Assembly (NCBI RefSeq): GCF_016907755.1
Contig: NZ_JAFBCN010000001.1
Coordinates: 1,550,001 to 1,614,000 of the forward strand
DNA length: 64,000 bases
Source: Cellulosimicrobium cellulans
GTDB taxonomy: Bacteria > Actinomycetota > Actinomycetes > Actinomycetales > Cellulomonadaceae
Direction of reading: 5' to 3'
Of this stretch, positions 1 to 64,000 are shown piece after piece. Position 1 is the stretch's first letter; the number at the start of each line of letters is the position of its first letter. The position numbers were made by a program, and so were the translations under genes. The notes beneath the pieces were generated by a model. The model was given only the letters and a program-made list of their open reading frames with translations. It was not told where the DNA came from and ran no database searches.

Positions 1-598
1 CGACGACGTCGGTCGGGATGTCGCGGATGTTGTTGACCATGAGGATCGCGCACGCGAGCAGGCCCACCGCGACCGCGCCGACGGCCGACGGCCACGTGAC
101 CACGCCCGCCTGGGTGTAGGTGGTGCCGAGCGTGGCCACGAGACCGAAGAACAGGAACACCCCGACCTCGCCGAGGCCCCGATAGCCGTAGGGGTTGCGG
201 CCGCCCGTGTAGTACCAGCCCGCGAGGATCGCGAGCGCGCCCACGGCGATCAGCCACCAGTGGCCGGTCACCGCGCAGAGCACGAGCCCGAGCACGGCGG
301 CGACGCCGAACGCGCCGAACGCCGCGGCGCGCACCTGGCCCGGCCGTGCCGCGCCGGTCGCCGTGAGGCGCATCGGGCCGACGCGGTCGAGGTCGGTGCC
401 CCGCACGCCGTCGGAGTAGTCGTTGGCGTAGTTCACGCCCACCTGGAGCGCGAGCGCGACGCCGAGGGCGAGCAGCGCGGGCCAGAAGGCGAAGCCGTCC
501 ACCTGGGCCGCGGCGCCGGACCCGACGATGACGGGCGTGGCGGCGGCGGGGAGGGTGCGCGGGCGCGCGCCTGCGACCCACTCGGTGGTGCTGGCCAT
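1..598 (-). CDS. menA: 1,4-dihydroxy-2-naphthoate polyprenyltransferase MenA (C-terminus outside window)
   Basis: This is a membrane-bound UbiA-family prenyltransferase that attaches the polyprenyl tail to 1,4-dihydroxy-2-naphthoate, giving demethylmenaquinone. Reading the minus strand from the ATG at 598-596 gives MASTTEWVAGARPRTLPAA, the usual MenA N-terminus. The first Asp-rich motif follows (NYANDYSDGVRG), then several hydrophobic helices, YYTGGRNPYGYRGLGE, and near the window edge a second conserved motif (NNIRDIPTD). About 199 codons are present, so roughly the last third is missing. It lies 51 bp downstream of menE on the same strand, so the two are probably co-transcribed. The truncation is only the window border, not a mutation. 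Confidence 0.95.
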   Translation of the reverse strand, partial: MASTTEWVAGARPRTLPAAATPVIVGSGAAAQVDGFAFWPALLALGVALALQVGVNYANDYSDGVRGTDLDRVGPMRLTATGAARPGQVRAAAFGAFGVAAVLGLVLCAVTGHWWLIAVGALAILAGWYYTGGRNPYGYRGLGEVGVFLFFGLVATLGTTYTQAGVVTWPSAVGAVAVGLLACAILMVNNIRDIPTDVV

Positions 599-649
599 GG
601 TGCTCCGTCTCGGTCGTGCGGGTCGTGCAGGGGGGTGGGACCGTGCGGC

Positions 650-1912
650 TCAACCAGGGGAGACCTGGAGGTGCCCGACGGCGAGCTGCGCCACCGCGGC
701 GCGGTCCACCTTGCCGGGCCCGCGGCGCGGGAGCTCCGCGACGACGAGCACGCGACGCGGTGCGGCCGCGCGCTCCAGCCTATCCGCGACGCGGTCCCGG
801 ACGGCGGCGACGAGCGCGGCCGGGGCGTCCGCGACCGCGTCCCCGGCGACGTGCCCGGGGCCGAGGGGCGTCGTCCCGGTGGTCGTGACGACCGCGACGA
901 CCTCCTGCCCCCACTCCGGGTGCGGCACGCCGACGACGCACGCCTCGCCCACGCCGTCCACCTCGCCGACGAGGGCCTCGACCGCCGCCGGCGCGACGTT
1001 GACGCCGCCCGAGACGACGACGTCGTCCGCCCGGCCGAGCACGGTGAGCGTCGGCCGGTCCGGCGGCTCGTCGAGCCGGCCGAGGTCGCTGGTGCGGAAC
1101 CAGCGCGTGCCGTCGTCGTCGGTGCGGAACGCGTGCCCGGTCGCGTCGGGGTCACCGAGGTAGCCGTCCGCGAGGACGGGCCCGGCGAGCTCGACGACGC
1201 CCGCGGTCCCTCCCGGGGCGTCCGTCCCCTCCTGCGGCGCGCCGAGCCGCACGTGCACCCCCGCGAGCGGGACGCCGTCGTACACGCACCCGCCGCTCGT
1301 CTCCGTCATGCCGTACGTGGTCACGACGCGCGCGCCCGCCGCCCGCGCGCGGCGCAGCAGGGCCGGAGGCGTGGCGGCCCCGCCCAGCAGGACCGCGTCG
1401 AGGCCGCAGAGCGCGTCGAGGCCCGCCGTGCCGCCGTCGGAGCCCGCGTCCGCCGCGGCGAGGAGGCGGTGGAGCTGCGTGGGGACGAGCGAGACGTACC
1501 GCCGCTCGGCGGGCGGGGTGCGGCCGACGAGCGCCGCGAATCCGGCGGGGGTGAAGGGCTCGTCCGGCGGCGCGACCGTGAGGCCCCGCCCGGCCGCGTG
1601 CGCACGGGCGACGACCTGCACGCCCGCCACGTGCGTCGGGGGGAGCGCGAGGAGCCAGTGTCCCGGGCCGCCGAGTCGCTCGTGCGTCGCGGCGCCCGAG
1701 GCCCGCAGCGCGGCCGCGGACAGCACGACCTCGCGCGGCTCGCCCGTCGAGCCCGACGTGCGCAGGACGAGCGCGGTGCCCGGGGCGACGTCGGGGCGCC
1801 CGGGCCGGGGGAGCAGCGCGACGGGCGCCACCGGGGGCCCCGCGCCGTCGAGCGCGGCGCCGACGGCCGAGACCAGGGCGTCGAGATCGGCGGGGACGAC
1901 GGCGCGGTTCAC
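650..1912 (-). CDS. menE: o-succinylbenzoate-CoA ligase MenE
   Basis: This ANL-superfamily adenylating enzyme activates o-succinylbenzoate to its CoA thioester, the substrate of MenB. The 420-residue product has the P-loop-like AMP-binding motif (LRTSGSTGEPREVVLS), the A5-type motif (TYGMTETSGGCVYDG) and the hinge region WFRTSDLGRLDE followed by GRADDVVVSGGVN. It is short for the ANL family, as MenE proteins generally are. I chose the GTG at 1912 because a TACGCT -10 box lies exactly 6 bp upstream; the longer open frame runs antisense into the neighbouring lipoprotein. It is divergent from the DUF3048 lipoprotein gene and upstream of menA. Confidence 0.93.
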   Translation of the reverse strand: MNRAVVPADLDALVSAVGAALDGAGPPVAPVALLPRPGRPDVAPGTALVLRTSGSTGEPREVVLSAAALRASGAATHERLGGPGHWLLALPPTHVAGVQVVARAHAAGRGLTVAPPDEPFTPAGFAALVGRTPPAERRYVSLVPTQLHRLLAAADAGSDGGTAGLDALCGLDAVLLGGAATPPALLRRARAAGARVVTTYGMTETSGGCVYDGVPLAGVHVRLGAPQEGTDAPGGTAGVVELAGPVLADGYLGDPDATGHAFRTDDDGTRWFRTSDLGRLDEPPDRPTLTVLGRADDVVVSGGVNVAPAAVEALVGEVDGVGEACVVGVPHPEWGQEVVAVVTTTGTTPLGPGHVAGDAVADAPAALVAAVRDRVADRLERAAAPRRVLVVAELPRRGPGKVDRAAVAQLAVGHLQVSPG

Positions 1913-1916
1913 CGGA

Positions 1917-1928
1917 TCAGCGTAGGCC
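1917..1928 (-). promoter_or_regulatory. menE promoter -10 element, leaderless start
   Basis: On the minus strand the sequence GGCCTACGCTGA contains the -10 hexamer TACGCT (1924-1919), followed by 6 nt and then the GTG of menE. With transcription starting 6-7 nt after the -10, the mRNA would begin at or next to the start codon. There is no Shine-Dalgarno sequence. Nearly the same 12-mer precedes menC and menF. No good -35 is visible. Confidence 0.55.
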
Positions 1929-1934
1929 GGGCCG

Positions 1935-1940
1935 TAGGGT
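1935..1940 (+). promoter_or_regulatory. possible -10 box for the DUF3048 lipoprotein gene
   Basis: TAGGGT fits the actinobacterial TAnnnT pattern and lies about 70 bp upstream of the lipoprotein ATG in the short divergent region with menE. No convincing -35 accompanies it, so this is only a candidate. Confidence 0.3.
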
Positions 1941-2010
1941 GGCCGGGAAACGCACGTCCGTCGCAGGGGCTGCCCCAGGACCGGGTCCTGGGCCGACGGG
2001 AAGGTCGAGG

Positions 2011-3087
2011 ATGACGAGGACGGGACGAGGGTCCGGCGCGCTCCGGGCGGGGCTGGTCGCCACGCTCGCCGCGGCGACGGTCCTGCTCGCGGGGTGCTCC
2101 GGCGAACCGGCAGCACCCACCACGGAGACGGTCGACGCGGACGTGTCCGCGGACAAGGGGGCGCCGCCGACTCCGGAGGTGCCGCTCGTCTGGCCGCTCA
2201 CCGGGGTCGCGGCCGAGGAGGTCGCCGACCGGCCGGCGCTCGCGGTGAAGATCGAGAACGCGCCCCAGGCGCGCCCGCAGACCGGCCTGGAGCAGGCCGA
2301 CGTCGTGTGGGAGGAGGTCGTCGAGGGCGGCATCACGCGCTTCGTCGCCGTCTACCACTCGCAGGTCCCCGAGAGCGTGGGACCCGTCCGGTCGGTGCGA
2401 CCCATGGACCCCGCGATCGTCGGGCCGCTGCACGGGATCCTCGCGTACACCGGCGGCCAGGAGCCCTTCGTCGACGCCGTCGGCGCGGCGGGCATCCAGT
2501 CGGTCGTCATGGACCACGGCGACGACGGGTTCACCACGACCCGCGCGCGCCGGGCGCCGCACAACGTGTACGGCAGCCCGGAGGAGTTCTGGGCCCAGGC
2601 CGACGGCGACCGCACCTCGCCCCCGCCCGCCCAGCTCGTCTTCGCCCGGGAGCCGGGGACCGCGACGGCCACCGTGGCGGGCGCGCCCGCGACGCGACTC
2701 GACGTCCGGCTCACGCACGCGAGCCGCGCCGTGTGGGAGTGGAACGCCGACGAGGGGCGCTACGTGCGCAGCGAGGGCGACACCCCGGCCGTGTCGTCGG
2801 ACGAGGTGCGGCTCGCGGCGACGAACGTCGTGCTGCTCGCCGCGACGATGGAGAACACCCCGTTCAAGGACCCCGCCGGCGTGCCCGTCCCGGAGACGAA
2901 GCTCGTCGGGACCGGCGAGGGCGTCGTCGCGAGCGGCGGCAAGCAGGTGGCGGTGTCGTGGTCCAAGGAGGCGGTCGACGCCCCGCTCGTGCTCACAGGG
3001 GCGGACGGCGCGCCGGTCGAGCTCGAGCCCGGTGCCTCGTGGATCGAGCTCGTGCCGATCGGGTCGGGGAGCTGGGAGATCTCCTGA
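2011..3087 (+). CDS. DUF3048 (YerB-type) lipoprotein
   Basis: The 358-residue product is exported and lipid-anchored. Its N-terminus has a basic stretch (MTRTGRGSG), a hydrophobic core and the lipobox LLAG-C. The mature part matches the DUF3048/YerB family: a block containing PLTGV, then AVKIENAPQARPQTGL, GPVRSVRPMD, and a C-terminal block with a conserved KQVAVSWSKE segment. The family occurs as surface lipoproteins in Gram-positive bacteria and its biochemical role is not established. The ATG at 2011 was chosen over an upstream in-frame start because it follows a purine-rich SD (GGAAGGTCGAGG) and directly begins the signal peptide. It is transcribed divergently from menE. Confidence 0.88.
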   Translation: MTRTGRGSGALRAGLVATLAAATVLLAGCSGEPAAPTTETVDADVSADKGAPPTPEVPLVWPLTGVAAEEVADRPALAVKIENAPQARPQTGLEQADVVWEEVVEGGITRFVAVYHSQVPESVGPVRSVRPMDPAIVGPLHGILAYTGGQEPFVDAVGAAGIQSVVMDHGDDGFTTTRARRAPHNVYGSPEEFWAQADGDRTSPPPAQLVFAREPGTATATVAGAPATRLDVRLTHASRAVWEWNADEGRYVRSEGDTPAVSSDEVRLAATNVVLLAATMENTPFKDPAGVPVPETKLVGTGEGVVASGGKQVAVSWSKEAVDAPLVLTGADGAPVELEPGASWIELVPIGSGSWEIS

Positions 3088-3226
3088 GGGCCGTTCTCGT
3101 CCGGCGGCGGCCTCCCGGGTCCTCCCCACGGCGTACGACCGCTCCGCCCCGAGGGGGACCGGCGGGCACGCAGGTCGAGCCGCGGGGCCGACGCGGCGAG
3201 GGGCTCCCGGGCGGCACCGTGGAGTC

Positions 3227-3484
3227 ATGGCAACCTTCGTCCCGCACCCCGTCCACCCGTCCCACCCCGGCTCCTCCGGCGAGGGAGCCCCGCAGCGCTC
3301 GACCGAGGGTCAGCTCCCGCCGTCCTACGCGCCGCGCACGCCGCGCGACGACGAGCCCGGCGTCGCCCGCTCGGCCGCGCCCGTCGCGATCTCGGTCGGG
3401 CTCCTGTTCGGCCTCGCCGTCGCCGCGGCATTCGTCGGCCGCGGCCTCATCGAGATGCTGACGAGCCTCGTCGGCGGCTCCTGA
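3227..3484 (+). CDS. small single-pass membrane protein
   Basis: The 85-residue product has a Pro/His/Ser-rich N-terminal half and one hydrophobic helix (residues about 49-70, APVAISVGLLFGLAVAAAF), followed by a short amphipathic tail. The ATG at 3227 is preceded by GTGGAG. I do not recognise a family. It sits between the DUF3048 lipoprotein and the convergent menB, with only 8 bp to the menB stop. GC-rich third codon positions and the well-formed helix argue that it is real. Confidence 0.6.
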   Translation: MATFVPHPVHPSHPGSSGEGAPQRSTEGQLPPSYAPRTPRDDEPGVARSAAPVAISVGLLFGLAVAAAFVGRGLIEMLTSLVGGS

Positions 3485-3492
3485 CCCGCAGG

Positions 3493-4521
3493 TCAGAACG
3501 CGTAGCCGAACCGGCCCCAGTCCGGGTCGCGCCGCTCGAGGAACGCGTCGCGCCCCTCCACGGCCTCGTCCGTGAGGTACGCCAGCCGCGTCGCCTCGCC
3601 CGCGAAGACCTGCTGGCCCATGAGCCCGTCGTCCGCGAGGTTGAACGCGAACTTGAGCATCCGGATCGCCTGCGGCGACTTCGTCGCGATCACCCGCGCG
3701 TACTCGATCGCGAGCGCCTCGAGGTCCGCGTGGTCCGCGACCTCGTTCACCGCCCCCCACTCGTACGCGTCCTGCGCCGAGTACTCCCGCGCGAGGAAGA
3801 AGATCTCCCGCGCTCGCTTCTGCCCCACCTGCCGCGCCAGGTACGCCGAGCCGTAGCCCCCGTCGAACGAGCCGACGTTCGCGTCGGTCTGCTTGAACCG
3901 CGCGTGCTCACGGCTCGCGATCGACAGGTCCGCGACGACGTGCAGCGAGTGCCCGCCGCCAGCCGCCCACCCGTTGACGACCGCGACCACGACCTTGGGC
4001 ATCGTCCGGATCAGCCGCTGCACCTCGAGGATGTGCAGGCGCCCCGCACGTCCCGGGTCGACGGCGTCGCGCGTGTGCACCTCGCCGCCGCCGTCGGGCG
4101 CGGTCGTGTACTGGTAGCCGGAGCGCCCGCGGATCCGCTGGTCGCCGCCCGAGCAGAACGCCCACCCGCCGTCCTTGGGCGAGGGCCCGTTGCCGGTGAG
4201 GAGCACCGTCCCGACGTCGGACGTCATGCGCGCGTGGTCGAGCACGCGGTGCAGCTCGTCCACGGTGTGGGGGCGGAACGCGTTGCGCACCTCGGGCCGG
4301 TCGAACGCGACGCGCACCACGGGCAGGTCGCGCACGACGGCCCCGGCCGCGTCGCGCTCCACTCCCCGGTGGTACGTGACGTCGGTCAGCTCCTCGAACC
4401 CGGCGACGTCGCGCCACGCGCGCGGGTCGAACGTCTCGGACACCTGGCGGGGGAGCGCGTGGGCGCGCGGGTCGTCGGCGGGGACGGCGGGGGTGGGTTC
4501 GGTGCTGCTCACGATCGTCAC
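3493..4521 (-). CDS. menB: 1,4-dihydroxy-2-naphthoyl-CoA synthase MenB
   Basis: This crotonase-family enzyme closes the second ring, converting o-succinylbenzoyl-CoA to 1,4-dihydroxy-2-naphthoyl-CoA in the cytosol. Diagnostic segments are FDRPEVRNAFRPHTVDEL, the oxyanion and insertion loop CSGGDQRIRGRSGYQ, VNGWAAGGGHSLHVVADL, KQTDANVGSFDGGYGSAYLA and the C-terminal RRDPDWGRFGYAF. Length is 342 residues from the GTG at 4521, slightly longer than many MenB proteins because of a 20-30 residue Pro-rich N-terminus; a GTG at 4512 is an alternative. The start overlaps the stop of the upstream EamA gene (GTGA), implying translational coupling. Confidence 0.95.
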   Translation of the reverse strand: MTIVSSTEPTPAVPADDPRAHALPRQVSETFDPRAWRDVAGFEELTDVTYHRGVERDAAGAVVRDLPVVRVAFDRPEVRNAFRPHTVDELHRVLDHARMTSDVGTVLLTGNGPSPKDGGWAFCSGGDQRIRGRSGYQYTTAPDGGGEVHTRDAVDPGRAGRLHILEVQRLIRTMPKVVVAVVNGWAAGGGHSLHVVADLSIASREHARFKQTDANVGSFDGGYGSAYLARQVGQKRAREIFFLAREYSAQDAYEWGAVNEVADHADLEALAIEYARVIATKSPQAIRMLKFAFNLADDGLMGQQVFAGEATRLAYLTDEAVEGRDAFLERRDPDWGRFGYAF

Positions 4522-5543
4522 GGTAGCCGCTGCGGGGCGAGGCCCGCGCCCTGCGCGGGCGCCCGCTGCTCGGCGCGGGGCGAGGGCGCCGGGGCGTCGG
4601 CTCCCCGCGGCGGTGCCGCGAGGCCGAGGACGAGGCCGGCCCCGACGACGAGCGTCCCGACCAGGGAGCGGGCGTCGAGCGCCTCGAACCCGAGGGCGAC
4701 CGACGTCGCGAGCGCCGCGACGGGCAGGAGCCCCGCGAACAGCCCGGCCCGCGCCGGTCCGATCGTGGCGAGCCCGGAGTACCAGAGCAGGAACGCCACG
4801 GCCGTGACGACGACGGCGAGGTACGCGAGCGCGGCGAGCTCGGCGGCGTCGGGCGCGACGAGGAACGGCTGCCCCGAGACCTGCTGCCGGACGAGGCCGA
4901 GCAGGGCGAGCTGCGGGACGGCCAGGACGCACGCGTAGGCGGAGACGCGCAGCGCGCCGAGCGTCGGCAGGAGCGGCACGGCGAGCAGCGAGAAGCACAC
5001 CTCGCACGCGAGCGCCCCGAGCGCGAGCGCGACGCCGACCGGGTCACCGGCGCCGCCGCCCTCGACGACCACGACGCCGACGGTCACCACGACGGCCGCC
5101 GCGAGGGTCCGGACCGCGACCCGACGCGCGCGGAGCGCGGCCGCCGCCGCGAGCACGACCGGCGAGGCGCCGACGACCGCCCCGACGAGGGACGGGTCCG
5201 CGCGGCCCGCGCTCTCGACGACGAGGACGCTGAAGCCCACGAGCCCGGTCGCGGCGAGCGCGAGGAGGCGCAGCAGCGCGCGCGGCGACGGCAGGAGCCA
5301 TGGCGTGCGGCGCGCGGCGAGGACGGCGAGCAGGACGAGCGCCGCGACGGCGTAGCGCGCGGCCTGCCCGCCGAGCACCGGGAAGTCGGCGAGGGCGGCG
5401 GACGCGACGAACGACGAGCCGACGACCACCATGCCGACGGCGCACCGGAGGTCCCCGGACCGCGTCGCGGCGGGGCGGTCGGGCGCACGGTCGCCGCCGT
5501 CGGACGGGACGCCGTGGGGAGAGCGAGGGGCGGGGAGGGTCAT
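4518..5543 (-). CDS. EamA/DMT-family transporter
   Basis: The product is a ten-helix drug/metabolite-type inner-membrane exporter of 341 residues. After a hydrophilic N-terminus (to about residue 33) hydrophobic segments alternate with short loops, in two EamA halves (about 35-165 and 180-315). Motifs include VVGSSFVASAAL in helix 1, GGQAARYAVAALVLL, and LLWYSGLATIGPARAGLF in the second half. The substrate cannot be read from the sequence. The divergent neighbour is a MocR regulator, a very common pairing, which suggests export of an amino acid, a vitamer or a related compound under MocR control. Its stop overlaps the menB start, so part of menB expression may depend on this promoter. Confidence 0.85.
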   Translation of the reverse strand: MTLPAPRSPHGVPSDGGDRAPDRPAATRSGDLRCAVGMVVVGSSFVASAALADFPVLGGQAARYAVAALVLLAVLAARRTPWLLPSPRALLRLLALAATGLVGFSVLVVESAGRADPSLVGAVVGASPVVLAAAAALRARRVAVRTLAAAVVVTVGVVVVEGGGAGDPVGVALALGALACEVCFSLLAVPLLPTLGALRVSAYACVLAVPQLALLGLVRQQVSGQPFLVAPDAAELAALAYLAVVVTAVAFLLWYSGLATIGPARAGLFAGLLPVAALATSVALGFEALDARSLVGTLVVGAGLVLGLAAPPRGADAPAPSPRAEQRAPAQGAGLAPQRLP

Positions 5544-5562
5544 GCGTCGACCGTAGAGACGT

Positions 5563-5586
5563 CCCTGGTCCAGGGTGCAGGTCCAG
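5563..5586. promoter_or_regulatory. candidate MocR operator in the EamA/MocR divergent region
   Basis: The 67-bp gap contains a perfect palindrome CCCTGG-T-CCAGGG (5563-5575) and a direct repeat of GGTCCAG (5567-5573 and 5580-5586, 13 bp apart). MocR regulators typically bind direct repeats in divergent promoters, so this is the natural operator candidate. No binding data can be inferred beyond position. Confidence 0.5.
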
Positions 5587-5610
5587 ATCGCGCCTGGTTC
5601 ACTGGGCCAG

Positions 5611-7089
5611 ATGACGACCCGGACCGAGCCCGACGCGCTGCTGCTCGCCCTCGGCCCGCGTCCGGGGCGTGACGTCGGCCGCTGGCTGCAGGCCGGCCTG
5701 CGCGCGGCCGTGGTGGAGGGGCGCCTCGAGGCGGGCGTCGTGCTCCCCTCGAGTCGCGACGCGGCGGCGGCGCTCGGCGTCTCGCGCGGCACCGTGACGA
5801 CCGCCGTCGACGTGCTCGTCGGCGAGGGGCTGCTCGTGTCCCGGCCCCGCTCGGGGGTGGTCGTCGCGGCGCTGCCCGCGCCGCCGTCGGGCCGTGCGGG
5901 GACGGCCGCGGCGGGCCCGACCGGTGCGGCACCCGGCGTCGAGCCCGACACGGGGCCCCGCCCGGTGCCGGGGGCGCGGCCGGTGAGCGTCGGCACGCCC
6001 GACCCCGCGCTCTTCCCCCGTGCCGCGTGGGCGCGCGCCGTGCGCGACGGGGTGCGAGGGCTGGCCGACGCCGACCTGGGCTACCCGGATCCCCAGGGGC
6101 TGCCGGCCCTGCGCGAGGCGCTCGCGGTCCACCTGCGCCGCGCGCGGGGGGCCCACGTCGCGGCGGAGGACGTGGTCGTGGTGAGCGGGGTCGCGCAGGC
6201 GCTCTCCCTCCTCGCCCGGCTGCTCGCCGCGGGCCGGGTCGCGGGCGCGCGACCCGCGGAGCCCGTGCGCGTCGCGGTCGAGGACCCGTCGTCGCGCGGG
6301 GCGCTCGAGCTGCTGCGCGACGCGGGCTTGCGCACGGTCGGCGTGCCCGTGGACGCCGACGGTCTGCGCGCGGACCTGCTGCCCGACGACGCGCGCGCCG
6401 TCCTCGTGACGCCGGCTCACCAGTTCCCGCTCGGGGTCGTGCTCGCCCCGGCGCGACGGCGTGCCCTGCTCGCCTGGGCCGCGGCGGGCGAGCGCCTCGT
6501 CCTCGAGGACGACTACGACGCCGAGCTGCGGTACGACCGGCAGCCGGTCGCCTCGGTGCAGGCCCTGGACCCGGAGCGCGTGGTGCTGCTCGGCTCGGTG
6601 TCGAAGCTGCTCTCGCCCGCGCTGCGGCTCGGCTGGGTCGTGGCGCCGCCGCGCGTCGTCGGGCCGCTGGTGGAGGCGAAGCGGCACGCGGACCTCGGGA
6701 CGTCGGTGCCCGAGCAGGCGGCGCTCGCGGCGCTGCTCGGGTCGGGCGCCTACCAGCGCCACCTGCGCCGGGCCCGGCTCGTGTACCAGCGGCGTCGTCG
6801 TGCGCTGCTCGACGCGCTCGGCGACGCCCTGCCGGGCGTCGAGGTCGGGGGAGTGGCCGCGGGCCTGCACCTCGTCGTCCCGCTGCCCGGCCCCGCCGCC
6901 GAGCGTGCCGCGCTCGACGGGCTGCACGCGGCGGGGGTGCCGGCCGAGCCGTTGAGCGGGACGGGGGTGGACCGCACGGAACCGGGGGTCGTCGTCGGGA
7001 CGGCGCGCGTCCGCGAGGCCGAGGTCGCGCGGGTCGTGGAGGTCCTCCGGGCCGCCGTCTTGACGAGCGACCACAAACTGGTACGTTAG
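5611..7089 (+). CDS. MocR/PdxR-type transcriptional regulator (GntR-HTH fused to aminotransferase fold)
   Basis: The 492-residue protein has an N-terminal GntR winged helix (about residues 15-85, including LPSSRDAAAALGVSRGTVTTAVD). A Pro/Ala-rich linker leads to a type-I aminotransferase domain (about 125-485). The aminotransferase part keeps DLGYPDPQGLPALREAL, TPAHQFPLG, EDDYDAELRYDRQP and the PLP-lysine region GSVSKLLSPALRLGW. Such proteins use PLP or a related ligand as an effector rather than catalysing transamination. The ATG at 5611 has no obvious SD and may be translated from a very short leader. It is divergent from the EamA exporter and probably regulates it and itself. Confidence 0.9.
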   Translation: MTTRTEPDALLLALGPRPGRDVGRWLQAGLRAAVVEGRLEAGVVLPSSRDAAAALGVSRGTVTTAVDVLVGEGLLVSRPRSGVVVAALPAPPSGRAGTAAAGPTGAAPGVEPDTGPRPVPGARPVSVGTPDPALFPRAAWARAVRDGVRGLADADLGYPDPQGLPALREALAVHLRRARGAHVAAEDVVVVSGVAQALSLLARLLAAGRVAGARPAEPVRVAVEDPSSRGALELLRDAGLRTVGVPVDADGLRADLLPDDARAVLVTPAHQFPLGVVLAPARRRALLAWAAAGERLVLEDDYDAELRYDRQPVASVQALDPERVVLLGSVSKLLSPALRLGWVVAPPRVVGPLVEAKRHADLGTSVPEQAALAALLGSGAYQRHLRRARLVYQRRRRALLDALGDALPGVEVGGVAAGLHLVVPLPGPAAERAALDGLHAAGVPAEPLSGTGVDRTEPGVVVGTARVREAEVARVVEVLRAAVLTSDHKLVR

Positions 7090-7097
7090 TACCAGTT
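7060..7097 (+). promoter_or_regulatory. promoter of the SMR gene overlapped by a perfect TetR-type operator
   Basis: A -35 TTGACG (7060-7065) and a -10 TACGTT (7082-7087) are separated by 16 bp. A perfect inverted repeat AACTGGTAC-GTTA-GTACCAGTT (7076-7097) covers the -10. A TetR-family gene lies two genes downstream, so autorepression of the SMR-tetR pair through this operator is likely. The repeat also includes the stop codon of the MocR gene. Confidence 0.7.
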
Positions 7098-7153
7098 CTG
7101 CGCACGACGGCGGGCCCTGCCACCCGGTGCGTCGACCCCGAGGGAGTCTCCCC

Positions 7154-7477
7154 ATGGCATGGATCGTCCTCATCGTGTCCGGCATGCTCGAGGCCGGCTG
7201 GGCCCTGAGCCTCAAGGCGTCGCACGGCTTCACCAAGCTCTGGCCGAGCGTCGCGTTCGTCGTCATGCTCGTCCTGAGCATGGTCGGCCTCAGCATCGCG
7301 CTGAAGTCGCTGCCCGTCGGCGTGGCCTACGGTGTCTGGGTGGGGATCGGTGCCTCGTTGACCGCTGTCCTCGCCGTCGTCCTGTTCGACGAGCCCGTCA
7401 CGATCCTCAAGGTGGTCTCCCTCGTGCTGATCGTCGCGGGGGTCGTCGGGCTCAACCTCTCCGGGGGAGGGCACTGA
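7154..7477 (+). CDS. SMR-family exporter, Gdx/SugE (guanidinium) subtype
   Basis: The 107-residue product has four transmembrane helices and the conserved membrane glutamate in helix 1 (GMLEAGWALSLK). Helix 2/3 features LPVGVAYGVWVGIGAS and the end LIVAGVVGLNL is typical. The G(x)W(x)GIGA signature and helix-1 context place it with Gdx/SugE rather than EmrE, and family members export guanidinium coupled to protons as antiparallel dimers. A single gene here suggests a dual-topology homodimer. The ATG at 7154 follows GAGGGA. It is followed at 6 bp by the tetR gene and driven by the operator-bearing promoter just upstream. I saw no guanidine riboswitch. Confidence 0.88.
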   Translation: MAWIVLIVSGMLEAGWALSLKASHGFTKLWPSVAFVVMLVLSMVGLSIALKSLPVGVAYGVWVGIGASLTAVLAVVLFDEPVTILKVVSLVLIVAGVVGLNLSGGGH

Positions 7478-7482
7478 CACCG

Positions 7483-8088
7483 ATGCCGACCGAGACCGTC
7501 GACCCGCGGCCCGCGCCGCGTCGCCAGGCGCGCGGCGTGGCGCGCCGTGACGCGATCGTCCGCGCCGCCGCGGACCTCATCCTCCAGGAGGGGCCCGCCG
7601 CGGTGACCCACCGGGCCGTCGCGTCCCGGGCCGACGTCCCGCTCGCCGCCACGACGTACTACTTCACCGGCCTCGACGACCTCATCGGCGCGGCCGGCGA
7701 GGTCGTCGTCGCCGGGTGGGCCGCCCACGCGCGCGGCGCGGCCGAACGGGCCGCGCGCGGCGGGGACCGCGCGCGCCAGGACGCGCACGTGCTCGTCGAC
7801 GCCGTCCTGCCGCCCGGGGGCGAGAGCGAGCTGCGCGGCTTCTACGAGCACCTCGTCGGCGCGGGCCGCTACCCGGCGCTCGCCCGCGCCTACGGCGAGG
7901 GCAGGCAGGGGCTCGACGACGCCGTCGGTCAGCTGCTCGCGGTGCGTGGTCTCGCGAGCGTGCCGCCCGGGCTGCTCATCGCCGTGGTGGACGGCGCCGC
8001 GGTGAGCGCGCTGAGCGAGGGCCACGACGTGCGCGCGCTCGCCGTGCAGCTCGTCGGCGAGCTCGTGGGCCGCCCTCGCGCGAGCTGA
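7483..8088 (+). CDS. TetR-family transcriptional repressor
   Basis: The 201-residue protein has an N-terminal TetR DNA-binding domain (about residues 20-68: RDAIVRAAADLILQEG, then VTHRAVASRADVPLAATTYYF, recognition helix and the hallmark YYF). The C-terminal ligand domain (about 75-195) is Ala/Gly-rich and variable, as expected. It lies 5 bp after the SMR exporter stop, with a GGGGGAGGG stretch inside the end of the exporter gene as probable SD. The nearby perfect palindrome at 7076-7097 is its likely operator. The inducer is presumably a substrate of the exporter; this is inference. Confidence 0.88.
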   Translation: MPTETVDPRPAPRRQARGVARRDAIVRAAADLILQEGPAAVTHRAVASRADVPLAATTYYFTGLDDLIGAAGEVVVAGWAAHARGAAERAARGGDRARQDAHVLVDAVLPPGGESELRGFYEHLVGAGRYPALARAYGEGRQGLDDAVGQLLAVRGLASVPPGLLIAVVDGAAVSALSEGHDVRALAVQLVGELVGRPRAS

Positions 8089-8123
8089 CGGCCCACCCCC
8101 GGCGACGTGGGACCGCCCGCGGT

Positions 8124-8135
8124 GGCCTAGCCTGG
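8124..8135 (+). promoter_or_regulatory. menC promoter -10 element, leaderless start
   Basis: GGCCTAGCCTGG contains the -10 TAGCCT (8128-8133), 7 nt before the GTG of menC, so the transcript likely begins at the start codon. No SD is present between them. It is the plus-strand counterpart of the elements before menE and menF. Confidence 0.55.
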
Positions 8136-8140
8136 AACGC

Positions 8141-9142
8141 GTGCCCGACCCTCTCGAGACCGTCGTCTACCGCACCCCTCTGACCACGCGGTTCCGCGGG
8201 CTCGACGCGCGCGACGGCGTGCTGCTGCGCGGGGAGGCCGGCTGGGGCGAGTTCTCCCCGTTCTGGGACTACGACGACGCCGAGTCGGCCGCCTGGCTGC
8301 GCGCGGCGCACGAGGCCGCGCACGAGGGCTGGCCGGACGCCGTGCGCGACCGCGTGCCCGTCAACGCCACCGTCCCCGCGGTCGGGCCCGACCGCGCGCG
8401 CGAGCTCGTCGCCGCGTCCGGGGGGTGCCGCACCGCGAAGGTCAAGGTCGCGCAGCGCGGGCCGGACGGCGCGCTCGAACCCCTGGGAGCCGAGGTCGCG
8501 CGCCTCGAGGCCGTGCGCGACGCGCTCGGCCCGGGCGGGCGCGTGCGGATCGACGCGAACGGCGCGTGGGACGTCGACGAGGCGCTGCGGCGGCTCCCCG
8601 CGCTCGACCGCGCGGCGGGCGGGCTGGAGTACGTCGAGCAGCCGTGCGCCGACGTCGCGGGGCTCGCGGCCGTGCGGCGCGGGCAGCGGGGCGACGCCGC
8701 GGTACCGGTCGCCGCCGACGAGTCGGTCCGCCGGGCCGCGGACCCCCTCGCGGTGGTGCGCGCCGACGCCGCGGACGTCGTCGTGCTCAAGGTGCAGCCG
8801 CTCGGCGGCGTGCGCGCGTGCCTCGACCTCGCCGGGCAGGTCGGCGTGCCCGTCGTCGTGTCGTCCGCGCTCGAGTCGTCCGTGGGCATCGCCGCGGGCG
8901 TCGCGCTCGCGGCCGCGCTCCCCGCGCTGCCCTACGCGTGCGGGCTCGCGACCGTCAACCTCTTCGTCGCCGACGTGGCCGACCCGCCGCTCGTGCCCGT
9001 CGACGGTGCGCTTCCCGTCGTCCGCCCCGAGCCCTCTGCCGCGGCGCTCGCGGCCACCGCGGCCGACGACGAGACCGACCGGCGCTGGCGCGAACGGCTC
9101 GATCGCGTCGCCGGCCTGGTGCTCACGGGGGGTGCGCGATGA
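8141..9142 (+). CDS. menC: o-succinylbenzoate synthase MenC
   Basis: This enolase-superfamily dehydratase converts SHCHC to o-succinylbenzoate. The 333-residue protein shows the expected metal and acid-base residues in order: the TAKVKVAQ lysine pair, the metal-binding Asp in RIDANGAWDVDEAL, Glu in EYVEQPC, Asp in AADESVRR, and the C-terminal Lys in VVLKVQPLGG. The N-terminal capping domain is compact, as in actinobacterial MenC. The GTG at 8141 fits the leaderless -10 just upstream. Its stop overlaps the menD start (ATGA), so menC-menD is an operon. Confidence 0.94.
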   Translation: MPDPLETVVYRTPLTTRFRGLDARDGVLLRGEAGWGEFSPFWDYDDAESAAWLRAAHEAAHEGWPDAVRDRVPVNATVPAVGPDRARELVAASGGCRTAKVKVAQRGPDGALEPLGAEVARLEAVRDALGPGGRVRIDANGAWDVDEALRRLPALDRAAGGLEYVEQPCADVAGLAAVRRGQRGDAAVPVAADESVRRAADPLAVVRADAADVVVLKVQPLGGVRACLDLAGQVGVPVVVSSALESSVGIAAGVALAAALPALPYACGLATVNLFVADVADPPLVPVDGALPVVRPEPSAAALAATAADDETDRRWRERLDRVAGLVLTGGAR

Positions 9143-11085
9143 GCGCGCCCGCCGGCGCACCGGGCCCCGGCGCCGCCGCACCGCGCGACGGTGCGACCGC
9201 GTTCGACCCGCTGCTCGACGGCACGGACGCGCAACCGCCCGCGGTGCGCAGCGCGTTCGCCCTCGTGCACCGCCTCGCGCTCGCGGGCGTCGCCGACGTG
9301 GTCCTCGCGCCGGGGTCGCGCAGCGCACCGCTCGCCTACGCGCTCGCGGCGGCGTCCGACCTCGGGCACCTCACGCTGCACGTGCGGGTCGACGAGCGCG
9401 CGGCCGGTTTCCTCGCCGTCGGCCTCTCGCGCGGCGCGGGGCCGGTCGTGCACGGCGGCGTCGCGCTGCCCCGGCCGGTCGCGATCGTCACGACCTCCGG
9501 GACGGCCGTCGCGAACCTGCACCCCGCGGTGCTGGAGGCGCACCACACGGGCGTCCCGCTGGTGCTCCTCACCGCCGACCGGCCGCACGAGCTGCGGGGC
9601 ACGGGCGCGAACCAGACGACGCACCAGGCCGGGATCTTCGGACCGGCCGTGCGGTTCGCCGCGGACGTCCCCGCTCCTGACGGCCGCCCGGGTGAGGTGC
9701 GCGACCTCGTCGCCGTCGCGACGCGCGCGCTCGCCGAGGCGGTCGGCGCACGCTCGGGGCACCCCGGCCCGGTCCACCTCGACCTCGCGTACCGCGAGCC
9801 CCTCGTCCCCGGCGTCGCGGCCGGCATCGACGCGCTCGCCGCGCCGGGTCCCGACCCGCGCGGCGTCCGCGCGGCCGTCGTGCTGCCCGCCGCCGTGCCG
9901 TCGGGCCCGCAGCCGCGCGACGACGCCGCGCTCGTCGGCGCGTCGGTCGCGCCCGTCGCCGTGCCGGTCCCCGGCGTGCGGACCGTCGTCGTCGCGGGCG
10001 ACGGGGCGGGCCGTGTCGCCCGCGACCTCGCCGAGGCGCGCGGCTGGCCGCTGCTCGCGGAGCCGTCGTCGGGGGCGGCGGGCGGCCCGAACCTGGTCGT
10101 CGCGCACGCGCTCGTGCTCGGGGTCGACGCGCTCGTGGACGGCGTCGAGCACGTCGTCGTGCTCGGCCGCCCGACGCTCTCGCGGCCCGTGCAGCGCCTG
10201 CTCGGGCGGCCCGACGTCGAGGTGAGCGTCGTCGCGCCGGGCGCCGGCCCGTGGCCCGACGCCGCGCGCAACGCGTCGACGGTCCTGACGGCGGTACCCG
10301 AGCGGTGGCTCGACCCGCGCCCGGGTACCCCGGACCCGGCCGAGCCCGCGCCAGGGCCGGCGTCGGGCCACGCGACCGACGCGGGGTGGCTCGCGCGCTG
10401 GCGCAGGGCGTCGGCAGCGGCCGCGGAGGTCGTCGCCGCGGCGACCGACGGGTCGCTGACCGACGGCCCGAGCGTGGCGCGTGCCGTCGTGAGCGCGTGC
10501 GGGCCGGACGACCTGCTCGTGGTGGGGTCGTCCAACCCCGTGCGCGACCTGGCCCTCGTGCTCGGCCTCGACGTCGACGCGCCGCGCGTCCTCGCGAACC
10601 GCGGCCTCGCCGGGATCGACGGCACCGTGTCCACGGCGCTCGGCGCGGCCGTCGCCACCGCCCGCCCGCACCGGCGCACGCGCGCGCTGCTCGGCGACCT
10701 CACGTTCCTCCACGACGCGGGCGGCCTGCTGCGCGGTCCGCACGAGCCGCACGTCGACCTGCAGCTCGTCGTGGTGAACGACGACGGCGGCTCGATCTTC
10801 GCGGGGCTCGAGCCGGGCGGGCTCGGGGAGACGTCGGAGGCGGCGGGCCGCACGTTCGAGCGGGTCTTCGCGACCCCGCACGGGGCGAACCTGGCCCAGC
10901 TCTGCGCCGGGTACGGCGTGGACCACCAGCTCGTGCAGGACGTCCCGTCGTTGCGGCACGCGCTGGCCGCACCGAGCCACGGCGTCCAGGTGCTCGAGGT
11001 GCGCGTCCCCCGCGCCGACCGGCGCGCGGCGGGCCAGCGTCTCGCCGGGCGCGTCCACGAGGCGGTGCGAGCGGCGCTCGCCTGA
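9139..11085 (+). CDS. menD: SEPHCHC synthase MenD
   Basis: This thiamine-diphosphate enzyme joins isochorismate and 2-oxoglutarate to form SEPHCHC, the first committed menaquinone step. The 648-residue protein has the three ThDP-enzyme domains. The PYR domain includes VLAPGSRSAPLAYAL, VDERAAGFLAVGLSR, TTSGTAVANLHPAV and TADRPHELRGTGANQTTHQ. A central domain follows, and the PP domain carries VGSSNPVRDL, NRGLAGIDGTVSTALG, LLGDLTFLHDAGG and the Mg/ThDP motif VVVNDDGGSIF. It is longer than typical MenD (about 550) owing to Ala/Pro-rich inserts (around residues 240-280 and 390-420). It is translationally coupled to menC. Confidence 0.95.
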   Translation: MSAPAGAPGPGAAAPRDGATAFDPLLDGTDAQPPAVRSAFALVHRLALAGVADVVLAPGSRSAPLAYALAAASDLGHLTLHVRVDERAAGFLAVGLSRGAGPVVHGGVALPRPVAIVTTSGTAVANLHPAVLEAHHTGVPLVLLTADRPHELRGTGANQTTHQAGIFGPAVRFAADVPAPDGRPGEVRDLVAVATRALAEAVGARSGHPGPVHLDLAYREPLVPGVAAGIDALAAPGPDPRGVRAAVVLPAAVPSGPQPRDDAALVGASVAPVAVPVPGVRTVVVAGDGAGRVARDLAEARGWPLLAEPSSGAAGGPNLVVAHALVLGVDALVDGVEHVVVLGRPTLSRPVQRLLGRPDVEVSVVAPGAGPWPDAARNASTVLTAVPERWLDPRPGTPDPAEPAPGPASGHATDAGWLARWRRASAAAAEVVAAATDGSLTDGPSVARAVVSACGPDDLLVVGSSNPVRDLALVLGLDVDAPRVLANRGLAGIDGTVSTALGAAVATARPHRRTRALLGDLTFLHDAGGLLRGPHEPHVDLQLVVVNDDGGSIFAGLEPGGLGETSEAAGRTFERVFATPHGANLAQLCAGYGVDHQLVQDVPSLRHALAAPSHGVQVLEVRVPRADRRAAGQRLAGRVHEAVRAALA

Positions 11086-11106
11086 ACTCGCAGGAAACTC
11101 CCAGGC

Positions 11107-11128
11107 TCGTTCAAGCGTCGTTCAAGCG
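11107..11128 (+). promoter_or_regulatory. tandem 11-bp direct repeat upstream of the HtrA-like gene
   Basis: The 11-mer TCGTTCAAGCG occurs twice head to tail without spacing (11107-11117 and 11118-11128), about 40 bp before the protease ATG. An exact 11-bp period is typical of tandem sites for OmpR/PhoB-type response regulators, which place two monomers on the same DNA face. The identity of the regulator is not visible. Confidence 0.5.
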
Positions 11129-11168
11129 CGCAGGTGTGAAGTAGTGGGCAGAAACGAGGAGGCCCACC

Positions 11169-12959
11169 ATGACCCACACCCCGGGCACCGAGCCCACCCC
11201 CACCACGCCGACCACCGACGCCCCGGCCGCCGCGGCGCCCACGACGCCTGCACCCGCGACCCCTGCGACGACGCCCGCCGCCGCGGAGCGCGCCGCGACG
11301 GTCGCCGTCGAGACGCCCACGCAGCCGCTCGCCCCGGTCGGCGCGACGCAGCCGCTGCCCGCGGCGACGAACCCCGTCACGACGCCGACCCCGAGCGCCG
11401 CCCCGGCCGCCACCGGTGAGCAGGCGCCCGCGCACCCCATGACGCACCCGACGCAGCCGCTCGCCGCGCCGCAGCACGTGCAGCACGTCGCGCCGCCCCG
11501 GCCCGCGCCGTCGGGACACGCGGCCGCGACGCCGATGCCCAACCCGTACGCACGTCCCGCCCAGGGCACCCCCGCCGGCCCGCACGCGCCGTCGGGCGCC
11601 TACGGCCCGCCGCCCGCGCCGCCGGTCCCGACCGCGCAGAACGGGGCGGAGTCCCCGAGGCGTCGGCGCACGTGGGTGCCGGTCGTGAGCGCGGCGGCCG
11701 CGGCCGCGGTCCTCGCGAGCGTCGGCACGGCCGGTCTCACCGGTGCGTTCAGCCCCGACCAGGACACCGCGTCGCTCGCCGACGTCGGCCAGCACCAGGA
11801 GAACACGGCCGCGCCCGTCTCCGACTCGTCCTCGCAGAACCCCAACTGGGAGTCCGTGACGAAGGCCGTCTCCCCGTCGGTCGTCGCGATCCAGGTGCAG
11901 ACCCAGCAGGGCGGCGCCGAAGGGTCGGGCGTCATCATCGACGACAAGGGCCACGTCCTGACGAACAACCACGTCGTGTCCGGCGCGGAGAACGACACCG
12001 TCCAGGTGACGCTCAGCGACGGCCGCCTCTTCGAGGCGAAGATCGTCGGGCTCGACCCGGCGACGGACCTCGCCGTCGTGCAGCTCGTCGACGCGCCCGA
12101 CGACCTCCAGCCCGCGACGCTCGGCGACTCCGACGACGTGAGCGTCGGCGAGTCTGTCCTCGCGGTCGGCAACCCGCTGGGACTCGCGAACACCGCGACG
12201 ACCGGCATCGTGTCGGCCGTGGACCGCCCGGTCTCCGCGTCGGGCGAGGACGGCGGCACGTCCGTCGTGACGAACGCCATCCAGATCGACGCCGCGATCA
12301 ACCCCGGCAACTCCGGCGGCCCGCTGTTCGACGCGCAGGGTCGCGTCATCGGCATCACGTCGTCGATCGCGACGCTGTCGGGCGGCGGCACCCAGTCCGG
12401 CTCGATCGGTCTCGGGTTCGCCATCCCCGTGAACCTCGCGAAGTCCATCAGCGAGCAGCTCATCGAGAACGGCACCGCCGAGCACGCGTTCCTCGGCGTG
12501 ACGCTCGCGGACGCCACCGCGACCGCCGACGGCGTCACGCGCCGCGGCGCCGAGGTCCAGGAGGTGACCGACGGGTCGCCCGCGGCCGACGCCGGCATCC
12601 GGTCCGGCGACGTGGTCGTCGAGATCGACGGTCACGCCGTCGGCGGCGCGGAGTCGCTCACGGCCTTCGTCCGCGAGCGCGCCGCGGGCGCGAAGTCCAC
12701 GCTGACCGTGGTGCGCGACGGCAAGACGCTCGAGCTCGACGTCACCCTCGCGACGCGCCCCGCGGACGACGAGACCACCGGCCAGGGCTCGCCGGACGGT
12801 CAGGGCCAGCTCCCGGGCCAGGACGGCAGCCAGGGTGGTCAGGGCCAGCTCCCCGGCCAGGGTGGCGAGCAGGGCGGCGACCAGGGTCAGCAGACCGACC
12901 CGACCGACCCGGGCAACGTGCCGAACCCGTTCGACTGGTTCTTCGGCGGCCAGGGCTGA
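11169..12959 (+). CDS. membrane-anchored HtrA/DegP-like serine protease with PDZ domain
   Basis: The 596-residue protein has a long Pro/Thr/Ala-rich cytoplasmic N-terminus (to about 165), one transmembrane helix (about 169-192), a trypsin-like S1C protease domain, a PDZ domain (about 440-525) and a Gly/Gln-rich tail ending in PNPFDWFFGG. The catalytic triad is complete: His268 (TNNHVV), Asp300 (ATDLAVV) and Ser382 (GNSGGPLF). Members degrade or chaperone misfolded proteins outside the membrane under envelope stress. The ATG has a strong SD (GAGGAGG). A tandem 11-bp repeat upstream suggests response-regulator control. It is monocistronic, ending in two hairpins. Confidence 0.93.
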   Translation: MTHTPGTEPTPTTPTTDAPAAAAPTTPAPATPATTPAAAERAATVAVETPTQPLAPVGATQPLPAATNPVTTPTPSAAPAATGEQAPAHPMTHPTQPLAAPQHVQHVAPPRPAPSGHAAATPMPNPYARPAQGTPAGPHAPSGAYGPPPAPPVPTAQNGAESPRRRRTWVPVVSAAAAAAVLASVGTAGLTGAFSPDQDTASLADVGQHQENTAAPVSDSSSQNPNWESVTKAVSPSVVAIQVQTQQGGAEGSGVIIDDKGHVLTNNHVVSGAENDTVQVTLSDGRLFEAKIVGLDPATDLAVVQLVDAPDDLQPATLGDSDDVSVGESVLAVGNPLGLANTATTGIVSAVDRPVSASGEDGGTSVVTNAIQIDAAINPGNSGGPLFDAQGRVIGITSSIATLSGGGTQSGSIGLGFAIPVNLAKSISEQLIENGTAEHAFLGVTLADATATADGVTRRGAEVQEVTDGSPAADAGIRSGDVVVEIDGHAVGGAESLTAFVRERAAGAKSTLTVVRDGKTLELDVTLATRPADDETTGQGSPDGQGQLPGQDGSQGGQGQLPGQGGEQGGDQGQQTDPTDPGNVPNPFDWFFGGQG

Positions 12960-12966
12960 CCCTGAC

Positions 12967-12988
12967 GGGCGCCCCGCGAGGGGCGCCC
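12967..12988 (+). terminator. hairpin after the HtrA-like gene
   Basis: A 9-bp GC stem (GGGCGCCCC / GGGGCGCCC) with a GCGA tetraloop begins 8 nt after the protease stop. There is no U-tract, as is usual in actinobacteria. Confidence 0.6.
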
Positions 12989-13118
12989 CCGATCTGCGGG
13001 GGCGGGTCGTCGTGCCGGCACGCGCGACCCGCACCCCGCGCCACGTCCCGTCGCGACCTCTGACCGCGACGGGCGGGTGACCGGACCGCGGACGTCCCCC
13101 CACGGTCGGGCCATCGCA

Positions 13119-13152
13119 GAGCGGCCGGCACGGATCCCCGTGCCGGCCGCTC
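13119..13152. terminator. strong bidirectional hairpin between the convergent protease and GNAT genes
   Basis: A perfect 15-bp inverted repeat (arms 13119-13133 and 13138-13152, GAGCGGCCGGCACGG and its complement) surrounds a 4-nt loop ATCC. It lies 18 bp from the GNAT stop codon and can terminate transcription from both sides. Confidence 0.75.
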
Positions 13153-13170
13153 GTCGTCGGTGGTGCCCGC

Positions 13171-13674
13171 TCAGTCGGTGACCGCGACGTCCGGTGCCGA
13201 CGATGCCTCCACGCGCTTGGTGAAGAAGCCGGCCGTCTCGGCGTAGCCGCCGGAGACGTAGAACTCCTTGGAGAGCCCCGTGGCGAGGCCGACGCGGCGC
13301 GCGCCCACCTCCGCCGCCCACTCCTCGGCACTCTCGAGGAGGAGGCGGCCGATGCCCTGGCGGCGGTGCGACGGAAGGACGGCGACCTCCTCGACCCGGC
13401 AGACGACGCCGCTGGACGCGAAGGTCAGGTGCCGGTTCGCGAGCAGGTAGCCCACGACCCCGTGGTCGGGCAGCTCGGCCACGGCGAAGTACGTGTCGAG
13501 CGCCGCGAGCAGGGGGCCGAAGGACCGCTCGTACGCCTCCCGCTCGGGGTCGTGGCGGGGCAGCTCGAGGACGAGCGGCCACACGGCGTCACGGTCGGCG
13601 ACGATGGCCCGACGGACGAGCACGCCGGACGGGGCGGCGGGGCGGGGACGGAGAAACTGGGAGGAGTCGGACAC
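13171..13674 (-). CDS. GNAT-family N-acetyltransferase
   Basis: The 167-residue protein has one GNAT fold. Motif A, the acetyl-CoA pyrophosphate loop, is VEEVAVLPSHRRQGIGRLLL (R/QxxGxG/A), and the C-terminal part EFYVSGGYAETAGFFTKRV is a typical GNAT end. The substrate is not evident; small-molecule or amino-acid acetylation are both possible. The GTG at 13674 is preceded at 6 bp by TAGGTT (13686-13681 on the minus strand), so the mRNA is probably leaderless, although GGGAG in the spacer could also act as a short SD. It is convergent with the HtrA-like gene. Confidence 0.85.
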   Translation of the reverse strand: MSDSSQFLRPRPAAPSGVLVRRAIVADRDAVWPLVLELPRHDPEREAYERSFGPLLAALDTYFAVAELPDHGVVGYLLANRHLTFASSGVVCRVEEVAVLPSHRRQGIGRLLLESAEEWAAEVGARRVGLATGLSKEFYVSGGYAETAGFFTKRVEASSAPDVAVTD

Positions 13675-13680
13675 CTCCCG

Positions 13681-13686
13681 AACCTA
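13681..13686 (-). promoter_or_regulatory. -10 box of the GNAT gene
   Basis: TAGGTT on the minus strand lies 6 nt before the GTG start, consistent with leaderless transcription. No clear -35 is seen. Confidence 0.45.
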
Positions 13687-13788
13687 GCAGCGCCGCGGGC
13701 GCCGGGCCCGGTCGTCCGGGTGGCGGTCGAAAGTCGGCGGGGGTGACGTTCCGCACGCCGGCCCGCGGCGGTCGGCGCCCCGCGTCCG

Positions 13789-15165
13789 TCAGGCCCCGCC
13801 GAGCGCGTAGCGCATCGGCTCGAGCTTCGCCTCCGACTCGGCGACCTCGGCCGCCGGGTCGGACGCGGCGACGATCCCGCAGCCGGCGAACAGCCGCACC
13901 GACCGGGGGTCCGTCGCCGAGAGCTCCGCCGAGCGCAGCGCGATGCCCCACTCGCCGTCGCCGTCCGCGCCGAGCCACCCGACCGGCCCGGCGTACCGAC
14001 CACGGTCCATGCCCTCGATCTCGCGGATCACGTCGCGCGCGACGCTCGTCGGCGTGCCGCACACGGCCGCCGACGGGTGCAGGGCCGCGGCGAGCGCGAG
14101 GCTCGTCGGCCCGGCCGCCGCACCGCCCGACGAGCCGGGGGCGACCGCTCCCCGCGCGAGGACCGCGGTCACGTCCGACGCGAGGTGCATGACGTTCGGC
14201 AGGTGCAGCACGAACGGCGCGTCGGGGACGTTCATCGACGAGCAGAACGGCGCGAGCGCCTGCGCGACCGACCGCACGGCGTACTCGTGCTCCTCGAGGT
14301 CCTTCGACGACCGGGCGAGCTGGGCCGCCCGCAGGAGCGCCTCGTCGTCGGACAACCCGCCGCGGCGGATCGTCCCCGCGAGCACGCGCGACGTGACGAG
14401 ACCCTTCTCGCTGCGGACCAGGAGCTCGGGCGTCGCGCCCACGAGGCCGTCGACGGAGAACGTCCAGCACGCCTCGTACGCCGTCGCCAGGCGGGCGAGC
14501 AGCCAGCGCGGGTCGACGGGCTCCGCCGTGTGCGCGACGACGTCCCGCGCCAGGACGACCTTCTCGAGCGCGCCCGAGCGGATGCGCTCGACGCCCTCCG
14601 CCACGACCGCGGCCCAGTCGTCGGCCCGCAGCGCGCCGTCGTGCCACGCCACCTCGCCGGGCGACATGACGGGCGCGCGGGGCGTGCGGCGCAGCGCGTC
14701 CGTCGGGGAGGACGAGAGCGACCCGGCGGTGTCGACGGTGGTGAGCCACGCCCGGCCGTCGCGCCGGCCGACGACGACGCGCGGCACGACGAGCACCCCG
14801 CCCGCGCGGACCGGGTCGTGGGCGTCGTCGCCGGGCGCGGAGTCGTCGAACGCGAACGAGCCGAACGCGACCGGCCCCGTTCCCGGGAGACCGACCTCGT
14901 CGCGCACGACCGCACGCGCGAGGGTCTCGTGCCACGCGGCCTCCGCGTCGGCGAACCGGCCGGGCCCCCACGTCTCGAGCCGCAGCGCCTCGCCCCAGCC
15001 CACGATCCCGTCGCCCCGCCGCACCCAGGCGAGGGGCCGCACGTCGGGCAGGAGGTCGACGAGGGCGTCCAGTCCGCCGGGCAGGTCGGGGATCCGGGTG
15101 GTCCGCACGACGATGCTCGGCCTGGGGTGGGGCTGTGCGGCCGTGGCCGACGGTTCTGCAGTCAT
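13789..15165 (-). CDS. menF: isochorismate synthase (MenF type)
   Basis: This chorismate-binding enzyme isomerises chorismate to isochorismate, the entry to menaquinone synthesis. The 458-residue product has a variable N-terminal half and the conserved chorismate-binding C-terminus: [74 protein letters not shown], and [12 protein letters not shown] followed by ESEAKLEPM. The context (menD, menG nearby) favours a menaquinone role over siderophore synthesis. The ATG at 15165 has a TACGCT -10 box 8 bp upstream. It is divergent from menG. Confidence 0.92.
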
Positions 15166-15171
15166 CGCCTC

Positions 15172-15183
15172 CCAGCGTAAGCC
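15172..15183 (-). promoter_or_regulatory. menF promoter -10 element
   Basis: On the minus strand GGCTTACGCTGG contains TACGCT (15179-15174), 8 nt before the menF ATG. This predicts an essentially leaderless transcript. The 12-mer matches the menE and menC elements at 9 or more positions. Confidence 0.55.
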
Positions 15184-15232
15184 GCGCACGCGGGTGCGCC
15201 CTGCGGTGCGGGGACGTGGAAGCATGGGCGGC

Positions 15233-15928
15233 ATGCCCCGCGCCAACCTGGACAAGAAGCCCTCCGAGGTCGCGTCGATGTTCGACGGGATCGCCTCGCG
15301 CTACGACCTGACGAACGACATCATGTCGTTCGGCCAGGACCGTGCCTGGCGGCGGGCGACGGTGCGCGCGGTCGGCGCGCTGCCGGGGGAGAAGGTCCTC
15401 GACCTCGCGGCCGGGACCGGGACGTCGTCCGAGCCGTTCGCCGACGACGGGGTACGGGTCGTGCCCTGCGACTTCTCGCTCGGCATGCTCCAGGTCGGCA
15501 AGGAGCGCCGGCCCGACCTGCCGTTCGTCGCCGGTGACGCGACGCGCCTGCCGTTCGCGGACGGGACGTTCGACGCCGTGACGATCTCGTTCGGGCTGCG
15601 CAACGTCGTCGACACCGAGGGCGCGCTGCGCGAGATGCTGCGCGTCGTGCGCCCGGGCGGGCGGGTCGTGATCTGCGAGTTCTCCACCCCGACGTGGGCG
15701 CCGTTCCGGGTCCTGTACCAGGAGTACCTCGTGCAGGCGCTGCCCCGCATCGCCGCCGCCGTGACGCGCGAGGGCGGCTCGTACGAGTACCTCGCGGAGT
15801 CCATCGCGGCCTGGCCCGACCAGGTCGGGCTCGGCCGGCTCCTGCTCCGCGCGGGCTGGGAGAAGGTCGCCTACCGCAACCTCTCCGGCGGGATCGTCGC
15901 GCTCCACCGGGGCACGCGCCCCGCCTGA
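15233..15928 (+). CDS. menG: demethylmenaquinone methyltransferase MenG (UbiE family)
   Basis: This class-I SAM-dependent methyltransferase performs the last step, methylating demethylmenaquinone. The 231-residue protein begins [19 protein letters not shown], like actinobacterial MenG. It contains the SAM motif [15 protein letters not shown], the UbiE signatures [18 protein letters not shown] and [10 protein letters not shown], and [17 protein letters not shown]. The ATG at 15233 aligns with family N-termini; an ATG at 15224 would add three residues. It is divergent from menF with 67 bp between the starts, and followed by a GC-rich hairpin. Confidence 0.95.
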
Positions 15929-15961
15929 CGCCGCCGCCCGGCCCGGGCCCGGACGGCGGCG
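15929..15961 (+). terminator. hairpin directly after menG
   Basis: Immediately after the stop, CGCCGCC (15929-15935) pairs with GGCGGCG (15955-15961). The interior of C and G runs is itself partly self-complementary. It separates menG from the surface module. Confidence 0.5.
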
Positions 15962-16073
15962 AGTTCACCCGTCGCGCCCGACGCCTGGGCGAGCCGGTCC
16001 ACGACGTCCGACCTATCGTCGAAGGACGAGCGCGGCCAACGGGGGCCCGTGCGCGGTACGTAGGGGGCACGAC

Positions 16074-16616
16074 ATGGAACGCCTGACCAAGGGTGCGCTG
16101 GCGATCGGGGCGGGGGCGCTCCTCCTCCTCGGAGGGGCCGGGACCTACGCGCTGTGGTCCGACTCGCAGGCCGTCGCGGAGGCGGGGGACATCAGCTCCG
16201 GTGACCTGGACCTCGCGCTGGGGACGGCCGCCTGGACGCTCAACGGGACCGCGGTCGCGGACGTCACGGCCGTCCGCATCGTCCCGGGCGACGTGCTGGC
16301 GCTCAGCCAGCCGATCACCGTGACCGCGATCGGGGACTCGTTGCAGTCGACCCTCGCGGTCTCGGGCACGGACACGCTCACCGGCGACCAGGCGCTCGTC
16401 GACGCGCTGGACGTGGCGTTCGTGCTCGACGGCCCGCCGTCGTGGGCGACGGACAACGGCGACGGCACGTTCGCGGTCGCGCCGTCGACGGCCGCCTACC
16501 CGGCGGTCGACGCCGACGTCACGCTGACGTTCGACGAGACCACGCCGGACCAGGTCGCGACGAGCTCGGTCGTGAACCTGTCGAGCCTGACGTTCACGCT
16601 CGAGCAGCACCTCTGA
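16074..16616 (+). CDS. SipW-type (alternate) signal peptide surface protein, TasA/camelysin-like
   Basis: The 180-residue product starts with a short basic tip and a long hydrophobic segment (about residues 8-26) followed by TYALWSDSQAV. This is the arrangement of SipW-dependent alternate signal peptides of TasA/camelysin-like proteins. The mature part (from about 36) is all small, Thr/Val/Asp-rich beta-type sequence without cysteines, starting with GDLDLALGTAAW. It is the first of five tightly linked genes that include the dedicated signal peptidase, so it is probably a secreted fibre or surface-coat subunit. The SD is TAGGGGG before the ATG. A function in biofilm or surface assembly is inference. 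Confidence 0.75.
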   Translation: MERLTKGALAIGAGALLLLGGAGTYALWSDSQAVAEAGDISSGDLDLALGTAAWTLNGTAVADVTAVRIVPGDVLALSQPITVTAIGDSLQSTLAVSGTDTLTGDQALVDALDVAFVLDGPPSWATDNGDGTFAVAPSTAAYPAVDADVTLTFDETTPDQVATSSVVNLSSLTFTLEQHL

Positions 16617-16626
16617 GAGGCCCGCG

Positions 16627-17169
16627 GTGGGCATCGTCCGCTCCCGCCGCGCACGGTCGCCCGGTCCGCCACCGGAGCAGGGCCGCGTCCCGCGCGGCCG
16701 TGCCGTCGCGCGTGGCGCCGTCGTGCTCGCGCTCGCCGCGCTCCCGCTCTCGGCGGGTGCGGCGTGGGCCACGTGGTCGGCGTCGCAGCCGGTCAGCGGG
16801 GCGGACGTGCGGTCGGGCTCGTTCGGCGTCGAGACGTCCTGGCAGACGTTCCCCGACCTCACGGCGATGCTGCCGGGCCAGTCCCGCGACGGCGTGGTCG
16901 CCGTCACCCACACGGGCGACGGCACCTGGCGCTATCGGCTCGCGGTCGCGTACGAGGGGGTCGTGCGGCCGACCGTCGCGTTCTACCCCGGGACGACCTG
17001 CACGGGGACGGCGCTTCCCGCCGGGACGCTCAGCCCCCAGACGTACGCGCGCGGCGCGACGACGCAGGTGTGCGTCCGCTACACGCTGCCCGCGGGGAGC
17101 CCGGGCGAGTGGCAGGGGCAGAGCGCGCAGGTCGCGGTGACGGTGACCATCGAGAGCAGGCCCTCGTGA
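16627..17169 (+). CDS. second SipW-type signal peptide surface protein
   Basis: The 180-residue product has an Arg-rich N-terminus (to about 38), a hydrophobic segment (about 39-56) and the W-x-x-S boundary in AAWATWSASQPV, matching the first gene's signal. The mature domain contains DVRSGSFGVETSW, a GDGTWRYRLAV strand pattern and two cysteines (TTCTG, TQVCV) that could form a disulphide. It starts with GTG 10 bp after the previous stop and overlaps the next gene (GTGA). Likely a co-assembled second subunit. The exact function is not recognisable. Confidence 0.7.
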   Translation: MGIVRSRRARSPGPPPEQGRVPRGRAVARGAVVLALAALPLSAGAAWATWSASQPVSGADVRSGSFGVETSWQTFPDLTAMLPGQSRDGVVAVTHTGDGTWRYRLAVAYEGVVRPTVAFYPGTTCTGTALPAGTLSPQTYARGATTQVCVRYTLPAGSPGEWQGQSAQVAVTVTIESRPS

Positions 17170-17636
17170 GGCGCGGCACGAGGCTCCGCGTCGCGGCGGC
17201 GCTGGCCGTGGCGCTCGCGCTCGTCGGTGCCCCGGCCGTGGCGTGGTGGACCGCGAGCGGGTCGTTGTGGACGACCGTGTCGGCGGGGACCGTGCCGCCG
17301 CCGACGAACGTCCTGTGCGCGAACACGGGGACGTTCGCGGCACGGACCGCGACCGTGACGTGGACCGCGCCGACGCCTGCCCCGGCGCGCTACCGGGTGA
17401 CGTTCAGCGGTGGTGGTGAGACAGCGACGACCGAGACGACGACGCCGCAGGTCGTCGTCTCGACGACCCTGCTCGGGGGCCTCCTCGAGTCCATCCTCGA
17501 CCTCCTGCTGGGCGGGCAGCCCCTCCAGGTGCGCGTGCAGGCCGTCCACGCCTCGGGGTGGACCTCCGTCGCCGCGGGGACGGTCGCCGTCCGGAACGCG
17601 ACGCTGACCGAGGGCGTCGGGATCCGCTGTGTCTGA
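17166..17636 (+). CDS. third small secreted protein of the SipW module
   Basis: The 156-residue product has a clear signal (RRGTRLRVAAALAVALAL) ending in PAVAWWTASGSLWTT, again with the W-x-x-S motif after the hydrophobic core. The mature part resembles a single fibronectin-III-like beta sandwich (TATVTWTAPTPAPARYRVTF, then QVRVQAVHASGW). It has cysteines near both ends (VLCANTG and terminal IRCV). It starts with GTG overlapping the previous stop and its end overlaps the signal peptidase start by 8 bp. A minor or adaptor subunit is plausible but unproven. Confidence 0.7.
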   Translation: MRRGTRLRVAAALAVALALVGAPAVAWWTASGSLWTTVSAGTVPPPTNVLCANTGTFAARTATVTWTAPTPAPARYRVTFSGGGETATTETTTPQVVVSTTLLGGLLESILDLLLGGQPLQVRVQAVHASGWTSVAAGTVAVRNATLTEGVGIRCV

Positions 17637-18201
17637 GCGCCGGCACGCGCGGGACGGCGCGCGGCGGTCCGGGCCGCTCGCCCGGGCGCTCGGCGTCCTC
17701 GCGCTCGGGTGCGCCGTCGCGATCGCGCTCGTGGGGGTCGTCGTGCCGCTCGTGCTGGGGGCGACGCCGTACACGGTCCTCACCGGGTCCATGCGGCCGA
17801 CCTACCCGCCCGGGACGATGGTCGTCGTGCGGCCGGTCGACGTCGAGCGCGTCGCCCCGGGGGACGTGGTCACGTACCAGCTCGCCTCGGGCCGGCCGGA
17901 GGTCGTCACCCACCGGGTCGTCGCCGTCGGCGTGGGGGCGGGAGACGAGCGGGTGCTCACGACGCAGGGGGACGCCAACGCGGGCCCCGACCCGGAACCG
18001 GTCCGCCCCGTGCAGGTCCGCGGCACGGTCGTCTACGCGGTCCCGCTGCTCGGGTGGGTGAGCTCCGCGGTGTCGGGGGACACGCGCCGCACCGTCGCCG
18101 TCGTGGCCGCGGCCGGGCTCCTCGGGTGGGGCGCCTGGCAGGTCGCGGCGGGACTGCGCGAGCGCTCGCGGCGCCGGAGGTCCCCGGCGGTGACGCCGTG
18201 A
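17629..18201 (+). CDS. SipW-like (ER-type, Ser/His) signal peptidase I
   Basis: The 190-residue membrane protease has an N-terminal helix (about 20-45), the catalytic serine in VLTGSMRPTYPPG (Ser54), and His95 in VVTHRVVAVG where most bacterial signal peptidases have lysine. It also has GDANAGPDPEPV and a C-terminal helix (about 145-170). A Ser/His dyad defines the ER/SipW subtype that processes TasA-like precursors. Its place between three proteins carrying alternate signal peptides and an LARTG protein makes them its probable substrates. GTG start inside the upstream gene's end; its own stop overlaps the next start (GTGA). Confidence 0.9.
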   Translation: MSERRHARDGARRSGPLARALGVLALGCAVAIALVGVVVPLVLGATPYTVLTGSMRPTYPPGTMVVVRPVDVERVAPGDVVTYQLASGRPEVVTHRVVAVGVGAGDERVLTTQGDANAGPDPEPVRPVQVRGTVVYAVPLLGWVSSAVSGDTRRTVAVVAAAGLLGWGAWQVAAGLRERSRRRRSPAVTP

Positions 18202-18893
18202 GCCGGGAGCCGGGTCGAGGGGCGCGACGCGCGCTCGCCGGGGTGCTGCTCGCGCTGGTGCTCGCCGGGCCGGGCCAGGCCGCGGTGGGGGCGACGGCGA
18301 GCGCCGCGGCGGGCACGGGCGTGGTGCCGGGGGAGGAGGACGCGCTCCGGCTGAGTGCCGACGGCGCGACGTGGACGCCCGGCCTCCCGGCGTCCCTCTT
18401 CGGGTCGGACGCGCTCGCCGTGCCGGGGGCGACCGTCGTGCGCGACCTGTGGGTCCGCAACGACGGCCCGACGGCGGCGCGCGTCCTCGTCGACCTCGCG
18501 CCCGACGTCGACCCGACGGCCGCCCGGACGGGGCTCGGCGCGTGGCTCGACGTCCGGCTGGACGGCGCGGTGCCGGGCGCCGCGACCTGGGAGGGGCCCG
18601 TGCTCGACCCCGGGGAGGTGGGCCGGGTGGAGGTCAGCGTCGCGATGTCCGCGACCGCACCGTCGTCCACGCGCCGCTCGGTCGCCGGGGTGCTGGAGAC
18701 CGTGCACCTCGTGGGCGTCGCGGACGCCGCCCCGCCGACCGTCCCGGGGGAGCCGCCGTCGACCGGTCCCGGGCTGGCGCGCACCGGGGCGGACGCGTGG
18801 GGGATCGCGGTCGCCGCGGCGCTCGCGGCCGGTGCCGGGCTGGTGCTCGCCCGACTCGGGCGGCGGCGCGCGGCGTCGTCCGGCGGTCGCTGA
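18198..18893 (+). CDS. LAxTG-anchored surface protein of the SipW module
   Basis: The 231-residue product has a signal peptide (RRALAGVLLALVLAGPGQA) and a beta-rich central domain with LWVRNDGPTAARVLVDL, typical of surface-protein Ig-like folds. A Pro/Gly linker leads to a sorting signal: LARTG (residues 193-197), a hydrophobic helix and the RRR tail. LAxTG is the preferred motif of class E sortases in high-GC Gram-positives, so this subunit would be linked to peptidoglycan and could anchor the assembly formed by the upstream proteins. No sortase gene is in the window. It is the last gene of the operon. Confidence 0.82.
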   Translation: MSREPGRGARRALAGVLLALVLAGPGQAAVGATASAAAGTGVVPGEEDALRLSADGATWTPGLPASLFGSDALAVPGATVVRDLWVRNDGPTAARVLVDLAPDVDPTAARTGLGAWLDVRLDGAVPGAATWEGPVLDPGEVGRVEVSVAMSATAPSSTRRSVAGVLETVHLVGVADAAPPTVPGEPPSTGPGLARTGADAWGIAVAAALAAGAGLVLARLGRRRAASSGGR

Positions 18894-19084
18894 CCTGCGG
18901 CGACGCGAGCCGGCCGCGCGTTCCGGGAGCCGGGACGGCGCGGAGAGGCTAGGCCATCGGCGGTCCGGGCCCCTTGCCCGCCGGTCCCGAGCCACAGGGC
19001 CGGGAGTCGTCGGGCGCGAGGACCTTCGTCACAGGATCTCCCAGGGAAGGGTCGCCTTGCTACACATCCCGCGCCGGGAGTGAC

Positions 19085-19119
19085 TAGAGTGGCGATGTCC
19101 ATTGTGACCGACTTCACAA
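19085..19119 (+). promoter_or_regulatory. CRP/GlxR-type operator and -10-like box upstream of the MenJ-nuo operon
   Basis: TTGTGA-N6-TCACAA (19102-19119) is a perfect match to the CRP-family palindrome and to the GlxR consensus TGTGA-N6-TCACA. It lies 10 bp before the chosen GTG start. TAGAGT (19085-19090) just upstream resembles a -10, which would put the operator downstream of the transcription start. No good -35 was found. The remaining sequence back to 18894 shows nothing else I can assign. Confidence 0.65.
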
Positions 19120-19128
19120 GGACCGTGG

Positions 19129-20505
19129 GTGCGCCGTGTCCCGACCCGGGTCACGGTGGACCACCAGGAGATGTCCCGACGACCGGACGGTGAGGTGAGC
19201 ACGGTGGGCGCGAGGCTCGACGACGCCGACGTCATCGTCGTGGGCGCGGGTCCGGCGGGCTCCGCGGCGGCCCACTACTGCGCCGCCGCCGGGCTGAGCG
19301 TCCTCCTGCTGGAGAAGTCCTCGTTCCCGCGCGACAAGATCTGCGGCGACGGTCTGACGCCCCGCGCGGTGGCCGAGCTCGTGCGCATGGGCGTCCCGAC
19401 GCGCGCCGAGGACGGCTGGATCCGCAACGAGGGCCTGCGCGTCGTCGCGAGCGGCCGCTCGTGGGAGCTCGCGTGGCCCGACCTCGCGTCCTACCCGAGC
19501 TACGGCATGGCCCGCGCCCGCCACTCGTTCGACCGGACCCTCGCCGAGCACGCGCAGCGCACCGGGGCCAAGCTGCTGGAGCGCACCGCCGTCACGGGCC
19601 CCGTGCTCGACGAGCGCACCGGCCGCGTCGTCGGCGTCACCGCGCGGCCCGTGGACGACAAGGGACGGCGTGCGGGCGACGAGGTCACCTACCGCGCGCC
19701 CGTCGTCATCGCCGCCGACGGCGTCTCGTCGCGCTTCGCGCTCGCGCTAGGCCTCGCGCGACGCGAGGACCGGCCCATCGGCGTCGCCGTCCGCACCTAC
19801 TTCCGCACCCCCCGCCACGACGACCCGTGGATGGAGTCGCACCTCGAGCTGTGGGACGGCAAGCCCCGCGAGTCCAACCTGCTGCCCGGCTACGGCTGGA
19901 TCTTCTCGCTCGGCGACGGGACCGCGAACGTCGGGCTCGGCTCGGTGAGCTCGACCCCGGCGCGCCAGTCGGCGGCGAACGTCGACTACAAGGACCTCTT
20001 CGCCACCTGGATGCGCAACGCGCCCGAGGAGTGGGAGTTCACCGAGGAGAACCGGCTCGCGCCCGTGCGCGGCGCGGCGCTCCCCATGGGCTTCAACCGG
20101 TCGCCGCTGTACACGCGCGGCGTGCTCCTCGTGGGCGACTCCGGCGGCATGGTCAGCCCGTTCAACGGCGAGGGCATCGCGTACGCGATGCAGGCCGGGC
20201 GGGCGGCGGCCGACGTCGTCGCCCAGTCGCGCGTGCGGCTCACCGACGGTGGCCGTGAGCGCGCGCTGCAGACCTACCCGCGGATCATGCGCCGCGAGCT
20301 GGGCGGCTACTACACGCTCGGCCGGTACTTCGTGAAGCTCATCGAGCACCCCGAGATCATGCGGATCTGCACGCGCTACGGGCTCCCGCGCCCGGTCGTC
20401 ATGCGGTTCGTCCTCAAGCTCCTGTCCGACTGCTACGAGCCCCGCGGCGGCGACTGGGTCGACCGCGTCATCGCGGGGCTGACGAGGGTGGTGCCCTCGT
20501 CATGA
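19129..20505 (+). CDS. geranylgeranyl reductase-family flavoprotein, probable menaquinone side-chain reductase (MenJ type)
   Basis: The 458-residue FAD-dependent reductase shows the dinucleotide motif VIVVGAGPAGSAAA, the family block KICGDGLTPRAVAEL, PVVIAADGVSSRFAL and the second FAD motif GDSGGMVSPFNGEG. A C-terminal part with paired basic residues is probably membrane-proximal. Relatives saturate polyprenyl chains; in mycobacteria MenJ reduces the beta-isoprene unit of menaquinone. Its position in front of nuoA supports a respiratory-quinone substrate rather than chlorophyll or archaeal lipids. The GTG at 19129 has an AAGGA SD with 6-nt spacing. ATG at 19171 and GTG at 19198 are alternatives. 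Confidence 0.85.
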   Translation: MRRVPTRVTVDHQEMSRRPDGEVSTVGARLDDADVIVVGAGPAGSAAAHYCAAAGLSVLLLEKSSFPRDKICGDGLTPRAVAELVRMGVPTRAEDGWIRNEGLRVVASGRSWELAWPDLASYPSYGMARARHSFDRTLAEHAQRTGAKLLERTAVTGPVLDERTGRVVGVTARPVDDKGRRAGDEVTYRAPVVIAADGVSSRFALALGLARREDRPIGVAVRTYFRTPRHDDPWMESHLELWDGKPRESNLLPGYGWIFSLGDGTANVGLGSVSSTPARQSAANVDYKDLFATWMRNAPEEWEFTEENRLAPVRGAALPMGFNRSPLYTRGVLLVGDSGGMVSPFNGEGIAYAMQAGRAAADVVAQSRVRLTDGGRERALQTYPRIMRRELGGYYTLGRYFVKLIEHPEIMRICTRYGLPRPVVMRFVLKLLSDCYEPRGGDWVDRVIAGLTRVVPSS

Positions 20506-20558
20506 GCCCACGAGGTGGGCCCGCAACGACGCGGGCGCTCGCACCACCTGCAGGTCTT

Positions 20559-20575
20559 CCCGGGCACCGCCCGGG
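20559..20575 (+). other. small hairpin between the reductase gene and nuoA
   Basis: CCCGGGC-ACC-GCCCGGG forms a 7-bp stem with a 3-nt loop in the 106-bp gap. It could be an mRNA processing or attenuation element between the reductase and nuo genes. No U-tract is present and full termination is doubtful. Confidence 0.35.
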
Positions 20576-20611
20576 CGTCCCCGTCCCGAGCCCCCACTCG
20601 AGGAGTACGCG

Positions 20612-20974
20612 ATGACCAACCCGTACGTACCGCTTCTCGTCCTCATGGGCGTGGCCGCCGTGCTGGCTCTCGGCGGCGTCGCCGCGAGCGCGGTCATCGG
20701 CCCCAAGCGGTACAACCGCGCCAAGCTCGACGCCTACGAGTGCGGCATCGAGCCCACGCCCCACGCGATCGGCGGCGGGCGCTTCCCGATCAAGTACTAC
20801 CTCGTCGCCATGACGTTCATCGTCTTCGACATCGAGGTCGTCTTCCTCTACCCGTGGGCGGTCGACTTCGCGACGCTCGCGACCTTCGGCCTCGTCGCGA
20901 TGCTCGCGTTCCTGGCGCTCATCACCGTCCCGTTCGTCTACGAGTGGCGCCGGGGTGGTCTCGAGTGGGACTGA
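20612..20974 (+). CDS. nuoA: NADH-quinone oxidoreductase subunit A
   Basis: This 120-residue membrane subunit of complex I has three helices and the conserved loop [10 protein letters not shown] followed by [18 protein letters not shown], which helps form the quinone-site region. Length and motifs are normal. The ATG has a good SD (GAGGAG). It is the first of fourteen contiguous nuo genes, which together transfer electrons from NADH to menaquinone and pump protons. Confidence 0.97.
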
Positions 20975-21030
20975 GCGACCGACCGACCGTCCGCGGCAGC
21001 GGGCTCCGGCGAGAGAACTAGGAGAACACC

Positions 21031-21582
21031 ATGGGGATCGAGGAGGCTCCCTCGGGCTTCTTGCTCACCACGATCGAGGACCTCGCGGGGTACCTGCGCA
21101 AGGCGTCGCTGTGGCCCGTGACGTTCGGGCTCGCGTGCTGCGCCATCGAGATGATGGCCGCCGGCGCGTCGCGGTTCGACCTGTCGCGCTTCGGCATGGA
21201 GGTCTTCCGGGCCTCGCCGCGCCAGGCGGACCTCATGATCGTGGCCGGGCGCGTGAGCCAGAAGATGGCGCCGGTCGTGCGGCAGGTCTACGACCAGATG
21301 AGCGAGCCCAAGTGGGTGCTGTCGATGGGCGTGTGCGCGTCCAGCGGCGGCATGTTCAACAACTACGCGATCGTGCAGGGCGTCGACCACATCGTGCCCG
21401 TGGACATCTACCTCCCGGGCTGCCCGCCGCGGCCGGAGATGCTCATCAACGCGATCCTCGCGCTGCACGACCAGATCCAGCACGAGCCGCTCGGCGTGAA
21501 CCGCAAGGAGGCGGCGCGTGCCGCCGAGGCGGCGGCGCTCGAGGCGACGCCCACGTTCCAGATGAAGGGGCTGCTGCGGTGA
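21031..21582 (+). CDS. nuoB: NADH-quinone oxidoreductase subunit B (cluster N2)
   Basis: The 183-residue peripheral-arm subunit carries the terminal [4Fe-4S] cluster N2. The ligands are visible: the tandem Cys36-Cys37 ([11 protein letters not shown]), Cys102 (MGVCASSGG) and Cys131 (LPGCPPRP). A short Ala-rich C-terminal tail extends beyond the usual end. The stop overlaps the nuoC GTG start. Confidence 0.97.
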
Positions 21583-22355
21583 CGGACGAGAAGACGGGCG
21601 GCGGCACGCCCGTGCCGCAGCCCGAGGAGGTCTCCGGACCGCGGTCGGGCGACCTGGTGACCGGGGCGGGCGCGCCGCGCACGCTCGAGGTCGTCGAGGT
21701 GCGCGAGGGCATGTTCGGCGTCCACGGCTCGGGCGACACGTCGGGGTACGGCGGGCTCGTCCAGCCCGTCGCGATGCCCGGTGCGAGCCCGCGGCCGTAC
21801 GGCGGCTGGTTCGACGAGGTCGTCGACGTCCTCGCCGAGGTGCTCGCCGAGGGCGGCACGCGGTTCGAGGCCGCGGTGGAGCGCGTCGTCGTGGACCCGC
21901 CGGGCGCGCACGCCGAGCTGACGATCCATGTGCACCGCGACCACCTCGTCGACGTGTGCCGTGCGCTGCGCGACGACCAGGACCTGCGGTTCGAGCTGAG
22001 CCTGGGCGTGAGCGGCGTGCACTTCCCGCACGACGTCGGCCGCGAGCTGCACGCCGTGTACCACCTCACGTCGATCACGCACGGGCGTCGGCTGCGCCTC
22101 GAGGTGTCGGTGCCCGACGCCGACCCGCACGTGCCGAGCACCACGTCCGTCTACCCGACGAACGACTGGCACGAGCGCGAGACGTGGGACTTCTTCGGCA
22201 TCGTCTTCGACGGCCACCCGTCGCTCGCGCGCATCGAGATGCCCGACGACTGGCCGGGCCACCCGCAGCGCAAGGACTACCCGCTCGGCGGGATCCCCGT
22301 CGAGTACAAGGGCGCGACCGTGCCCCCGCCCGACACGAGGAGGTCGTACTCGTGA
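21579..22355 (+). CDS. nuoC: NADH-quinone oxidoreductase subunit C
   Basis: The 258-residue 30-kDa-type subunit has the signature [21 protein letters not shown] followed by [16 protein letters not shown]. An N-terminal extension of about 75 residues, rich in Gly/Pro/Thr, precedes the conserved domain. It is separate from nuoD here (not fused, unlike E. coli NuoCD). GTG start overlapping the nuoB stop and GTGA overlap with nuoD. Confidence 0.96.
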
Positions 22356-23731
22356 GCACGCACACCACCGGCGCCCCCGGCGCCGCCCCGCACTCGACCC
22401 GCCCGCCCGTCGGGGACTTCGACGAGGGCGTCCCGAGCTTCGAGGCGTCGGGCGGCGACTGGGCGGACATCGCCGAGAGCGCCGTCGCCGCGGCCGCGCT
22501 CGGCGAGGAGCGCATCGTCGTCAACATGGGGCCGCAGCACCCGTCCACGCACGGCGTGCTCCGCCTCATGCTCGAGATCGACGGCGAGACCGTCACCGAG
22601 GCGCGGTGCGGCATCGGCTACCTGCACACCGGCATCGAGAAGAACATGGAGTACCGGACGTGGACGCAGGGCGTCACGTTCTGCACCCGCATGGACTACC
22701 TCGCGCCGCTGTTCCAGGAGACGGCGTACTGCCTCGCGGTCGAGAAGCTGCTCGGCATCACGGACGACGTGCCCGAGCGGGCGAGCGTCATCCGCGTCCT
22801 CATGATGGAGCTCAACCGCATCGCGTCCCACCTCGTGTGTCTCGGCACGGGCGGCAACGAGATGGGCGCGACGACCGTCATGACCATCGCGTTCACCGCG
22901 CGCGAGGAGATCCTGCGGATCTTCGAGGCGGTGACGGGACTGCGCATGAACAACGCCTACGTGCGTCCCGGCGGCGTCGCGCAGGACGTGCCGCCGGACC
23001 TCGTCGAGCAGGTCCGCAAGGCCGACCCGCTCATCCGCCGGTACCTCGGGCAGCTCGGCGACCTCATGCTCGCCAACCCGATCTTCAAGGGCCGGCTCGT
23101 CGGCGTCGGGCACCTCAGCCTCGCGGGCTGCATGGCGCTGGGCATCACGGGGCCGGTGCTGCGCTCGACCGGCCACCCGTACGACGTGCGCAAGTCCGAC
23201 CCGTACTGCGGCTACGAGACGTACGACTTCGACGTCCCGACCGCGACCGGCGCCGACTGCTACGACCGCGTCGTGCTGCGGCTCGAGGAGTGCTACCAGT
23301 CGCTGCACATCGTCGAGCAGTGCCTCGAGCGCCTCGAGAGGACGGCCGGGCAGCCCGTCATGGTGGGCGACCGCAAGATCGCGTGGCCGGCGCAGCTCGC
23401 GATCGGCAGCGACGGCCAGGGCAACTCGCTCGACCACATCAAGGAGATCATGGGCACCTCCATGGAGGCCCTGATCCACCACTTCAAGCTCGTCACCGAG
23501 GGCTTCCGCGTCCCGGTCGGCCAGGCGTGGCAGACCGTGGAGCACCCGCGCGGCGAGCTCGGGGTGCACGTCGTGTCCGACGGCGGCACGCGCCCCTACC
23601 GGGCGCACTTCCGCGACCCGTCGTTCAACAACCTCCAGGCCGTGGCGGCGATGTGCGAGGGCGGCCAGGTGGCCGACGTCGTGGTCGCCGTCGCGTCGCT
23701 GGACCCCGTGCTGGGAGGGGTGGACCGATGA
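22352..23731 (+). CDS. nuoD: NADH-quinone oxidoreductase subunit D
   Basis: The 459-residue 49-kDa-type subunit forms the quinone-binding cavity with NuoB. Motifs are [46 protein letters not shown] and the C-terminal [17 protein letters not shown]. The His in QHPSTHG and the conserved [10 protein letters not shown] region are intact. The first 50 residues are a low-complexity extension. Overlaps with nuoC (GTGA) and nuoE (ATGA). Confidence 0.97.
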
Positions 23732-24638
23732 CCATCGACGCCGGACCTGCGACGAACGGCTCGCCCGCCGGCGGGCCGCGCCCCGGGTACGACGCGGAGA
23801 CGGCGGCGCGGCTCGCCGCCGACGCCGCGCAGATCGTCGCGCGCTACCCCGAGTCACGCTCGGCGCTGCTGCCGATGCTGCACCTCGTGCAGTCCGAGGA
23901 CGGCTACGTCTCGCGCGACGGCATCCTCTTCTGCGCGGAGCAGCTCGGCCTCACCGCGGCGGAGGTCTCCGCGGTCGCGACGTTCTACACGCAGTACAAG
24001 CGCCACCCCAACGGGACGTACACCGTGGGCGTCTGCACCAACACCCTGTGCGCGATCATGGGCGGCGACGCGATCTTCGACGAGCTCTCCGACCACCTCG
24101 GCGTCGGCCACGACGAGACGACCGAGGACGGGGCGATCACGCTCGAGCGCGTCGAGTGCAACGCGGCCTGCGACTACGCGCCGGTCATGATGGTCAACTG
24201 GGAGTTCTTCGACAACCAGACGCCCGGCTCGGCGACCGACGTCGTCGACCGCCTCCGGGCGGGCGAGCCCGTCGCCCCGACGCGCGGCGCCGCGAGCGTG
24301 TGCTCCTTCAAGCAGATGAGCCGCATCCTCGCGGGCTTCCCCGACGGTCGCGCCGACGAGGGCGTCGGCGCGGGCGAGCCCACCCTCGCCGGACTCCGCC
24401 TCGCGCGCGAGCAGGGCTGGACCGCCCCCGGCACCGACCAGGCCTCGACCTCGCCGGACCAGTCCTCTGCCTCGGCAGGCGGGCCGGACGCCGGTGGCGA
24501 GAGCGCGCCCGAGAAGCCGGTCACCGGCGGCGAGCAGTCGAGCGCCGAGCGCACGCCGACGACCGACGCCGACGTCGACCCCGGCGGCAAGGCAGAGTCT
24601 CCCGGCACCCAGCCCGACCCGTCGAAGGGAGCGGACGC

Positions 24639-24642
<4 letters not shown>
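23728..24642 (+). CDS. nuoE: NADH-quinone oxidoreductase subunit E (2Fe-2S)
   Basis: The 304-residue subunit carries the [2Fe-2S] cluster N1a. Cysteines are in [14 protein letters not shown] (C-x4-C) and [11 protein letters not shown] (C-x3-C). After about residue 215 comes a Ser/Thr/Pro/Glu-rich, probably disordered tail of some 90 residues that standard NuoE (about 165-240) lacks. Overlaps with nuoD and nuoF by ATGA. Confidence 0.95.
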
Positions 24643-26005
<1,363 letters not shown>

Positions 26006-26006
<1 letters not shown>

Positions 26007-28696
26007 TGACGACCACGACCCCCGCCCCGGGCACCGGCTCAGCGGCCGTTCCCACGGGTGGCGCGGCCAAGCCCCCGGTCCCCGCGGACCACGTGACGTT
26101 CACGATCGACGACGTCGAGATGTCGGTGCCGAAGGGCACGCTCGTGATCCGCGCGGCCGAGCAGATCGGGATCCAGATCCCGCGGTTCTGCGACCACCCG
26201 CTGCTCGAGCCCGCGGGCGCGTGCCGCCAGTGCCTCGTCGAGGTGGCGACGCCGGACCGTGAGGGCAACGTCCGGCCGATGCCGAAGCCCCAGGCGTCGT
26301 GCACGCTCGAGGCGACGCCCGGCATGGTGGTCAAGACGCAGCGCACGAGCGCGGTCGCCGACAAGGCGCAGCACGGGATCATGGAGCTGCTGCTCATCAA
26401 CCACCCGCTCGACTGCCCGGTGTGCGACAAGGGCGGCGAGTGCCCGCTGCAGAACCAGGCGATGAGCAACGGCCGCGCGACGAGCCGGTTCGTGGACGTC
26501 AAGCGCACGTTCCCCAAGCCCATCGCGGTCTCGACGACGATCCTGCTCGACCGCGAGCGCTGCGTCCTGTGCCAGCGGTGCACGCGCTTCTCCCAGGAGA
26601 TCGCGGGCGACGCGTTCATCGACCTGCAGAAGCGCGGGGCCGCGCAGCAGATCGGCCGGTTCGACGAGGCGGTCCTCGACTTCGCGCCGCCCGCGGGACA
26701 GGCGCCGGGCGACCGCCCGGTCGGGCTCGCGCTCGAGGACGAGTCGGGGCTGCCGTTCGCGTCGTACTTCTCGGGCAACACGGTGCAGATCTGTCCGGTG
26801 GGCGCGCTCACGGGCGCGGCGTACCGGTTCCGGTCCCGCCCGTTCGACCTGGTGTCGACGCCGTCCGTCTCCGAGCACGACTCGTCGGGCTCGGCGATCC
26901 GCGTCGACCACCGCCGCGGCGTCGTGCTGCGCCGCCTCGCGGGCGAGGACCCGCTGGTCAACGAGGAGTGGATCACCGACCGGGACCGCTTCGCGTTCAC
27001 GTGGCAGTCCGCGCCGGACCGCCTCACGCACCCGCTGGTGCGCGACCGCGAGGTCGCCCCGGACGGGTCGGTGACGCGCGGCGAGCTGCGCCCCGCCTCG
27101 TGGGCGGAGGCGCTCGAGGTCGCGGCCGACGCCCTGACCCGGGCACGTGACGCCGGAGGCGTCGGCGTCCTGCCGGGAGGGCGCCTCACGGTCGAGGACG
27201 CGTACGCGTACGCGAAGCTCGCCCGGACCTGGCTGCGCACGAACGACGTCGACCACCGCGCCCGCGCCCACAGCGCGGAGGAGGCGGACTTCCTCGCGCA
27301 CGCCGTCGCGGGGCGCGCCGTCGGTCACGCCGGCGGGGTGACGTTCACCGACCTCGAGAAGGCGCCCGCCGTCCTCCTCGTCGGCCTGGAGGCCGAGGAG
27401 GAGGCGGGCGTGACCTTCCTGCGCCTGCGCAAGGGCGCCGTGCGGAACGGGGTGCGGGTGTTCTCCGTCGCGCCGTTCGCGACGCGCGGCGTGCAGCGCG
27501 TGCACGGCACGCTGCTCCCGGCGGCGCCGGGCACCGAGTCCGAGTGGCTCGACGGCATCGCCGCCGGCGACCAGGTCCGCACGCTCGACGAGGCCGAGGG
27601 CACCGACCTCCTCGCCGAGGTCAGCGACGCGCTCCGGGCGCCGGGCGCCGTGATCCTCGTCGGCGAGCGGCTCGCCGCGACGCGCGGCGGGTACAGCGCG
27701 CTGCTCCGGGCGGTCGCTGCGACGGGCGCGCGGCTCGCGTGGGTCCCGCGCCGCGCCGGCGAGCGCGGCGGCGTCGAGGCCGGCACCCTGCCGAACCTCC
27801 TGCCGGGCGGGCGTCCGGTCGCCGACGCGGCGGCCCGCGTCGACGTCGCGACCGTCTGGGGCGTGACCGCCACCGACGCGCAGCCGACAGGGCTGCCCGC
27901 CACGGCGGGCCGAGACGTCGGGGAGATGCTCGACGCCCTGTCCGTCGGCCAGCTCGCGGGCGTGCTGGTCGGCGGTCTCGAGCTCGACGACCTGCCGGAC
28001 CCCGCGCACGCGCGTCGTGCGCTCGAGGCGGCGGACGTCGTCGTCTCGCTCGAGGTGCGGCGTTCGGCGGTGACCGAGCTGGCGGACGTCGTGCTCCCCG
28101 TGGCACCGCCCGTCGAGCGCGAGGGCGCGTTCGTGAGCTGGGAGGGGCGCGTGCGCAGGTTCCCGGCGGCGCTCGCCTCCACGGCCATGACCGACCACCG
28201 CGTGCTCGACGCGCTGGCCGACGCCGCAGGCGTGCCGCTCGGCCTCGCGACCACCGAGTCGGTGCGTGCCGAGCTGGACCAGCTCGTGGGCGACGGCGCG
28301 TGGGACGGCGAGCGCGCCGCCGCGCCGGACGTCGAGAGCACCGAGCCGCCCGCCGTCGCACCCGGGACCGCGGTCCTCGCGAGCTGGCGGCTCCTGCTCG
28401 ACGACGCGCGCGGCCAGGACGGCGAGCGTTACCTCGCGGGGACGGCGAAGCGCCCGGTGGCGCGGCTGTCCGCGACGACGGCCGCCGCGGTGGACCTGTT
28501 CGACGGCGACCTCGTGCGCGTCTCGACGGACCGGGGTGCGGTCACGCTCCCGGTGGTGGTGACCGACATGGTCGACCACGTGGTGTGGCTGCCGCTGCGG
28601 TCGCCGGGGTCGTCCGTGCACGCGGCGCTCGGCGCCGTGCCGGGCGACGTCGTCCGGCTCGGGCCTGGGAGCACCGACGGAGGGGAGGGCGCATGA
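26006..28696 (+). CDS. nuoG: NADH-quinone oxidoreductase subunit G
   Basis: The 896-residue electron-wire subunit has an N-terminal ferredoxin domain ([2Fe-2S] N1b: [24 protein letters not shown]). Next come the His/Cys N5 site ([19 protein letters not shown]) and N4 ([15 protein letters not shown] and [11 protein letters not shown]). A long molybdopterin-oxidoreductase-like domain (about 240-890) without cofactor follows. The C-terminal half is Ala/Val-rich and diverged, as in other actinobacteria. Overlaps nuoF by one base and nuoH by ATGA. Confidence 0.95.
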
Positions 28697-30108
28697 GCGG
28701 CGGGTACCTGATCCACGCGCTCGCGGCCGAGACCCCGGGCGTGCCGGGGATCACCGCGAACTTCTCGCAGGACAACGGCTGGACGTACCTCGTGAAGGCC
28801 GTCCTCATCCTCGTCTTCCTGCTGACAAGCGTGCTGTTCGCGATCTGGTTCGAGCGCAAGGTCGTGGCGCGCATGCAGGTGCGCCCCGGCCCCAACTGGC
28901 ACGGCCCGTTCGGCCTGCTCCAGTCGCTCGCCGACGCGATGAAGCTCCTGCTCAAGGAGGACATCACCGTCAAGGCGGCGGACAAGTTCGTCTACCTGCT
29001 CGCGCCGATGATCTCCGTGTTCTGCGCGCTGCTGGTGTTCGCGGTCATCCCGTTCGGGCCCGAGGTGCAGATCCCGTTCACGGACTACGTGACGCCGGCG
29101 CAGCTCACCGACTTCCCGGTCGCGACGCTCTACATCCTCGCGTGCGCGTCGCTGGGCGTGTACGGGATCGTGCTCGGGGGCTGGTCGTCCGGGTCGACGT
29201 ACCCGCTGCTCGGGTCGGTCCGCTCGACGGCCCAGGTCATCAGCTACGAGCTCGCGATGGGCCTCTCGCTCGTCTCGGTCTTCCTCATGGCGGGGTCGAT
29301 GTCGACCTCGCGCATCGTCGACTCGCAGACGCAGCTCTGGTGGTTCCTCCCGCTCCTGCCGGCGTTCGTCATCTACGTCATCTCGATGGTCGGCGAGACG
29401 AACCGCCTGCCGTTCGACCTCCCTGAGGCCGAGGGCGAGCTCGTGTCGGGGTACATGACCGAGTACTCATCGATGAAGTTCGCGTGGTTCTTCCTCGCGG
29501 AGTACATCAACATGCTCAACGTCTCCGCCGTCGCGACGACGCTCTTCCTCGGTGGGTGGCGCGCCCCGTGGCCGCTCTCGGCGATCAACGACGGCATGTT
29601 CAACGAGGGCTGGTGGCCCATCCTCTGGTTCCTCGTCAAGGTCTGGGCCGTCATGTTCTTCTTCGTGTGGGTCCGTGGCACGCTGCTGCGCCTGCGCTAC
29701 GACCAGTTCATGCGGTTCGGCTGGAAGGTCCTCATCCCGTTCGCGCTCGCGTGGCTCGTGCTGCTCGCCGTCGCGCAGGCCGTGCGCCAGTTCCTCGACG
29801 TCGACCTCCGGGTCTTCGTCGGCATCGCCGTCGCGCTCGCCCTCGTGGTGGTGGTCGTCGTGTGGTTCTGGCCCGAGAAGAAGGCGCCACCCGGCGCGAC
29901 GCCCCGCGCCGCGGGCACCGGTCCCGAGCCGTTCGACGCGTTCGCGGGCGGGTTCCCCGTCCCGCCGCTGCCGGGCCAGTCGCTCCCGCCCTCGCCCCGC
30001 CGTCGTGCCCTGGTGCCCGACGACGCACGCTCGCCCGGGGCGTCCGGCTCGCCGGGCGCCGGTGCCCCCCGAGACACACCGCACGACAAGGAGGTCGACC
30101 GTGGCTGA
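28693..30108 (+). CDS. nuoH: NADH-quinone oxidoreductase subunit H
   Basis: The 471-residue membrane subunit has eight predicted helices and joins the two arms of complex I at the quinone entrance. Motifs: [27 protein letters not shown], and the quinone-chamber loop [21 protein letters not shown] Pro/Ser-rich cytoplasmic tail of about 70 residues follows the last helix. Its last codons overlap the nuoI start region by 8 bp, and an AAGGAGG SD for nuoI lies inside it. Confidence 0.96.
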
Positions 30109-30832
30109 CGACCAGAAGCCGACCCGGCCCGGCGAGTACGAGGTCCGGCGTCCCCAGGCGAAGGGGCTGCGCGAGGCGCTCGCGCCCGTCGCCGGGTTCG
30201 GCGTGACCTTCTCCTCGATGTTCCGGCCGACGGTCACCGAGCAGTACCCGCGCCAGAAGGTGCCGACGAAGCCGCGGTACCACGGGCGCCACCAGCTCAA
30301 CCGGTACCCCGACGGGCTCGAGAAGTGCATCGGCTGCGAGCTGTGCGCGTGGGCGTGCCCCGCGGACGCGATCTACGTCGAGGGCGCGGACAACGCCGAC
30401 CTGCCCGACGGCGGCCACATGTCGCCCGGCGAGCGGTACGGGCGCGTCTACCAGATCAACTACCTGCGCTGCATCTTCTGCGGGCTCTGCATCGAGGCGT
30501 GCCCCACGCGCGCGCTGACGATGACGAACGAGTACGAGCTCGCCGGGCCGACGCGCGAGGGCATGATCTGGGAGAAGCAGGACCTGCTCGCGCCGCTCCA
30601 GGAGCGGATGCTCGCCGCGCCCCACCCGATGGTGCCCGGGACCTCGGACACCGAGTACTACCGCGGGGAGGTGAGCGGCCCGGTGGCCGAGCAGGTGGAC
30701 TGGGTGCGCGAGCACCGGCCGGACGACCCGACCCTCCCGCCGGAGCCCACAGGGCCGCCGCCGGAGGTCCGGCGGGTCACGCCGACCTCGGGGCGGTCCG
30801 CCGGCGCGTCGGCCCGGAAGGCCGCCCGGTGA
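30101..30832 (+). CDS. nuoI: NADH-quinone oxidoreductase subunit I (two 4Fe-4S)
   Basis: The 243-residue ferredoxin-like subunit carries clusters N6a and N6b. Both CxxCxxCxxxCP motifs are intact: [17 protein letters not shown] and [17 protein letters not shown]. The N-terminal amphipathic part ([12 protein letters not shown]) docks to the membrane arm. A C-terminal extension of about 45 residues is Pro/Arg-rich. GTG start with a consensus SD; GTGA overlap with nuoJ. Confidence 0.96.
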
Positions 30833-31767
30833 CCGCGAGCGGCGGCGAGGCGGTCCTCTTCTGGGTCCTCGCCCCCCTCATGGTCCTCGCGGCGCTCTCG
30901 CTGCTCTTCGCGCGCAAGGCGGTGCACGCCGCCATCGCGGTCATGTTCGTCATGGTCGACCTCGCGATCCTCTACATCGCGCAGGAGGCGTCGTTCCTCG
31001 GCGTCGTCCAGGTGGTCGTGTACACGGGCGCCGTGATGATGCTGTTCCTCTTCGTGCTCATGCTCGTCGGGGTCGACGCGTCGGACTCGCTCGTGGAGAC
31101 GATCCGCGGGCAGCGCTGGGTCGGCGTGCTCCTCGGGCTCGGGCTCGGCGTCGTGCTGGTGGGCGTGGTCGCGCAGGCGACGTTCCCGCCGTCGGTGGGC
31201 CTCGAGCTCGCCAACGCGGCGACCAACCCGGTCGCGCTCGCGCGCGTGCTCTTCGCGGACTACGTGTTCGCGATGGAGGTCGTGGGCATCCTGCTCATCA
31301 CCGCCGCGGTCTCGGCGCTCGTGCTCACGCACCGGCGCCGGCTCACCCCGAAGGTGGGTCAGCGCGAGCAGGCCGACGCGAAGGTCGCGGCGCTGCCCGC
31401 GGGCGGCCGGCTCACGCCGCTCGCCGCCCCCGGCGTGTACGCGCAGAACAACGCCATGGACACCCCGGCGCTCGACGCGCAGGGCCGGCCCATCGAGGAG
31501 TCGGTCTCCCGCATCCTGCGCATCCGCGGCCAGGAGCGGTCGGCCGGGACGATCCTCGAGGCCGAGCGCGAGGTGCTCGTCGAGCACGAGCCGCTGCGGG
31601 CGCTGCCCGCGCTGCGGGCCCGGGACGCGAACGAGCGCACGGTGCAGACCGCGACCGCCGACCAGCCCGAGGGCGAGGCGCCCGCGGGGGAGGTCGCCGG
31701 ACCCGACGACCCGGGCCGGTCCCGGGTCCCCGGTGACGCTCGCGGGACCGAGCGAGGAGAGGACTGA
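30829..31767 (+). CDS. nuoJ: NADH-quinone oxidoreductase subunit J
   Basis: The 312-residue membrane subunit has the usual five helices in its first 165 residues, including [21 protein letters not shown] with the conserved pi-bulge helix and the [13 protein letters not shown] segment. The last 145 residues are a charged cytoplasmic tail with no counterpart in E. coli NuoJ (about 184 residues). The tail is preserved in frame, so it is a real extension. Overlaps nuoI and nuoK. Confidence 0.95.
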
Positions 31768-32066
31768 TGGAGCTCACCAACTACCTCGTGCTCGCGGCGA
31801 TCCTGTTCTCGATCGGCGCCGCGACCGTGCTGCTGCGGCGCAACGCGATCATCGTGTTCATGGGCATCGAGCTCATGCTCAACGCGACCAACCTCGCGTT
31901 CGTCACCTTCGCCCGGATGCACGGTGACGTGACCGGGCAGGTGCTCGCGTTCTTCGTCATGGTCGTCGCGGCGGCGGAGGTCGTCGTCGGCCTCGCGATC
32001 ATCGTGTCCATCTTCCGCACCCGTCGGTCCGCCTCGGTCGACGACGTCAACCTGCTCAAGAGCTGA
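31767..32066 (+). CDS. nuoK: NADH-quinone oxidoreductase subunit K
   Basis: The 99-residue three-helix proton-channel subunit has the two conserved membrane glutamates ([14 protein letters not shown] and [13 protein letters not shown]). Normal length. Its ATG shares a base with the nuoJ stop (TGATG). Confidence 0.97.
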
Positions 32067-32079
32067 GGGGCCGGCACCG

Positions 32080-34110
32080 ATGACGACGCTCCTTCCCGCC
32101 CTGCCCACGGCGAGCGGACTGCTGGCCGCGACCGACGTCGTGCCCGCGTCCGAGACCGTGCCGGGCGCGTTCCTCGTGGCACCGTTCCTGGTGCTGCTCC
32201 CGCTCCTCGGGGCGGCCGTCCTCCTCCTCGCCGGGCGCCGCAGCGACCGCTGGGGCGCGTGGTTCGGCGTGCTCATGTCCGGCGCCGCGTTCGTGGTGGG
32301 CCTGGTCCTCTTCCTCGTGATGCTGGGCCTGCCCGTCGACGAGCGCGTGGTCGACTTCCGCATCGGCGACTGGATCGTGTCCGGCGGCCTCGACCTGGCG
32401 ATGGGGCTGCGGATCGACCCGCTGTCCCTGACGTTCGTCCTCCTCGTGACGTTCGTCGGCACGCTGATCCACGTCTACGCGGTCGCCTACATGGCGCACG
32501 ACCGCGACCGGCGGCGGTTCTTCGCCTACCTCAACCTGTTCGTCGCGGCGATGCTCGTGCTCGTCCTCGCCGACTCCTACCTGCTGCTGTTCGTCGGCTG
32601 GGAGGGCGTGGGCCTGGCGTCGTACCTGCTCATCGGGTTCTGGAACCACAACCGCGCGTACGCGGTCGCGGCCAAGAAGGCGTTCGTCATGAACCGCGTG
32701 GGCGACATCGGCCTCATCGTCGCCCTCATGCTGATGTTCGCGACGTTCGGCGCGGTCGACTTCACCACCGTGTTCGCGCAGGTGCCCGAGGCGTCGACCG
32801 CGCTGCTCACCGCGACGAGCATCGCGCTCCTGCTCGCCGCGTGCGGCAAGTCGGCGCAGTTCCCCCTCCAGGCCTGGCTCGGGGACGCCATGGCCGGCCC
32901 GACGCCGGTCTCCGCCCTCATCCACGCGGCCACCATGGTCACGGCGGGCGTCTACCTCGTCGTCCGGTCGGCCCCGATCTTCGAGGGAGCGCCCACCGCG
33001 CAGCTCGTCGTCGTGATCGTCGGCGCGGTGACGCTCCTCTTCGGGGCGATCGTCGGCTGCGCCAAGGACGACATCAAGAAGGCCCTCGCGGCGTCGACCA
33101 TGTCCCAGATCGGGTACATGATCCTCGCCGCCGGGCTCGGCCCGATCGGGTACGCGTTCGCGATCTTCCACCTCGTCACGCACGGGTTCTTCAAGGCCGG
33201 GATGTTCCTCGGGGCCGGCTCCGTCATGCACGGCATGGACGACCAGGTCGACATGCGCCGGTTCGGCGGCCTCGCGCGGTACATGAAGGTCACGTGGATC
33301 ACGTTCATGATGGGTTGGCTCGCGATCCTCGGCATCCCGCCGTTCTCCGGCTTCTGGAGCAAGGACAAGATCATCGAGGCCGCGTTCGTCCCCGTCGACG
33401 GCGAGCCGTGGCGGGCGTGGGTCTTCGGCGGCGTCGCGCTGCTCGGCGCCGGGATCACCGCGTTCTACATGTCGCGCCTGTTCTTCATGACGTTCTCCGG
33501 GCGCCGTCGCTGGAACGACGGCAGCGGCTCGGCGGACGGGCTCGGCCCGCAGGACGGCCCGGTCCAGCACCCGCACGAGTCCCCGCGGCTCATGACGTGG
33601 CCGATGATCGTCCTGGCGGTCGGCTCGGTGGCCCTCGGCGGCATCCTCGCCGCGGGCTCGCGCTTCGTCACGTGGCTCGAGCCCGTCACCGGGCACGCCG
33701 AGCACCACGAGCCGGTCCTGCCGGTGTGGTCGCTCATCACCCTGACGCTCCTGCTCGTCCTCGCGGGTGCGGCGCTCGCGTGGCGCCAGTACGCGATGTC
33801 GAGCGTCCCGGTCCGCGCGCCGCGGGGCTCCGTGCTCACGCGTGCGGCCCGCCGCGACCTGTACCAGGACGACGTCAACGAGGCCGTTTTCATGCGGCCC
33901 GGCCAGTACCTCACGCGCTCGCTCGTCTACGCCGACAAGGAGATGGTCGACGGCGGCTGGATGGGCCTCGCCGGCCTGGTCGGCCGGATCGGGGAGTGGC
34001 TGCGTGGGTGGCAGAACGGCTACGTGCGCTCGTACGGCGCGACGATGCTCGGCGGCCTCGTCGTGATCGTCGCCGTCGTCCTCGCCCTGACCACCGGCTC
34101 CGCGAGCTGA
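32080..34110 (+). CDS. nuoL: NADH-quinone oxidoreductase subunit L
   Basis: The 676-residue antiporter-like subunit has about 16 helices and a long lateral helix at its C-terminus that braces the membrane arm. Motifs are [21 protein letters not shown] (key Glu), [15 protein letters not shown] (key Lys), [21 protein letters not shown] and [16 protein letters not shown] charged insert ([13 protein letters not shown]) between late helices is specific to this lineage. Starts 13 bp after nuoK. Confidence 0.96.
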
Positions 34111-34123
34111 GAGGGAGACAACC

Positions 34124-35794
34124 ATGACTACCTCCGTCCCCTGGCTGTCCCTGCTCGTCGCCTGGCCCCTGGTGGGGGCCGCGGCGGTGTGGCTCACGGC
34201 CGCGGCCCGCACGCGCGGCGTCGGCGCGGGCGCCCTGCGCACGGTGCGCGGCATCGCCCTCGGCGCCGCGCTCGTCGAGCTGGGCCTGCTCGTCGGCGCG
34301 TTCACCGCGTTCGACACGTCGGCAGCCGGCACGCACCAGCTCGCCGAGACGTACCGCTGGATCCCGCAGATCGGCGCGAGCTACGCGGTGGGCGCCGACG
34401 GCGTCGCGCTCGCGCTCGTCGCGCTGTCGGTCCTGCTCGTCCCGCTCGTCGTGCTGGCCGCGTGGAAGGAGCAGGACGGCGACGTGCGCCGCCTGCGCCA
34501 CTACCTCGCGCTCGTCCTGCTGCTCGAGGCGTTCATGGTCGCGGTGTTCGTCGCGCGCGACGTGTTCCTCTTCTACGTGCTGTTCGAGGCGATGCTCATC
34601 CCGGTCTACTTCATGATCGGCGGGTTCGGCGTCGGGGCGCGGCGGCGCTACGCGGCGGTGAAGTTCCTGCTGTTCTCGCTCGCGGGCGGGCTCATCATGC
34701 TCGCGGCGGTCATCGCCCTGTACGTGCAGGTGCCGATCGACCCGGCGACGGGCGCACGCCCCGAGGACGCGTTCCTCACCGCGAACCTCGTCGAGACGTT
34801 CGCCGCGTCGCCCATGCCCGTCGCGACGGAGCGGCTGCTGTTCCTCGGGTTCTTCCTCGCGTTCGCCATCAAGGCGCCGCTCTTCCCCGTCCACACCTGG
34901 CTGCCCGACGCCGCGCAGCACGCGCCCGCGGGCACGTCCACGCTCCTCGTCGGCGTGCTGGACAAGGTCGGCACGTTCGGGATGCTCACGCTGTGCCTCC
35001 CGCTCTTCCCGCACGCGAGCGCGTGGGCGGCCCCGGTCGTGATCGTCCTGGCGGTCGTGTCGATCCTCTACGGCGCGCTCATGGCGATCGGCCAGAGCGA
35101 CCTCATGCGACTCATCGCCTACACGTCGGTGTCCCACTTCGGGTTCATCGTGCTCGGCATCTTCGCGTTCACGTCGCTCAGCGTGTCCGGGTCGTCGCTG
35201 TACATGGTCAACCACGGGATCTCGACGGGCGCGCTGTTCCTCCTCGCGGGGTTCCTGATCGCCCGCCACCCGGAGCGCTCGCAGCGCATCGCGGACTACG
35301 GCGGCCTGCAGAAGGTCGTCCCCGTGCTGGCCGGGACGTTCCTCGTGGCCGGCCTCTCCGCGCTGTCGCTGCCCGGCCTGTCGACGTTCGTCAGCGAGAT
35401 CATGGTGCTCGTCGGCACGTTCGCGCGCAGCCCGTGGGCGGCGCTCGTCGCGGTGCTCGGCGTCGTGCTCGCAGCGCTCTACGTGCTGCTGACCTACCAG
35501 CGGATCTTCACGGGGAGCACCCGCGAAGGGCTCGACCAGCTCCCCGACCTCGGGGCGCGCGAGAAGTGGGTCGTCGCGCCGCTGATCACGGTCCTCCTCG
35601 TCCTCGGCTTCTACCCGGCTCCCGCGCTCGACCTCGTGCGCGAGCCCGCGGAGGTCACCCTGTCCGACCTCGCGGTCGCCGGCGTCGAGGACCCGCCGCG
35701 CTCCGACCCGTTCGCCGAGGGGGCCGAGCAGGTCGCCCTCGAGAGCCAGGGGTCGTCCGTCTCTCGTAGCACCGACGAAGGGAGCGAGTCGTGA
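34124..35794 (+). CDS. nuoM: NADH-quinone oxidoreductase subunit M
   Basis: The 556-residue antiporter-like subunit has fourteen helices. Motifs: LFYVLFEAMLIPVYFMIG (key Glu), KAPLFPVHTWLPDAAQHAP (key Lys), GTSTLLVGVLDKVGTFGML and SVSHFGFIVLGIF. A Ser/Asp-rich tail of about 30 residues follows the last helix. SD GAGAGGGAGA before the ATG. GTGA overlap with nuoN. Confidence 0.96.
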   Translation: MTTSVPWLSLLVAWPLVGAAAVWLTAAARTRGVGAGALRTVRGIALGAALVELGLLVGAFTAFDTSAAGTHQLAETYRWIPQIGASYAVGADGVALALVALSVLLVPLVVLAAWKEQDGDVRRLRHYLALVLLLEAFMVAVFVARDVFLFYVLFEAMLIPVYFMIGGFGVGARRRYAAVKFLLFSLAGGLIMLAAVIALYVQVPIDPATGARPEDAFLTANLVETFAASPMPVATERLLFLGFFLAFAIKAPLFPVHTWLPDAAQHAPAGTSTLLVGVLDKVGTFGMLTLCLPLFPHASAWAAPVVIVLAVVSILYGALMAIGQSDLMRLIAYTSVSHFGFIVLGIFAFTSLSVSGSSLYMVNHGISTGALFLLAGFLIARHPERSQRIADYGGLQKVVPVLAGTFLVAGLSALSLPGLSTFVSEIMVLVGTFARSPWAALVAVLGVVLAALYVLLTYQRIFTGSTREGLDQLPDLGAREKWVVAPLITVLLVLGFYPAPALDLVREPAEVTLSDLAVAGVEDPPRSDPFAEGAEQVALESQGSSVSRSTDEGSES

Positions 35795-37563
35795 ACGACT
35801 CCTTCGTGGCCCCCACGGTCGACTGGCTCTACCTCGCCCCGATCCTCGTCGTGCTGGGCGCCGGCGTCGTCGGGGTGCTGATCGAGGCGTTCGTCCCCGC
35901 GCGCGTCCGGCGCACGACGCAGGTCGTCCTCGCGCTGCTCGCGACGGCCGCGGCGTTCGCGCTCGTCGTCGTGCTGTGGCGCGATCCCGCCGTCCAGGGC
36001 GCCGACGGCGCACCGTACGGGGTCCGGGTGCTCGGCGGGTCGATGGTGATCGACCCGTTCGGGCTCGCGATCCAGGGGATCGTCGTCCTGCTCGCGTTCC
36101 TGGCGATCCTCGTGATCGCCGACAAGACGTCGACCGGCCAGGACGCGTTCGCGCCGTCCGCGGCGGCCGTCCCGGGCTCGCCGTACGAGGACCTCACGCG
36201 CCGCAAGGGCCTCGAGCAGACCGAGGTCTACCCGCTCGTGCTCTTCGCCGTGGGCGGCATGATGATCTTCCCCGCGACGGGCAACCTCCTCGTGATGTTC
36301 GTCGCGCTCGAGGTGCTCTCGCTCCCGCTCTACGTGCTCTCGGCGATGGCCCGCCGCCGTCGCCTGCTCTCGCAGGAGGCGTCGTTCAAGTACTTCCTCC
36401 TCGGGGCGTTCGCCTCCGCCCTGTTCGTGTTCGGCGTCGCGCTCGTGTACGGCTTCGCCGGCTCGGTCGACCTCGTCGAGGTCTACCAGTCGCTCGCGAA
36501 CCCCGCCGGGCCGCTCGCGAGCATGCCCGGTCTCGTCGTCGTCGGCGTCCTGCTCGTCCTCGCGGGCCTGCTCTTCAAGATCGGCGCCGCGCCGTTCCAC
36601 GCGTGGACGCCCGACGTCTACCAGGGCGCCCCGACGCCCATCACGGGTTTCATGGCCGCGTGCACCAAGGCGGCGGCGTTCGGCGCTCTGCTGCGCGTCC
36701 TGTACGTCGTGAGCCTGGGGCTCGCGCAGTCCTCGCCCACGGCGCGCGAGGACCTGTTCGTCGCGCTGTGGATCGTCACGCTGCTCACCATGGTCGTCGG
36801 CACCGTCGTCGGTGCCGTGCAGACCGACGTGAAACGCCTGCTCGCCTACTCGTCGATCGCCCACGCGGGCTTCATCCTCGTCGGCGTCGTCGGGTTCTCG
36901 CAGCTCTCGCTGCGCGCGACGGTCTTCTACCTGCTCGTCTACGGCCTCGCGACGGTCGGCGCGTTCGCGGTCGTCACGCTGGTGCGCGAGACCGCCCCGG
37001 TGCGAGGGCGCGTGCCCGCGGCGGTGGGTGCAGGGGCGGCAGGAACCGACGCCGCGGACAACGCGACGGACGGGGCGGCGGAGCAGCCGGTCGCCGTGCT
37101 CGGCGAGGCGACGCACCTCGCCCAGTGGGCGGGGCTCGGACGCCGGAGCCCGTGGCTCGCGGGCGTGTTCTCCCTCTTCCTCCTCTCCATGGCGGGCATC
37201 CCGCTCACGGCGGGCTTCGTGGCGAAGTTCACCGCGTTCGGCGCGGCCGTCGCCGGGCCCGACGGCCAGGGCGGGGGCTCGACGTGGGTGCTTGCCGTGG
37301 TCGGCGTCCTCGCGTCGGCGGTCGCGGTGTTCTTCTACGTCCGCATCATCGTGCTGATGTTCTTCACGGCGCCGTCCGGAGGCCCGGCGGACGGGTCGGA
37401 CGACGACGACCGTGCGGTCGATGGGCCGGGCGTGACCGTCGTCCGGTCGACCGGTCCGACGACGATCGCGATCGCCGTGTGCGCGCTCGGGGTGCTCCTC
37501 CTCGGTGTGTTCCCGTCCCCGGTTCTCGATCTGGCGGCCGAGGCGGTTAAGTTCGTCCCGTGA
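35791..37563 (+). CDS. nuoN: NADH-quinone oxidoreductase subunit N
   Basis: The 590-residue antiporter-like subunit has about fourteen helices. Motifs: NLLVMFVALEVLSLPLYVL (key Glu), FKIGAAPFHAWTPDVYQGAP (key Lys and His), GFMAACTKAAAFGAL and YSSIAHAGFILVG. An Ala/Asp-rich hydrophilic insert (about residues 400-440) lies between late helices. The stop overlaps the start of the polyprenyl synthase gene (GTGA), extending the operon. Confidence 0.96.
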   Translation: MNDSFVAPTVDWLYLAPILVVLGAGVVGVLIEAFVPARVRRTTQVVLALLATAAAFALVVVLWRDPAVQGADGAPYGVRVLGGSMVIDPFGLAIQGIVVLLAFLAILVIADKTSTGQDAFAPSAAAVPGSPYEDLTRRKGLEQTEVYPLVLFAVGGMMIFPATGNLLVMFVALEVLSLPLYVLSAMARRRRLLSQEASFKYFLLGAFASALFVFGVALVYGFAGSVDLVEVYQSLANPAGPLASMPGLVVVGVLLVLAGLLFKIGAAPFHAWTPDVYQGAPTPITGFMAACTKAAAFGALLRVLYVVSLGLAQSSPTAREDLFVALWIVTLLTMVVGTVVGAVQTDVKRLLAYSSIAHAGFILVGVVGFSQLSLRATVFYLLVYGLATVGAFAVVTLVRETAPVRGRVPAAVGAGAAGTDAADNATDGAAEQPVAVLGEATHLAQWAGLGRRSPWLAGVFSLFLLSMAGIPLTAGFVAKFTAFGAAVAGPDGQGGGSTWVLAVVGVLASAVAVFFYVRIIVLMFFTAPSGGPADGSDDDDRAVDGPGVTVVRSTGPTTIAIAVCALGVLLLGVFPSPVLDLAAEAVKFVP

Positions 37564-38633
37564 CCTCTGTGCCTTCCGTGCCGCCCGCGCCCGCCGGGCC
37601 CCGCGGCCCGCGTGATCGGACCGCGCCCGTGACGACCACCGCGATCCCGATCTCGGACCCCGCGCTCGCCGCCGCCCTCACCGAGCGGCTCGCGGGGGTC
37701 GAGGCCCGGCTGCGCGACGCCGTCGCGCACGCCGACCCGCTCGCCGACACCGCGTCCCGACACCTCGTCAACGCGGGCGGCAAGCGGCTCCGGCCGCTGC
37801 TCACCCTGCTCGCCGCCGAGCTCGGGGACGGGACGCGGCCCAAGGTCGTGGAGGCGGCGGTCGTCGTCGAGCTCACGCACCTCGCGTCGCTGTACCACGA
37901 CGACGTCATGGACTCCGCCCCGGTGCGCCGCGGCGCACCGTCCGCGCACGCGGTGTGGGGGAACTCCGTCGCGATCATGGTGGGCGACCTGCTCTTCGCG
38001 CGTGCGGCGTCGACCGTCGCGGCGCTCGGGCCGGAGGCCGTGCTGATCCAGGCGAGGACGTTCGAGCGGCTGTGCCTGGGCCAGCTGCACGAGACGATCG
38101 GTCCGGACGCGGGCGACGACCCCGTCGACCACTACCTCGAGGTGCTGGCCGACAAGACGGCCTCGCTCCTGTCGACGTCCGCCCGGCTCGGTGCGATGTT
38201 CGCCGGGTGCGCGGCCGACGTCGTCGAGATGGTCTCCGCCTACGGGGAGAAGCTCGGGGTCGCGTTCCAGCTCGCCGACGACGTGCTCGACCTGGCGTCG
38301 TCGGGCGACGAGTCCGGCAAGACGCCGGGCACCGACCTGCGCGAGAAGGTGCCGACCATGCCCGTCCTCCTGCTCCGCGCCCGGATCGCGAACGGGACGG
38401 CGAGCGAGGCGGACGCCGGGCTCGTCGAGCTCCTCGACTCCGACCTCACGGACGACGCCGCGCTCGCCGCGGCCGTGGCCGCGCTGCGCCGGCACGAGGT
38501 GCTCGGCGAGACGCGTGCGCTGGCGGTCCGCTGGGCGCGGTCGGCCGTGGCGGAGCTCGACAGGCTCCCCGACGGTCCGGTCGCCGACGCGCTGCGGTCC
38601 TTCGCGGAGGCGCTCGCCGACCGCGCCGCCTGA
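37560..38633 (+). CDS. long-chain polyprenyl diphosphate synthase
   Basis: This trans-isoprenyl diphosphate synthase builds the polyprenyl tail used by MenA. The 357-residue protein has the all-helical fold with both Asp-rich motifs: FARM in LYHDDVMDSAPVRRG and SARM in FQLADDVLDLASSGDESGK. It also has NAGGKRLRPLL and the KTASLL lysine region. The residues just before the first motif are small (ELTHLASLYH), which fits long-chain rather than C15/C20 products, but exact chain length cannot be deduced. GTG at 37560 overlaps nuoN; an in-frame GTG at 37629 is an alternative. Being last in the nuo operon ties quinone-tail supply to complex I. Confidence 0.92.
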   Translation: MTSVPSVPPAPAGPRGPRDRTAPVTTTAIPISDPALAAALTERLAGVEARLRDAVAHADPLADTASRHLVNAGGKRLRPLLTLLAAELGDGTRPKVVEAAVVVELTHLASLYHDDVMDSAPVRRGAPSAHAVWGNSVAIMVGDLLFARAASTVAALGPEAVLIQARTFERLCLGQLHETIGPDAGDDPVDHYLEVLADKTASLLSTSARLGAMFAGCAADVVEMVSAYGEKLGVAFQLADDVLDLASSGDESGKTPGTDLREKVPTMPVLLLRARIANGTASEADAGLVELLDSDLTDDAALAAAVAALRRHEVLGETRALAVRWARSAVAELDRLPDGPVADALRSFAEALADRAA

Positions 38634-38671
38634 CGGTCTCGCGGAGGGTGATCTTTCGACCGGGGTCCGGT

Positions 38672-38698
38672 AGGCCGGGCCGTCGGAACTTCCGGCCT
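38672..38698 (+). terminator. possible terminator after the nuo/polyprenyl synthase operon
   Basis: AGGCCGG (38672-38678) can pair with CCGGCCT (38692-38698) across a 13-nt loop, 39 bp after the stop codon. The stem is short and the loop large, so this is tentative. Confidence 0.35.
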
Positions 38699-38790
38699 GC
38701 ATCGTTGCCTCCGTCACCGGATTGACCTGGCCCGACGTGCCGCGCACCGCCGCGGTGGTCGCCGCGACGCCGCGCCACCCGGCGCGTGGG

Positions 38791-38806
38791 TGGGGAGTGC
38801 TCCCCA
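38791..38806. promoter_or_regulatory. palindromic operator candidate upstream of the giant surface protein
   Basis: TGGGGA-GTGC-TCCCCA is a perfect 6-bp inverted repeat with a 4-bp spacer. It ends 34 bp before the TATCCT -10 candidate (38841-38846). The same repeat occurs upstream of the WXG100 gene at 61224-61239. Position and recurrence suggest an activator site for the locus. Confidence 0.6.
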
Positions 38807-38840
38807 TGGAACGGGTGTCGGAATTCACCCGGTCGCCCGC

Positions 38841-38846
38841 TATCCT
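38841..38846 (+). promoter_or_regulatory. -10 box candidate for the type VII-like locus
   Basis: TATCCT matches the TAnnnT pattern, about 97 bp before the GTG of the first gene. No good -35 precedes it, which would fit dependence on an activator at the upstream palindrome. Confidence 0.45.
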
Positions 38847-38942
38847 CGAGTGCGCGATCGGTGGGGCCGCCTGGAAAGTGCGAGATCGAGGGGGCTGGAG
38901 AAGGAGACCGATCGTCTCCCGATCCAACTCCTCGGAGGGCTT

Positions 38943-41900
38943 GTGGGTTTCCTGGCGCGTCTGCGCGAGCACCGCCGTACCGTCGCGTCGGTGAGCACCG
39001 TCTCGGTGTTCTCGACGGCGCTGGTGGGGCTGGCCTTCCTCTACGAGGGTGAGGCCACGGCGGATGTGGACCTGAACGACTCGGGCGTGTGGGTGACGAA
39101 GTCGTCGTCCGGTCTGCTGGGTCGGTTCAACTACGAGTCCCAGGCGTTGGACGGGACGCTGAACGCGGGCAGCACGTCGTTCGACGTGCAGCAGGACGCG
39201 GGCCGGGTGCTGCTCGATGACACGAGCACCGGTACGGCCTCCCCGGTGAGCGTGGCGCACCTGAAGCTGGACGGGCAGATCCGCCTGCCGGCGGGGGCGC
39301 AGGTGGTCTCGGGTGGTGCGACGACGGCGATCCTCGACGGTGAGGAGGGGCTGCTGTGGGTGCTGCCGTTCGACGGTGCGACCTCGTTCGACGCCGAGAA
39401 GTCGGAGCCCACGGCGGAGGTCGAGGGGGGCGGCGGCCTCACGGTGTCCCAGGACGGGACGGTGTTCGCGGCGATCCCGTCGACGGGGACGCTGTGGACG
39501 GTGGCGACGACGTCGAAGGGCGCGGTGGACGGTGACCCCACGTCGTCCTCCCTCCCCGTGGGGAAGGGCGCCGAGGTCGAGGTGACCGCGGTGGGCGACG
39601 AGCCGGTGGTGCTCGACCGGTCGGCGTCGCAGCTCGTGCTCCCCGGCGGCAAGACGGTGACGCTGGACGACGGTGCCCAGGCGCGCCTCCAGCAGCCGTC
39701 GGCCGACTCGGAGAACGTCGTCGTGGCGACGACCGGGGGACTGGTCACACAGCCGCTCACGGGCGGTGACGCCCTGCGTCGCTCGGCCGAGGGGCGCCCG
39801 GGCGCCCCGGTCCAGCTCGGTGCCTGCACGTACGGGGCGTGGGCCTCGACGGGGCAGGTGATCCGAGACTGCGAGGGCACCGACCGCGACCTGGACACCC
39901 GTCTGGAGGGGGTCGATCCCCAGGCGCGCCTGGAGTACCGGGTGAACCGGCACGTGATCGTGCTGAACGACCTGTCGGCGGGGACGTTGTGGATGGCGGC
40001 GGACGAGTACCAGAAGGTCGACGACTGGGACGTGCAGATGCCGGAGGAGGCCGAGGGTGAGGAGTCCGACGCGGAGCTGACGAACCCGGAGCAGGTGGAT
40101 CAGTTCATCGCGGACCGTTCGCAGCCGAACAAGCCTCCGCAGCCGCAGGACGACTCGTTCGGGGTGCGTCCGGGGCGGACGACGATCTTGCCGGTGCTGG
40201 GTAACGACGTGGACCCGGACGGGGACGTGATGACGGCGTCGTTGGTGGGGGACTCCCCGGGCAACGCGACGGTGCAGGCGATCATGGGTGGTGCCGCGTT
40301 GCAGGCCGTGGTGCCCGAGGACGCGCAGGGGACCGGAACGTTCCGGTACTCGGTGGCGGACGGTCGTGGGGGTGTGGCCGAGGCCGGGGTGACGCTGAAG
40401 GTGTCGCCGTGGGGGGAGAACGCGGCGCCGGAGCAGAAGGGTGACCCGGTGCTGCGGGTCGGGCAGGGTGGTCGGGCCACGATCAAGGTGCTGCCGTACT
40501 TCAAGGACCCCGACGGGGACGACCTGTACCTGGCCTCGGCTGCCGCGACGGTCGCGGGGGACGACGTGCGCTCGCGCCCGGACGGGACCGTGGAGTTCCG
40601 CGACGGCGGCGGCTCCACCGGCCGCAAGATCGTCACGGTGACCGTCGCGGACGGGCAGGGCGGGGTGTTCGAGGGCAAGCTGCTGGTCGATGTGGTGCCG
40701 GGTCCGCAGCCGCCGGTCGCGGTGAACGACCACGTGGTGGTCCCGGCGGGGCAGCCGGTGACGGTCGAGCCGTTGCGCAACGACACGGACCCGAACGACG
40801 ACGAGCTGCGGTTGGCGTCGGTGTCGGAGTCGGCGCCGGCGGAGATCACGCCGAACTATGACGCGGGCACGTTCACGTTCATGTCGATGGAGCCGCGCTC
40901 CTACGACCTGACGTACCAGGTCACCGACGGGCCGAACGCGACCACGGGTCTGGTGCGGGTGGACGTCCTGCCCCCGTCGGAGGCCACGGGTGCCCCGATC
41001 GTGGTGACCGACACCGCCCTGCTCCCGGCAGGCGGCAGCACTCTCGTCGACGTCCTCGCCAACGACACCGACCCCGCGGGTGGGGTCCTGGTCGTCCAGT
41101 CGGTCAAGGTGCCCTCCGATGCCGGCGTCTCCGTGGCCGTGCTCGCGCACCAGATGCTGCGCATCACGGAGCTGCGCCAGCTCGACGGCCCCCTCACCAT
41201 CACCTACACCGTGTCCAACGGGACCGAGACCGCGACGGGTCAGGTGCGCGTCATCCCCGTGCCGGCCCCGACGCGGTTGCAGCCGCCGCAGGCGGCGGCG
41301 GACGAGGTCACGGTGCACGCGGGGGACGTGGTGACGATCCCGGTGCTGAAGAACGACACCCACCCCGACGGGCTGGAGCTGTTCCTGCAGCCCGAGCTCG
41401 AGCAGGACGTGGACCCGGCACTGGGCGAGGCGTTCGTGTCCGAGGACACGCTGCGGTTCAAGGCCGGCCCCGAGGCCGGGACCGCCTATGCGATCTACAA
41501 GGTGCGCGACGTCAACGGGCAGGAGGACTCCGCCCAGGTCACGATCCGCATCCGCGACGGCGAGGACAACGCACCCCCGCAGCCCCGCGAGATCGAGGCC
41601 CGCGTGCTGTCCGGGTCCAGCGTGCGCATCGCGGTCCCGCTGGACGGGATCGACCCCGACGGCGACTCCGTCCAGGTCACCGGCATCGCGTCCCCCGCGG
41701 GCAAGGGCGCGGCGGGCGTCGTCGACGGCTTCCTCGAGTACACCGCCGCGAAGAACGCCGTGGGCCCGGACACCTTCACGTACACGGTGCTGGACGCACG
41801 CGGGGCGACGGCGACCGGCGTCGTGCACGTGGGGATCGCGCGTCCGGGGGAGACGAACCAGCCTCCCGTCGCCGTCGACGACGAGATCACGGTGCGCCCC

Positions 41901-44900
41901 GGGCGCACGGTCTCGGTCGCGGCCCTGGCCAACGACACCGACCCCGACGGCGACCAGGTCGGCCTGGTCCCCGGCGGCATCGAGGACACCCACGACCTGG
42001 ACGCCGAGGTCGTGGTCGACCGCATCGTCCTGACCTCCCCCGACGCCGACGGCGCCTACACCTTCTACTACCAGGTCCAGGACACCTACGGCGCCCGCGC
42101 CACCGGCGCCGTCACCGTCAACGTCGCCGCCGACGCACCCCTGCTGCCCCCCGTCGCGCGCGACGACACCGTGCCCGTGGAGGACATCCTGGGCAAGACC
42201 GAGGTCACCGTCCCCGTCCTGGACAACGACGAGGACCCCGACGGCGCCGCGACCGAGCTCACCGTCACCACCGACGCGACCACCACCACCGTCACCGATG
42301 CCGGCGAGCTCGTCATCACCCTGACCGAGGACCGCCAGGTCGTGACCTACACCGTCACCGACATCGACGGCCTCACCGCCAAGGCCTTCGTCAAGGTTCC
42401 CGGCCTCACCGACCAGAAGCCCACGCTCCGGCCGGGCACGCAGCTCGAGGTGCTGGCCGGCGAGTCCCTGCCGATCGACATCACGGAGCACGTGCTCGTC
42501 GTCGAGGGCAGGACGCCGCGCCTCACGACGGAGGAGACCGTGAAGGTCACGGAGGGCTCGCGTGAGATCCCTTCCGTGACCGAGATCGTCTACACCCCCG
42601 ACCCGGCCTACACCGGGCCGGCCTCGGTGTCGTTCGAGGTGACCGACGGCTCCGGCCCCGACGACCCGGAGGGGAACACCAACGTCCTGACCATCCCCGT
42701 CCAGGTCCTGCCTCCGGAGAACCTCGCACCCGAGCTCATCGGGTCGCCGGCGCTCGACGTCGCGGCGGGCGAGGAGGCCTCGGCCGACCTCGCGCGCTTC
42801 GCCACGGACGCCGACGGCGATTCGCTGAAGTTCACCGCGTCCCCGGGCGGCACGCAGGGTGTGACCGTCACGGTCGAGGGCTCCACCCTGCACGCCCAGG
42901 CGACTCCCGAGGTGCCCAAGGGCTCGGTCGTCCAGGTCCCGATCACCGTCACCGACGGCGAGCACCCCCCGGTCGAGGGCACCGCGACCCTCACCGTCGT
43001 CGCCTCCACCCGACCCCTCGCACGCGCCAACCAGGACACCGTCGACGACGCCCACCAGGGCAAGCCGACGACCGTCCCCGTGCTCGCCAACGACGCCAAC
43101 CCGTTCCCCGACACCCCGCTGAAGGTCGTCGACGCGATCGTGGAGACCGGCCAGGGCACCCCGGAGGTCTCGGGCGACCAGGTCACGGTGACGCCGCGCG
43201 ACGACTTCATCGGTGTCATGGTCGTCCGGTACCGGATCCAGGACGCGACCAAGGACCCCGACCGCGAGGTCGAGGGTCGCATCCAGCTCAAGGTGCTCGG
43301 CAAGCCCGAGGCTCCCGCGACCCCGCAGGTCGACGAGATCCGGTCCAAGACGGTCGTGCTGTCCTGGGACCCGCCGAACAACAACGGCGCAGACATCACC
43401 GGCTACACCGTGCGCTCCCAGAACGGCTACGAGAAGGCCTGCGGCACCACCACCTGCACCCTCGACGGCCTGACCAACAACGTGAAGTACACCTTCACCG
43501 TCTACGCGACCAACGCCGTCGGCGACGGACCCGCCTCCCCGCCCTCCGAGGAGGCCCGACCCGACGAGAAGCCCGACCCGCCCGCCGCACCCACCCTCGA
43601 GTTCGGCGACCAGTCCCTCACCGTCACCTGGACCAACAAGACCTACACCGACCGCTCGCCCATCGAGACCGTCGACCTCGAGATCTCCCCCGCGCCGCCG
43701 GGTGGAGCCGTCCAGAAGACCGCGCTCGTCGGGACGTCCGTGACCTGGGACGGGCTGAAGAACGGCGTCGCCTACAAGGTGCGCGTCCGGGCCAACAACC
43801 TCGCCCCCGACCCCTCGGACTGGGGCGAGTACTCGACGGCGGAGACGCCCGCGGGCAAGCCCGCGGCGCCCGGGAAGCCCTCGGCGAAGCGCACGTCCAT
43901 CGGCGACACGTCGCAGATGCAGGTCTCCTGGACGGCCCCGGACGACAACGGTGCCGCGATCACGTCATACACCGTCGAGGCGGTCCAGGGCGGCTCCGTG
44001 GTGAGGTCCACGACCGCGTCCGGAGGCGCCACGTCGGCCACCCTCGGCGTGCCCGCCGACACCACGGGCTACACGTTCCGTGTCAGGGCACACAACAAGG
44101 CGACCGACAAGTTCGGCGACGCGGAGTTCTCGCCGGCCTCCGACCCGGTGCGCGCTTTCGCCACGCCGGGCACCGTCTCGAACCTCACGGCGGACGCCAA
44201 CGGGACCAACAACCAGATCCAGCTCTCGTTCGGCGACGCGACCGGCAACGGTGTCAAGGCGGGGGAGATCTCCTACCAGTACAACGCCGGGGGCAGCTGG
44301 CGGGATCTCGCCGGGGACCGCGTGGTCCGCGGCCTGACGAACGGTGAGAACTACACCATCTCGGTCCGCGCGGTGGCCGGCGTGGACGGGGCCGTCGAGC
44401 CCGGTGCCGGCGTCGCCGCAAATGCGGAGTCGCCCTACGGCCCGATCCCTGCACCGAATGTCTCGATGAACGGCGGCGACCAGTCGATCTCGTACAGCTG
44501 GTCGACGTCGGACAACGGACGCCCGTACACGGTCTCGGTGCGCGGCGCGGTGCAGTCCAGCGCGAAGTCGGGCTCGGGGACGCTGAGCGTGGGCTACTCC
44601 CAGACCCGCGAGATCTGCGTGACGGTCAACCCGACCGAGGGCGAGACCAAGGAGACCTGCCGCTCGGCCACCTCGGACAAGAAGCCGGAGCCCGTGTTCA
44701 CGGTCAGCAAGGGCAGCAACCACAAGCTGCCCGACGGCAACTGGCCCGGCGAGTGCGGTCACTCGTCGTGCGCCGAGCTGTACCTGACGATCAAGGACGG
44801 GCCGCCGAACACGCCCTTCCGCACCACGTGCTACGGCGGTGGGGACCGGATCGGGTCGGGCAACTACAGCTACGACGCCCAGGGTCGCGCCCTGCGGACC

Positions 44901-45011
44901 GACGGCAACGGGAACTACTCGGGCGGCCAGCAGTGCGTCTGGGGGCAGCCTGGCTCGTCGGTGCGGATCGACACGTCCATCGGGAACACGAACTCCATGA
45001 CCTGGTACTAG
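38943..45011 (+). CDS. giant membrane-anchored Ig-like/cadherin-like and fibronectin-III surface protein
   Basis: The 2022-residue product starts with a basic cytoplasmic tip (RLREHRR), one transmembrane helix (about 14-34) and a long extracellular chain. Residues about 40-390 are beta-rich and propeller-like (repeated hydrophobic strands, VWVTKSSSGLLGRFNYE). From about 400 to 1450 come roughly ten Ig-like modules, most bearing a calcium-type ND-x-DPDGD motif (LGNDVDPDGD, ANDTDPDGD, DNDEDPDGA). From about 1450 to 1750 there are three fibronectin-III domains, the first opening with TVVLSWDPPNNNGADITGY. A Cys-containing C-terminus lacks any sorting signal. GTG at 38943 follows GGAGGG at only 3 nt. 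Similar proteins head MoxR-DUF58-EssC loci in Micrococcales (from memory). The role, perhaps a cell-wall-spanning stalk of the secretion machine, is inference. Confidence 0.82.
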   Translation: MGFLARLREHRRTVASVSTVSVFSTALVGLAFLYEGEATADVDLNDSGVWVTKSSSGLLGRFNYESQALDGTLNAGSTSFDVQQDAGRVLLDDTSTGTASPVSVAHLKLDGQIRLPAGAQVVSGGATTAILDGEEGLLWVLPFDGATSFDAEKSEPTAEVEGGGGLTVSQDGTVFAAIPSTGTLWTVATTSKGAVDGDPTSSSLPVGKGAEVEVTAVGDEPVVLDRSASQLVLPGGKTVTLDDGAQARLQQPSADSENVVVATTGGLVTQPLTGGDALRRSAEGRPGAPVQLGACTYGAWASTGQVIRDCEGTDRDLDTRLEGVDPQARLEYRVNRHVIVLNDLSAGTLWMAADEYQKVDDWDVQMPEEAEGEESDAELTNPEQVDQFIADRSQPNKPPQPQDDSFGVRPGRTTILPVLGNDVDPDGDVMTASLVGDSPGNATVQAIMGGAALQAVVPEDAQGTGTFRYSVADGRGGVAEAGVTLKVSPWGENAAPEQKGDPVLRVGQGGRATIKVLPYFKDPDGDDLYLASAAATVAGDDVRSRPDGTVEFRDGGGSTGRKIVTVTVADGQGGVFEGKLLVDVVPGPQPPVAVNDHVVVPAGQPVTVEPLRNDTDPNDDELRLASVSESAPAEITPNYDAGTFTFMSMEPRSYDLTYQVTDGPNATTGLVRVDVLPPSEATGAPIVVTDTALLPAGGSTLVDVLANDTDPAGGVLVVQSVKVPSDAGVSVAVLAHQMLRITELRQLDGPLTITYTVSNGTETATGQVRVIPVPAPTRLQPPQAAADEVTVHAGDVVTIPVLKNDTHPDGLELFLQPELEQDVDPALGEAFVSEDTLRFKAGPEAGTAYAIYKVRDVNGQEDSAQVTIRIRDGEDNAPPQPREIEARVLSGSSVRIAVPLDGIDPDGDSVQVTGIASPAGKGAAGVVDGFLEYTAAKNAVGPDTFTYTVLDARGATATGVVHVGIARPGETNQPPVAVDDEITVRPGRTVSVAALANDTDPDGDQVGLVPGGIEDTHDLDAEVVVDRIVLTSPDADGAYTFYYQVQDTYGARATGAVTVNVAADAPLLPPVARDDTVPVEDILGKTEVTVPVLDNDEDPDGAATELTVTTDATTTTVTDAGELVITLTEDRQVVTYTVTDIDGLTAKAFVKVPGLTDQKPTLRPGTQLEVLAGESLPIDITEHVLVVEGRTPRLTTEETVKVTEGSREIPSVTEIVYTPDPAYTGPASVSFEVTDGSGPDDPEGNTNVLTIPVQVLPPENLAPELIGSPALDVAAGEEASADLARFATDADGDSLKFTASPGGTQGVTVTVEGSTLHAQATPEVPKGSVVQVPITVTDGEHPPVEGTATLTVVASTRPLARANQDTVDDAHQGKPTTVPVLANDANPFPDTPLKVVDAIVETGQGTPEVSGDQVTVTPRDDFIGVMVVRYRIQDATKDPDREVEGRIQLKVLGKPEAPATPQVDEIRSKTVVLSWDPPNNNGADITGYTVRSQNGYEKACGTTTCTLDGLTNNVKYTFTVYATNAVGDGPASPPSEEARPDEKPDPPAAPTLEFGDQSLTVTWTNKTYTDRSPIETVDLEISPAPPGGAVQKTALVGTSVTWDGLKNGVAYKVRVRANNLAPDPSDWGEYSTAETPAGKPAAPGKPSAKRTSIGDTSQMQVSWTAPDDNGAAITSYTVEAVQGGSVVRSTTASGGATSATLGVPADTTGYTFRVRAHNKATDKFGDAEFSPASDPVRAFATPGTVSNLTADANGTNNQIQLSFGDATGNGVKAGEISYQYNAGGSWRDLAGDRVVRGLTNGENYTISVRAVAGVDGAVEPGAGVAANAESPYGPIPAPNVSMNGGDQSISYSWSTSDNGRPYTVSVRGAVQSSAKSGSGTLSVGYSQTREICVTVNPTEGETKETCRSATSDKKPEPVFTVSKGSNHKLPDGNWPGECGHSSCAELYLTIKDGPPNTPFRTTCYGGGDRIGSGNYSYDAQGRALRTDGNGNYSGGQQCVWGQPGSSVRIDTSIGNTNSMTWY

Positions 45012-45063
45012 CGGCTCGACGACCCCGAGCACGCTCCCCAGCACAGCGAACGGAAAGCGACGA

Positions 45064-46038
45064 ATGACCACCATGACCCCCGAGCAGGCCACCTGGTTCG
45101 CTCAGACCTTCGACCGCCTCGTCGGCAACGTGGGCCAGGCCGTCCTGGGCAAGGCGCACGTGGTGCGCCTGACCCTGACGTGCATGCTCTCCGAGGGCCA
45201 CATCCTCCTGGAGGACGCGCCGGGCACCGGCAAGACGTCGCTCGCCCGCGCCCTCGCGGCGAGCGTCCAGGGCACGAACAACCGCATCCAGTTCACGCCC
45301 GACCTGCTCCCGTCGGACGTCACGGGCGTGACGATCTACGACCAGAAGACCGGCAAGTTCGAGTTCCACCAGGGCCCGATCTTCGCGTCGATCGTCCTGG
45401 CGGACGAGATCAACCGCGCGTCGCCCAAGACGCAGTCCGCGCTCCTCGAGGTCATGGAGGAGGGTCGGGTCACCGTCGACGGCGTGGGCCACGAGGTCGG
45501 CCGCCCGTTCATGGTGATCGCGACGCAGAACCCCATCGAGCAGGCCGGCACCTACCGGCTGCCCGAGGCCCAGCTCGACCGCTTCCTCATGAAGGCGTCG
45601 ATCGGGTACCCGGACCACGCGTCGACGGTCGAGATCCTGTCGGGCGCCGCCGTGCGCGACCGGAGCAAGACGCTCCAGCCGCTCATCACGACGCAGGCCG
45701 TGACGGAGATGGCCGAGCTCGGCGCGCGCGTGCACGTCGACGGCGCGGTCCTGGAGTACGTCTCCCGGCTCGCCGAGGAGACGCGCAACGCGCCCGAGGT
45801 CCGCGTCGGCGTCTCCGTCCGTGGCTCGCTCGCGCTCGTGCGCTGCGCGAAGGTCTGGGCCGCGGCCCACGGCCGCAACTACGTGCTCCCGGACGACATC
45901 AAGGAGCTCGCGCAGCCGGCGTGGGCGCACCGCCTCGTGCTCGACCCGGAGGCGGAGTTCGCCGGCGCCACGAACGAGGCCGTGCTCGGCCGGCTCCTCG
46001 CCGACGTCGCGGCGCCGCAGGAGCGACGCTCCGCCTGA
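45064..46038 (+). CDS. MoxR-family AAA ATPase
   Basis: The 324-residue AAA+ ATPase has Walker A (EDAPGTGKTSLARAL), Walker B (VLADEINRASPKTQSALLE) and sensor 1 (MVIATQNPIEQAGTYRLPEAQLDRF), followed by the MoxR C-terminal lid. MoxR proteins act as chaperones that assemble or activate partner complexes and are usually encoded beside DUF58 and transglutaminase-like membrane proteins, exactly as here. It starts 52 bp after the giant gene with SD GGAAAG. It probably remodels the DUF58 partner; the target is inferred. Confidence 0.93.
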   Translation: MTTMTPEQATWFAQTFDRLVGNVGQAVLGKAHVVRLTLTCMLSEGHILLEDAPGTGKTSLARALAASVQGTNNRIQFTPDLLPSDVTGVTIYDQKTGKFEFHQGPIFASIVLADEINRASPKTQSALLEVMEEGRVTVDGVGHEVGRPFMVIATQNPIEQAGTYRLPEAQLDRFLMKASIGYPDHASTVEILSGAAVRDRSKTLQPLITTQAVTEMAELGARVHVDGAVLEYVSRLAEETRNAPEVRVGVSVRGSLALVRCAKVWAAAHGRNYVLPDDIKELAQPAWAHRLVLDPEAEFAGATNEAVLGRLLADVAAPQERRSA

Positions 46039-46147
46039 CCGGACGCGCGGCGCTCCCACGCCGCCCGCCCCTTCCGCCCCTCCGTGCTGCCGCGCGGACC
46101 ACCGACCGGCGGACCGTCCTCCCCCGTACCGACCGAGAGCACATCGC

Positions 46148-47485
46148 ATGAACGCCTCACACGGCCCCTCGACCGGCCGCCCGAGCTCCCGCTCCGGCAG
46201 CCCGGGCGGCAGGACCGGCACGCCACCCGCGTCGTCGGCCCTCGCCGGACTGCTCCGTCCCCTCGCGGCACCCCTCGCCCGGGTCGCCGCGCCGATCGGT
46301 CGCGCGCTCGCGCCGGTGACGCGGGCGGTCGAGCCGGTGACGTCGGCGGTGAGCCCGTTCGGCTGGGCCGCGCTCGTGGTCACCGTCGGCGCGTGGTGGG
46401 CCGGGCTGGCCTTCTCGTGGCTCGAGCTGCTCGTGGTATCGATCCTGCTGACGGTGTCGCTGCTCGCCGCGGTCGCGTTCGTGCTCGGCCGCTTCCGCTA
46501 CGCCGTCGTTCTCGACCTCGCGCAGCAGCGCGTCACGGTCGGCGACCGCGCCGTCGGTCGGCTCGACGTGCGCAACGACTCGGGTCGGCCGCTGCTCCCG
46601 TCGGTCATGGAGCTGCCGGTGGGGCAGGGCATGGCGACGTTCCCGGTCCCGCGCCTGCGTCCCCAGGGGAGCCACGAGGAGATCTTCACGGTGCCGACGC
46701 ACCGGCGCTCGGTGATCTCCGTGGGTCCGGTGCGGTCGGTGCGGGCGGACCCGCTCGGGCTGCTGCGCCGCGAGGTCGTCTGGACCGAGCCCGAGGAGCT
46801 GTTCGTCCACCCGCGGGTGAAGAACCTCTCGGGCTCGTCCACCGGGTTCCTCAAGGACCTCGAGGGCCGTGTCACGACGGACATCTCCAACTCGGACGTC
46901 TCGTTCCACGCGCTGCGCGACTACGTCCCGGGCGACGACCGACGGCACATCCACTGGAAGACGACGGCCCGCACCGGGCAGCTCATGGTCCGCCAGTTCG
47001 AGGAGACGCGCCGGTCGCACCTCGCCGTCCTCCTCTCCACCCGCGCGGAGGACTACGCGCACGACGACGAGTTCGAGCTCGCCGTGAGCGCGTGCGGGTC
47101 GCTCGGGCTGCAGGCCATCAAGGAGGACCGTGGCGTCACGGTGCTCGTCAACGACGGCAACCTGCGCGGCGACCACCGCACCCGCCTGCTCGACGACCTC
47201 GCCCGCGTCGAGACGCGCGCGCAGCGGACGTCGCTCGTCGACGTCGCTCGCGTCGCGGGACTGACGATCAGCGACGCGTCGGTCGTGGCGTTCATCGTCG
47301 GGAGCAAGGTGACGCCCACGGAGCTGCGGGCGGCGTCCGCCCGGCTTCCCCAGGACGTCCGGGTGATGGCGATCCAGTGCGTCCCCGGCGCCTCGCTCAG
47401 CCGGCACGCGATCGCGGAGCTCGTCGTCCTCACCATCGGCGAGCTCGGCGAGCTCCCCCTCGCCCTGCGGAGGCTGAACGACTGA
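46148..47485 (+). CDS. DUF58 membrane protein
   Basis: The 445-residue protein has a Ser/Pro/Gly-rich N-terminus and two transmembrane helices (about residues 78-120: WAALVVTVGAWWAGLAF and LLVVSILLTVSLLAAVAFVL). The cytoplasmic or periplasmic part contains the DUF58 signature LRDYVPGDDRRHIHWKTTAR, followed by a von Willebrand A-like segment. DUF58 proteins are regular partners of MoxR ATPases. The ATG at 46148 lies 109 bp after moxR. The gene runs into the transglutaminase-like gene with a one-base overlap (TGATG). Confidence 0.9.
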   Translation: MNASHGPSTGRPSSRSGSPGGRTGTPPASSALAGLLRPLAAPLARVAAPIGRALAPVTRAVEPVTSAVSPFGWAALVVTVGAWWAGLAFSWLELLVVSILLTVSLLAAVAFVLGRFRYAVVLDLAQQRVTVGDRAVGRLDVRNDSGRPLLPSVMELPVGQGMATFPVPRLRPQGSHEEIFTVPTHRRSVISVGPVRSVRADPLGLLRREVVWTEPEELFVHPRVKNLSGSSTGFLKDLEGRVTTDISNSDVSFHALRDYVPGDDRRHIHWKTTARTGQLMVRQFEETRRSHLAVLLSTRAEDYAHDDEFELAVSACGSLGLQAIKEDRGVTVLVNDGNLRGDHRTRLLDDLARVETRAQRTSLVDVARVAGLTISDASVVAFIVGSKVTPTELRAASARLPQDVRVMAIQCVPGASLSRHAIAELVVLTIGELGELPLALRRLND

Positions 47486-49986
47486 TGAGCGCTCCCAGCA
47501 CCACGACGCGCGGCTCGCGCCGCGCCACCCCGGTCGGCACGCCGGCCCCCTCCTCCGGCACGTCGCAGCGCAACACGACCCGGCTGCGCGGCGCCGACGC
47601 TCCGCGCGCGCTCACGACCCTCGGTGTCGTCGACGCGCTCGCGCTGGTCCTCGTCCTCGGCGCGGTCGCGGTCGGGTTCGGGCCCGTCTGGGGCTCGACC
47701 GGGTACCTCGTCCCCGCCGTCGGCGGCGCCGTCGTCGGGCTCCTGGTCGCGTGGCTCGGCGCCTGGCGCCGGTGGTCCGCCGCCACGGTCCTCGTCGTCG
47801 GCGTGGTCGCGTACCTGCTCCTCGGTGGCGCGCTCGCGCTGCCCGCCGACGCGATCGGCGGCGTCGTCCCGTCGCTGCAGACCCTCACCGACCTGCTCCG
47901 TGGCGCCGTCACGGGCTGGAAGGAGTTCGTCACCACGGTCCCGCCGCTGCACTCCTTCCCGGAGCTCGCGGTCGTCCCGTACCTCCTCATGCTCGCCACC
48001 GCGCTGCTCGCGGGGACGATCGCGTGGCGCGCGCGCCGCGCCGAGTGGGCGCTCGTGCCCGTCGTGGTCGCGTTCGTCGGGGTCATCCTCCTCGGGACCG
48101 TCATCGCGGCGCTCCCGGTGGTGCAGGGGCTCGTCGTCGGCGGCGTGGGTCTGCTGTGGGCCGGGTGGCGGGTCACGGCCGCGCGGCTCGGTGCGCACCA
48201 GATCACGACGGAGGCGAGCAAGGCCGCGACGCGGCGGCTCTGGTGGCACCGGGTGCGGACGGGCGCCGCGATGCTCGTCGTCGGCGGCGTCGCCGCGGCG
48301 TTCGCCGCGCCCGTGCTGCTCCCGGACGAGCCGCGCACCGTGCTGCGCGAGACCGTCGTGCCGCCCCTGGACCTGCACGAGTACGTGAGCCCGCTCACCG
48401 CGTTCCGCAAGTACGCCAAGGACATGCGCGAGGACGAGCTGTTCACGGTGCGGGGTCTCCCGGCGGGAGCCAAAGTCCGCCTCGCCGGTCTCGACACGTA
48501 CAACGGCGTCGTCTACGACGTCTCCAGCGGGCTGCCGGGCTCGGGCGTCTACACGCGTGCGGGCGAGGAGATCGCCACCGTGGCGTCCGGGACGCCGACG
48601 CGCGTCGACGTCCAGGTCGGGGACTACGCCGGCGTGTGGGTGCCCGACGTCGGCACGCTCGAGGGCATCACCTACGCGGGCGACCGCGCGCGCGAGCTCG
48701 GCGAGACCACGTACTACAACTCGACCACGGGGACCGCGCTGACGACCGCCGGGCTGCGCCCCGGCGACGCGTACACGCTCGACACGCTCGTCTCCGTCGA
48801 GCCCACCGAGGACGACCTGCGGGCGGGTGCCATCGACCAGTCGATCGAGGTCCCGACGCCGCCGAAGGACGCGCTGCCCGCGTCGCTCGCAGGCAAGGCA
48901 GCCCAGTTCATGGGGGAGGAAACGGAGCCGGTCGACCAGCTCTTCGCGCTCCGCGACGGCCTCGTGGCGAGCGGCGTCTTCTCCAGCGGGCTGGACACCC
49001 AGCCGCCGTCGCGTCCGGGCCACTCGGCGGAGCGCATCGACACGCTCCTCGCGGACGAGGAGATGGTGGGCGACGACGAGCAGTTCGCGGTGGCGCTCGC
49101 CCTCATGGCCAACCAGGCCGGCATCCCGGCGCGGGTGGTCATGGGCTTCTACCCCGACATGGAGAAGAACCCGCTCGAGCCCGGCGAGCCGTTCACGGCG
49201 ACCGGGACCGACGTGCACGCGTGGGCGGAGGTGCCGTTCGTCGGCTACGGGTGGGTGCCGATCACGGCGATCCCCGACGAGGACAACAAGATCCAGCCGG
49301 AGCCCAAGAGCCTCCAGGTGCCCAAGCCCCCGATCCTCGAGGACCCGGAGCCGCCGGAGGAGCCCGCCGAGGCCGAGGCGGGGAAGGTCGACGACGAGGA
49401 GAAGGAGAAGGCCGAGAGCGACGGCTTCGACTGGGGCCAGGCGGCCCTCGTCGCGGTCGCCGTGGTCGTGCCCCTGGCGCTCCTCGCCCTGCCCGTGATC
49501 CTCGTGCTCGCCTACAAGGCGCGCCGCCGGGCCCGGCGCCGCGCGGCGGCACGTCCGGTGGACCGGGTGAGCGGCGGCTGGCGCGAGGTCCTCGACACCG
49601 CGACGGACCTCGGGACCCCTGTCCCCGCAGGCTCCACGCGGCGCGAGGGGGCAGGCGTCCTCTCCCAGGCGTACGGCGCGACGGCGACGATCCCGCTCGC
49701 GCACCGTGCCGACGCGACCGTCTTCGGCGAGGGCGAGCCGACCGAGCAGGAGATCGAGGCCTTCTGGGCCGACGTCGACACGGTCGTCGGGGGGCTACGC
49801 TCCTCCGTGAACCGTCGGGCCCGCGTCCGTGCCGCACTCTCGTTGCGGTCCGTGCGCGCGCCCTCCGGTTCCTCGGGTCTGCGCCGGTGGCTGCCCGGCC
49901 GCCGCGCCGGCACGAAGGGTGGCGCCGTGCCCCCGGCGGCAGGGTCGTCGTCGGAGCCGACGAGACGACAGGGAGACGAGTCATGA
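47485..49986 (+). CDS. transglutaminase-like membrane protein lacking catalytic Cys and Asp (TgpA-type)
   Basis: The 833-residue protein has a hydrophilic start, six or so helices in residues 45-290, a large extracellular region with the transglutaminase-like core (about 510-600), an acidic linker, another helix (about 650-680) and a cytoplasmic tail. The core keeps LALMANQAGIPARVVMGFYP and the His (VHAWAEV, His578). However, the catalytic Cys of the usual GxCExFA motif is Asp531 (MVGDDEQFAVAL), and the catalytic Asp position (WVPVDPT in active enzymes) is Thr594 (WVPITAIP). It is therefore probably a non-enzymatic scaffold or binding domain. Coupled to DUF58 upstream and the RDD-FHA gene downstream (ATGA). 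Confidence 0.87.
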   Translation: MSAPSTTTRGSRRATPVGTPAPSSGTSQRNTTRLRGADAPRALTTLGVVDALALVLVLGAVAVGFGPVWGSTGYLVPAVGGAVVGLLVAWLGAWRRWSAATVLVVGVVAYLLLGGALALPADAIGGVVPSLQTLTDLLRGAVTGWKEFVTTVPPLHSFPELAVVPYLLMLATALLAGTIAWRARRAEWALVPVVVAFVGVILLGTVIAALPVVQGLVVGGVGLLWAGWRVTAARLGAHQITTEASKAATRRLWWHRVRTGAAMLVVGGVAAAFAAPVLLPDEPRTVLRETVVPPLDLHEYVSPLTAFRKYAKDMREDELFTVRGLPAGAKVRLAGLDTYNGVVYDVSSGLPGSGVYTRAGEEIATVASGTPTRVDVQVGDYAGVWVPDVGTLEGITYAGDRARELGETTYYNSTTGTALTTAGLRPGDAYTLDTLVSVEPTEDDLRAGAIDQSIEVPTPPKDALPASLAGKAAQFMGEETEPVDQLFALRDGLVASGVFSSGLDTQPPSRPGHSAERIDTLLADEEMVGDDEQFAVALALMANQAGIPARVVMGFYPDMEKNPLEPGEPFTATGTDVHAWAEVPFVGYGWVPITAIPDEDNKIQPEPKSLQVPKPPILEDPEPPEEPAEAEAGKVDDEEKEKAESDGFDWGQAALVAVAVVVPLALLALPVILVLAYKARRRARRRAAARPVDRVSGGWREVLDTATDLGTPVPAGSTRREGAGVLSQAYGATATIPLAHRADATVFGEGEPTEQEIEAFWADVDTVVGGLRSSVNRRARVRAALSLRSVRAPSGSSGLRRWLPGRRAGTKGGAVPPAAGSSSEPTRRQGDES

Positions 49987-51593
49987 GCGACGTGACGTGC
50001 GCCGCCTGCGGGTCCGCGCAGTCCTCGGGGTCCGCGTTCTGCGCGGTGTGCGGGCAGCCGTTCCCCCGGACGGGGCGCCCGGTCGCCGAGCCCGCGGCGG
50101 GCCCGGTCGGTAGCGTCCAGGCGGTCGCCGCGCGCGCGGGGGCCGACCTGCCGTACGCGTCCGCGTCGCACTCGGCGCCGGACACCACGACGGAGCCCGA
50201 GGTCTACGCGGCGACCCAGAAGGCGTTCGGCCCGGCCGTCGTCGCGCCGTCGTCGTCGCTCGCGACCGCTCCGTTCGCCGGGAAGGGGCGGCGGTTCCTC
50301 GCCTACGTGGTCGACGTCGCGGTCCCGGGCCTCGTCGCCCTGGTGGTCGTCGTCGCGGGTCTCGCGATGGTCGGGACGCCGCTCGGCAGCGTCCAGGTCG
50401 TGACGCAGGACGAGGCCGCCGCGCTGCTCGGCAAGATGCTCGTGGTCTACGTCGTCGCGGCGGTGCTCGCGCTCGCGTGGTGGGTGGGCGTCTGGTTCTG
50501 GGAGGGCTCGACGGGCAAGACGCTCGGCAACCTCCTCACGGGAATCCGCACGGTCGACGCGGGGACGCGTGAGCCGATCGGCTTCGGACGGGCCGCGCTG
50601 CGCTGGATCATCGTCGGCGTCGTGCCGGCGGGCGGGATCATCGTGGTCCTGCTCAGCCCGGGCTTCGACTCCTCCGGTCGGTCGCAGGGGTGGCAAGACA
50701 AGGCCGGCCGTTCGCTCGTCGTCGACGTGCGTGGCATCGCCCCCGCGTCCTCGGCACCCTCGGGCTACGACGGGGTGGCCTCGCTCGTGGCTGGCGCGCC
50801 CGCGGGAACCGGCCACGGCGCGGCCGGGGGATACGCGCCCCAGCCCGGGTACGCCCCCGCACCGGCACAGGCCGGGTACGCGCCCTACCCGCCCGCCCCG
50901 GTCGGCGGCCAGGGTGCCGCGGCCCCGGCCGCTCCCGCCGCGCCGGGCGCGTTCGCCCCGGCGGCGCCGTCTCCGTCCGCTCCGGTCCCGGACCCCTGGG
51001 CGTTCCCGTCGCCCGCGTCACCCGCAGGTGGCGGGCTGATCACCGGCGTCCCCGGCGTCGGGGGAGGCCCGGCGCCCGCCGTCGCCCCCTCCGCGCCGTC
51101 GGCCCCCGCAGCGCCCGTGCCGCCCGCCACGCCCGCGCCCGTGGCGAGGCCCGCTGCCGCGGTCCCCGCCGCCGCACCCACGCCGGAGCCCGCCGAGGCC
51201 GAGTGGGACAGCACGCGCATGACGGCGCGCGACGTCCGCGCCATGGACCCGGCACCCGACGTCTCGGTCGTCATCGAGCTCGAGTCGGGAGAGCGCCGCG
51301 CCGTCGACCGTCCGACGCTGCTCGGCCGCAACCCGCAGGCGCCCGACGACGGCCCGTGGAACCTCGTCGCGGTGGACGACCCGACGCGGTCCGTGTCCAA
51401 GACCCACGCCGAGCTCCGGGCCGACCCGAGCGGCCTCTGGCTGACGGACCGCGGCTCGACGAACGGCACCGTCGTCTCCGTGCCGGGCGCTCCGCCGCGC
51501 GTCGCCGAGCCCGGGACGCGCGTGCGCGTCCCGGTCGGTGCGACGATCCACGTGGGCGACCGCCGCATCGTCGTCCACCCGGGTGTCGCATGA
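49983..51593 (+). CDS. zinc ribbon-RDD membrane-FHA domain protein
   Basis: The 536-residue protein begins with a double-CxxC zinc ribbon (CAACGSAQ, then CAVCGQPF). It then has an RDD membrane domain with about four helices (residues about 95-255; RRFLAYVVDVAVPGL and STGKTLGNLLTGIRTVD are the RDD hallmarks). A 170-residue Pro/Ala-rich linker leads to a C-terminal FHA domain (about 440-536: LLGRNPQAPDDG, SVSKTHAELR, LTDRGSTNGTVV). The FHA part should bind phosphothreonine on a partner, presumably modified by the kinase in this operon. Start and stop overlap both neighbours (ATGA). Confidence 0.9.
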   Translation: MSDVTCAACGSAQSSGSAFCAVCGQPFPRTGRPVAEPAAGPVGSVQAVAARAGADLPYASASHSAPDTTTEPEVYAATQKAFGPAVVAPSSSLATAPFAGKGRRFLAYVVDVAVPGLVALVVVVAGLAMVGTPLGSVQVVTQDEAAALLGKMLVVYVVAAVLALAWWVGVWFWEGSTGKTLGNLLTGIRTVDAGTREPIGFGRAALRWIIVGVVPAGGIIVVLLSPGFDSSGRSQGWQDKAGRSLVVDVRGIAPASSAPSGYDGVASLVAGAPAGTGHGAAGGYAPQPGYAPAPAQAGYAPYPPAPVGGQGAAAPAAPAAPGAFAPAAPSPSAPVPDPWAFPSPASPAGGGLITGVPGVGGGPAPAVAPSAPSAPAAPVPPATPAPVARPAAAVPAAAPTPEPAEAEWDSTRMTARDVRAMDPAPDVSVVIELESGERRAVDRPTLLGRNPQAPDDGPWNLVAVDDPTRSVSKTHAELRADPSGLWLTDRGSTNGTVVSVPGAPPRVAEPGTRVRVPVGATIHVGDRRIVVHPGVA

Positions 51594-52447
51594 CGACCGA
51601 ACCGCCCGCCGAGGTCCACCTGGCCTGGGGCGCGGCGTCGCACCGCGGCGCGCGGCGGCTGCTCAACGAGGACCGGTTCCTCGTCTCGCGCTCCGTCTTC
51701 TTCGTCGCCGACGGCATGGGCGGTCACGAGGCGGGCGAGGTCGCGAGCGCGACGGCCGTCGAGGCGCTCCGGCCGCTGGCCGACCTCGACGTGATCACGC
51801 CGGACGAGGTCCGGACCCGGATCGCGGTCGCGCAGGAGAACGTCCAGGCGATCGTCACCGAGCCCGGCCGGGGGGCGGGCACCACCGTCACCGGTGTGGT
51901 GGTCTCGGAGCAGGACGGGAACCCGTACTGGCTCGTCGTCAACGTGGGCGACTCGCGGACCTACCACCTCGCCGGCGGGCACCTCGAGCAGGTGAGCGTC
52001 GACCACTCGGAGGTCCAGGAGATGGTGGACGCGGGACTGCTGACGCCCGCGGCGGCCCTCACCCACCCGCGTCGGCACGTCGTCACGCGCGCGCTCGGCT
52101 CGCGCAACCCCCCGCAGGTGGACTTCTGGTACCTGCCGATCGAGCGGCACGACCGCGTCCTGGTCTGCTCGGACGGGCTGACGGGCGAGCTCACGGACGA
52201 GCGGATCGCGGAGGTCCTGCTCTCCACGCCCGACCCGCAGGCGGCCGCCGAGCGTCTGGTCCACGAGGCCATCGCGGCCGGTGGGCGGGATAACATCACA
52301 GTCGTCGTCGTCGACGCGACGGGCGTGTCCGACGACACGAGCGGCGGGAGCACGACACCGCGCGACCACGCCGGGGTGCCGGGTCCGGTCGTCGACGAGG
52401 ACACGCTGCCCAGGGATGTTCGTCTGCAGATCGGGGGTCTGACGTGA
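51590..52447 (+). CDS. PP2C-family Ser/Thr protein phosphatase
   Basis: The 285-residue phosphatase has all PP2C metal-binding motifs: RRLLNEDRF, FFVADGMGGHEAGEVAS, VNVGDSRTYHL, VLVCSDGLTGEL and GGRDNITVVVVD. It lacks a transmembrane segment, so it is cytoplasmic. It is the antagonist of the kinase encoded two genes downstream, and the FHA proteins on both sides are likely readers of the same phosphosites. ATGA overlap upstream, GTGA overlap downstream. Confidence 0.95.
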   Translation: MTTEPPAEVHLAWGAASHRGARRLLNEDRFLVSRSVFFVADGMGGHEAGEVASATAVEALRPLADLDVITPDEVRTRIAVAQENVQAIVTEPGRGAGTTVTGVVVSEQDGNPYWLVVNVGDSRTYHLAGGHLEQVSVDHSEVQEMVDAGLLTPAAALTHPRRHVVTRALGSRNPPQVDFWYLPIERHDRVLVCSDGLTGELTDERIAEVLLSTPDPQAAAERLVHEAIAAGGRDNITVVVVDATGVSDDTSGGSTTPRDHAGVPGPVVDEDTLPRDVRLQIGGLT

Positions 52448-54090
52448 CGCTGCGCTACGTCACGGGTACCGCACGAGCCGTCGTGCGAGGCGGCACGGTC
52501 GTCGTGCTGCCGGGTCCGGTGGAGGCTTCGCTCGTCGAGCAGGTCTGGGACCAGCTCGGCACCGACGCGGGGGTCGTCGAGGTCCTCCAGGTGCTCACCG
52601 GCGCCTTCGGCTCGAGCCTGCGGACGGTGCCGCCGTTCGTGGTGGCGGTGGTCGCGGACCGTCGCGTCCACGTCGCCGCGCGCGGTCGCGTCGCAGTGAC
52701 CCTCGAGCTCGACGGCGGCGAGCGCGTGCGGGTGGAGGGCGAGGGCGTCACGACCTGGTCGGAGCGCGTCCTGGACGACGTCGTCGAGCTGCTCGTGCGC
52801 GCGGACACCGGCGTCGTCGGCACCCTCGACGAGGCACCGGCAGGCGAGCCCCTGCTCGGGGGCGCGACCTCTCTCCCGCTGGTCTCCGGCGTCGTCCTCG
52901 CGGGCGCCGTCGCGTGGCCCCTCGCCGAGCGTCCCGCCCCGCCCGCGGTCGAGGACCTCCTGGTCGACGACGCACCCGCCGTCGACCCCGTTCCGGCGGA
53001 CCGCCCCTCCTGGGGCTCGACCACCGGGCCGACGGCGGTGGAGCCGACGCCCGCCGAGGTGGCGGCGCCGCTCGGTGCGACGCTCCGTCTCCCCGAGGAG
53101 ACCATCGCGCCCGAGCCGGAGTCCGGCTCCTCGGTCACGCCGGTGCTCGCGGACGCGCCCGCGACGGCGGAGCCCGATGCCGCCGTGTCGCCGGAGGAGG
53201 ACGCCGACGACGACTACGCCCACCTGTGGGGGTCGACCATCCTGCGGACCGTCGAGGACGCCGCCGTGCGCACGGAGGACGACGAGGAGCACGACGAGCC
53301 CGCGTCACCGAGCCCCGTGACGCCGCCCGTCCCCCCGGCACCCGACGTCGGGGAGCCGCCCCTGCCGCCGCCGGCCGCGACCGGCGACGGCCTCATCGCG
53401 GGCGTCCCGCGGGAGTGGACGGGTGCGACGCCTGCCGCGGCGCACCGCGCCGCGACGGTCGACCCCGACGGCGAGCCCACCGGTGCCGAGGGCGAGCCCG
53501 GGCTCGACCACGACGGCCACACCGTCCACTCGTCCGCCATCGCCGACCTGCGCGCGGCCGCGCGGGACGCGGGCGGCGGCGCCGCCCCGGTGCCGCCTCC
53601 GCCGTCGTTCAGCGCTCCGCCCGGGCCGGGGCAGCAGCAGATCCTGGCGCGCACGTGCGCCCAGGGGCACGCGAACCCGCCGTCGCGGGACACGTGCGCG
53701 GTCTGCGGCGGGCCGCTCGAGGGAGACGCCGAGCTCGCGATCCGTCCGCCGCTCGGGCGGGTCCTCGTCTCGACAGGGCAGGCGGTCGAGCTCGACCGTC
53801 CCGTCGTCGTGGGCCGGCGCCCGCGCACGCCCCGGTCGCAGGCGGCGGACCTGCCCCGCCTGGTGACGGTGCCCAGCCCGCAGCAGGACATCTCGCGCTC
53901 GCACCTCGAGATCACGCTCGAGGGGTGGCACGTGCTCGTGAGCGACATGGCGACGACGAACGGCACCACGCTCCTGCGCGCGGGTCAGCCGCCGCGGCGC
54001 CTGCACCCGTCGGAGCCGGTCCTGGTCGTCGACGGGGACGTCGCCGACCTCGGCGACGGCGTGACCCTCGTCTTCGAGGGGATCCGGTGA
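52444..54090 (+). CDS. FHA-domain protein with zinc ribbon and long acidic linker
   Basis: The 548-residue product has an unrecognised N-terminal domain (about 1-125, beta-rich with TLELDGGERVRVEGEGV) and a long Pro/Glu/Asp-rich disordered region (about 150-395). A zinc ribbon follows (TCAQGHANPP, then TCAVCGGPLEG, about 400-430). The C-terminal FHA domain (about 440-548) has VVVGRRPRTPR, QQDISRSHLEITL and DMATTNGTTL. No membrane helix of usual length is apparent. It probably acts as a phospho-dependent adaptor between the kinase and the secretion ATPase; the partner is inferred. GTGA overlaps with both neighbours. Confidence 0.87.
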   Translation: MTLRYVTGTARAVVRGGTVVVLPGPVEASLVEQVWDQLGTDAGVVEVLQVLTGAFGSSLRTVPPFVVAVVADRRVHVAARGRVAVTLELDGGERVRVEGEGVTTWSERVLDDVVELLVRADTGVVGTLDEAPAGEPLLGGATSLPLVSGVVLAGAVAWPLAERPAPPAVEDLLVDDAPAVDPVPADRPSWGSTTGPTAVEPTPAEVAAPLGATLRLPEETIAPEPESGSSVTPVLADAPATAEPDAAVSPEEDADDDYAHLWGSTILRTVEDAAVRTEDDEEHDEPASPSPVTPPVPPAPDVGEPPLPPPAATGDGLIAGVPREWTGATPAAAHRAATVDPDGEPTGAEGEPGLDHDGHTVHSSAIADLRAAARDAGGGAAPVPPPPSFSAPPGPGQQQILARTCAQGHANPPSRDTCAVCGGPLEGDAELAIRPPLGRVLVSTGQAVELDRPVVVGRRPRTPRSQAADLPRLVTVPSPQQDISRSHLEITLEGWHVLVSDMATTNGTTLLRAGQPPRRLHPSEPVLVVDGDVADLGDGVTLVFEGIR

Positions 54091-55892
54091 GCACCAAGCG
54101 CGCGCCGTCCCCACCGCCGGAGATCACGGGCTTCGAGTACGTCTCGCTGGTCGGCTCGGGCGGGTTCTCCGACGTCTTCCTCTACCAGCAGCAGCGCCCC
54201 CGCCGGCGCGTCGCGGTCAAGGTCCTGCTGCAGGAGTGGTCCAGCCACTCGCAGCGGGCGGCGTTCGACGCCGAGGCCGACCTCATGGCGACGCTCTCGA
54301 CCCACCCGTCGATCGTCACGATGTACGAGGCGGACATCGCCGACGACGGGCGCCCGTACCTCGCCATGGAGTACTGCTCGCGTCCCAACCTGGGGGCGAG
54401 GTACCGCACCGAGCGGCTCTCGGTCGCCGAGGCGCTGCGCACCGCGGTCCAGATCGCCGGCGCCGTGGAGACGGCGCACCGCGCGGGCATCCTGCATCGC
54501 GACATCAAGCCCGCGAACATCCTGGTCACCGAGTACGGGCACCCGGCCCTCACGGACTTCGGCATCTCCTCCACGGTCGACGACGCCGCGCGCGCCGAGG
54601 GCATGTCGATCCCGTGGTCCCCGCCCGAGTCGTTCGCCGAGCCGCCCCGCAGCGGCATCGCGACCGACGTCTGGGCCCTCGCGGCGACGACGTACACGCT
54701 GCTCGCGGGCCGGACGCCGTTCGAGGTGCCCGGCGGGTCGAACTCGAGCGCCAACCTCATCTCGCGCATCGAGACCTCGCCGCTGCCCCCGACGGGACGC
54801 ACCGACGTGCCGGCCTCGCTCGAGCGCGTGCTCGCGACGGCGATGGCGAAGAACCCCGGGTCGCGCTACCCCACGGTCCTCGCGTTCGCCCGCGCGCTCC
54901 AGCAGGTGCAGAACGAGCTGTCGTACGCGGTCACCCCGATCGACCTGCTCGACGACACGGGGCACGTGCAGGAGGAGGAGCCGGACGACGACGCCGGGAC
55001 CCGCCTGCGCCAGGTCGTGTCGATCGACCCGGCGGGGCCGGGCGGGACGTCGTCGGGGCCCGTCGCGCCGAACCGGCCCACCCAGCCGACGACGCCGCTG
55101 CGGCCGGGCCAGCCGGGCGCCCCATGGCCTGGCCAGACCGTCGCGCCCGGACCCGCCGCCCCGCAGCAGCCGGGACCGCGCGCCCCGCAGCAGCCCTACG
55201 CGCCCGCGGCCTGGAGCCAGGGCGCACCCGCGCACACCGCGGGCACCGCGCCGACGTCCGCCGTCGGCCCGGGCGGGCACGCGCCCGTCGCGGAGCTCAC
55301 GGACCCGTCCCGGATGTACCCCGGCGCCCGGCGCCCGGGCGCCTGGGGCCAGCCCCCGGTCGAGGACACGGTCCACCGGCCCACCGGGCCGGAGGACGGC
55401 GGACCGGCCGCCGCGCCGACGGAGGAACGGTCGGGTCGTGGCGCGCTGTGGGCGACGCTCGCGGGCGTCGTCGGGGTCGCGGTCGCGGTCGGAGGCTTCT
55501 TCCTGCTCCGCCCGGACGCCACCGTGGACGACACGGACCCCGACGGCGGCGGCGAGGAGACGGCCGCCACGGACGACGACTTCCTGCCGTCGGACAACCT
55601 CGGCGACCTCGTCCCGCCCGTGAACGATCTCGTGGGCACCTACGACCCGGCGCGCGAGGTCGCGACGTTCACGTGGGCGTACAACTCGGACAAGGCGCAG
55701 GACGGCGACTCGTTCGCCTGGAAGAAGCTGGACCCCATCGAGGAGACCCCCTACAAGGAGATCTTCGACGAGACGACCGTCGAGCTCCGGGCGAAGCCCG
55801 GCGAGCAGGTCTGCATCGAGGTCGTCGTGATCAGGGACGGCAGGCCGTCCGCGGCGCCCGGGAAGTCGTGCGTGACGGGGGAGGCGGCGTGA
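54087..55892 (+). CDS. transmembrane Ser/Thr protein kinase (PknB-type catalytic domain)
   Basis: The 601-residue kinase has a complete catalytic domain (about 14-280): Gly loop LVGSGGFSDVFLY, VAVKVLL, catalytic loop GILHRDIKPANILV, DFGISS and an SPPE version of the APE motif. A Pro/Gln/Gly-rich juxtamembrane region follows, then one helix (about 450-470, ALWATLAGVVGVAVAVGGFF) and an extracellular domain of about 120 residues with two cysteines (EQVCIEVV, KSCVTG). PASTA repeats are absent, so the sensor differs from PknB. It likely phosphorylates components of this locus. GTGA overlaps both neighbours. Confidence 0.93.
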   Translation: MSTKRAPSPPPEITGFEYVSLVGSGGFSDVFLYQQQRPRRRVAVKVLLQEWSSHSQRAAFDAEADLMATLSTHPSIVTMYEADIADDGRPYLAMEYCSRPNLGARYRTERLSVAEALRTAVQIAGAVETAHRAGILHRDIKPANILVTEYGHPALTDFGISSTVDDAARAEGMSIPWSPPESFAEPPRSGIATDVWALAATTYTLLAGRTPFEVPGGSNSSANLISRIETSPLPPTGRTDVPASLERVLATAMAKNPGSRYPTVLAFARALQQVQNELSYAVTPIDLLDDTGHVQEEEPDDDAGTRLRQVVSIDPAGPGGTSSGPVAPNRPTQPTTPLRPGQPGAPWPGQTVAPGPAAPQQPGPRAPQQPYAPAAWSQGAPAHTAGTAPTSAVGPGGHAPVAELTDPSRMYPGARRPGAWGQPPVEDTVHRPTGPEDGGPAAAPTEERSGRGALWATLAGVVGVAVAVGGFFLLRPDATVDDTDPDGGGEETAATDDDFLPSDNLGDLVPPVNDLVGTYDPAREVATFTWAYNSDKAQDGDSFAWKKLDPIEETPYKEIFDETTVELRAKPGEQVCIEVVVIRDGRPSAAPGKSCVTGEAA

Positions 55893-56590
55893 GCGAGCTC
55901 GCGGTCGAGTTCTGCGGGGAGTGGTTCCGCCCGTCCGTGGACGGGGACCCGTTCGACATCGGGCGGGACGGCGACCTCGCGATCGAGGACAACCCGTACC
56001 TGCACCGCCGCTTCCTGCGCATCTCGCACGAGGGCGGCATCTGGTGGCTCTCGAACGTCGGGACGCTCATCTCCGCGACGGTGTGCGACTCGGGTGGTGG
56101 GGTCCAGTCCTGGCTCTCGCCGGGCAACCGCCTTCCGATCGTCTTCCCGACGACGTCGATCGTGTTCACGGCCGGGCCGACCACGTACGAGCTCACCGCG
56201 CAGCTCAGGGGCGCGCCGTACCAGGAGATCCGCTCCGAGGACACGGAGTCGGGCGGCGCGACGACGATCGGCATGATCACCTTCACGACGAGCCAGAAGC
56301 AGCTCATCGTCGCGCTGGCCGAGCCGATGCTGCGCCGCGACGGCACGGGCCTGTCGGAGATCCCGTCGTCGGCCGCAGCCGCGGCCCGCCTGGGCTGGGC
56401 GACGACGCGCTTCAACCGCAAGCTCGACAACGTGTGCGACAAGCTCGACCGGATCGGGGTCAAGGGCCTGCGCGGCGGCCCCGGTGCGCTTGCGACGAAC
56501 CGCCGCGCGCGCCTCGTCGAGTACGCCGTGGCGTCGCGCCTGGTCACCTCGGCCGACCTGCCCCTGCTCGACCTCACCGACGACGGCTGA
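55889..56590 (+). CDS. FHA-like protein with C-terminal helix-turn-helix-like region
   Basis: The 233-residue cytoplasmic protein has an FHA-like first half (about 10-110: FDIGRDGDLAIEDNPYLHRRF, then GGIWWLSNVGT). The second half is helical and resembles a winged helix (about 130-200: TSQKQLIVALAEPMLR, then SAAAAARLGWATTRFNRKLDNV with a helix-turn-helix look). I cannot name a family with confidence. Within this locus it is the only candidate DNA-binding protein, so it could be a phospho-responsive regulator, perhaps of the TGGGGA-N4-TCCCCA sites. That link is inference. GTGA overlap with the kinase gene. Confidence 0.75.
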   Translation: MSELAVEFCGEWFRPSVDGDPFDIGRDGDLAIEDNPYLHRRFLRISHEGGIWWLSNVGTLISATVCDSGGGVQSWLSPGNRLPIVFPTTSIVFTAGPTTYELTAQLRGAPYQEIRSEDTESGGATTIGMITFTTSQKQLIVALAEPMLRRDGTGLSEIPSSAAAAARLGWATTRFNRKLDNVCDKLDRIGVKGLRGGPGALATNRRARLVEYAVASRLVTSADLPLLDLTDDG

Positions 56591-56713
56591 CGTCAGCGGC
56601 TCCGCGGGCGCGCGTCCCGTGCGCCCCTCCTGGTCGCGCCCTGCGTACCGCTGCCCGACCGTCGGAGCCTCCGGCCTGCCCGTCCCTCTCCCCGGACCTG
56701 AACAGGAACCTTC

Positions 56714-59700
56714 GTGCGAATCAAGCTCACGCTGCACCGCCCCGACGCCAGCACGACCAACGTCGCCGTCACGGCGGACGCGACGGCCACGGTGCGCGAC
56801 GTCGCCGAGGCGCTGTTCGCGGGCGACCCCACCCGGTCGGGCACCGCCGTCCCGGACCGGCTCACGCTCCAGGTCGGCACCGCGCCGTCGGGGTCGGGGC
56901 AGGGGCGCGTGCTGTCCCCGACGAGCGACCTCACGGAGGCGGGGTTGCGGTCCGGGTCGACGGTCTCGATCGTGCGCGTGTCCGAGCAGTTCGACGCCCC
57001 TGGCCAGGACCGCGGCGCGGCCGTCGCCGTCCTGCGCGTGCTCGAGGGTCCCGACGCGGGGCGTGAGTTCCCGCTGCCCGTCGGGACGAGCTACCTCGGT
57101 CGCGACCGCAACATGGACATCCGGCTGAGCGACCCGCAGATCTCCAAGCGGCACGCCCGCCTCACGGTCGGCGAGACGATCGAGATCACCGACACGAACT
57201 CGGCGAACGGTCTCGTCATGGGCGGCCAGCGCATGATGCGCTCGACGCTCACGTCGTCGGACACGGTGACGATCGGCAGCACGGTCGTGTCCGTCGTCGC
57301 GCTGCACCGCACGACGAGCCTCGCGCCGACGAGCCCGGTCGTGGAGTTCAACCGGTCCCCGCGCGTCGTCGCCCGCTTCCCCGAGCGCAAGCTCAAGGCG
57401 CCCAAGCCGCCGCAGCCCCCGGAGCCGCAGCGCTTCCCCTACCTGGCGATGGTCGCGCCGTTGCTCATGGGCGCGATCCTGTACTCCGTCACGAAGAACG
57501 TCCTGTCGATCGTCTTCGTCGGGCTGAGCCCGATCCTCATGCTCGGCAACTACCTCGACCAGAAGGTGCAGGCCAAGCGCAAGCTCAAGGCGCAGCGCGA
57601 GCAGTTCGAGGCGGGGGTCGTCGCGATGCGCGAGACGATCGACCGCACGCACGCCGTCGAGCGCGCGGTGCGCCTCTCGGAGGCCCCGTCCGTGGGCGAC
57701 ACGGTCGACGCGGTCCGGCGGCTCGGCGGGCTCATGTGGACGCACCGCCCGGAGCACGACGCGTTCCTCTCCGTCCGCATCGGGCTCGGCGCCGCGCCGT
57801 CGCGCACCCAGCTCGAGCAGCCCGGCGAGAACAACACGCTGCCGGAGTACTGGAACGAGCTGGAGAAGCTGCACGCCCAGTGCGCGACGATCTCCGGCGT
57901 CCCGGTCGTCGCGCGCCTGCGCACGGACGGCGCGCTCGGCGTCGCCGGGGCGGGGGCCGCGGTCGACGCCGTCGCGCGCGGGATCCTCGTCCAGCTCGCC
58001 GGCCTGCACTCGCCGTCGGAGCTCGTGCTCGCAGCCATGACGTCGCAGCGCTCGCGCGCCGACTGGGAGTGGCTCGAGTGGCTGCCGCACACCGGGTCGC
58101 CGCACAGCCCGCTGGGCGGCGACCACCTGGCCGACAACCCGGGCGCCGCCCAGGCGCTGCTGTCGCAGCTCGAGGACCTGGTCGAGGCGCGCGGAGCCGA
58201 CCTCGACACGCACGCCGAGCTGCGCGGGCCGATCGACCCCGAGGAGGGCGAGGACACGCCCAAGCCGGTGCTGCCGACCGTCGTCGTGCTCGTCGAGGAC
58301 GACGCCCCGGTGGACCGCTCGCGCCTGACGCGCCTCGTGGAGCGCGGCGCGGACGCGGGCGTGCACGTCGTGTGGGTCGCGCCGTCGGTCGAGCAGCTCC
58401 CGGCGGCGTGCCGCACGTTCGTCCTCGTGGACACGGTCGACACCACGGGCGCGGGCGGCCCCGGTGCCACCGCGGGCGCGACGAGCGGCGAGGTCCGGGT
58501 GGGCCGGCTGTCGTTCCCGGTGGCGTGCGAGACGGTGGACCTCGCGACGGCCCACGAGGTGGCGCGCATCCTGGCCCCGGTGGTCGACGTCGGCGCGCCC
58601 GTCGACGACGACTCCGACCTCCCGCGCTCGGTCTCCTACCTCACGCTCGCCGGCACCGCGCTGGCCGAGGACCCGGGCCGCCTCATCGACGCGTGGCGCG
58701 AGAACGGCTCCCTGACGCCGCGGGACGGCTCGCCGCCCGTCCGGCGCAAGGTGCCGACGAACCTGCGCGGGCTGGTCGGGCACTCGGGCACCGAGCCGCT
58801 CTACCTGGACCTGCGCACGCAGGGCCCGCACGCGCTCGTGGGCGGGACGACCGGCGCGGGCAAGTCCGAGTTCCTCCAGTCGTGGGTGCTCGGCATGGCA
58901 GCCGCCCACAGCCCCGACCGCGTGACGTTCCTGTTCGTCGACTACAAGGGCGGCGCGGCGTTCGCGGACTGCGTCAACCTGCCGCACACCGTCGGCCTCG
59001 TCACGGACCTGTCGCCCCACCTCGTGCGCCGGGCGCTCACGTCGCTGCGGGCCGAGCTGCGCTACCGCGAGCACCTGCTCAACCGGAAGAAGGCCAAGGA
59101 CCTCGCGTCCCTGGAGCGGACCGGGGACCCCGACGCGCCGCCGAGCCTGCTCATCGTGGTCGACGAGTTCGCCGCCCTGGTCAACGAGGTCCCGGAGTTC
59201 GTCGACGGCGTCGTGGACGTCGCCCAGCGCGGCCGTTCGCTCGGCCTGCACCTCATCCTCGCGACGCAGCGCCCCGCGGGCGTCATCAAGGACAACCTGC
59301 GCGCGAACACGAACCTGCGCGTCGCGCTGCGCATGGCGGACGAGGACGACTCGACCGACATCCTCGGCATCCCGATGGCCGCGCACTTCGACCCGTCGAT
59401 CCCGGGCCGTGGCGCCGTGAAGACCGGCCCCGGCCGCATCACGCCGTTCCAGACCGGCTACGCGGGCGGCTGGACGACGGCGCAGCCCGAGCGGTCGCGC
59501 ATCGACATCCAGGAGATGGCGTTCGGCTCCGACATCCGCTGGGAGCTGCCGGAGCCCGAGGTCGAGGAGGTCACCGACCCGGGCCCCAACGACATCGCGC
59601 GCGTGGTGACGACGATCTCGCGGGCCGCGACGGAGGCCGCGGTCCCGATGCCGCGCAAGCCGTGGCTGGCCGAGCTCGCTCCGACGTACGACCTCGCGCG

Positions 59701-61198
59701 CCTGCCCAACCCCCGCACCGACACGATGCTGCTGCTCGGGGTGGAGGACGACCCGACGACCCAGGCGCAGCCCACCGTCTTCTACGAGCCCGACCGCGAC
59801 GGCAACATGGCGATCTACGGCACGGGCGGCTCGGGCAAGAGCGCGACGCTGCGGACGATCGCCGTCTCCGCCGCGATCACGGCGCGCGGCGGCCCCGTCC
59901 AGGTCTACGCGATCGACAGCGGTGCGAGCGGCCTGCGCATGCTCGAGGACCTGCCGCACGTCGGCGCGGTCATCACGGGCGACGACGAGGAGCGCGTCCA
60001 GCGCGTGCTGCGCACGCTGCGCGACCTCGTCGACGAGCGCTCCGCGCGCTACGCCTCGGTCCGCGCCGGTAGCCTCGACGAGTACCGGCGCCTCGCGAAC
60101 GCGCCCGACGAGCCGCGCATCCTGCTGCTGGTCGACGGGATCGGCGCGTTCCGCGAGTCCTACGAGTTCCGGCCCGCGCACGCGTTCCCCGTGTGGGGCG
60201 CGTTCACGGCGATCGCGACCGACGGCCGCCAGGTCGGCGTGCACGTCGTCGTCGCGGGCGACCGGGCGGCGTCGGTCCCGACGTCCCTCGGCTCGACGAT
60301 CCAGAAGCGGCTCGTGCTGCGCCTGGCGAGCGAGGACGACTACCTGACGCTCGGCGTCCCCAAGGACGTCCTGTCGCTCACGTCCCCGCCCGGGCGTGGC
60401 GTGCTCGACGAGAACGAGGTCCAGATCGCGGTCCTGGGCGGCGACCCGAACGTGGCGCTCCAGGCGCGCGAGCTGGGCAAGCTGCGCGACGCGATGACGC
60501 GCCTCGGCATCCAGCAGGCGCCCGGCGTCGAGCGGCTGCCCGACAGCTTCGCGCTGGACGCGCTGCCCGAGGTCACGGGGGGCCGGCCGACCATCGGCCT
60601 CGACGACCTCGACATCGCCCCGGTGGCGCTGCCCGCCCGGGGGACGTTCATGCTCTCGGGCCCGCCCGGGGGCGGTCGCACGACGGCGCTCGTCACCATC
60701 GCCCAGGCCGTGCGCCGGGCGCGCGCGGGCCGGGTCGTGTACCTCTCGCCGCGCCGCACGAGCATCTCGGCGCTCGACGCGTGGGACACGGCGGCGACGT
60801 CGCCCGAGGAGGTCGTGACGCTCCTGGAGTCGCTCACCCAGGCGCTCGACGGGGGCTCGCTGCGGCCCGGCGCGCTCACCGTGCTCGTCGAGTCGGTGAC
60901 GGAGTTCACGGGGACGCCGGCGGAGCAGCCGCTCGTCGCGTTCGTGCGGGCCGCCACGCGCGCGGAGCAGCTCGTCGTGGGCGAGGCCGAGTCGTCGACC
61001 TGGGGGCAGGCGTGGGCGATCGCGCAGCCGTTCAAGGCCGGTCGCAGCGGTCTGCTCCTCACGCCCGGCGACCTCGACGGCGACACCTTGCTCGGGACCG
61101 GTCTCGGCCGGATCCGGCGCGCGGACTTCCCGCCGGGACGCGGCTTCCTCGTCGTCTCCGGGAGGGCGCGCAAGCTGCACGTCGCGCTCCCGCGGTAG
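56714..61198 (+). CDS. EssC/EccC-like FtsK-SpoIIIE secretion ATPase
   Basis: The 1494-residue motor begins with a ubiquitin-like segment (residues 1-95, RIKLTLHRPDAST), an FHA domain (about 104-200: YLGRDRNMDIRLSD, ISKRHARL) and two transmembrane helices (about 240-285). Three tandem ATPase domains follow. Domain 1 is canonical: Walker A GTTGAGKS (711-718), Walker B LLIVVDEFA (Asp817-Glu818). Domain 2 has GTGGSGKS (1036-1043) but a Walker B LLLVDGIG without Glu. Domain 3 has GPPGGGRT (1316-1323), with Arg replacing the Walker Lys. Such motors drive WXG100 substrates through type VII systems. GTG start 123 bp after the FHA-HTH gene, so an internal promoter is possible. Confidence 0.92.
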   Translation: MRIKLTLHRPDASTTNVAVTADATATVRDVAEALFAGDPTRSGTAVPDRLTLQVGTAPSGSGQGRVLSPTSDLTEAGLRSGSTVSIVRVSEQFDAPGQDRGAAVAVLRVLEGPDAGREFPLPVGTSYLGRDRNMDIRLSDPQISKRHARLTVGETIEITDTNSANGLVMGGQRMMRSTLTSSDTVTIGSTVVSVVALHRTTSLAPTSPVVEFNRSPRVVARFPERKLKAPKPPQPPEPQRFPYLAMVAPLLMGAILYSVTKNVLSIVFVGLSPILMLGNYLDQKVQAKRKLKAQREQFEAGVVAMRETIDRTHAVERAVRLSEAPSVGDTVDAVRRLGGLMWTHRPEHDAFLSVRIGLGAAPSRTQLEQPGENNTLPEYWNELEKLHAQCATISGVPVVARLRTDGALGVAGAGAAVDAVARGILVQLAGLHSPSELVLAAMTSQRSRADWEWLEWLPHTGSPHSPLGGDHLADNPGAAQALLSQLEDLVEARGADLDTHAELRGPIDPEEGEDTPKPVLPTVVVLVEDDAPVDRSRLTRLVERGADAGVHVVWVAPSVEQLPAACRTFVLVDTVDTTGAGGPGATAGATSGEVRVGRLSFPVACETVDLATAHEVARILAPVVDVGAPVDDDSDLPRSVSYLTLAGTALAEDPGRLIDAWRENGSLTPRDGSPPVRRKVPTNLRGLVGHSGTEPLYLDLRTQGPHALVGGTTGAGKSEFLQSWVLGMAAAHSPDRVTFLFVDYKGGAAFADCVNLPHTVGLVTDLSPHLVRRALTSLRAELRYREHLLNRKKAKDLASLERTGDPDAPPSLLIVVDEFAALVNEVPEFVDGVVDVAQRGRSLGLHLILATQRPAGVIKDNLRANTNLRVALRMADEDDSTDILGIPMAAHFDPSIPGRGAVKTGPGRITPFQTGYAGGWTTAQPERSRIDIQEMAFGSDIRWELPEPEVEEVTDPGPNDIARVVTTISRAATEAAVPMPRKPWLAELAPTYDLARLPNPRTDTMLLLGVEDDPTTQAQPTVFYEPDRDGNMAIYGTGGSGKSATLRTIAVSAAITARGGPVQVYAIDSGASGLRMLEDLPHVGAVITGDDEERVQRVLRTLRDLVDERSARYASVRAGSLDEYRRLANAPDEPRILLLVDGIGAFRESYEFRPAHAFPVWGAFTAIATDGRQVGVHVVVAGDRAASVPTSLGSTIQKRLVLRLASEDDYLTLGVPKDVLSLTSPPGRGVLDENEVQIAVLGGDPNVALQARELGKLRDAMTRLGIQQAPGVERLPDSFALDALPEVTGGRPTIGLDDLDIAPVALPARGTFMLSGPPGGGRTTALVTIAQAVRRARAGRVVYLSPRRTSISALDAWDTAATSPEEVVTLLESLTQALDGGSLRPGALTVLVESVTEFTGTPAEQPLVAFVRAATRAEQLVVGEAESSTWGQAWAIAQPFKAGRSGLLLTPGDLDGDTLLGTGLGRIRRADFPPGRGFLVVSGRARKLHVALPR

Positions 61199-61222
61199 CG
61201 ACGTGACGCCCGCGGGGACCTC

Positions 61223-61240
61223 ATGGGGACACCTCCCCAT
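61223..61240. promoter_or_regulatory. palindromic operator candidate upstream of the WXG100 gene
   Basis: ATGGGGA-CACC-TCCCCAT is a perfect 7-bp inverted repeat with a 4-bp spacer, 94 bp before the WXG100 ATG and 24 bp after the ATPase stop. Its core TGGGGA-N4-TCCCCA is identical to the element before the giant surface protein. It indicates separate, co-regulated transcription of the WXG100 gene. Confidence 0.62.
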
Positions 61241-61333
61241 CGACGGGGCGCGCGGGCCGATGGTTGAGTAAGGCCATCGACAACGGGACGACGTCCACGC
61301 AGGGTGGGGGTCGAGACACAGAAGGAGAACACC

Positions 61334-61606
61334 ATGGCTGGTGGCATGTGGGGCGCGAACGTCGAGGAGCTGCGTGGGCTCGGTCAGACGCTGCAGCAGA
61401 AGGCGGACGAGATCCGCACGACCATGCAGAACCTGAACTCGCAGATCCAGAGCGTGCCGTGGGAGGGCCCCGACGCCCAGCAGTTCAAGGGCAGCGACTG
61501 GCCGGCCGCGCAGACGCAGCTCAACAACGTCGCGCAGACGCTGACGGACGCGGGCCAGAAGGCCACGCAGAACGCGCAGCAGCAGGAGCAGGCTTCGAAC
61601 AGCTGA
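61334..61606 (+). CDS. WXG100-family (EsxA-like) secreted protein
   Basis: The 90-residue helical-hairpin protein has the WxG turn as W43-E44-G45 (VPWEGPDAQQF) between two amphipathic helices, a typical type VII substrate. It has no tyrosine, so the C-terminal YxxxD/E export signal of mycobacterial ESX substrates is missing; the tail is Gln/Ala/Ser-rich instead. That is compatible with a homodimer as in Firmicutes-type systems. The ATG at 61334 has a strong SD (AAGGAG). Its own upstream region (136 bp) carries the locus palindrome, and a 17-bp hairpin follows. Confidence 0.93.
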   Translation: MAGGMWGANVEELRGLGQTLQQKADEIRTTMQNLNSQIQSVPWEGPDAQQFKGSDWPAAQTQLNNVAQTLTDAGQKATQNAQQQEQASNS

Positions 61607-61620
61607 TCCGCTGAGCTCCA

Positions 61621-61659
61621 CCGAGGGCGCGGGACCCGGGACGGGTCCCGCGCCCTCGG
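61621..61659 (+). terminator. strong hairpin terminator after the WXG100 gene
   Basis: A perfect 17-bp stem (CCGAGGGCGCGGGACCC and its complement, arms 61621-61637 and 61643-61659) with loop GGGAC begins 14 bp after the stop. It marks the end of the type VII-like locus. Confidence 0.8.
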
Positions 61660-61793
61660 CGTGTCCGGGGTCGGGCGTCGCCGTGGCCTGCCGGCGGCCC
61701 GGCCGGGGCGGTCGAGGCTCCGCCGGTCTGCGAGACTGCTGGCGCGCCCCGCGCCCCCGGAGCGCGACGAGAGCGACCGAGAGGACCTGACGC

Positions 61794-62267
61794 ATGACCG
61801 AGCTGCGCTACCCGAGCGACGACTTCCCCGCGCCGGTGGGGGTGCGGGTCGACGCGCCGGACCGCTGGGTCCCGCTGCCGCACGTCGCCCTGCCGCTCGC
61901 GCTGGGGCGCGAGGTGGAGGAGGGGGAGTTCAACCCGAACGTCATCGTGGTGGTCTCGCGCATCCGGGCCGAGCAGACGCTGGACGACGTGCACGCCGAG
62001 GTGCTGCGCAAGCTCAAGCCGCTGCCGCGGCTGCGCCAGCTCGACGGCGGCGACGTGGACGTGGACGGCCTGCCGGGGCGGTGGGTCGAGGCGTCCTTCA
62101 AGGGCGGCGGGGGAGCGGTGCTCGTGCAGTCGGTGCGGACCGTGGTCGTCCCGCGCGGTCCCGTGGCGGACCTCGTCCAGACGACGGGGACGTGCACGCT
62201 CCTCCAGCACCCGTGGGCCGCGGCGGAGATCCGTGCCGTCCAGGAGAGCCTCCGCCTCGACCGCTGA
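61794..62267 (+). CDS. small LpqN/Mog1-like protein of unknown function
   Basis: The 157-residue product has no signal peptide or membrane helix. The pattern (VRVDAPDRWVPLP, then EFNPNVIVVVSRI, then a helix, then GLPGRWVEASFKGGGGAVLVQSV and a final helix) resembles the Mog1/PsbP/LpqN-type alpha-beta fold, which in actinobacteria is often found near type VII genes. The match is by eye and weak. The ATG follows GAGAGGACC. It lies downstream of the WXG100 terminator, so it is transcribed separately but may still be functionally linked. Confidence 0.6.
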   Translation: MTELRYPSDDFPAPVGVRVDAPDRWVPLPHVALPLALGREVEEGEFNPNVIVVVSRIRAEQTLDDVHAEVLRKLKPLPRLRQLDGGDVDVDGLPGRWVEASFKGGGGAVLVQSVRTVVVPRGPVADLVQTTGTCTLLQHPWAAAEIRAVQESLRLDR

Positions 62268-62379
62268 GCCCCGGCGTTACATTCGCCCGGATCACAAGAC
62301 GAGGTATCCACCAGGCGAGACCGGTGAGACCCTGGTCATGGAGGAGAGGGCCCGAGTGAGGCGACCCTCACCCCAGTCG

Positions 62380-62385
62380 TACAAT
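62380..62385 (+). promoter_or_regulatory. -10 box candidate for the ferredoxin reductase gene
   Basis: TACAAT is an excellent -10 hexamer about 100 bp before the reductase GTG. A matching -35 is not obvious. The rest of the 219-bp gap contains no other gene or structure I can support. Confidence 0.5.
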
Positions 62386-62486
62386 CGAGAGGTCTCCTGC
62401 GGCCGGTACCCGAACCGGCCGACGCGGAACGGCCCGTCGGCCGCGCGGGAGAGACCCCCGTCCTCGACCGGAAGGCGCACCGTCCT

Positions 62487-63899
62487 GTGAGCAGCATCCG
62501 TCCACTGCGCGTCGCGATCGTCGGCGCTGGTCCCGCCGGGATCTACGCCGCGGACATCCTGTCCAAGACCGACCTCGACGTGAGCATCGACCTGTTCGAG
62601 CGTCTGCCCGCGCCGTTCGGCCTCGTGCGCTACGGCGTCGCGCCGGACCACCCCCGCATCAAGCAGATCATCGTGGCGCTCCACAAGGTGCTGAGCCGCG
62701 GCGACATCCGCCTGCTCGCGAACGTGGACTACGGCGTCGACCTCAAGCTGGACGACCTGCGCCAGTACTACGACGCGGTGATCTTCTCCACGGGGTCGAT
62801 CCGCGACGCGGCGCTGCCCGTCGAGGGCATCGACCTGCCGGGCTCGTACGGCGCGGCCGACTTCGTGTCCTGGTACGACGGCCACCCGGACGTCCCGCGC
62901 ACGTGGCCGCTCGAGGCCCAGCAGGTCGCGGTCCTCGGCGCGGGCAACGTCGCGCTCGACGTCGCGCGCGTGCTCGCCAAGCACGCGGACGACCTGCTGC
63001 CGACCGAGGTCCCGCAGAACGTCTACGAGATCCTCAAGTCCTCGCCGGTCACGGACGTGCACGTGTTCGCCCGCCGTGGGCCGGCGCAGGCCAAGTTCTC
63101 GCCGCTCGAGCTGCGCGAGCTGGGCCACGTCCCCGACGTCGACGTGATCGTCTACCCGGAGGACTTCGAGTTCGACGAGGGCTCGATGGCCGCGATCAGC
63201 TCGTCGAACCAGACCAAGCAGGTCGTCAAGACCCTCACGGACTGGACGCTCAAGGACCCGAGCGAGAACACGGCGTCGCGCCGCCTGCACCTGCACTTCC
63301 TCCACGCCCCGGCCGCGGTCCTCGGCGACGGCAAGGTCGAGGCGCTGCGGACCGAGAGGACCCAGCTCAACGGCGACGGCACCGTCTCCGGCACGGGCGA
63401 GTTCCACGAGTGGCCCGTGCAGGCCGTGTACCGCGCGGTCGGCTACTTCGGCTCGCCGCTGCCCGAGATCCCGTTCGACGAGCTCAAGGGCGTCATCCCG
63501 AACCGCGAGGGCCGGGTCATCGACATCGACGGCGAGCACATCCCCGGCGTGTACGCGACCGGCTGGATCAAGCGCGGCCCGGTGGGCCTCATCGGCCACA
63601 CCAAGTCGGACGCGTCCGAGACGATCCGCCACCTCGTCGAGGACGTCACCGGTGCGGGCGACGGCGGCGACGTCGCGGCGGCGGACCTGGCCGCAGGGCG
63701 CGTCGCGCCGCTCGGCGACCCCGAGGCGGTCGTGGACTTCCTCCGCGAGCGCGGCGTCGACCACGTCGAGTGGTCGGGCTGGGAGCTGCTCGACGCGTAC
63801 GAGCGTGCCCTCGGCGAGCCGCACGGGCGCGAGCGCATCAAGGTCGTGCCGCGCGAGGACATGATCCGCGTGGCCCGCGGCGAGACCCAGGTCGGCTGA
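62487..63899 (+). CDS. fprA: ferredoxin-NADP+ reductase, FprA/adrenodoxin-reductase type
   Basis: The 470-residue flavoprotein transfers electrons between NADPH and ferredoxin. It has the FAD motif VAIVGAGPAGIYAADIL, the family block PFGLVRYGVAPDHPRIK and the NADP motif VAVLGAGNVALDVARVL. HVFARRGPAQAKFSPLELREL and the C-terminal GWIKRGPVGLIGHTKSDA are also present. Length and motifs are those of mycobacterial FprA. GTG at 62487 has a GGAAGG SD about 11 nt upstream. The gene is monocistronic, between a TACAAT promoter box and a 19-bp terminator. Confidence 0.94.
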   Translation: MSSIRPLRVAIVGAGPAGIYAADILSKTDLDVSIDLFERLPAPFGLVRYGVAPDHPRIKQIIVALHKVLSRGDIRLLANVDYGVDLKLDDLRQYYDAVIFSTGSIRDAALPVEGIDLPGSYGAADFVSWYDGHPDVPRTWPLEAQQVAVLGAGNVALDVARVLAKHADDLLPTEVPQNVYEILKSSPVTDVHVFARRGPAQAKFSPLELRELGHVPDVDVIVYPEDFEFDEGSMAAISSSNQTKQVVKTLTDWTLKDPSENTASRRLHLHFLHAPAAVLGDGKVEALRTERTQLNGDGTVSGTGEFHEWPVQAVYRAVGYFGSPLPEIPFDELKGVIPNREGRVIDIDGEHIPGVYATGWIKRGPVGLIGHTKSDASETIRHLVEDVTGAGDGGDVAAADLAAGRVAPLGDPEAVVDFLRERGVDHVEWSGWELLDAYERALGEPHGRERIKVVPREDMIRVARGETQVG

Positions 63900-63926
63900 C
63901 CCCACGGCCTGCTAGGCCAGGGATCG

Positions 63927-63968
63927 CGACGACGGCGCCCCACCCCGGAGGGTGGGGCGCCGTCGTCG
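63927..63968 (+). terminator. very strong hairpin after fprA
   Basis: A perfect 19-bp inverted repeat (arms 63927-63945 and 63950-63968) with the loop CGGA lies 28 bp after the fprA stop. It is the longest perfect stem seen in the window and a near-certain terminator even without a U-tract. Confidence 0.82.
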
Positions 63969-64000
63969 TGCGCGGCAGGGACGACGACGGCCGCGACCGG

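Follow-up and report, generated by a model that had tools for sequence, protein, structure and literature searches.

An EssC-like motor and a PFNA-type module in one conserved gene run of Cellulosimicrobium and other Micrococcales: a putative phosphorylation-controlled type VII-like secretion locus

Gene content of the locus

The window (the whole stretch of DNA analysed, 64,000 nt, positions 1550001–1614000 of G000:C1) comes from a one-contig, 4.79-Mb Cellulosimicrobium genome that is 100% complete. ORF listing, GC-by-frame analysis, codon-score calling and Pfam/NCBIfam scans identified eleven genes, all on the forward strand, between positions 38943 and 61606, and recovered every component of the co-oriented eleven-gene run that a preliminary description had listed: motor, WXG100 protein, MoxR, DUF58, transglutaminase, PP2C, kinase and FHA proteins. 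The run opens with an FN3-type giant surface protein of 2022 aa (38943–45011) containing 11 Big_9 and 3 fn3 stretches, with a hydrophobic segment at its N-terminus (residues 14–32) and no C-terminal membrane segment visible by hydropathy. It is followed by a MoxR-family AAA+ ATPase (45064–46038, AAA_3 match), a DUF58 protein with N-terminal hydrophobic segments by Pfam and hydropathy (46148–47485), a transglutaminase membrane protein with TgpA_N and Transglut_core domains (47485–49986), and a protein combining, by Pfam and hydropathy, an RDD membrane domain with an FHA domain at its C-terminus (RDD-FHA, 49983–51593). A PP2C phosphatase (51590–52447, Pfam/NCBIfam), a Pfam-supported FHA protein with a long linker (FHA2, 52444–54090) and a Ser/Thr kinase (54087–55892, Pkinase) come next; the kinase has one hydrophobic segment (residues 456–474) and a C-terminal ectodomain, which looks FnIII-like by eye. 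The following 233-aa protein (55889–56590), called FHA-HTH in the preliminary description, has no Pfam match and serves here as the family marker, its relatives in the order sample being 53–79% identical. The run ends with an EssC-like motor (56714–61198), which has three P-loop domains and two hydrophobic segments, and a 90-aa WXG100 protein (61334–61606).

Directly 3′ of the WXG100 gene, on the same strand, lies a GC hairpin with an 18-bp stem and no T run (61621–61659; MFE −54.7 kcal/mol over a 76-nt region, z −3.9), a possible transcript end. Beyond it is a twelfth forward-strand gene that had been overlooked (61794–62267), encoding a 157-aa protein of the LpqN/DcrB/Eag fold (PF10738) with no hydrophobic segment. 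Six consecutive genes from DUF58 to the FHA-HTH gene had been said to overlap; the overlapping run is indeed present, but it comprises seven genes, whose six junctions all overlap (one as TGATG, five by 4 nt), an arrangement that could point to stoichiometric coupling of the products. Coordinates follow the starts as called for DUF58 (46148), the transglutaminase (47485) and WXG100 (61334; the codon-score caller gave 61304), and the profile searches used DUF58 from 46154 and the transglutaminase from 47482. The locus is flanked on one side by genes that we take to be NuoN-like and polyprenyl-synthase-like, and on the other by a gene that we take to be FprA-like.

The motor, the WXG100 protein and the LpqN-like protein

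Among the motor models tried, TIGR03928 gave the top score, 528 bits against a cut-off of 778, the EccCa and EccCb models likewise falling under their cut-offs; the EssC and EccC models cover the motor from about residue 211 to 1483. Its closest homologue among the matches listed is from Cellulosimicrobium cellulans (99%), and in sequence the PDB entries that match it best are 4nh0 (an FtsK/SpoIIIE deposit, which we take to be an EccC), YukB and EccC5. An FHA domain at about residues 100–200 keeps the conserved phosphothreonine-binding residues, as we presume them to be assigned. The first P-loop domain (D1) is intact, the second (D2) lacks the Walker B Glu and the third (D3) has Arg in place of the P-loop Lys; across motors, within the eight commonest forms of each motif, D2 always lacks this Glu (61/77 motors) and D3 always carries this Arg (54/77).

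The WXG100 protein has a W-E-G motif and scores 21 bits with PF06013 (cut-off 27), below the TIGR cut-off too. Picking ORFs by length and a W-x-G rule, we found a WXG100-like ORF within 2.5 kb downstream of the motor in 51 of 72 loci, at least five loci having flanks shorter than 2.5 kb; the 21 loci with no such ORF near the motor are all from Arthrobacter, Pseudarthrobacter or Sinomonas. Some relatives encode proteins with a WXG-like N-terminal part and a long tail, the one scanned matching WXG100_2 at E 0.003. In L125:2185-3432, L025:15038 and L031:14935, the WXG-like part is fused to C-terminal parts of 351–415 aa, which makes these proteins candidate secreted substrates.

The LpqN-like protein is linked to the locus, a finding we believe to be new, and has the fold of T6SS Eag chaperones (EagT6, SciW; 12–15% identity), LpqN and MTC28 being nearer; by analogy, a chaperone role is conceivable. 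An EspG-like chaperone was also considered, and EspG is absent among the 50 listed matches of the fold comparison. Of the 198 genomes of the order, 25 encode the protein. Its gene is close to the motor in 14 of them, close to the marker but not the motor in five, and at other places in six, a distribution that does not tie it to export.

Conservation and separability of the two halves

The locus is real and conserved. The similar gene order that the preliminary description mentioned for other Micrococcales does recur in many of them, and 76 loci were found in named genomes, among them Cellulosimicrobium, Oerskovia, Promicromonospora, Agreia, Herbiconiux, Cryobacterium, Arthrobacter and Sinomonas. 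Upstream of the motor, where the flank suffices, stand the FHA-HTH gene (74/75), kinase (72/74), FHA2 (71/72), PP2C (71/72), RDD-FHA (68/70) and transglutaminase (68/69), so that the six upstream genes are each present in 68–74 of 69–75 reachable loci, a recurrence beyond what chance would give; genes of the relatives come from the codon-score caller, which may miss short genes or misplace starts, and were labelled by best BLAST match to the window proteins, by which FHA proteins may be confused among themselves. FN3-, MoxR-, DUF58- and transglutaminase-like genes adjoin the motor in 15 of 20 genomes sampled from the order, in two gene orders; the other five do not have this group beside it, the flank in one of them (G132) being only 5.5 kb to the contig end. 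RDD-FHA stands immediately before the motor in the reduced loci of G083, G105, G193 and G069, and G132 shows only an FHA match there. At more distant motors, MoxR, DUF58 and transglutaminase genes are adjacent in four of 18 further loci, and in named genomes matches to FN3 and MoxR lie beside the motor, where the flanks reach, in L072 (Propionibacteriaceae), L083 (Arthrobacter) and L092.

Across the 198 genomes of the order, 74 have the FHA-HTH gene, 55 the motor clade and 47 both, within 30 kb of each other in 38 (counts that rest on the stronger matches among those listed, and whose Fisher values ignore kinship). The FHA-HTH gene occurs without the motor in 27 genomes and the motor without the FHA-HTH gene in eight, so the two halves are separable. 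The 55-genome clade was chosen by hand (≥45% identity, ≥900 bits, two candidates per genome scored); it includes motors of G116, G030, G067 and G140 that are not full length, with two fragments in G030 counted once, and excludes G125 (71% identity over 239 residues, fragmented). In the phylum sample, the FHA-HTH gene was found in 12 of 296 genomes.

Type VII components elsewhere in the genome

The reported absence of EccB is borne out genome-wide, none being found in the complete genome of the window, and that of EccD agrees with a whole-genome search for its YukD part (PF08817), in which the best match had E 0.29 and lay away from the locus; a separate YukD gene was not found. YukC/EssB was found in none of the 198 genomes of the order, the window genome included, and EccB or EssB encoded elsewhere were therefore rejected as hidden partners of the motor. 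EccB occurs in 32 of the 198 genomes, and in only two of the 55 with the motor (G007 and G067), the two genes being far apart in both. As far as EccB is concerned, the co-occurrence that the preliminary description named as grounds for refuting a distinct system was therefore not seen.

The locus shares an EccC-type motor and WXG100 proteins with T7SSa (ESX), from which it differs in that its genome has no EccB and in that EccC motors stand apart in trees (SH-aLRT 100). With T7SSb (Ess/Yuk) it shares a motor with N-terminal accessory domains, TIGR03928 being the best-scoring motor model; however, YukC/EssB and a separate EsaB/YukD are wanting as above, and whereas the T7SSb motor carries two FHA domains (PMC11217815), that of the window has a probable ubiquitin-like domain and one FHA.

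A membrane channel built from the giant protein, DUF58 and TgpA-like proteins, as had been proposed, is not supported as an obligatory arrangement, because two nearly complete genomes (G116 and G132, 99% complete) contain the motor and yield no match to the TgpA-like transglutaminase at E 1e-5; the FN3-MoxR-DUF58-transglutaminase group is likewise not at the motor in the five of 20 sampled genomes mentioned.

The motor half resembles T7SSd

The motor half, with its EssC-like ATPase, WXG100 protein, kinase and giant Ig protein, is similar to T7SSd, which was defined in Olsenella and Bifidobacterium by TsdA, TsdC, TsdD, TsdH and TsdI (Garrett, Higginson and Palmer 2024, PMC11217815). Common to both are their occurrence in Actinomycetota, a WXG100 protein, an EssC-like ATPase with an N-terminal FHA domain and conserved phosphothreonine site, a Ser/Thr kinase, a giant Ig-domain protein and the absence of EccB and EssB; the window thus has a TsdC-like motor with FHA, a TsdA-like WXG100 protein (below cut-offs) and a TsdD-like membrane kinase. 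It differs in that its giant protein has no C-terminal counterpart by hydropathy to the membrane helix which TsdI combines with an N-terminal signal, and in also having MoxR, DUF58, a transglutaminase, RDD-FHA, PP2C, LpqN and a further two FHA-type proteins; gene calling in the locus gave no TsdH-like gene (a small single-helix protein). The terms PFNA, MoxR, transglutaminase, DUF58, fibronectin and Micrococc- are absent from the main text of PMC11217815, although motors of Micrococcales may be listed in its supplements.

Two genomes, G138 and G082, show the order of a 97-aa protein of WXG100 size without W-x-G, a kinase (577 aa), a single-segment protein (140 aa), an Ig giant (1781 and 1789 aa) and a motor (1523 aa); the giant of G138 (L197) contains Big domains, with a hydrophobic segment near each terminus, and the named proteins nearest to its motor are from Bifidobacterium, Actinomyces and Alloscardovia. 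In a tree of 37 motors, G138, G082 and five other rows form a branch apart from that of the window (SH-aLRT 100), with EccC apart from both, although the G138 and G082 motors have a long branch and odd make-up; both motor trees are quick searches with SH-aLRT only, drawn with midpoint rooting, and contain no Olsenella motor. The motor group of the window would accordingly lie beside, not inside, the Bifidobacterium-type branch. G371 was considered as a possible Olsenella-type motor; its named kin are Actinomycetota MAGs, Solirubrobacteraceae, Baekduia and a Dormibacteraeota MAG. After the T7SSd-type locus in L197 come an FHA gene, genes of 93 and 206 aa and one of 515 aa that, by eye, resembles LXG proteins.

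Ahead of the FHA domain, the motor N-terminus (about residues 1–90) is probably a ubiquitin-like domain, and Bifidobacterium-type motors probably carry one likewise. An alignment of nine N-termini related to the G138 motor (Bifidobacterium, two Alloscardovia, Actinomyces, a Bifidobacteriaceae bacterium, Microbacterium, Pseudolysinimonas and two others) matched the ubiquitin-like domain of EccD (p 2.4e-6), and also the motor N-terminus of the window family (p 1.6e-9), against p 0.14, 0.56 and 0.048 in controls with an unrelated alignment; on this basis, both groups seem to carry the ubiquitin-like part as a fusion with the motor. Compared directly with EccD, the N-terminus of the window family gave a weak match (p 0.0013, probability 18%), the window motor's own segment reached only E 0.23 to ubiquitin, and the whole-genome YukD search gave no match on the motor. 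A two-domain model of the ubiquitin-like and FHA parts had pTM 0.50, with FHA matches filling the fold-search lists. Such a fused domain would account for the ubiquitin-like protein reported as not found in T7SSd (PMC11217815), and offers a testable reason for its apparent want.

The signalling half corresponds to the PFNA cluster

By its gene content, the signalling half (kinase, FN3 giant, MoxR, DUF58, transglutaminase, PP2C, FHA) corresponds to the PFNA cluster of Bifidobacterium, in which kinase, fn3, MoxR, DUF58 and transglutaminase genes are found together, followed in some species by PP2C, an unknown gene and FHA (PMC8430577), the FN3 giant having 1,994 aa in B. longum GT15 (PMC8430577, PMC6803598, PMC10688814). 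In PFNA, however, the cluster starts with the kinase and contains no motor, whereas the window keeps the order fn3-aaa-duf58-tgm with the kinase downstream, after PP2C and FHA, and the motor next; the full order kinase-fn3-aaa-duf58-tgm is not seen there. This published order does occur in the Bifidobacteriaceae-like family of G138 (f4): in five of five genomes read, out of seven searched, kinase-FN3-MoxR-DUF58-transglutaminase were found, with PP2C next in three, and their MoxR and FN3 proteins are respectively 50–60% and 29–32% identical to those of the window.

PMC10688814 describes PFNA as found only in Bifidobacterium, with FN3 domains that are perhaps eukaryote-derived; the FN3-MoxR-DUF58-transglutaminase run in Cellulosimicrobium, Arthrobacter and other relatives speaks above all against the first of these views. 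A 2025 review likens the mycobacterial moxR operon to PFNA (PMC12067865). The preliminary description knew of no mechanistic account of a distinct system here, yet T7SSd (PMC11217815) and PFNA (PMC8430577) describe its halves, and the locus is not undescribed in kind. What is new, along with the probable ubiquitin-like domain of the motor, is that the motor half and the PFNA half form one gene run in many Micrococcales; in a search of mainly open-access journal papers, we found none that mentions both 'PFNA' and 'type VII secretion'.

Proposed mechanism and alternatives

We propose that the locus encodes a type VII-like secretion system under phosphorylation control, of a subtype that is sister to T7SSd and joined to a PFNA module, and, secretion being deduced from sequence, put the probability of this reading at roughly 0.6. 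The EssC-like motor would export WXG100 proteins and, in relatives, also longer proteins with an N-terminal WXG part, its fused ubiquitin-like domain replacing EsaB/YukD or the ubiquitin-like domain of EccD. Its FHA domain would bind phosphothreonine made by the operon kinase and removed by the operon PP2C, and export might thereby be switched by phosphorylation. The most likely partner in the membrane would be RDD-FHA; the FN3 giant, which would span the cell wall, may be assembled, remodelled or cross-linked by MoxR, DUF58 and transglutaminase, and the LpqN/Eag-fold protein may escort a substrate. T-[RVILK]-x-R motifs, candidate phosphosites, exceed the shuffled level in the kinase (184 vs 72) and FHA2 (101 vs 44) and slightly in PP2C (95 vs 66), and are at about or below it in RDD-FHA, transglutaminase, EssC, DUF58 and FHA-HTH (MoxR being represented by three sequences only); because narrower patterns are kept in only 12–33 of 71–72 loci, we make no phosphosite claim.

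The main rival, which we consider rather unlikely, is that two independent units, a PFNA-type envelope sensor and a minimal EssC/WXG100 exporter, are merely adjacent, with shared transcription and no shared mechanism. Each half does occur alone in the order, as counted above; in G138 about 30 kb separates the PFNA-type cluster from the T7SSd-type locus, which lies on the opposite strand; and in G116 the motor, LpqN and a 98-aa gene of WXG100 size persist at a site without FN3, MoxR, DUF58 and transglutaminase. Against mere adjacency, the linkage outlasts block rearrangement and is seen again at motors just 33–43% identical, and the motor itself has an FHA domain. In G197, moreover, the site between the nuo/PPS genes and FprA is without FN3, MoxR, DUF58, transglutaminase and motor together, and retains PP2C-FHA2-kinase-marker-LpqN, although a transglutaminase homologue is present elsewhere in that genome. 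Overlapping with this rival, and to our minds improbable, is the reading of the FN3 giant as solely an adhesin or ligand-binding protein, a role already proposed in Bifidobacterium, folded by MoxR-DUF58-transglutaminase, with export incidental: FN3 fragments have been reported to bind TNF-alpha (PMC8430577 and PMC10688814), but FN3-like giants stand beside MoxR and the motor in Cellulosimicrobium, Arthrobacter (L083) and Propionibacteriaceae (L072), hosts in which there is no evident reason to expect a cytokine role. That the EssC-like protein instead moves DNA like FtsK or TraB, in an envelope or conjugation system, is very improbable: it has an FtsK/SpoIIIE domain and some public names read 'cell division protein FtsK', yet the EssC/EccC coverage, the PDB matches to 4nh0, YukB and EccC5, and the adjoining WXG100-like ORFs in 51 of 72 loci all argue otherwise, and the genome's best FtsK_SpoIIIE match is located elsewhere.

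Taken further, the reading of the locus as a secretion system suggests that the bifidobacterial PFNA module may also serve protein export. More broadly, and as a tentative idea that we regard as doubtful, PFNA might be an ancient Actinomycetota part of a type VII subtype in which the FN3 giant is the arm that crosses the wall. In Bifidobacterium, PFNA would then have been detached from the motor and interpreted as a gut-specific immune sensor, and every motor of the branch, including T7SSd, would carry a fused EsaB-like ubiquitin domain. The locus joins two separately published gene clusters, and its culturable non-gut hosts are available for testing kinase control of a type VII-like motor.

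Some related genes stand outside such loci or within others. A clear orphan WXG100 gene (G000:C1:4220345-4220599, L016:9295-9630; 65.8 bits) has no motor-type ATPase gene in the 20 kb of sequence analysed there. L015:7493-11755 encodes a second EssC-like protein, of 1420 aa, which stands alone and has an N-terminus that looks ubiquitin-like by eye, and L014:9716-12790 is a third FtsK-type gene, with few confident gene calls around it, perhaps owing to atypical codon usage. Within a T7SSa-type locus, a genome from the same family has an FHA gene (L189:13334-14476) whose RDD match is below threshold.
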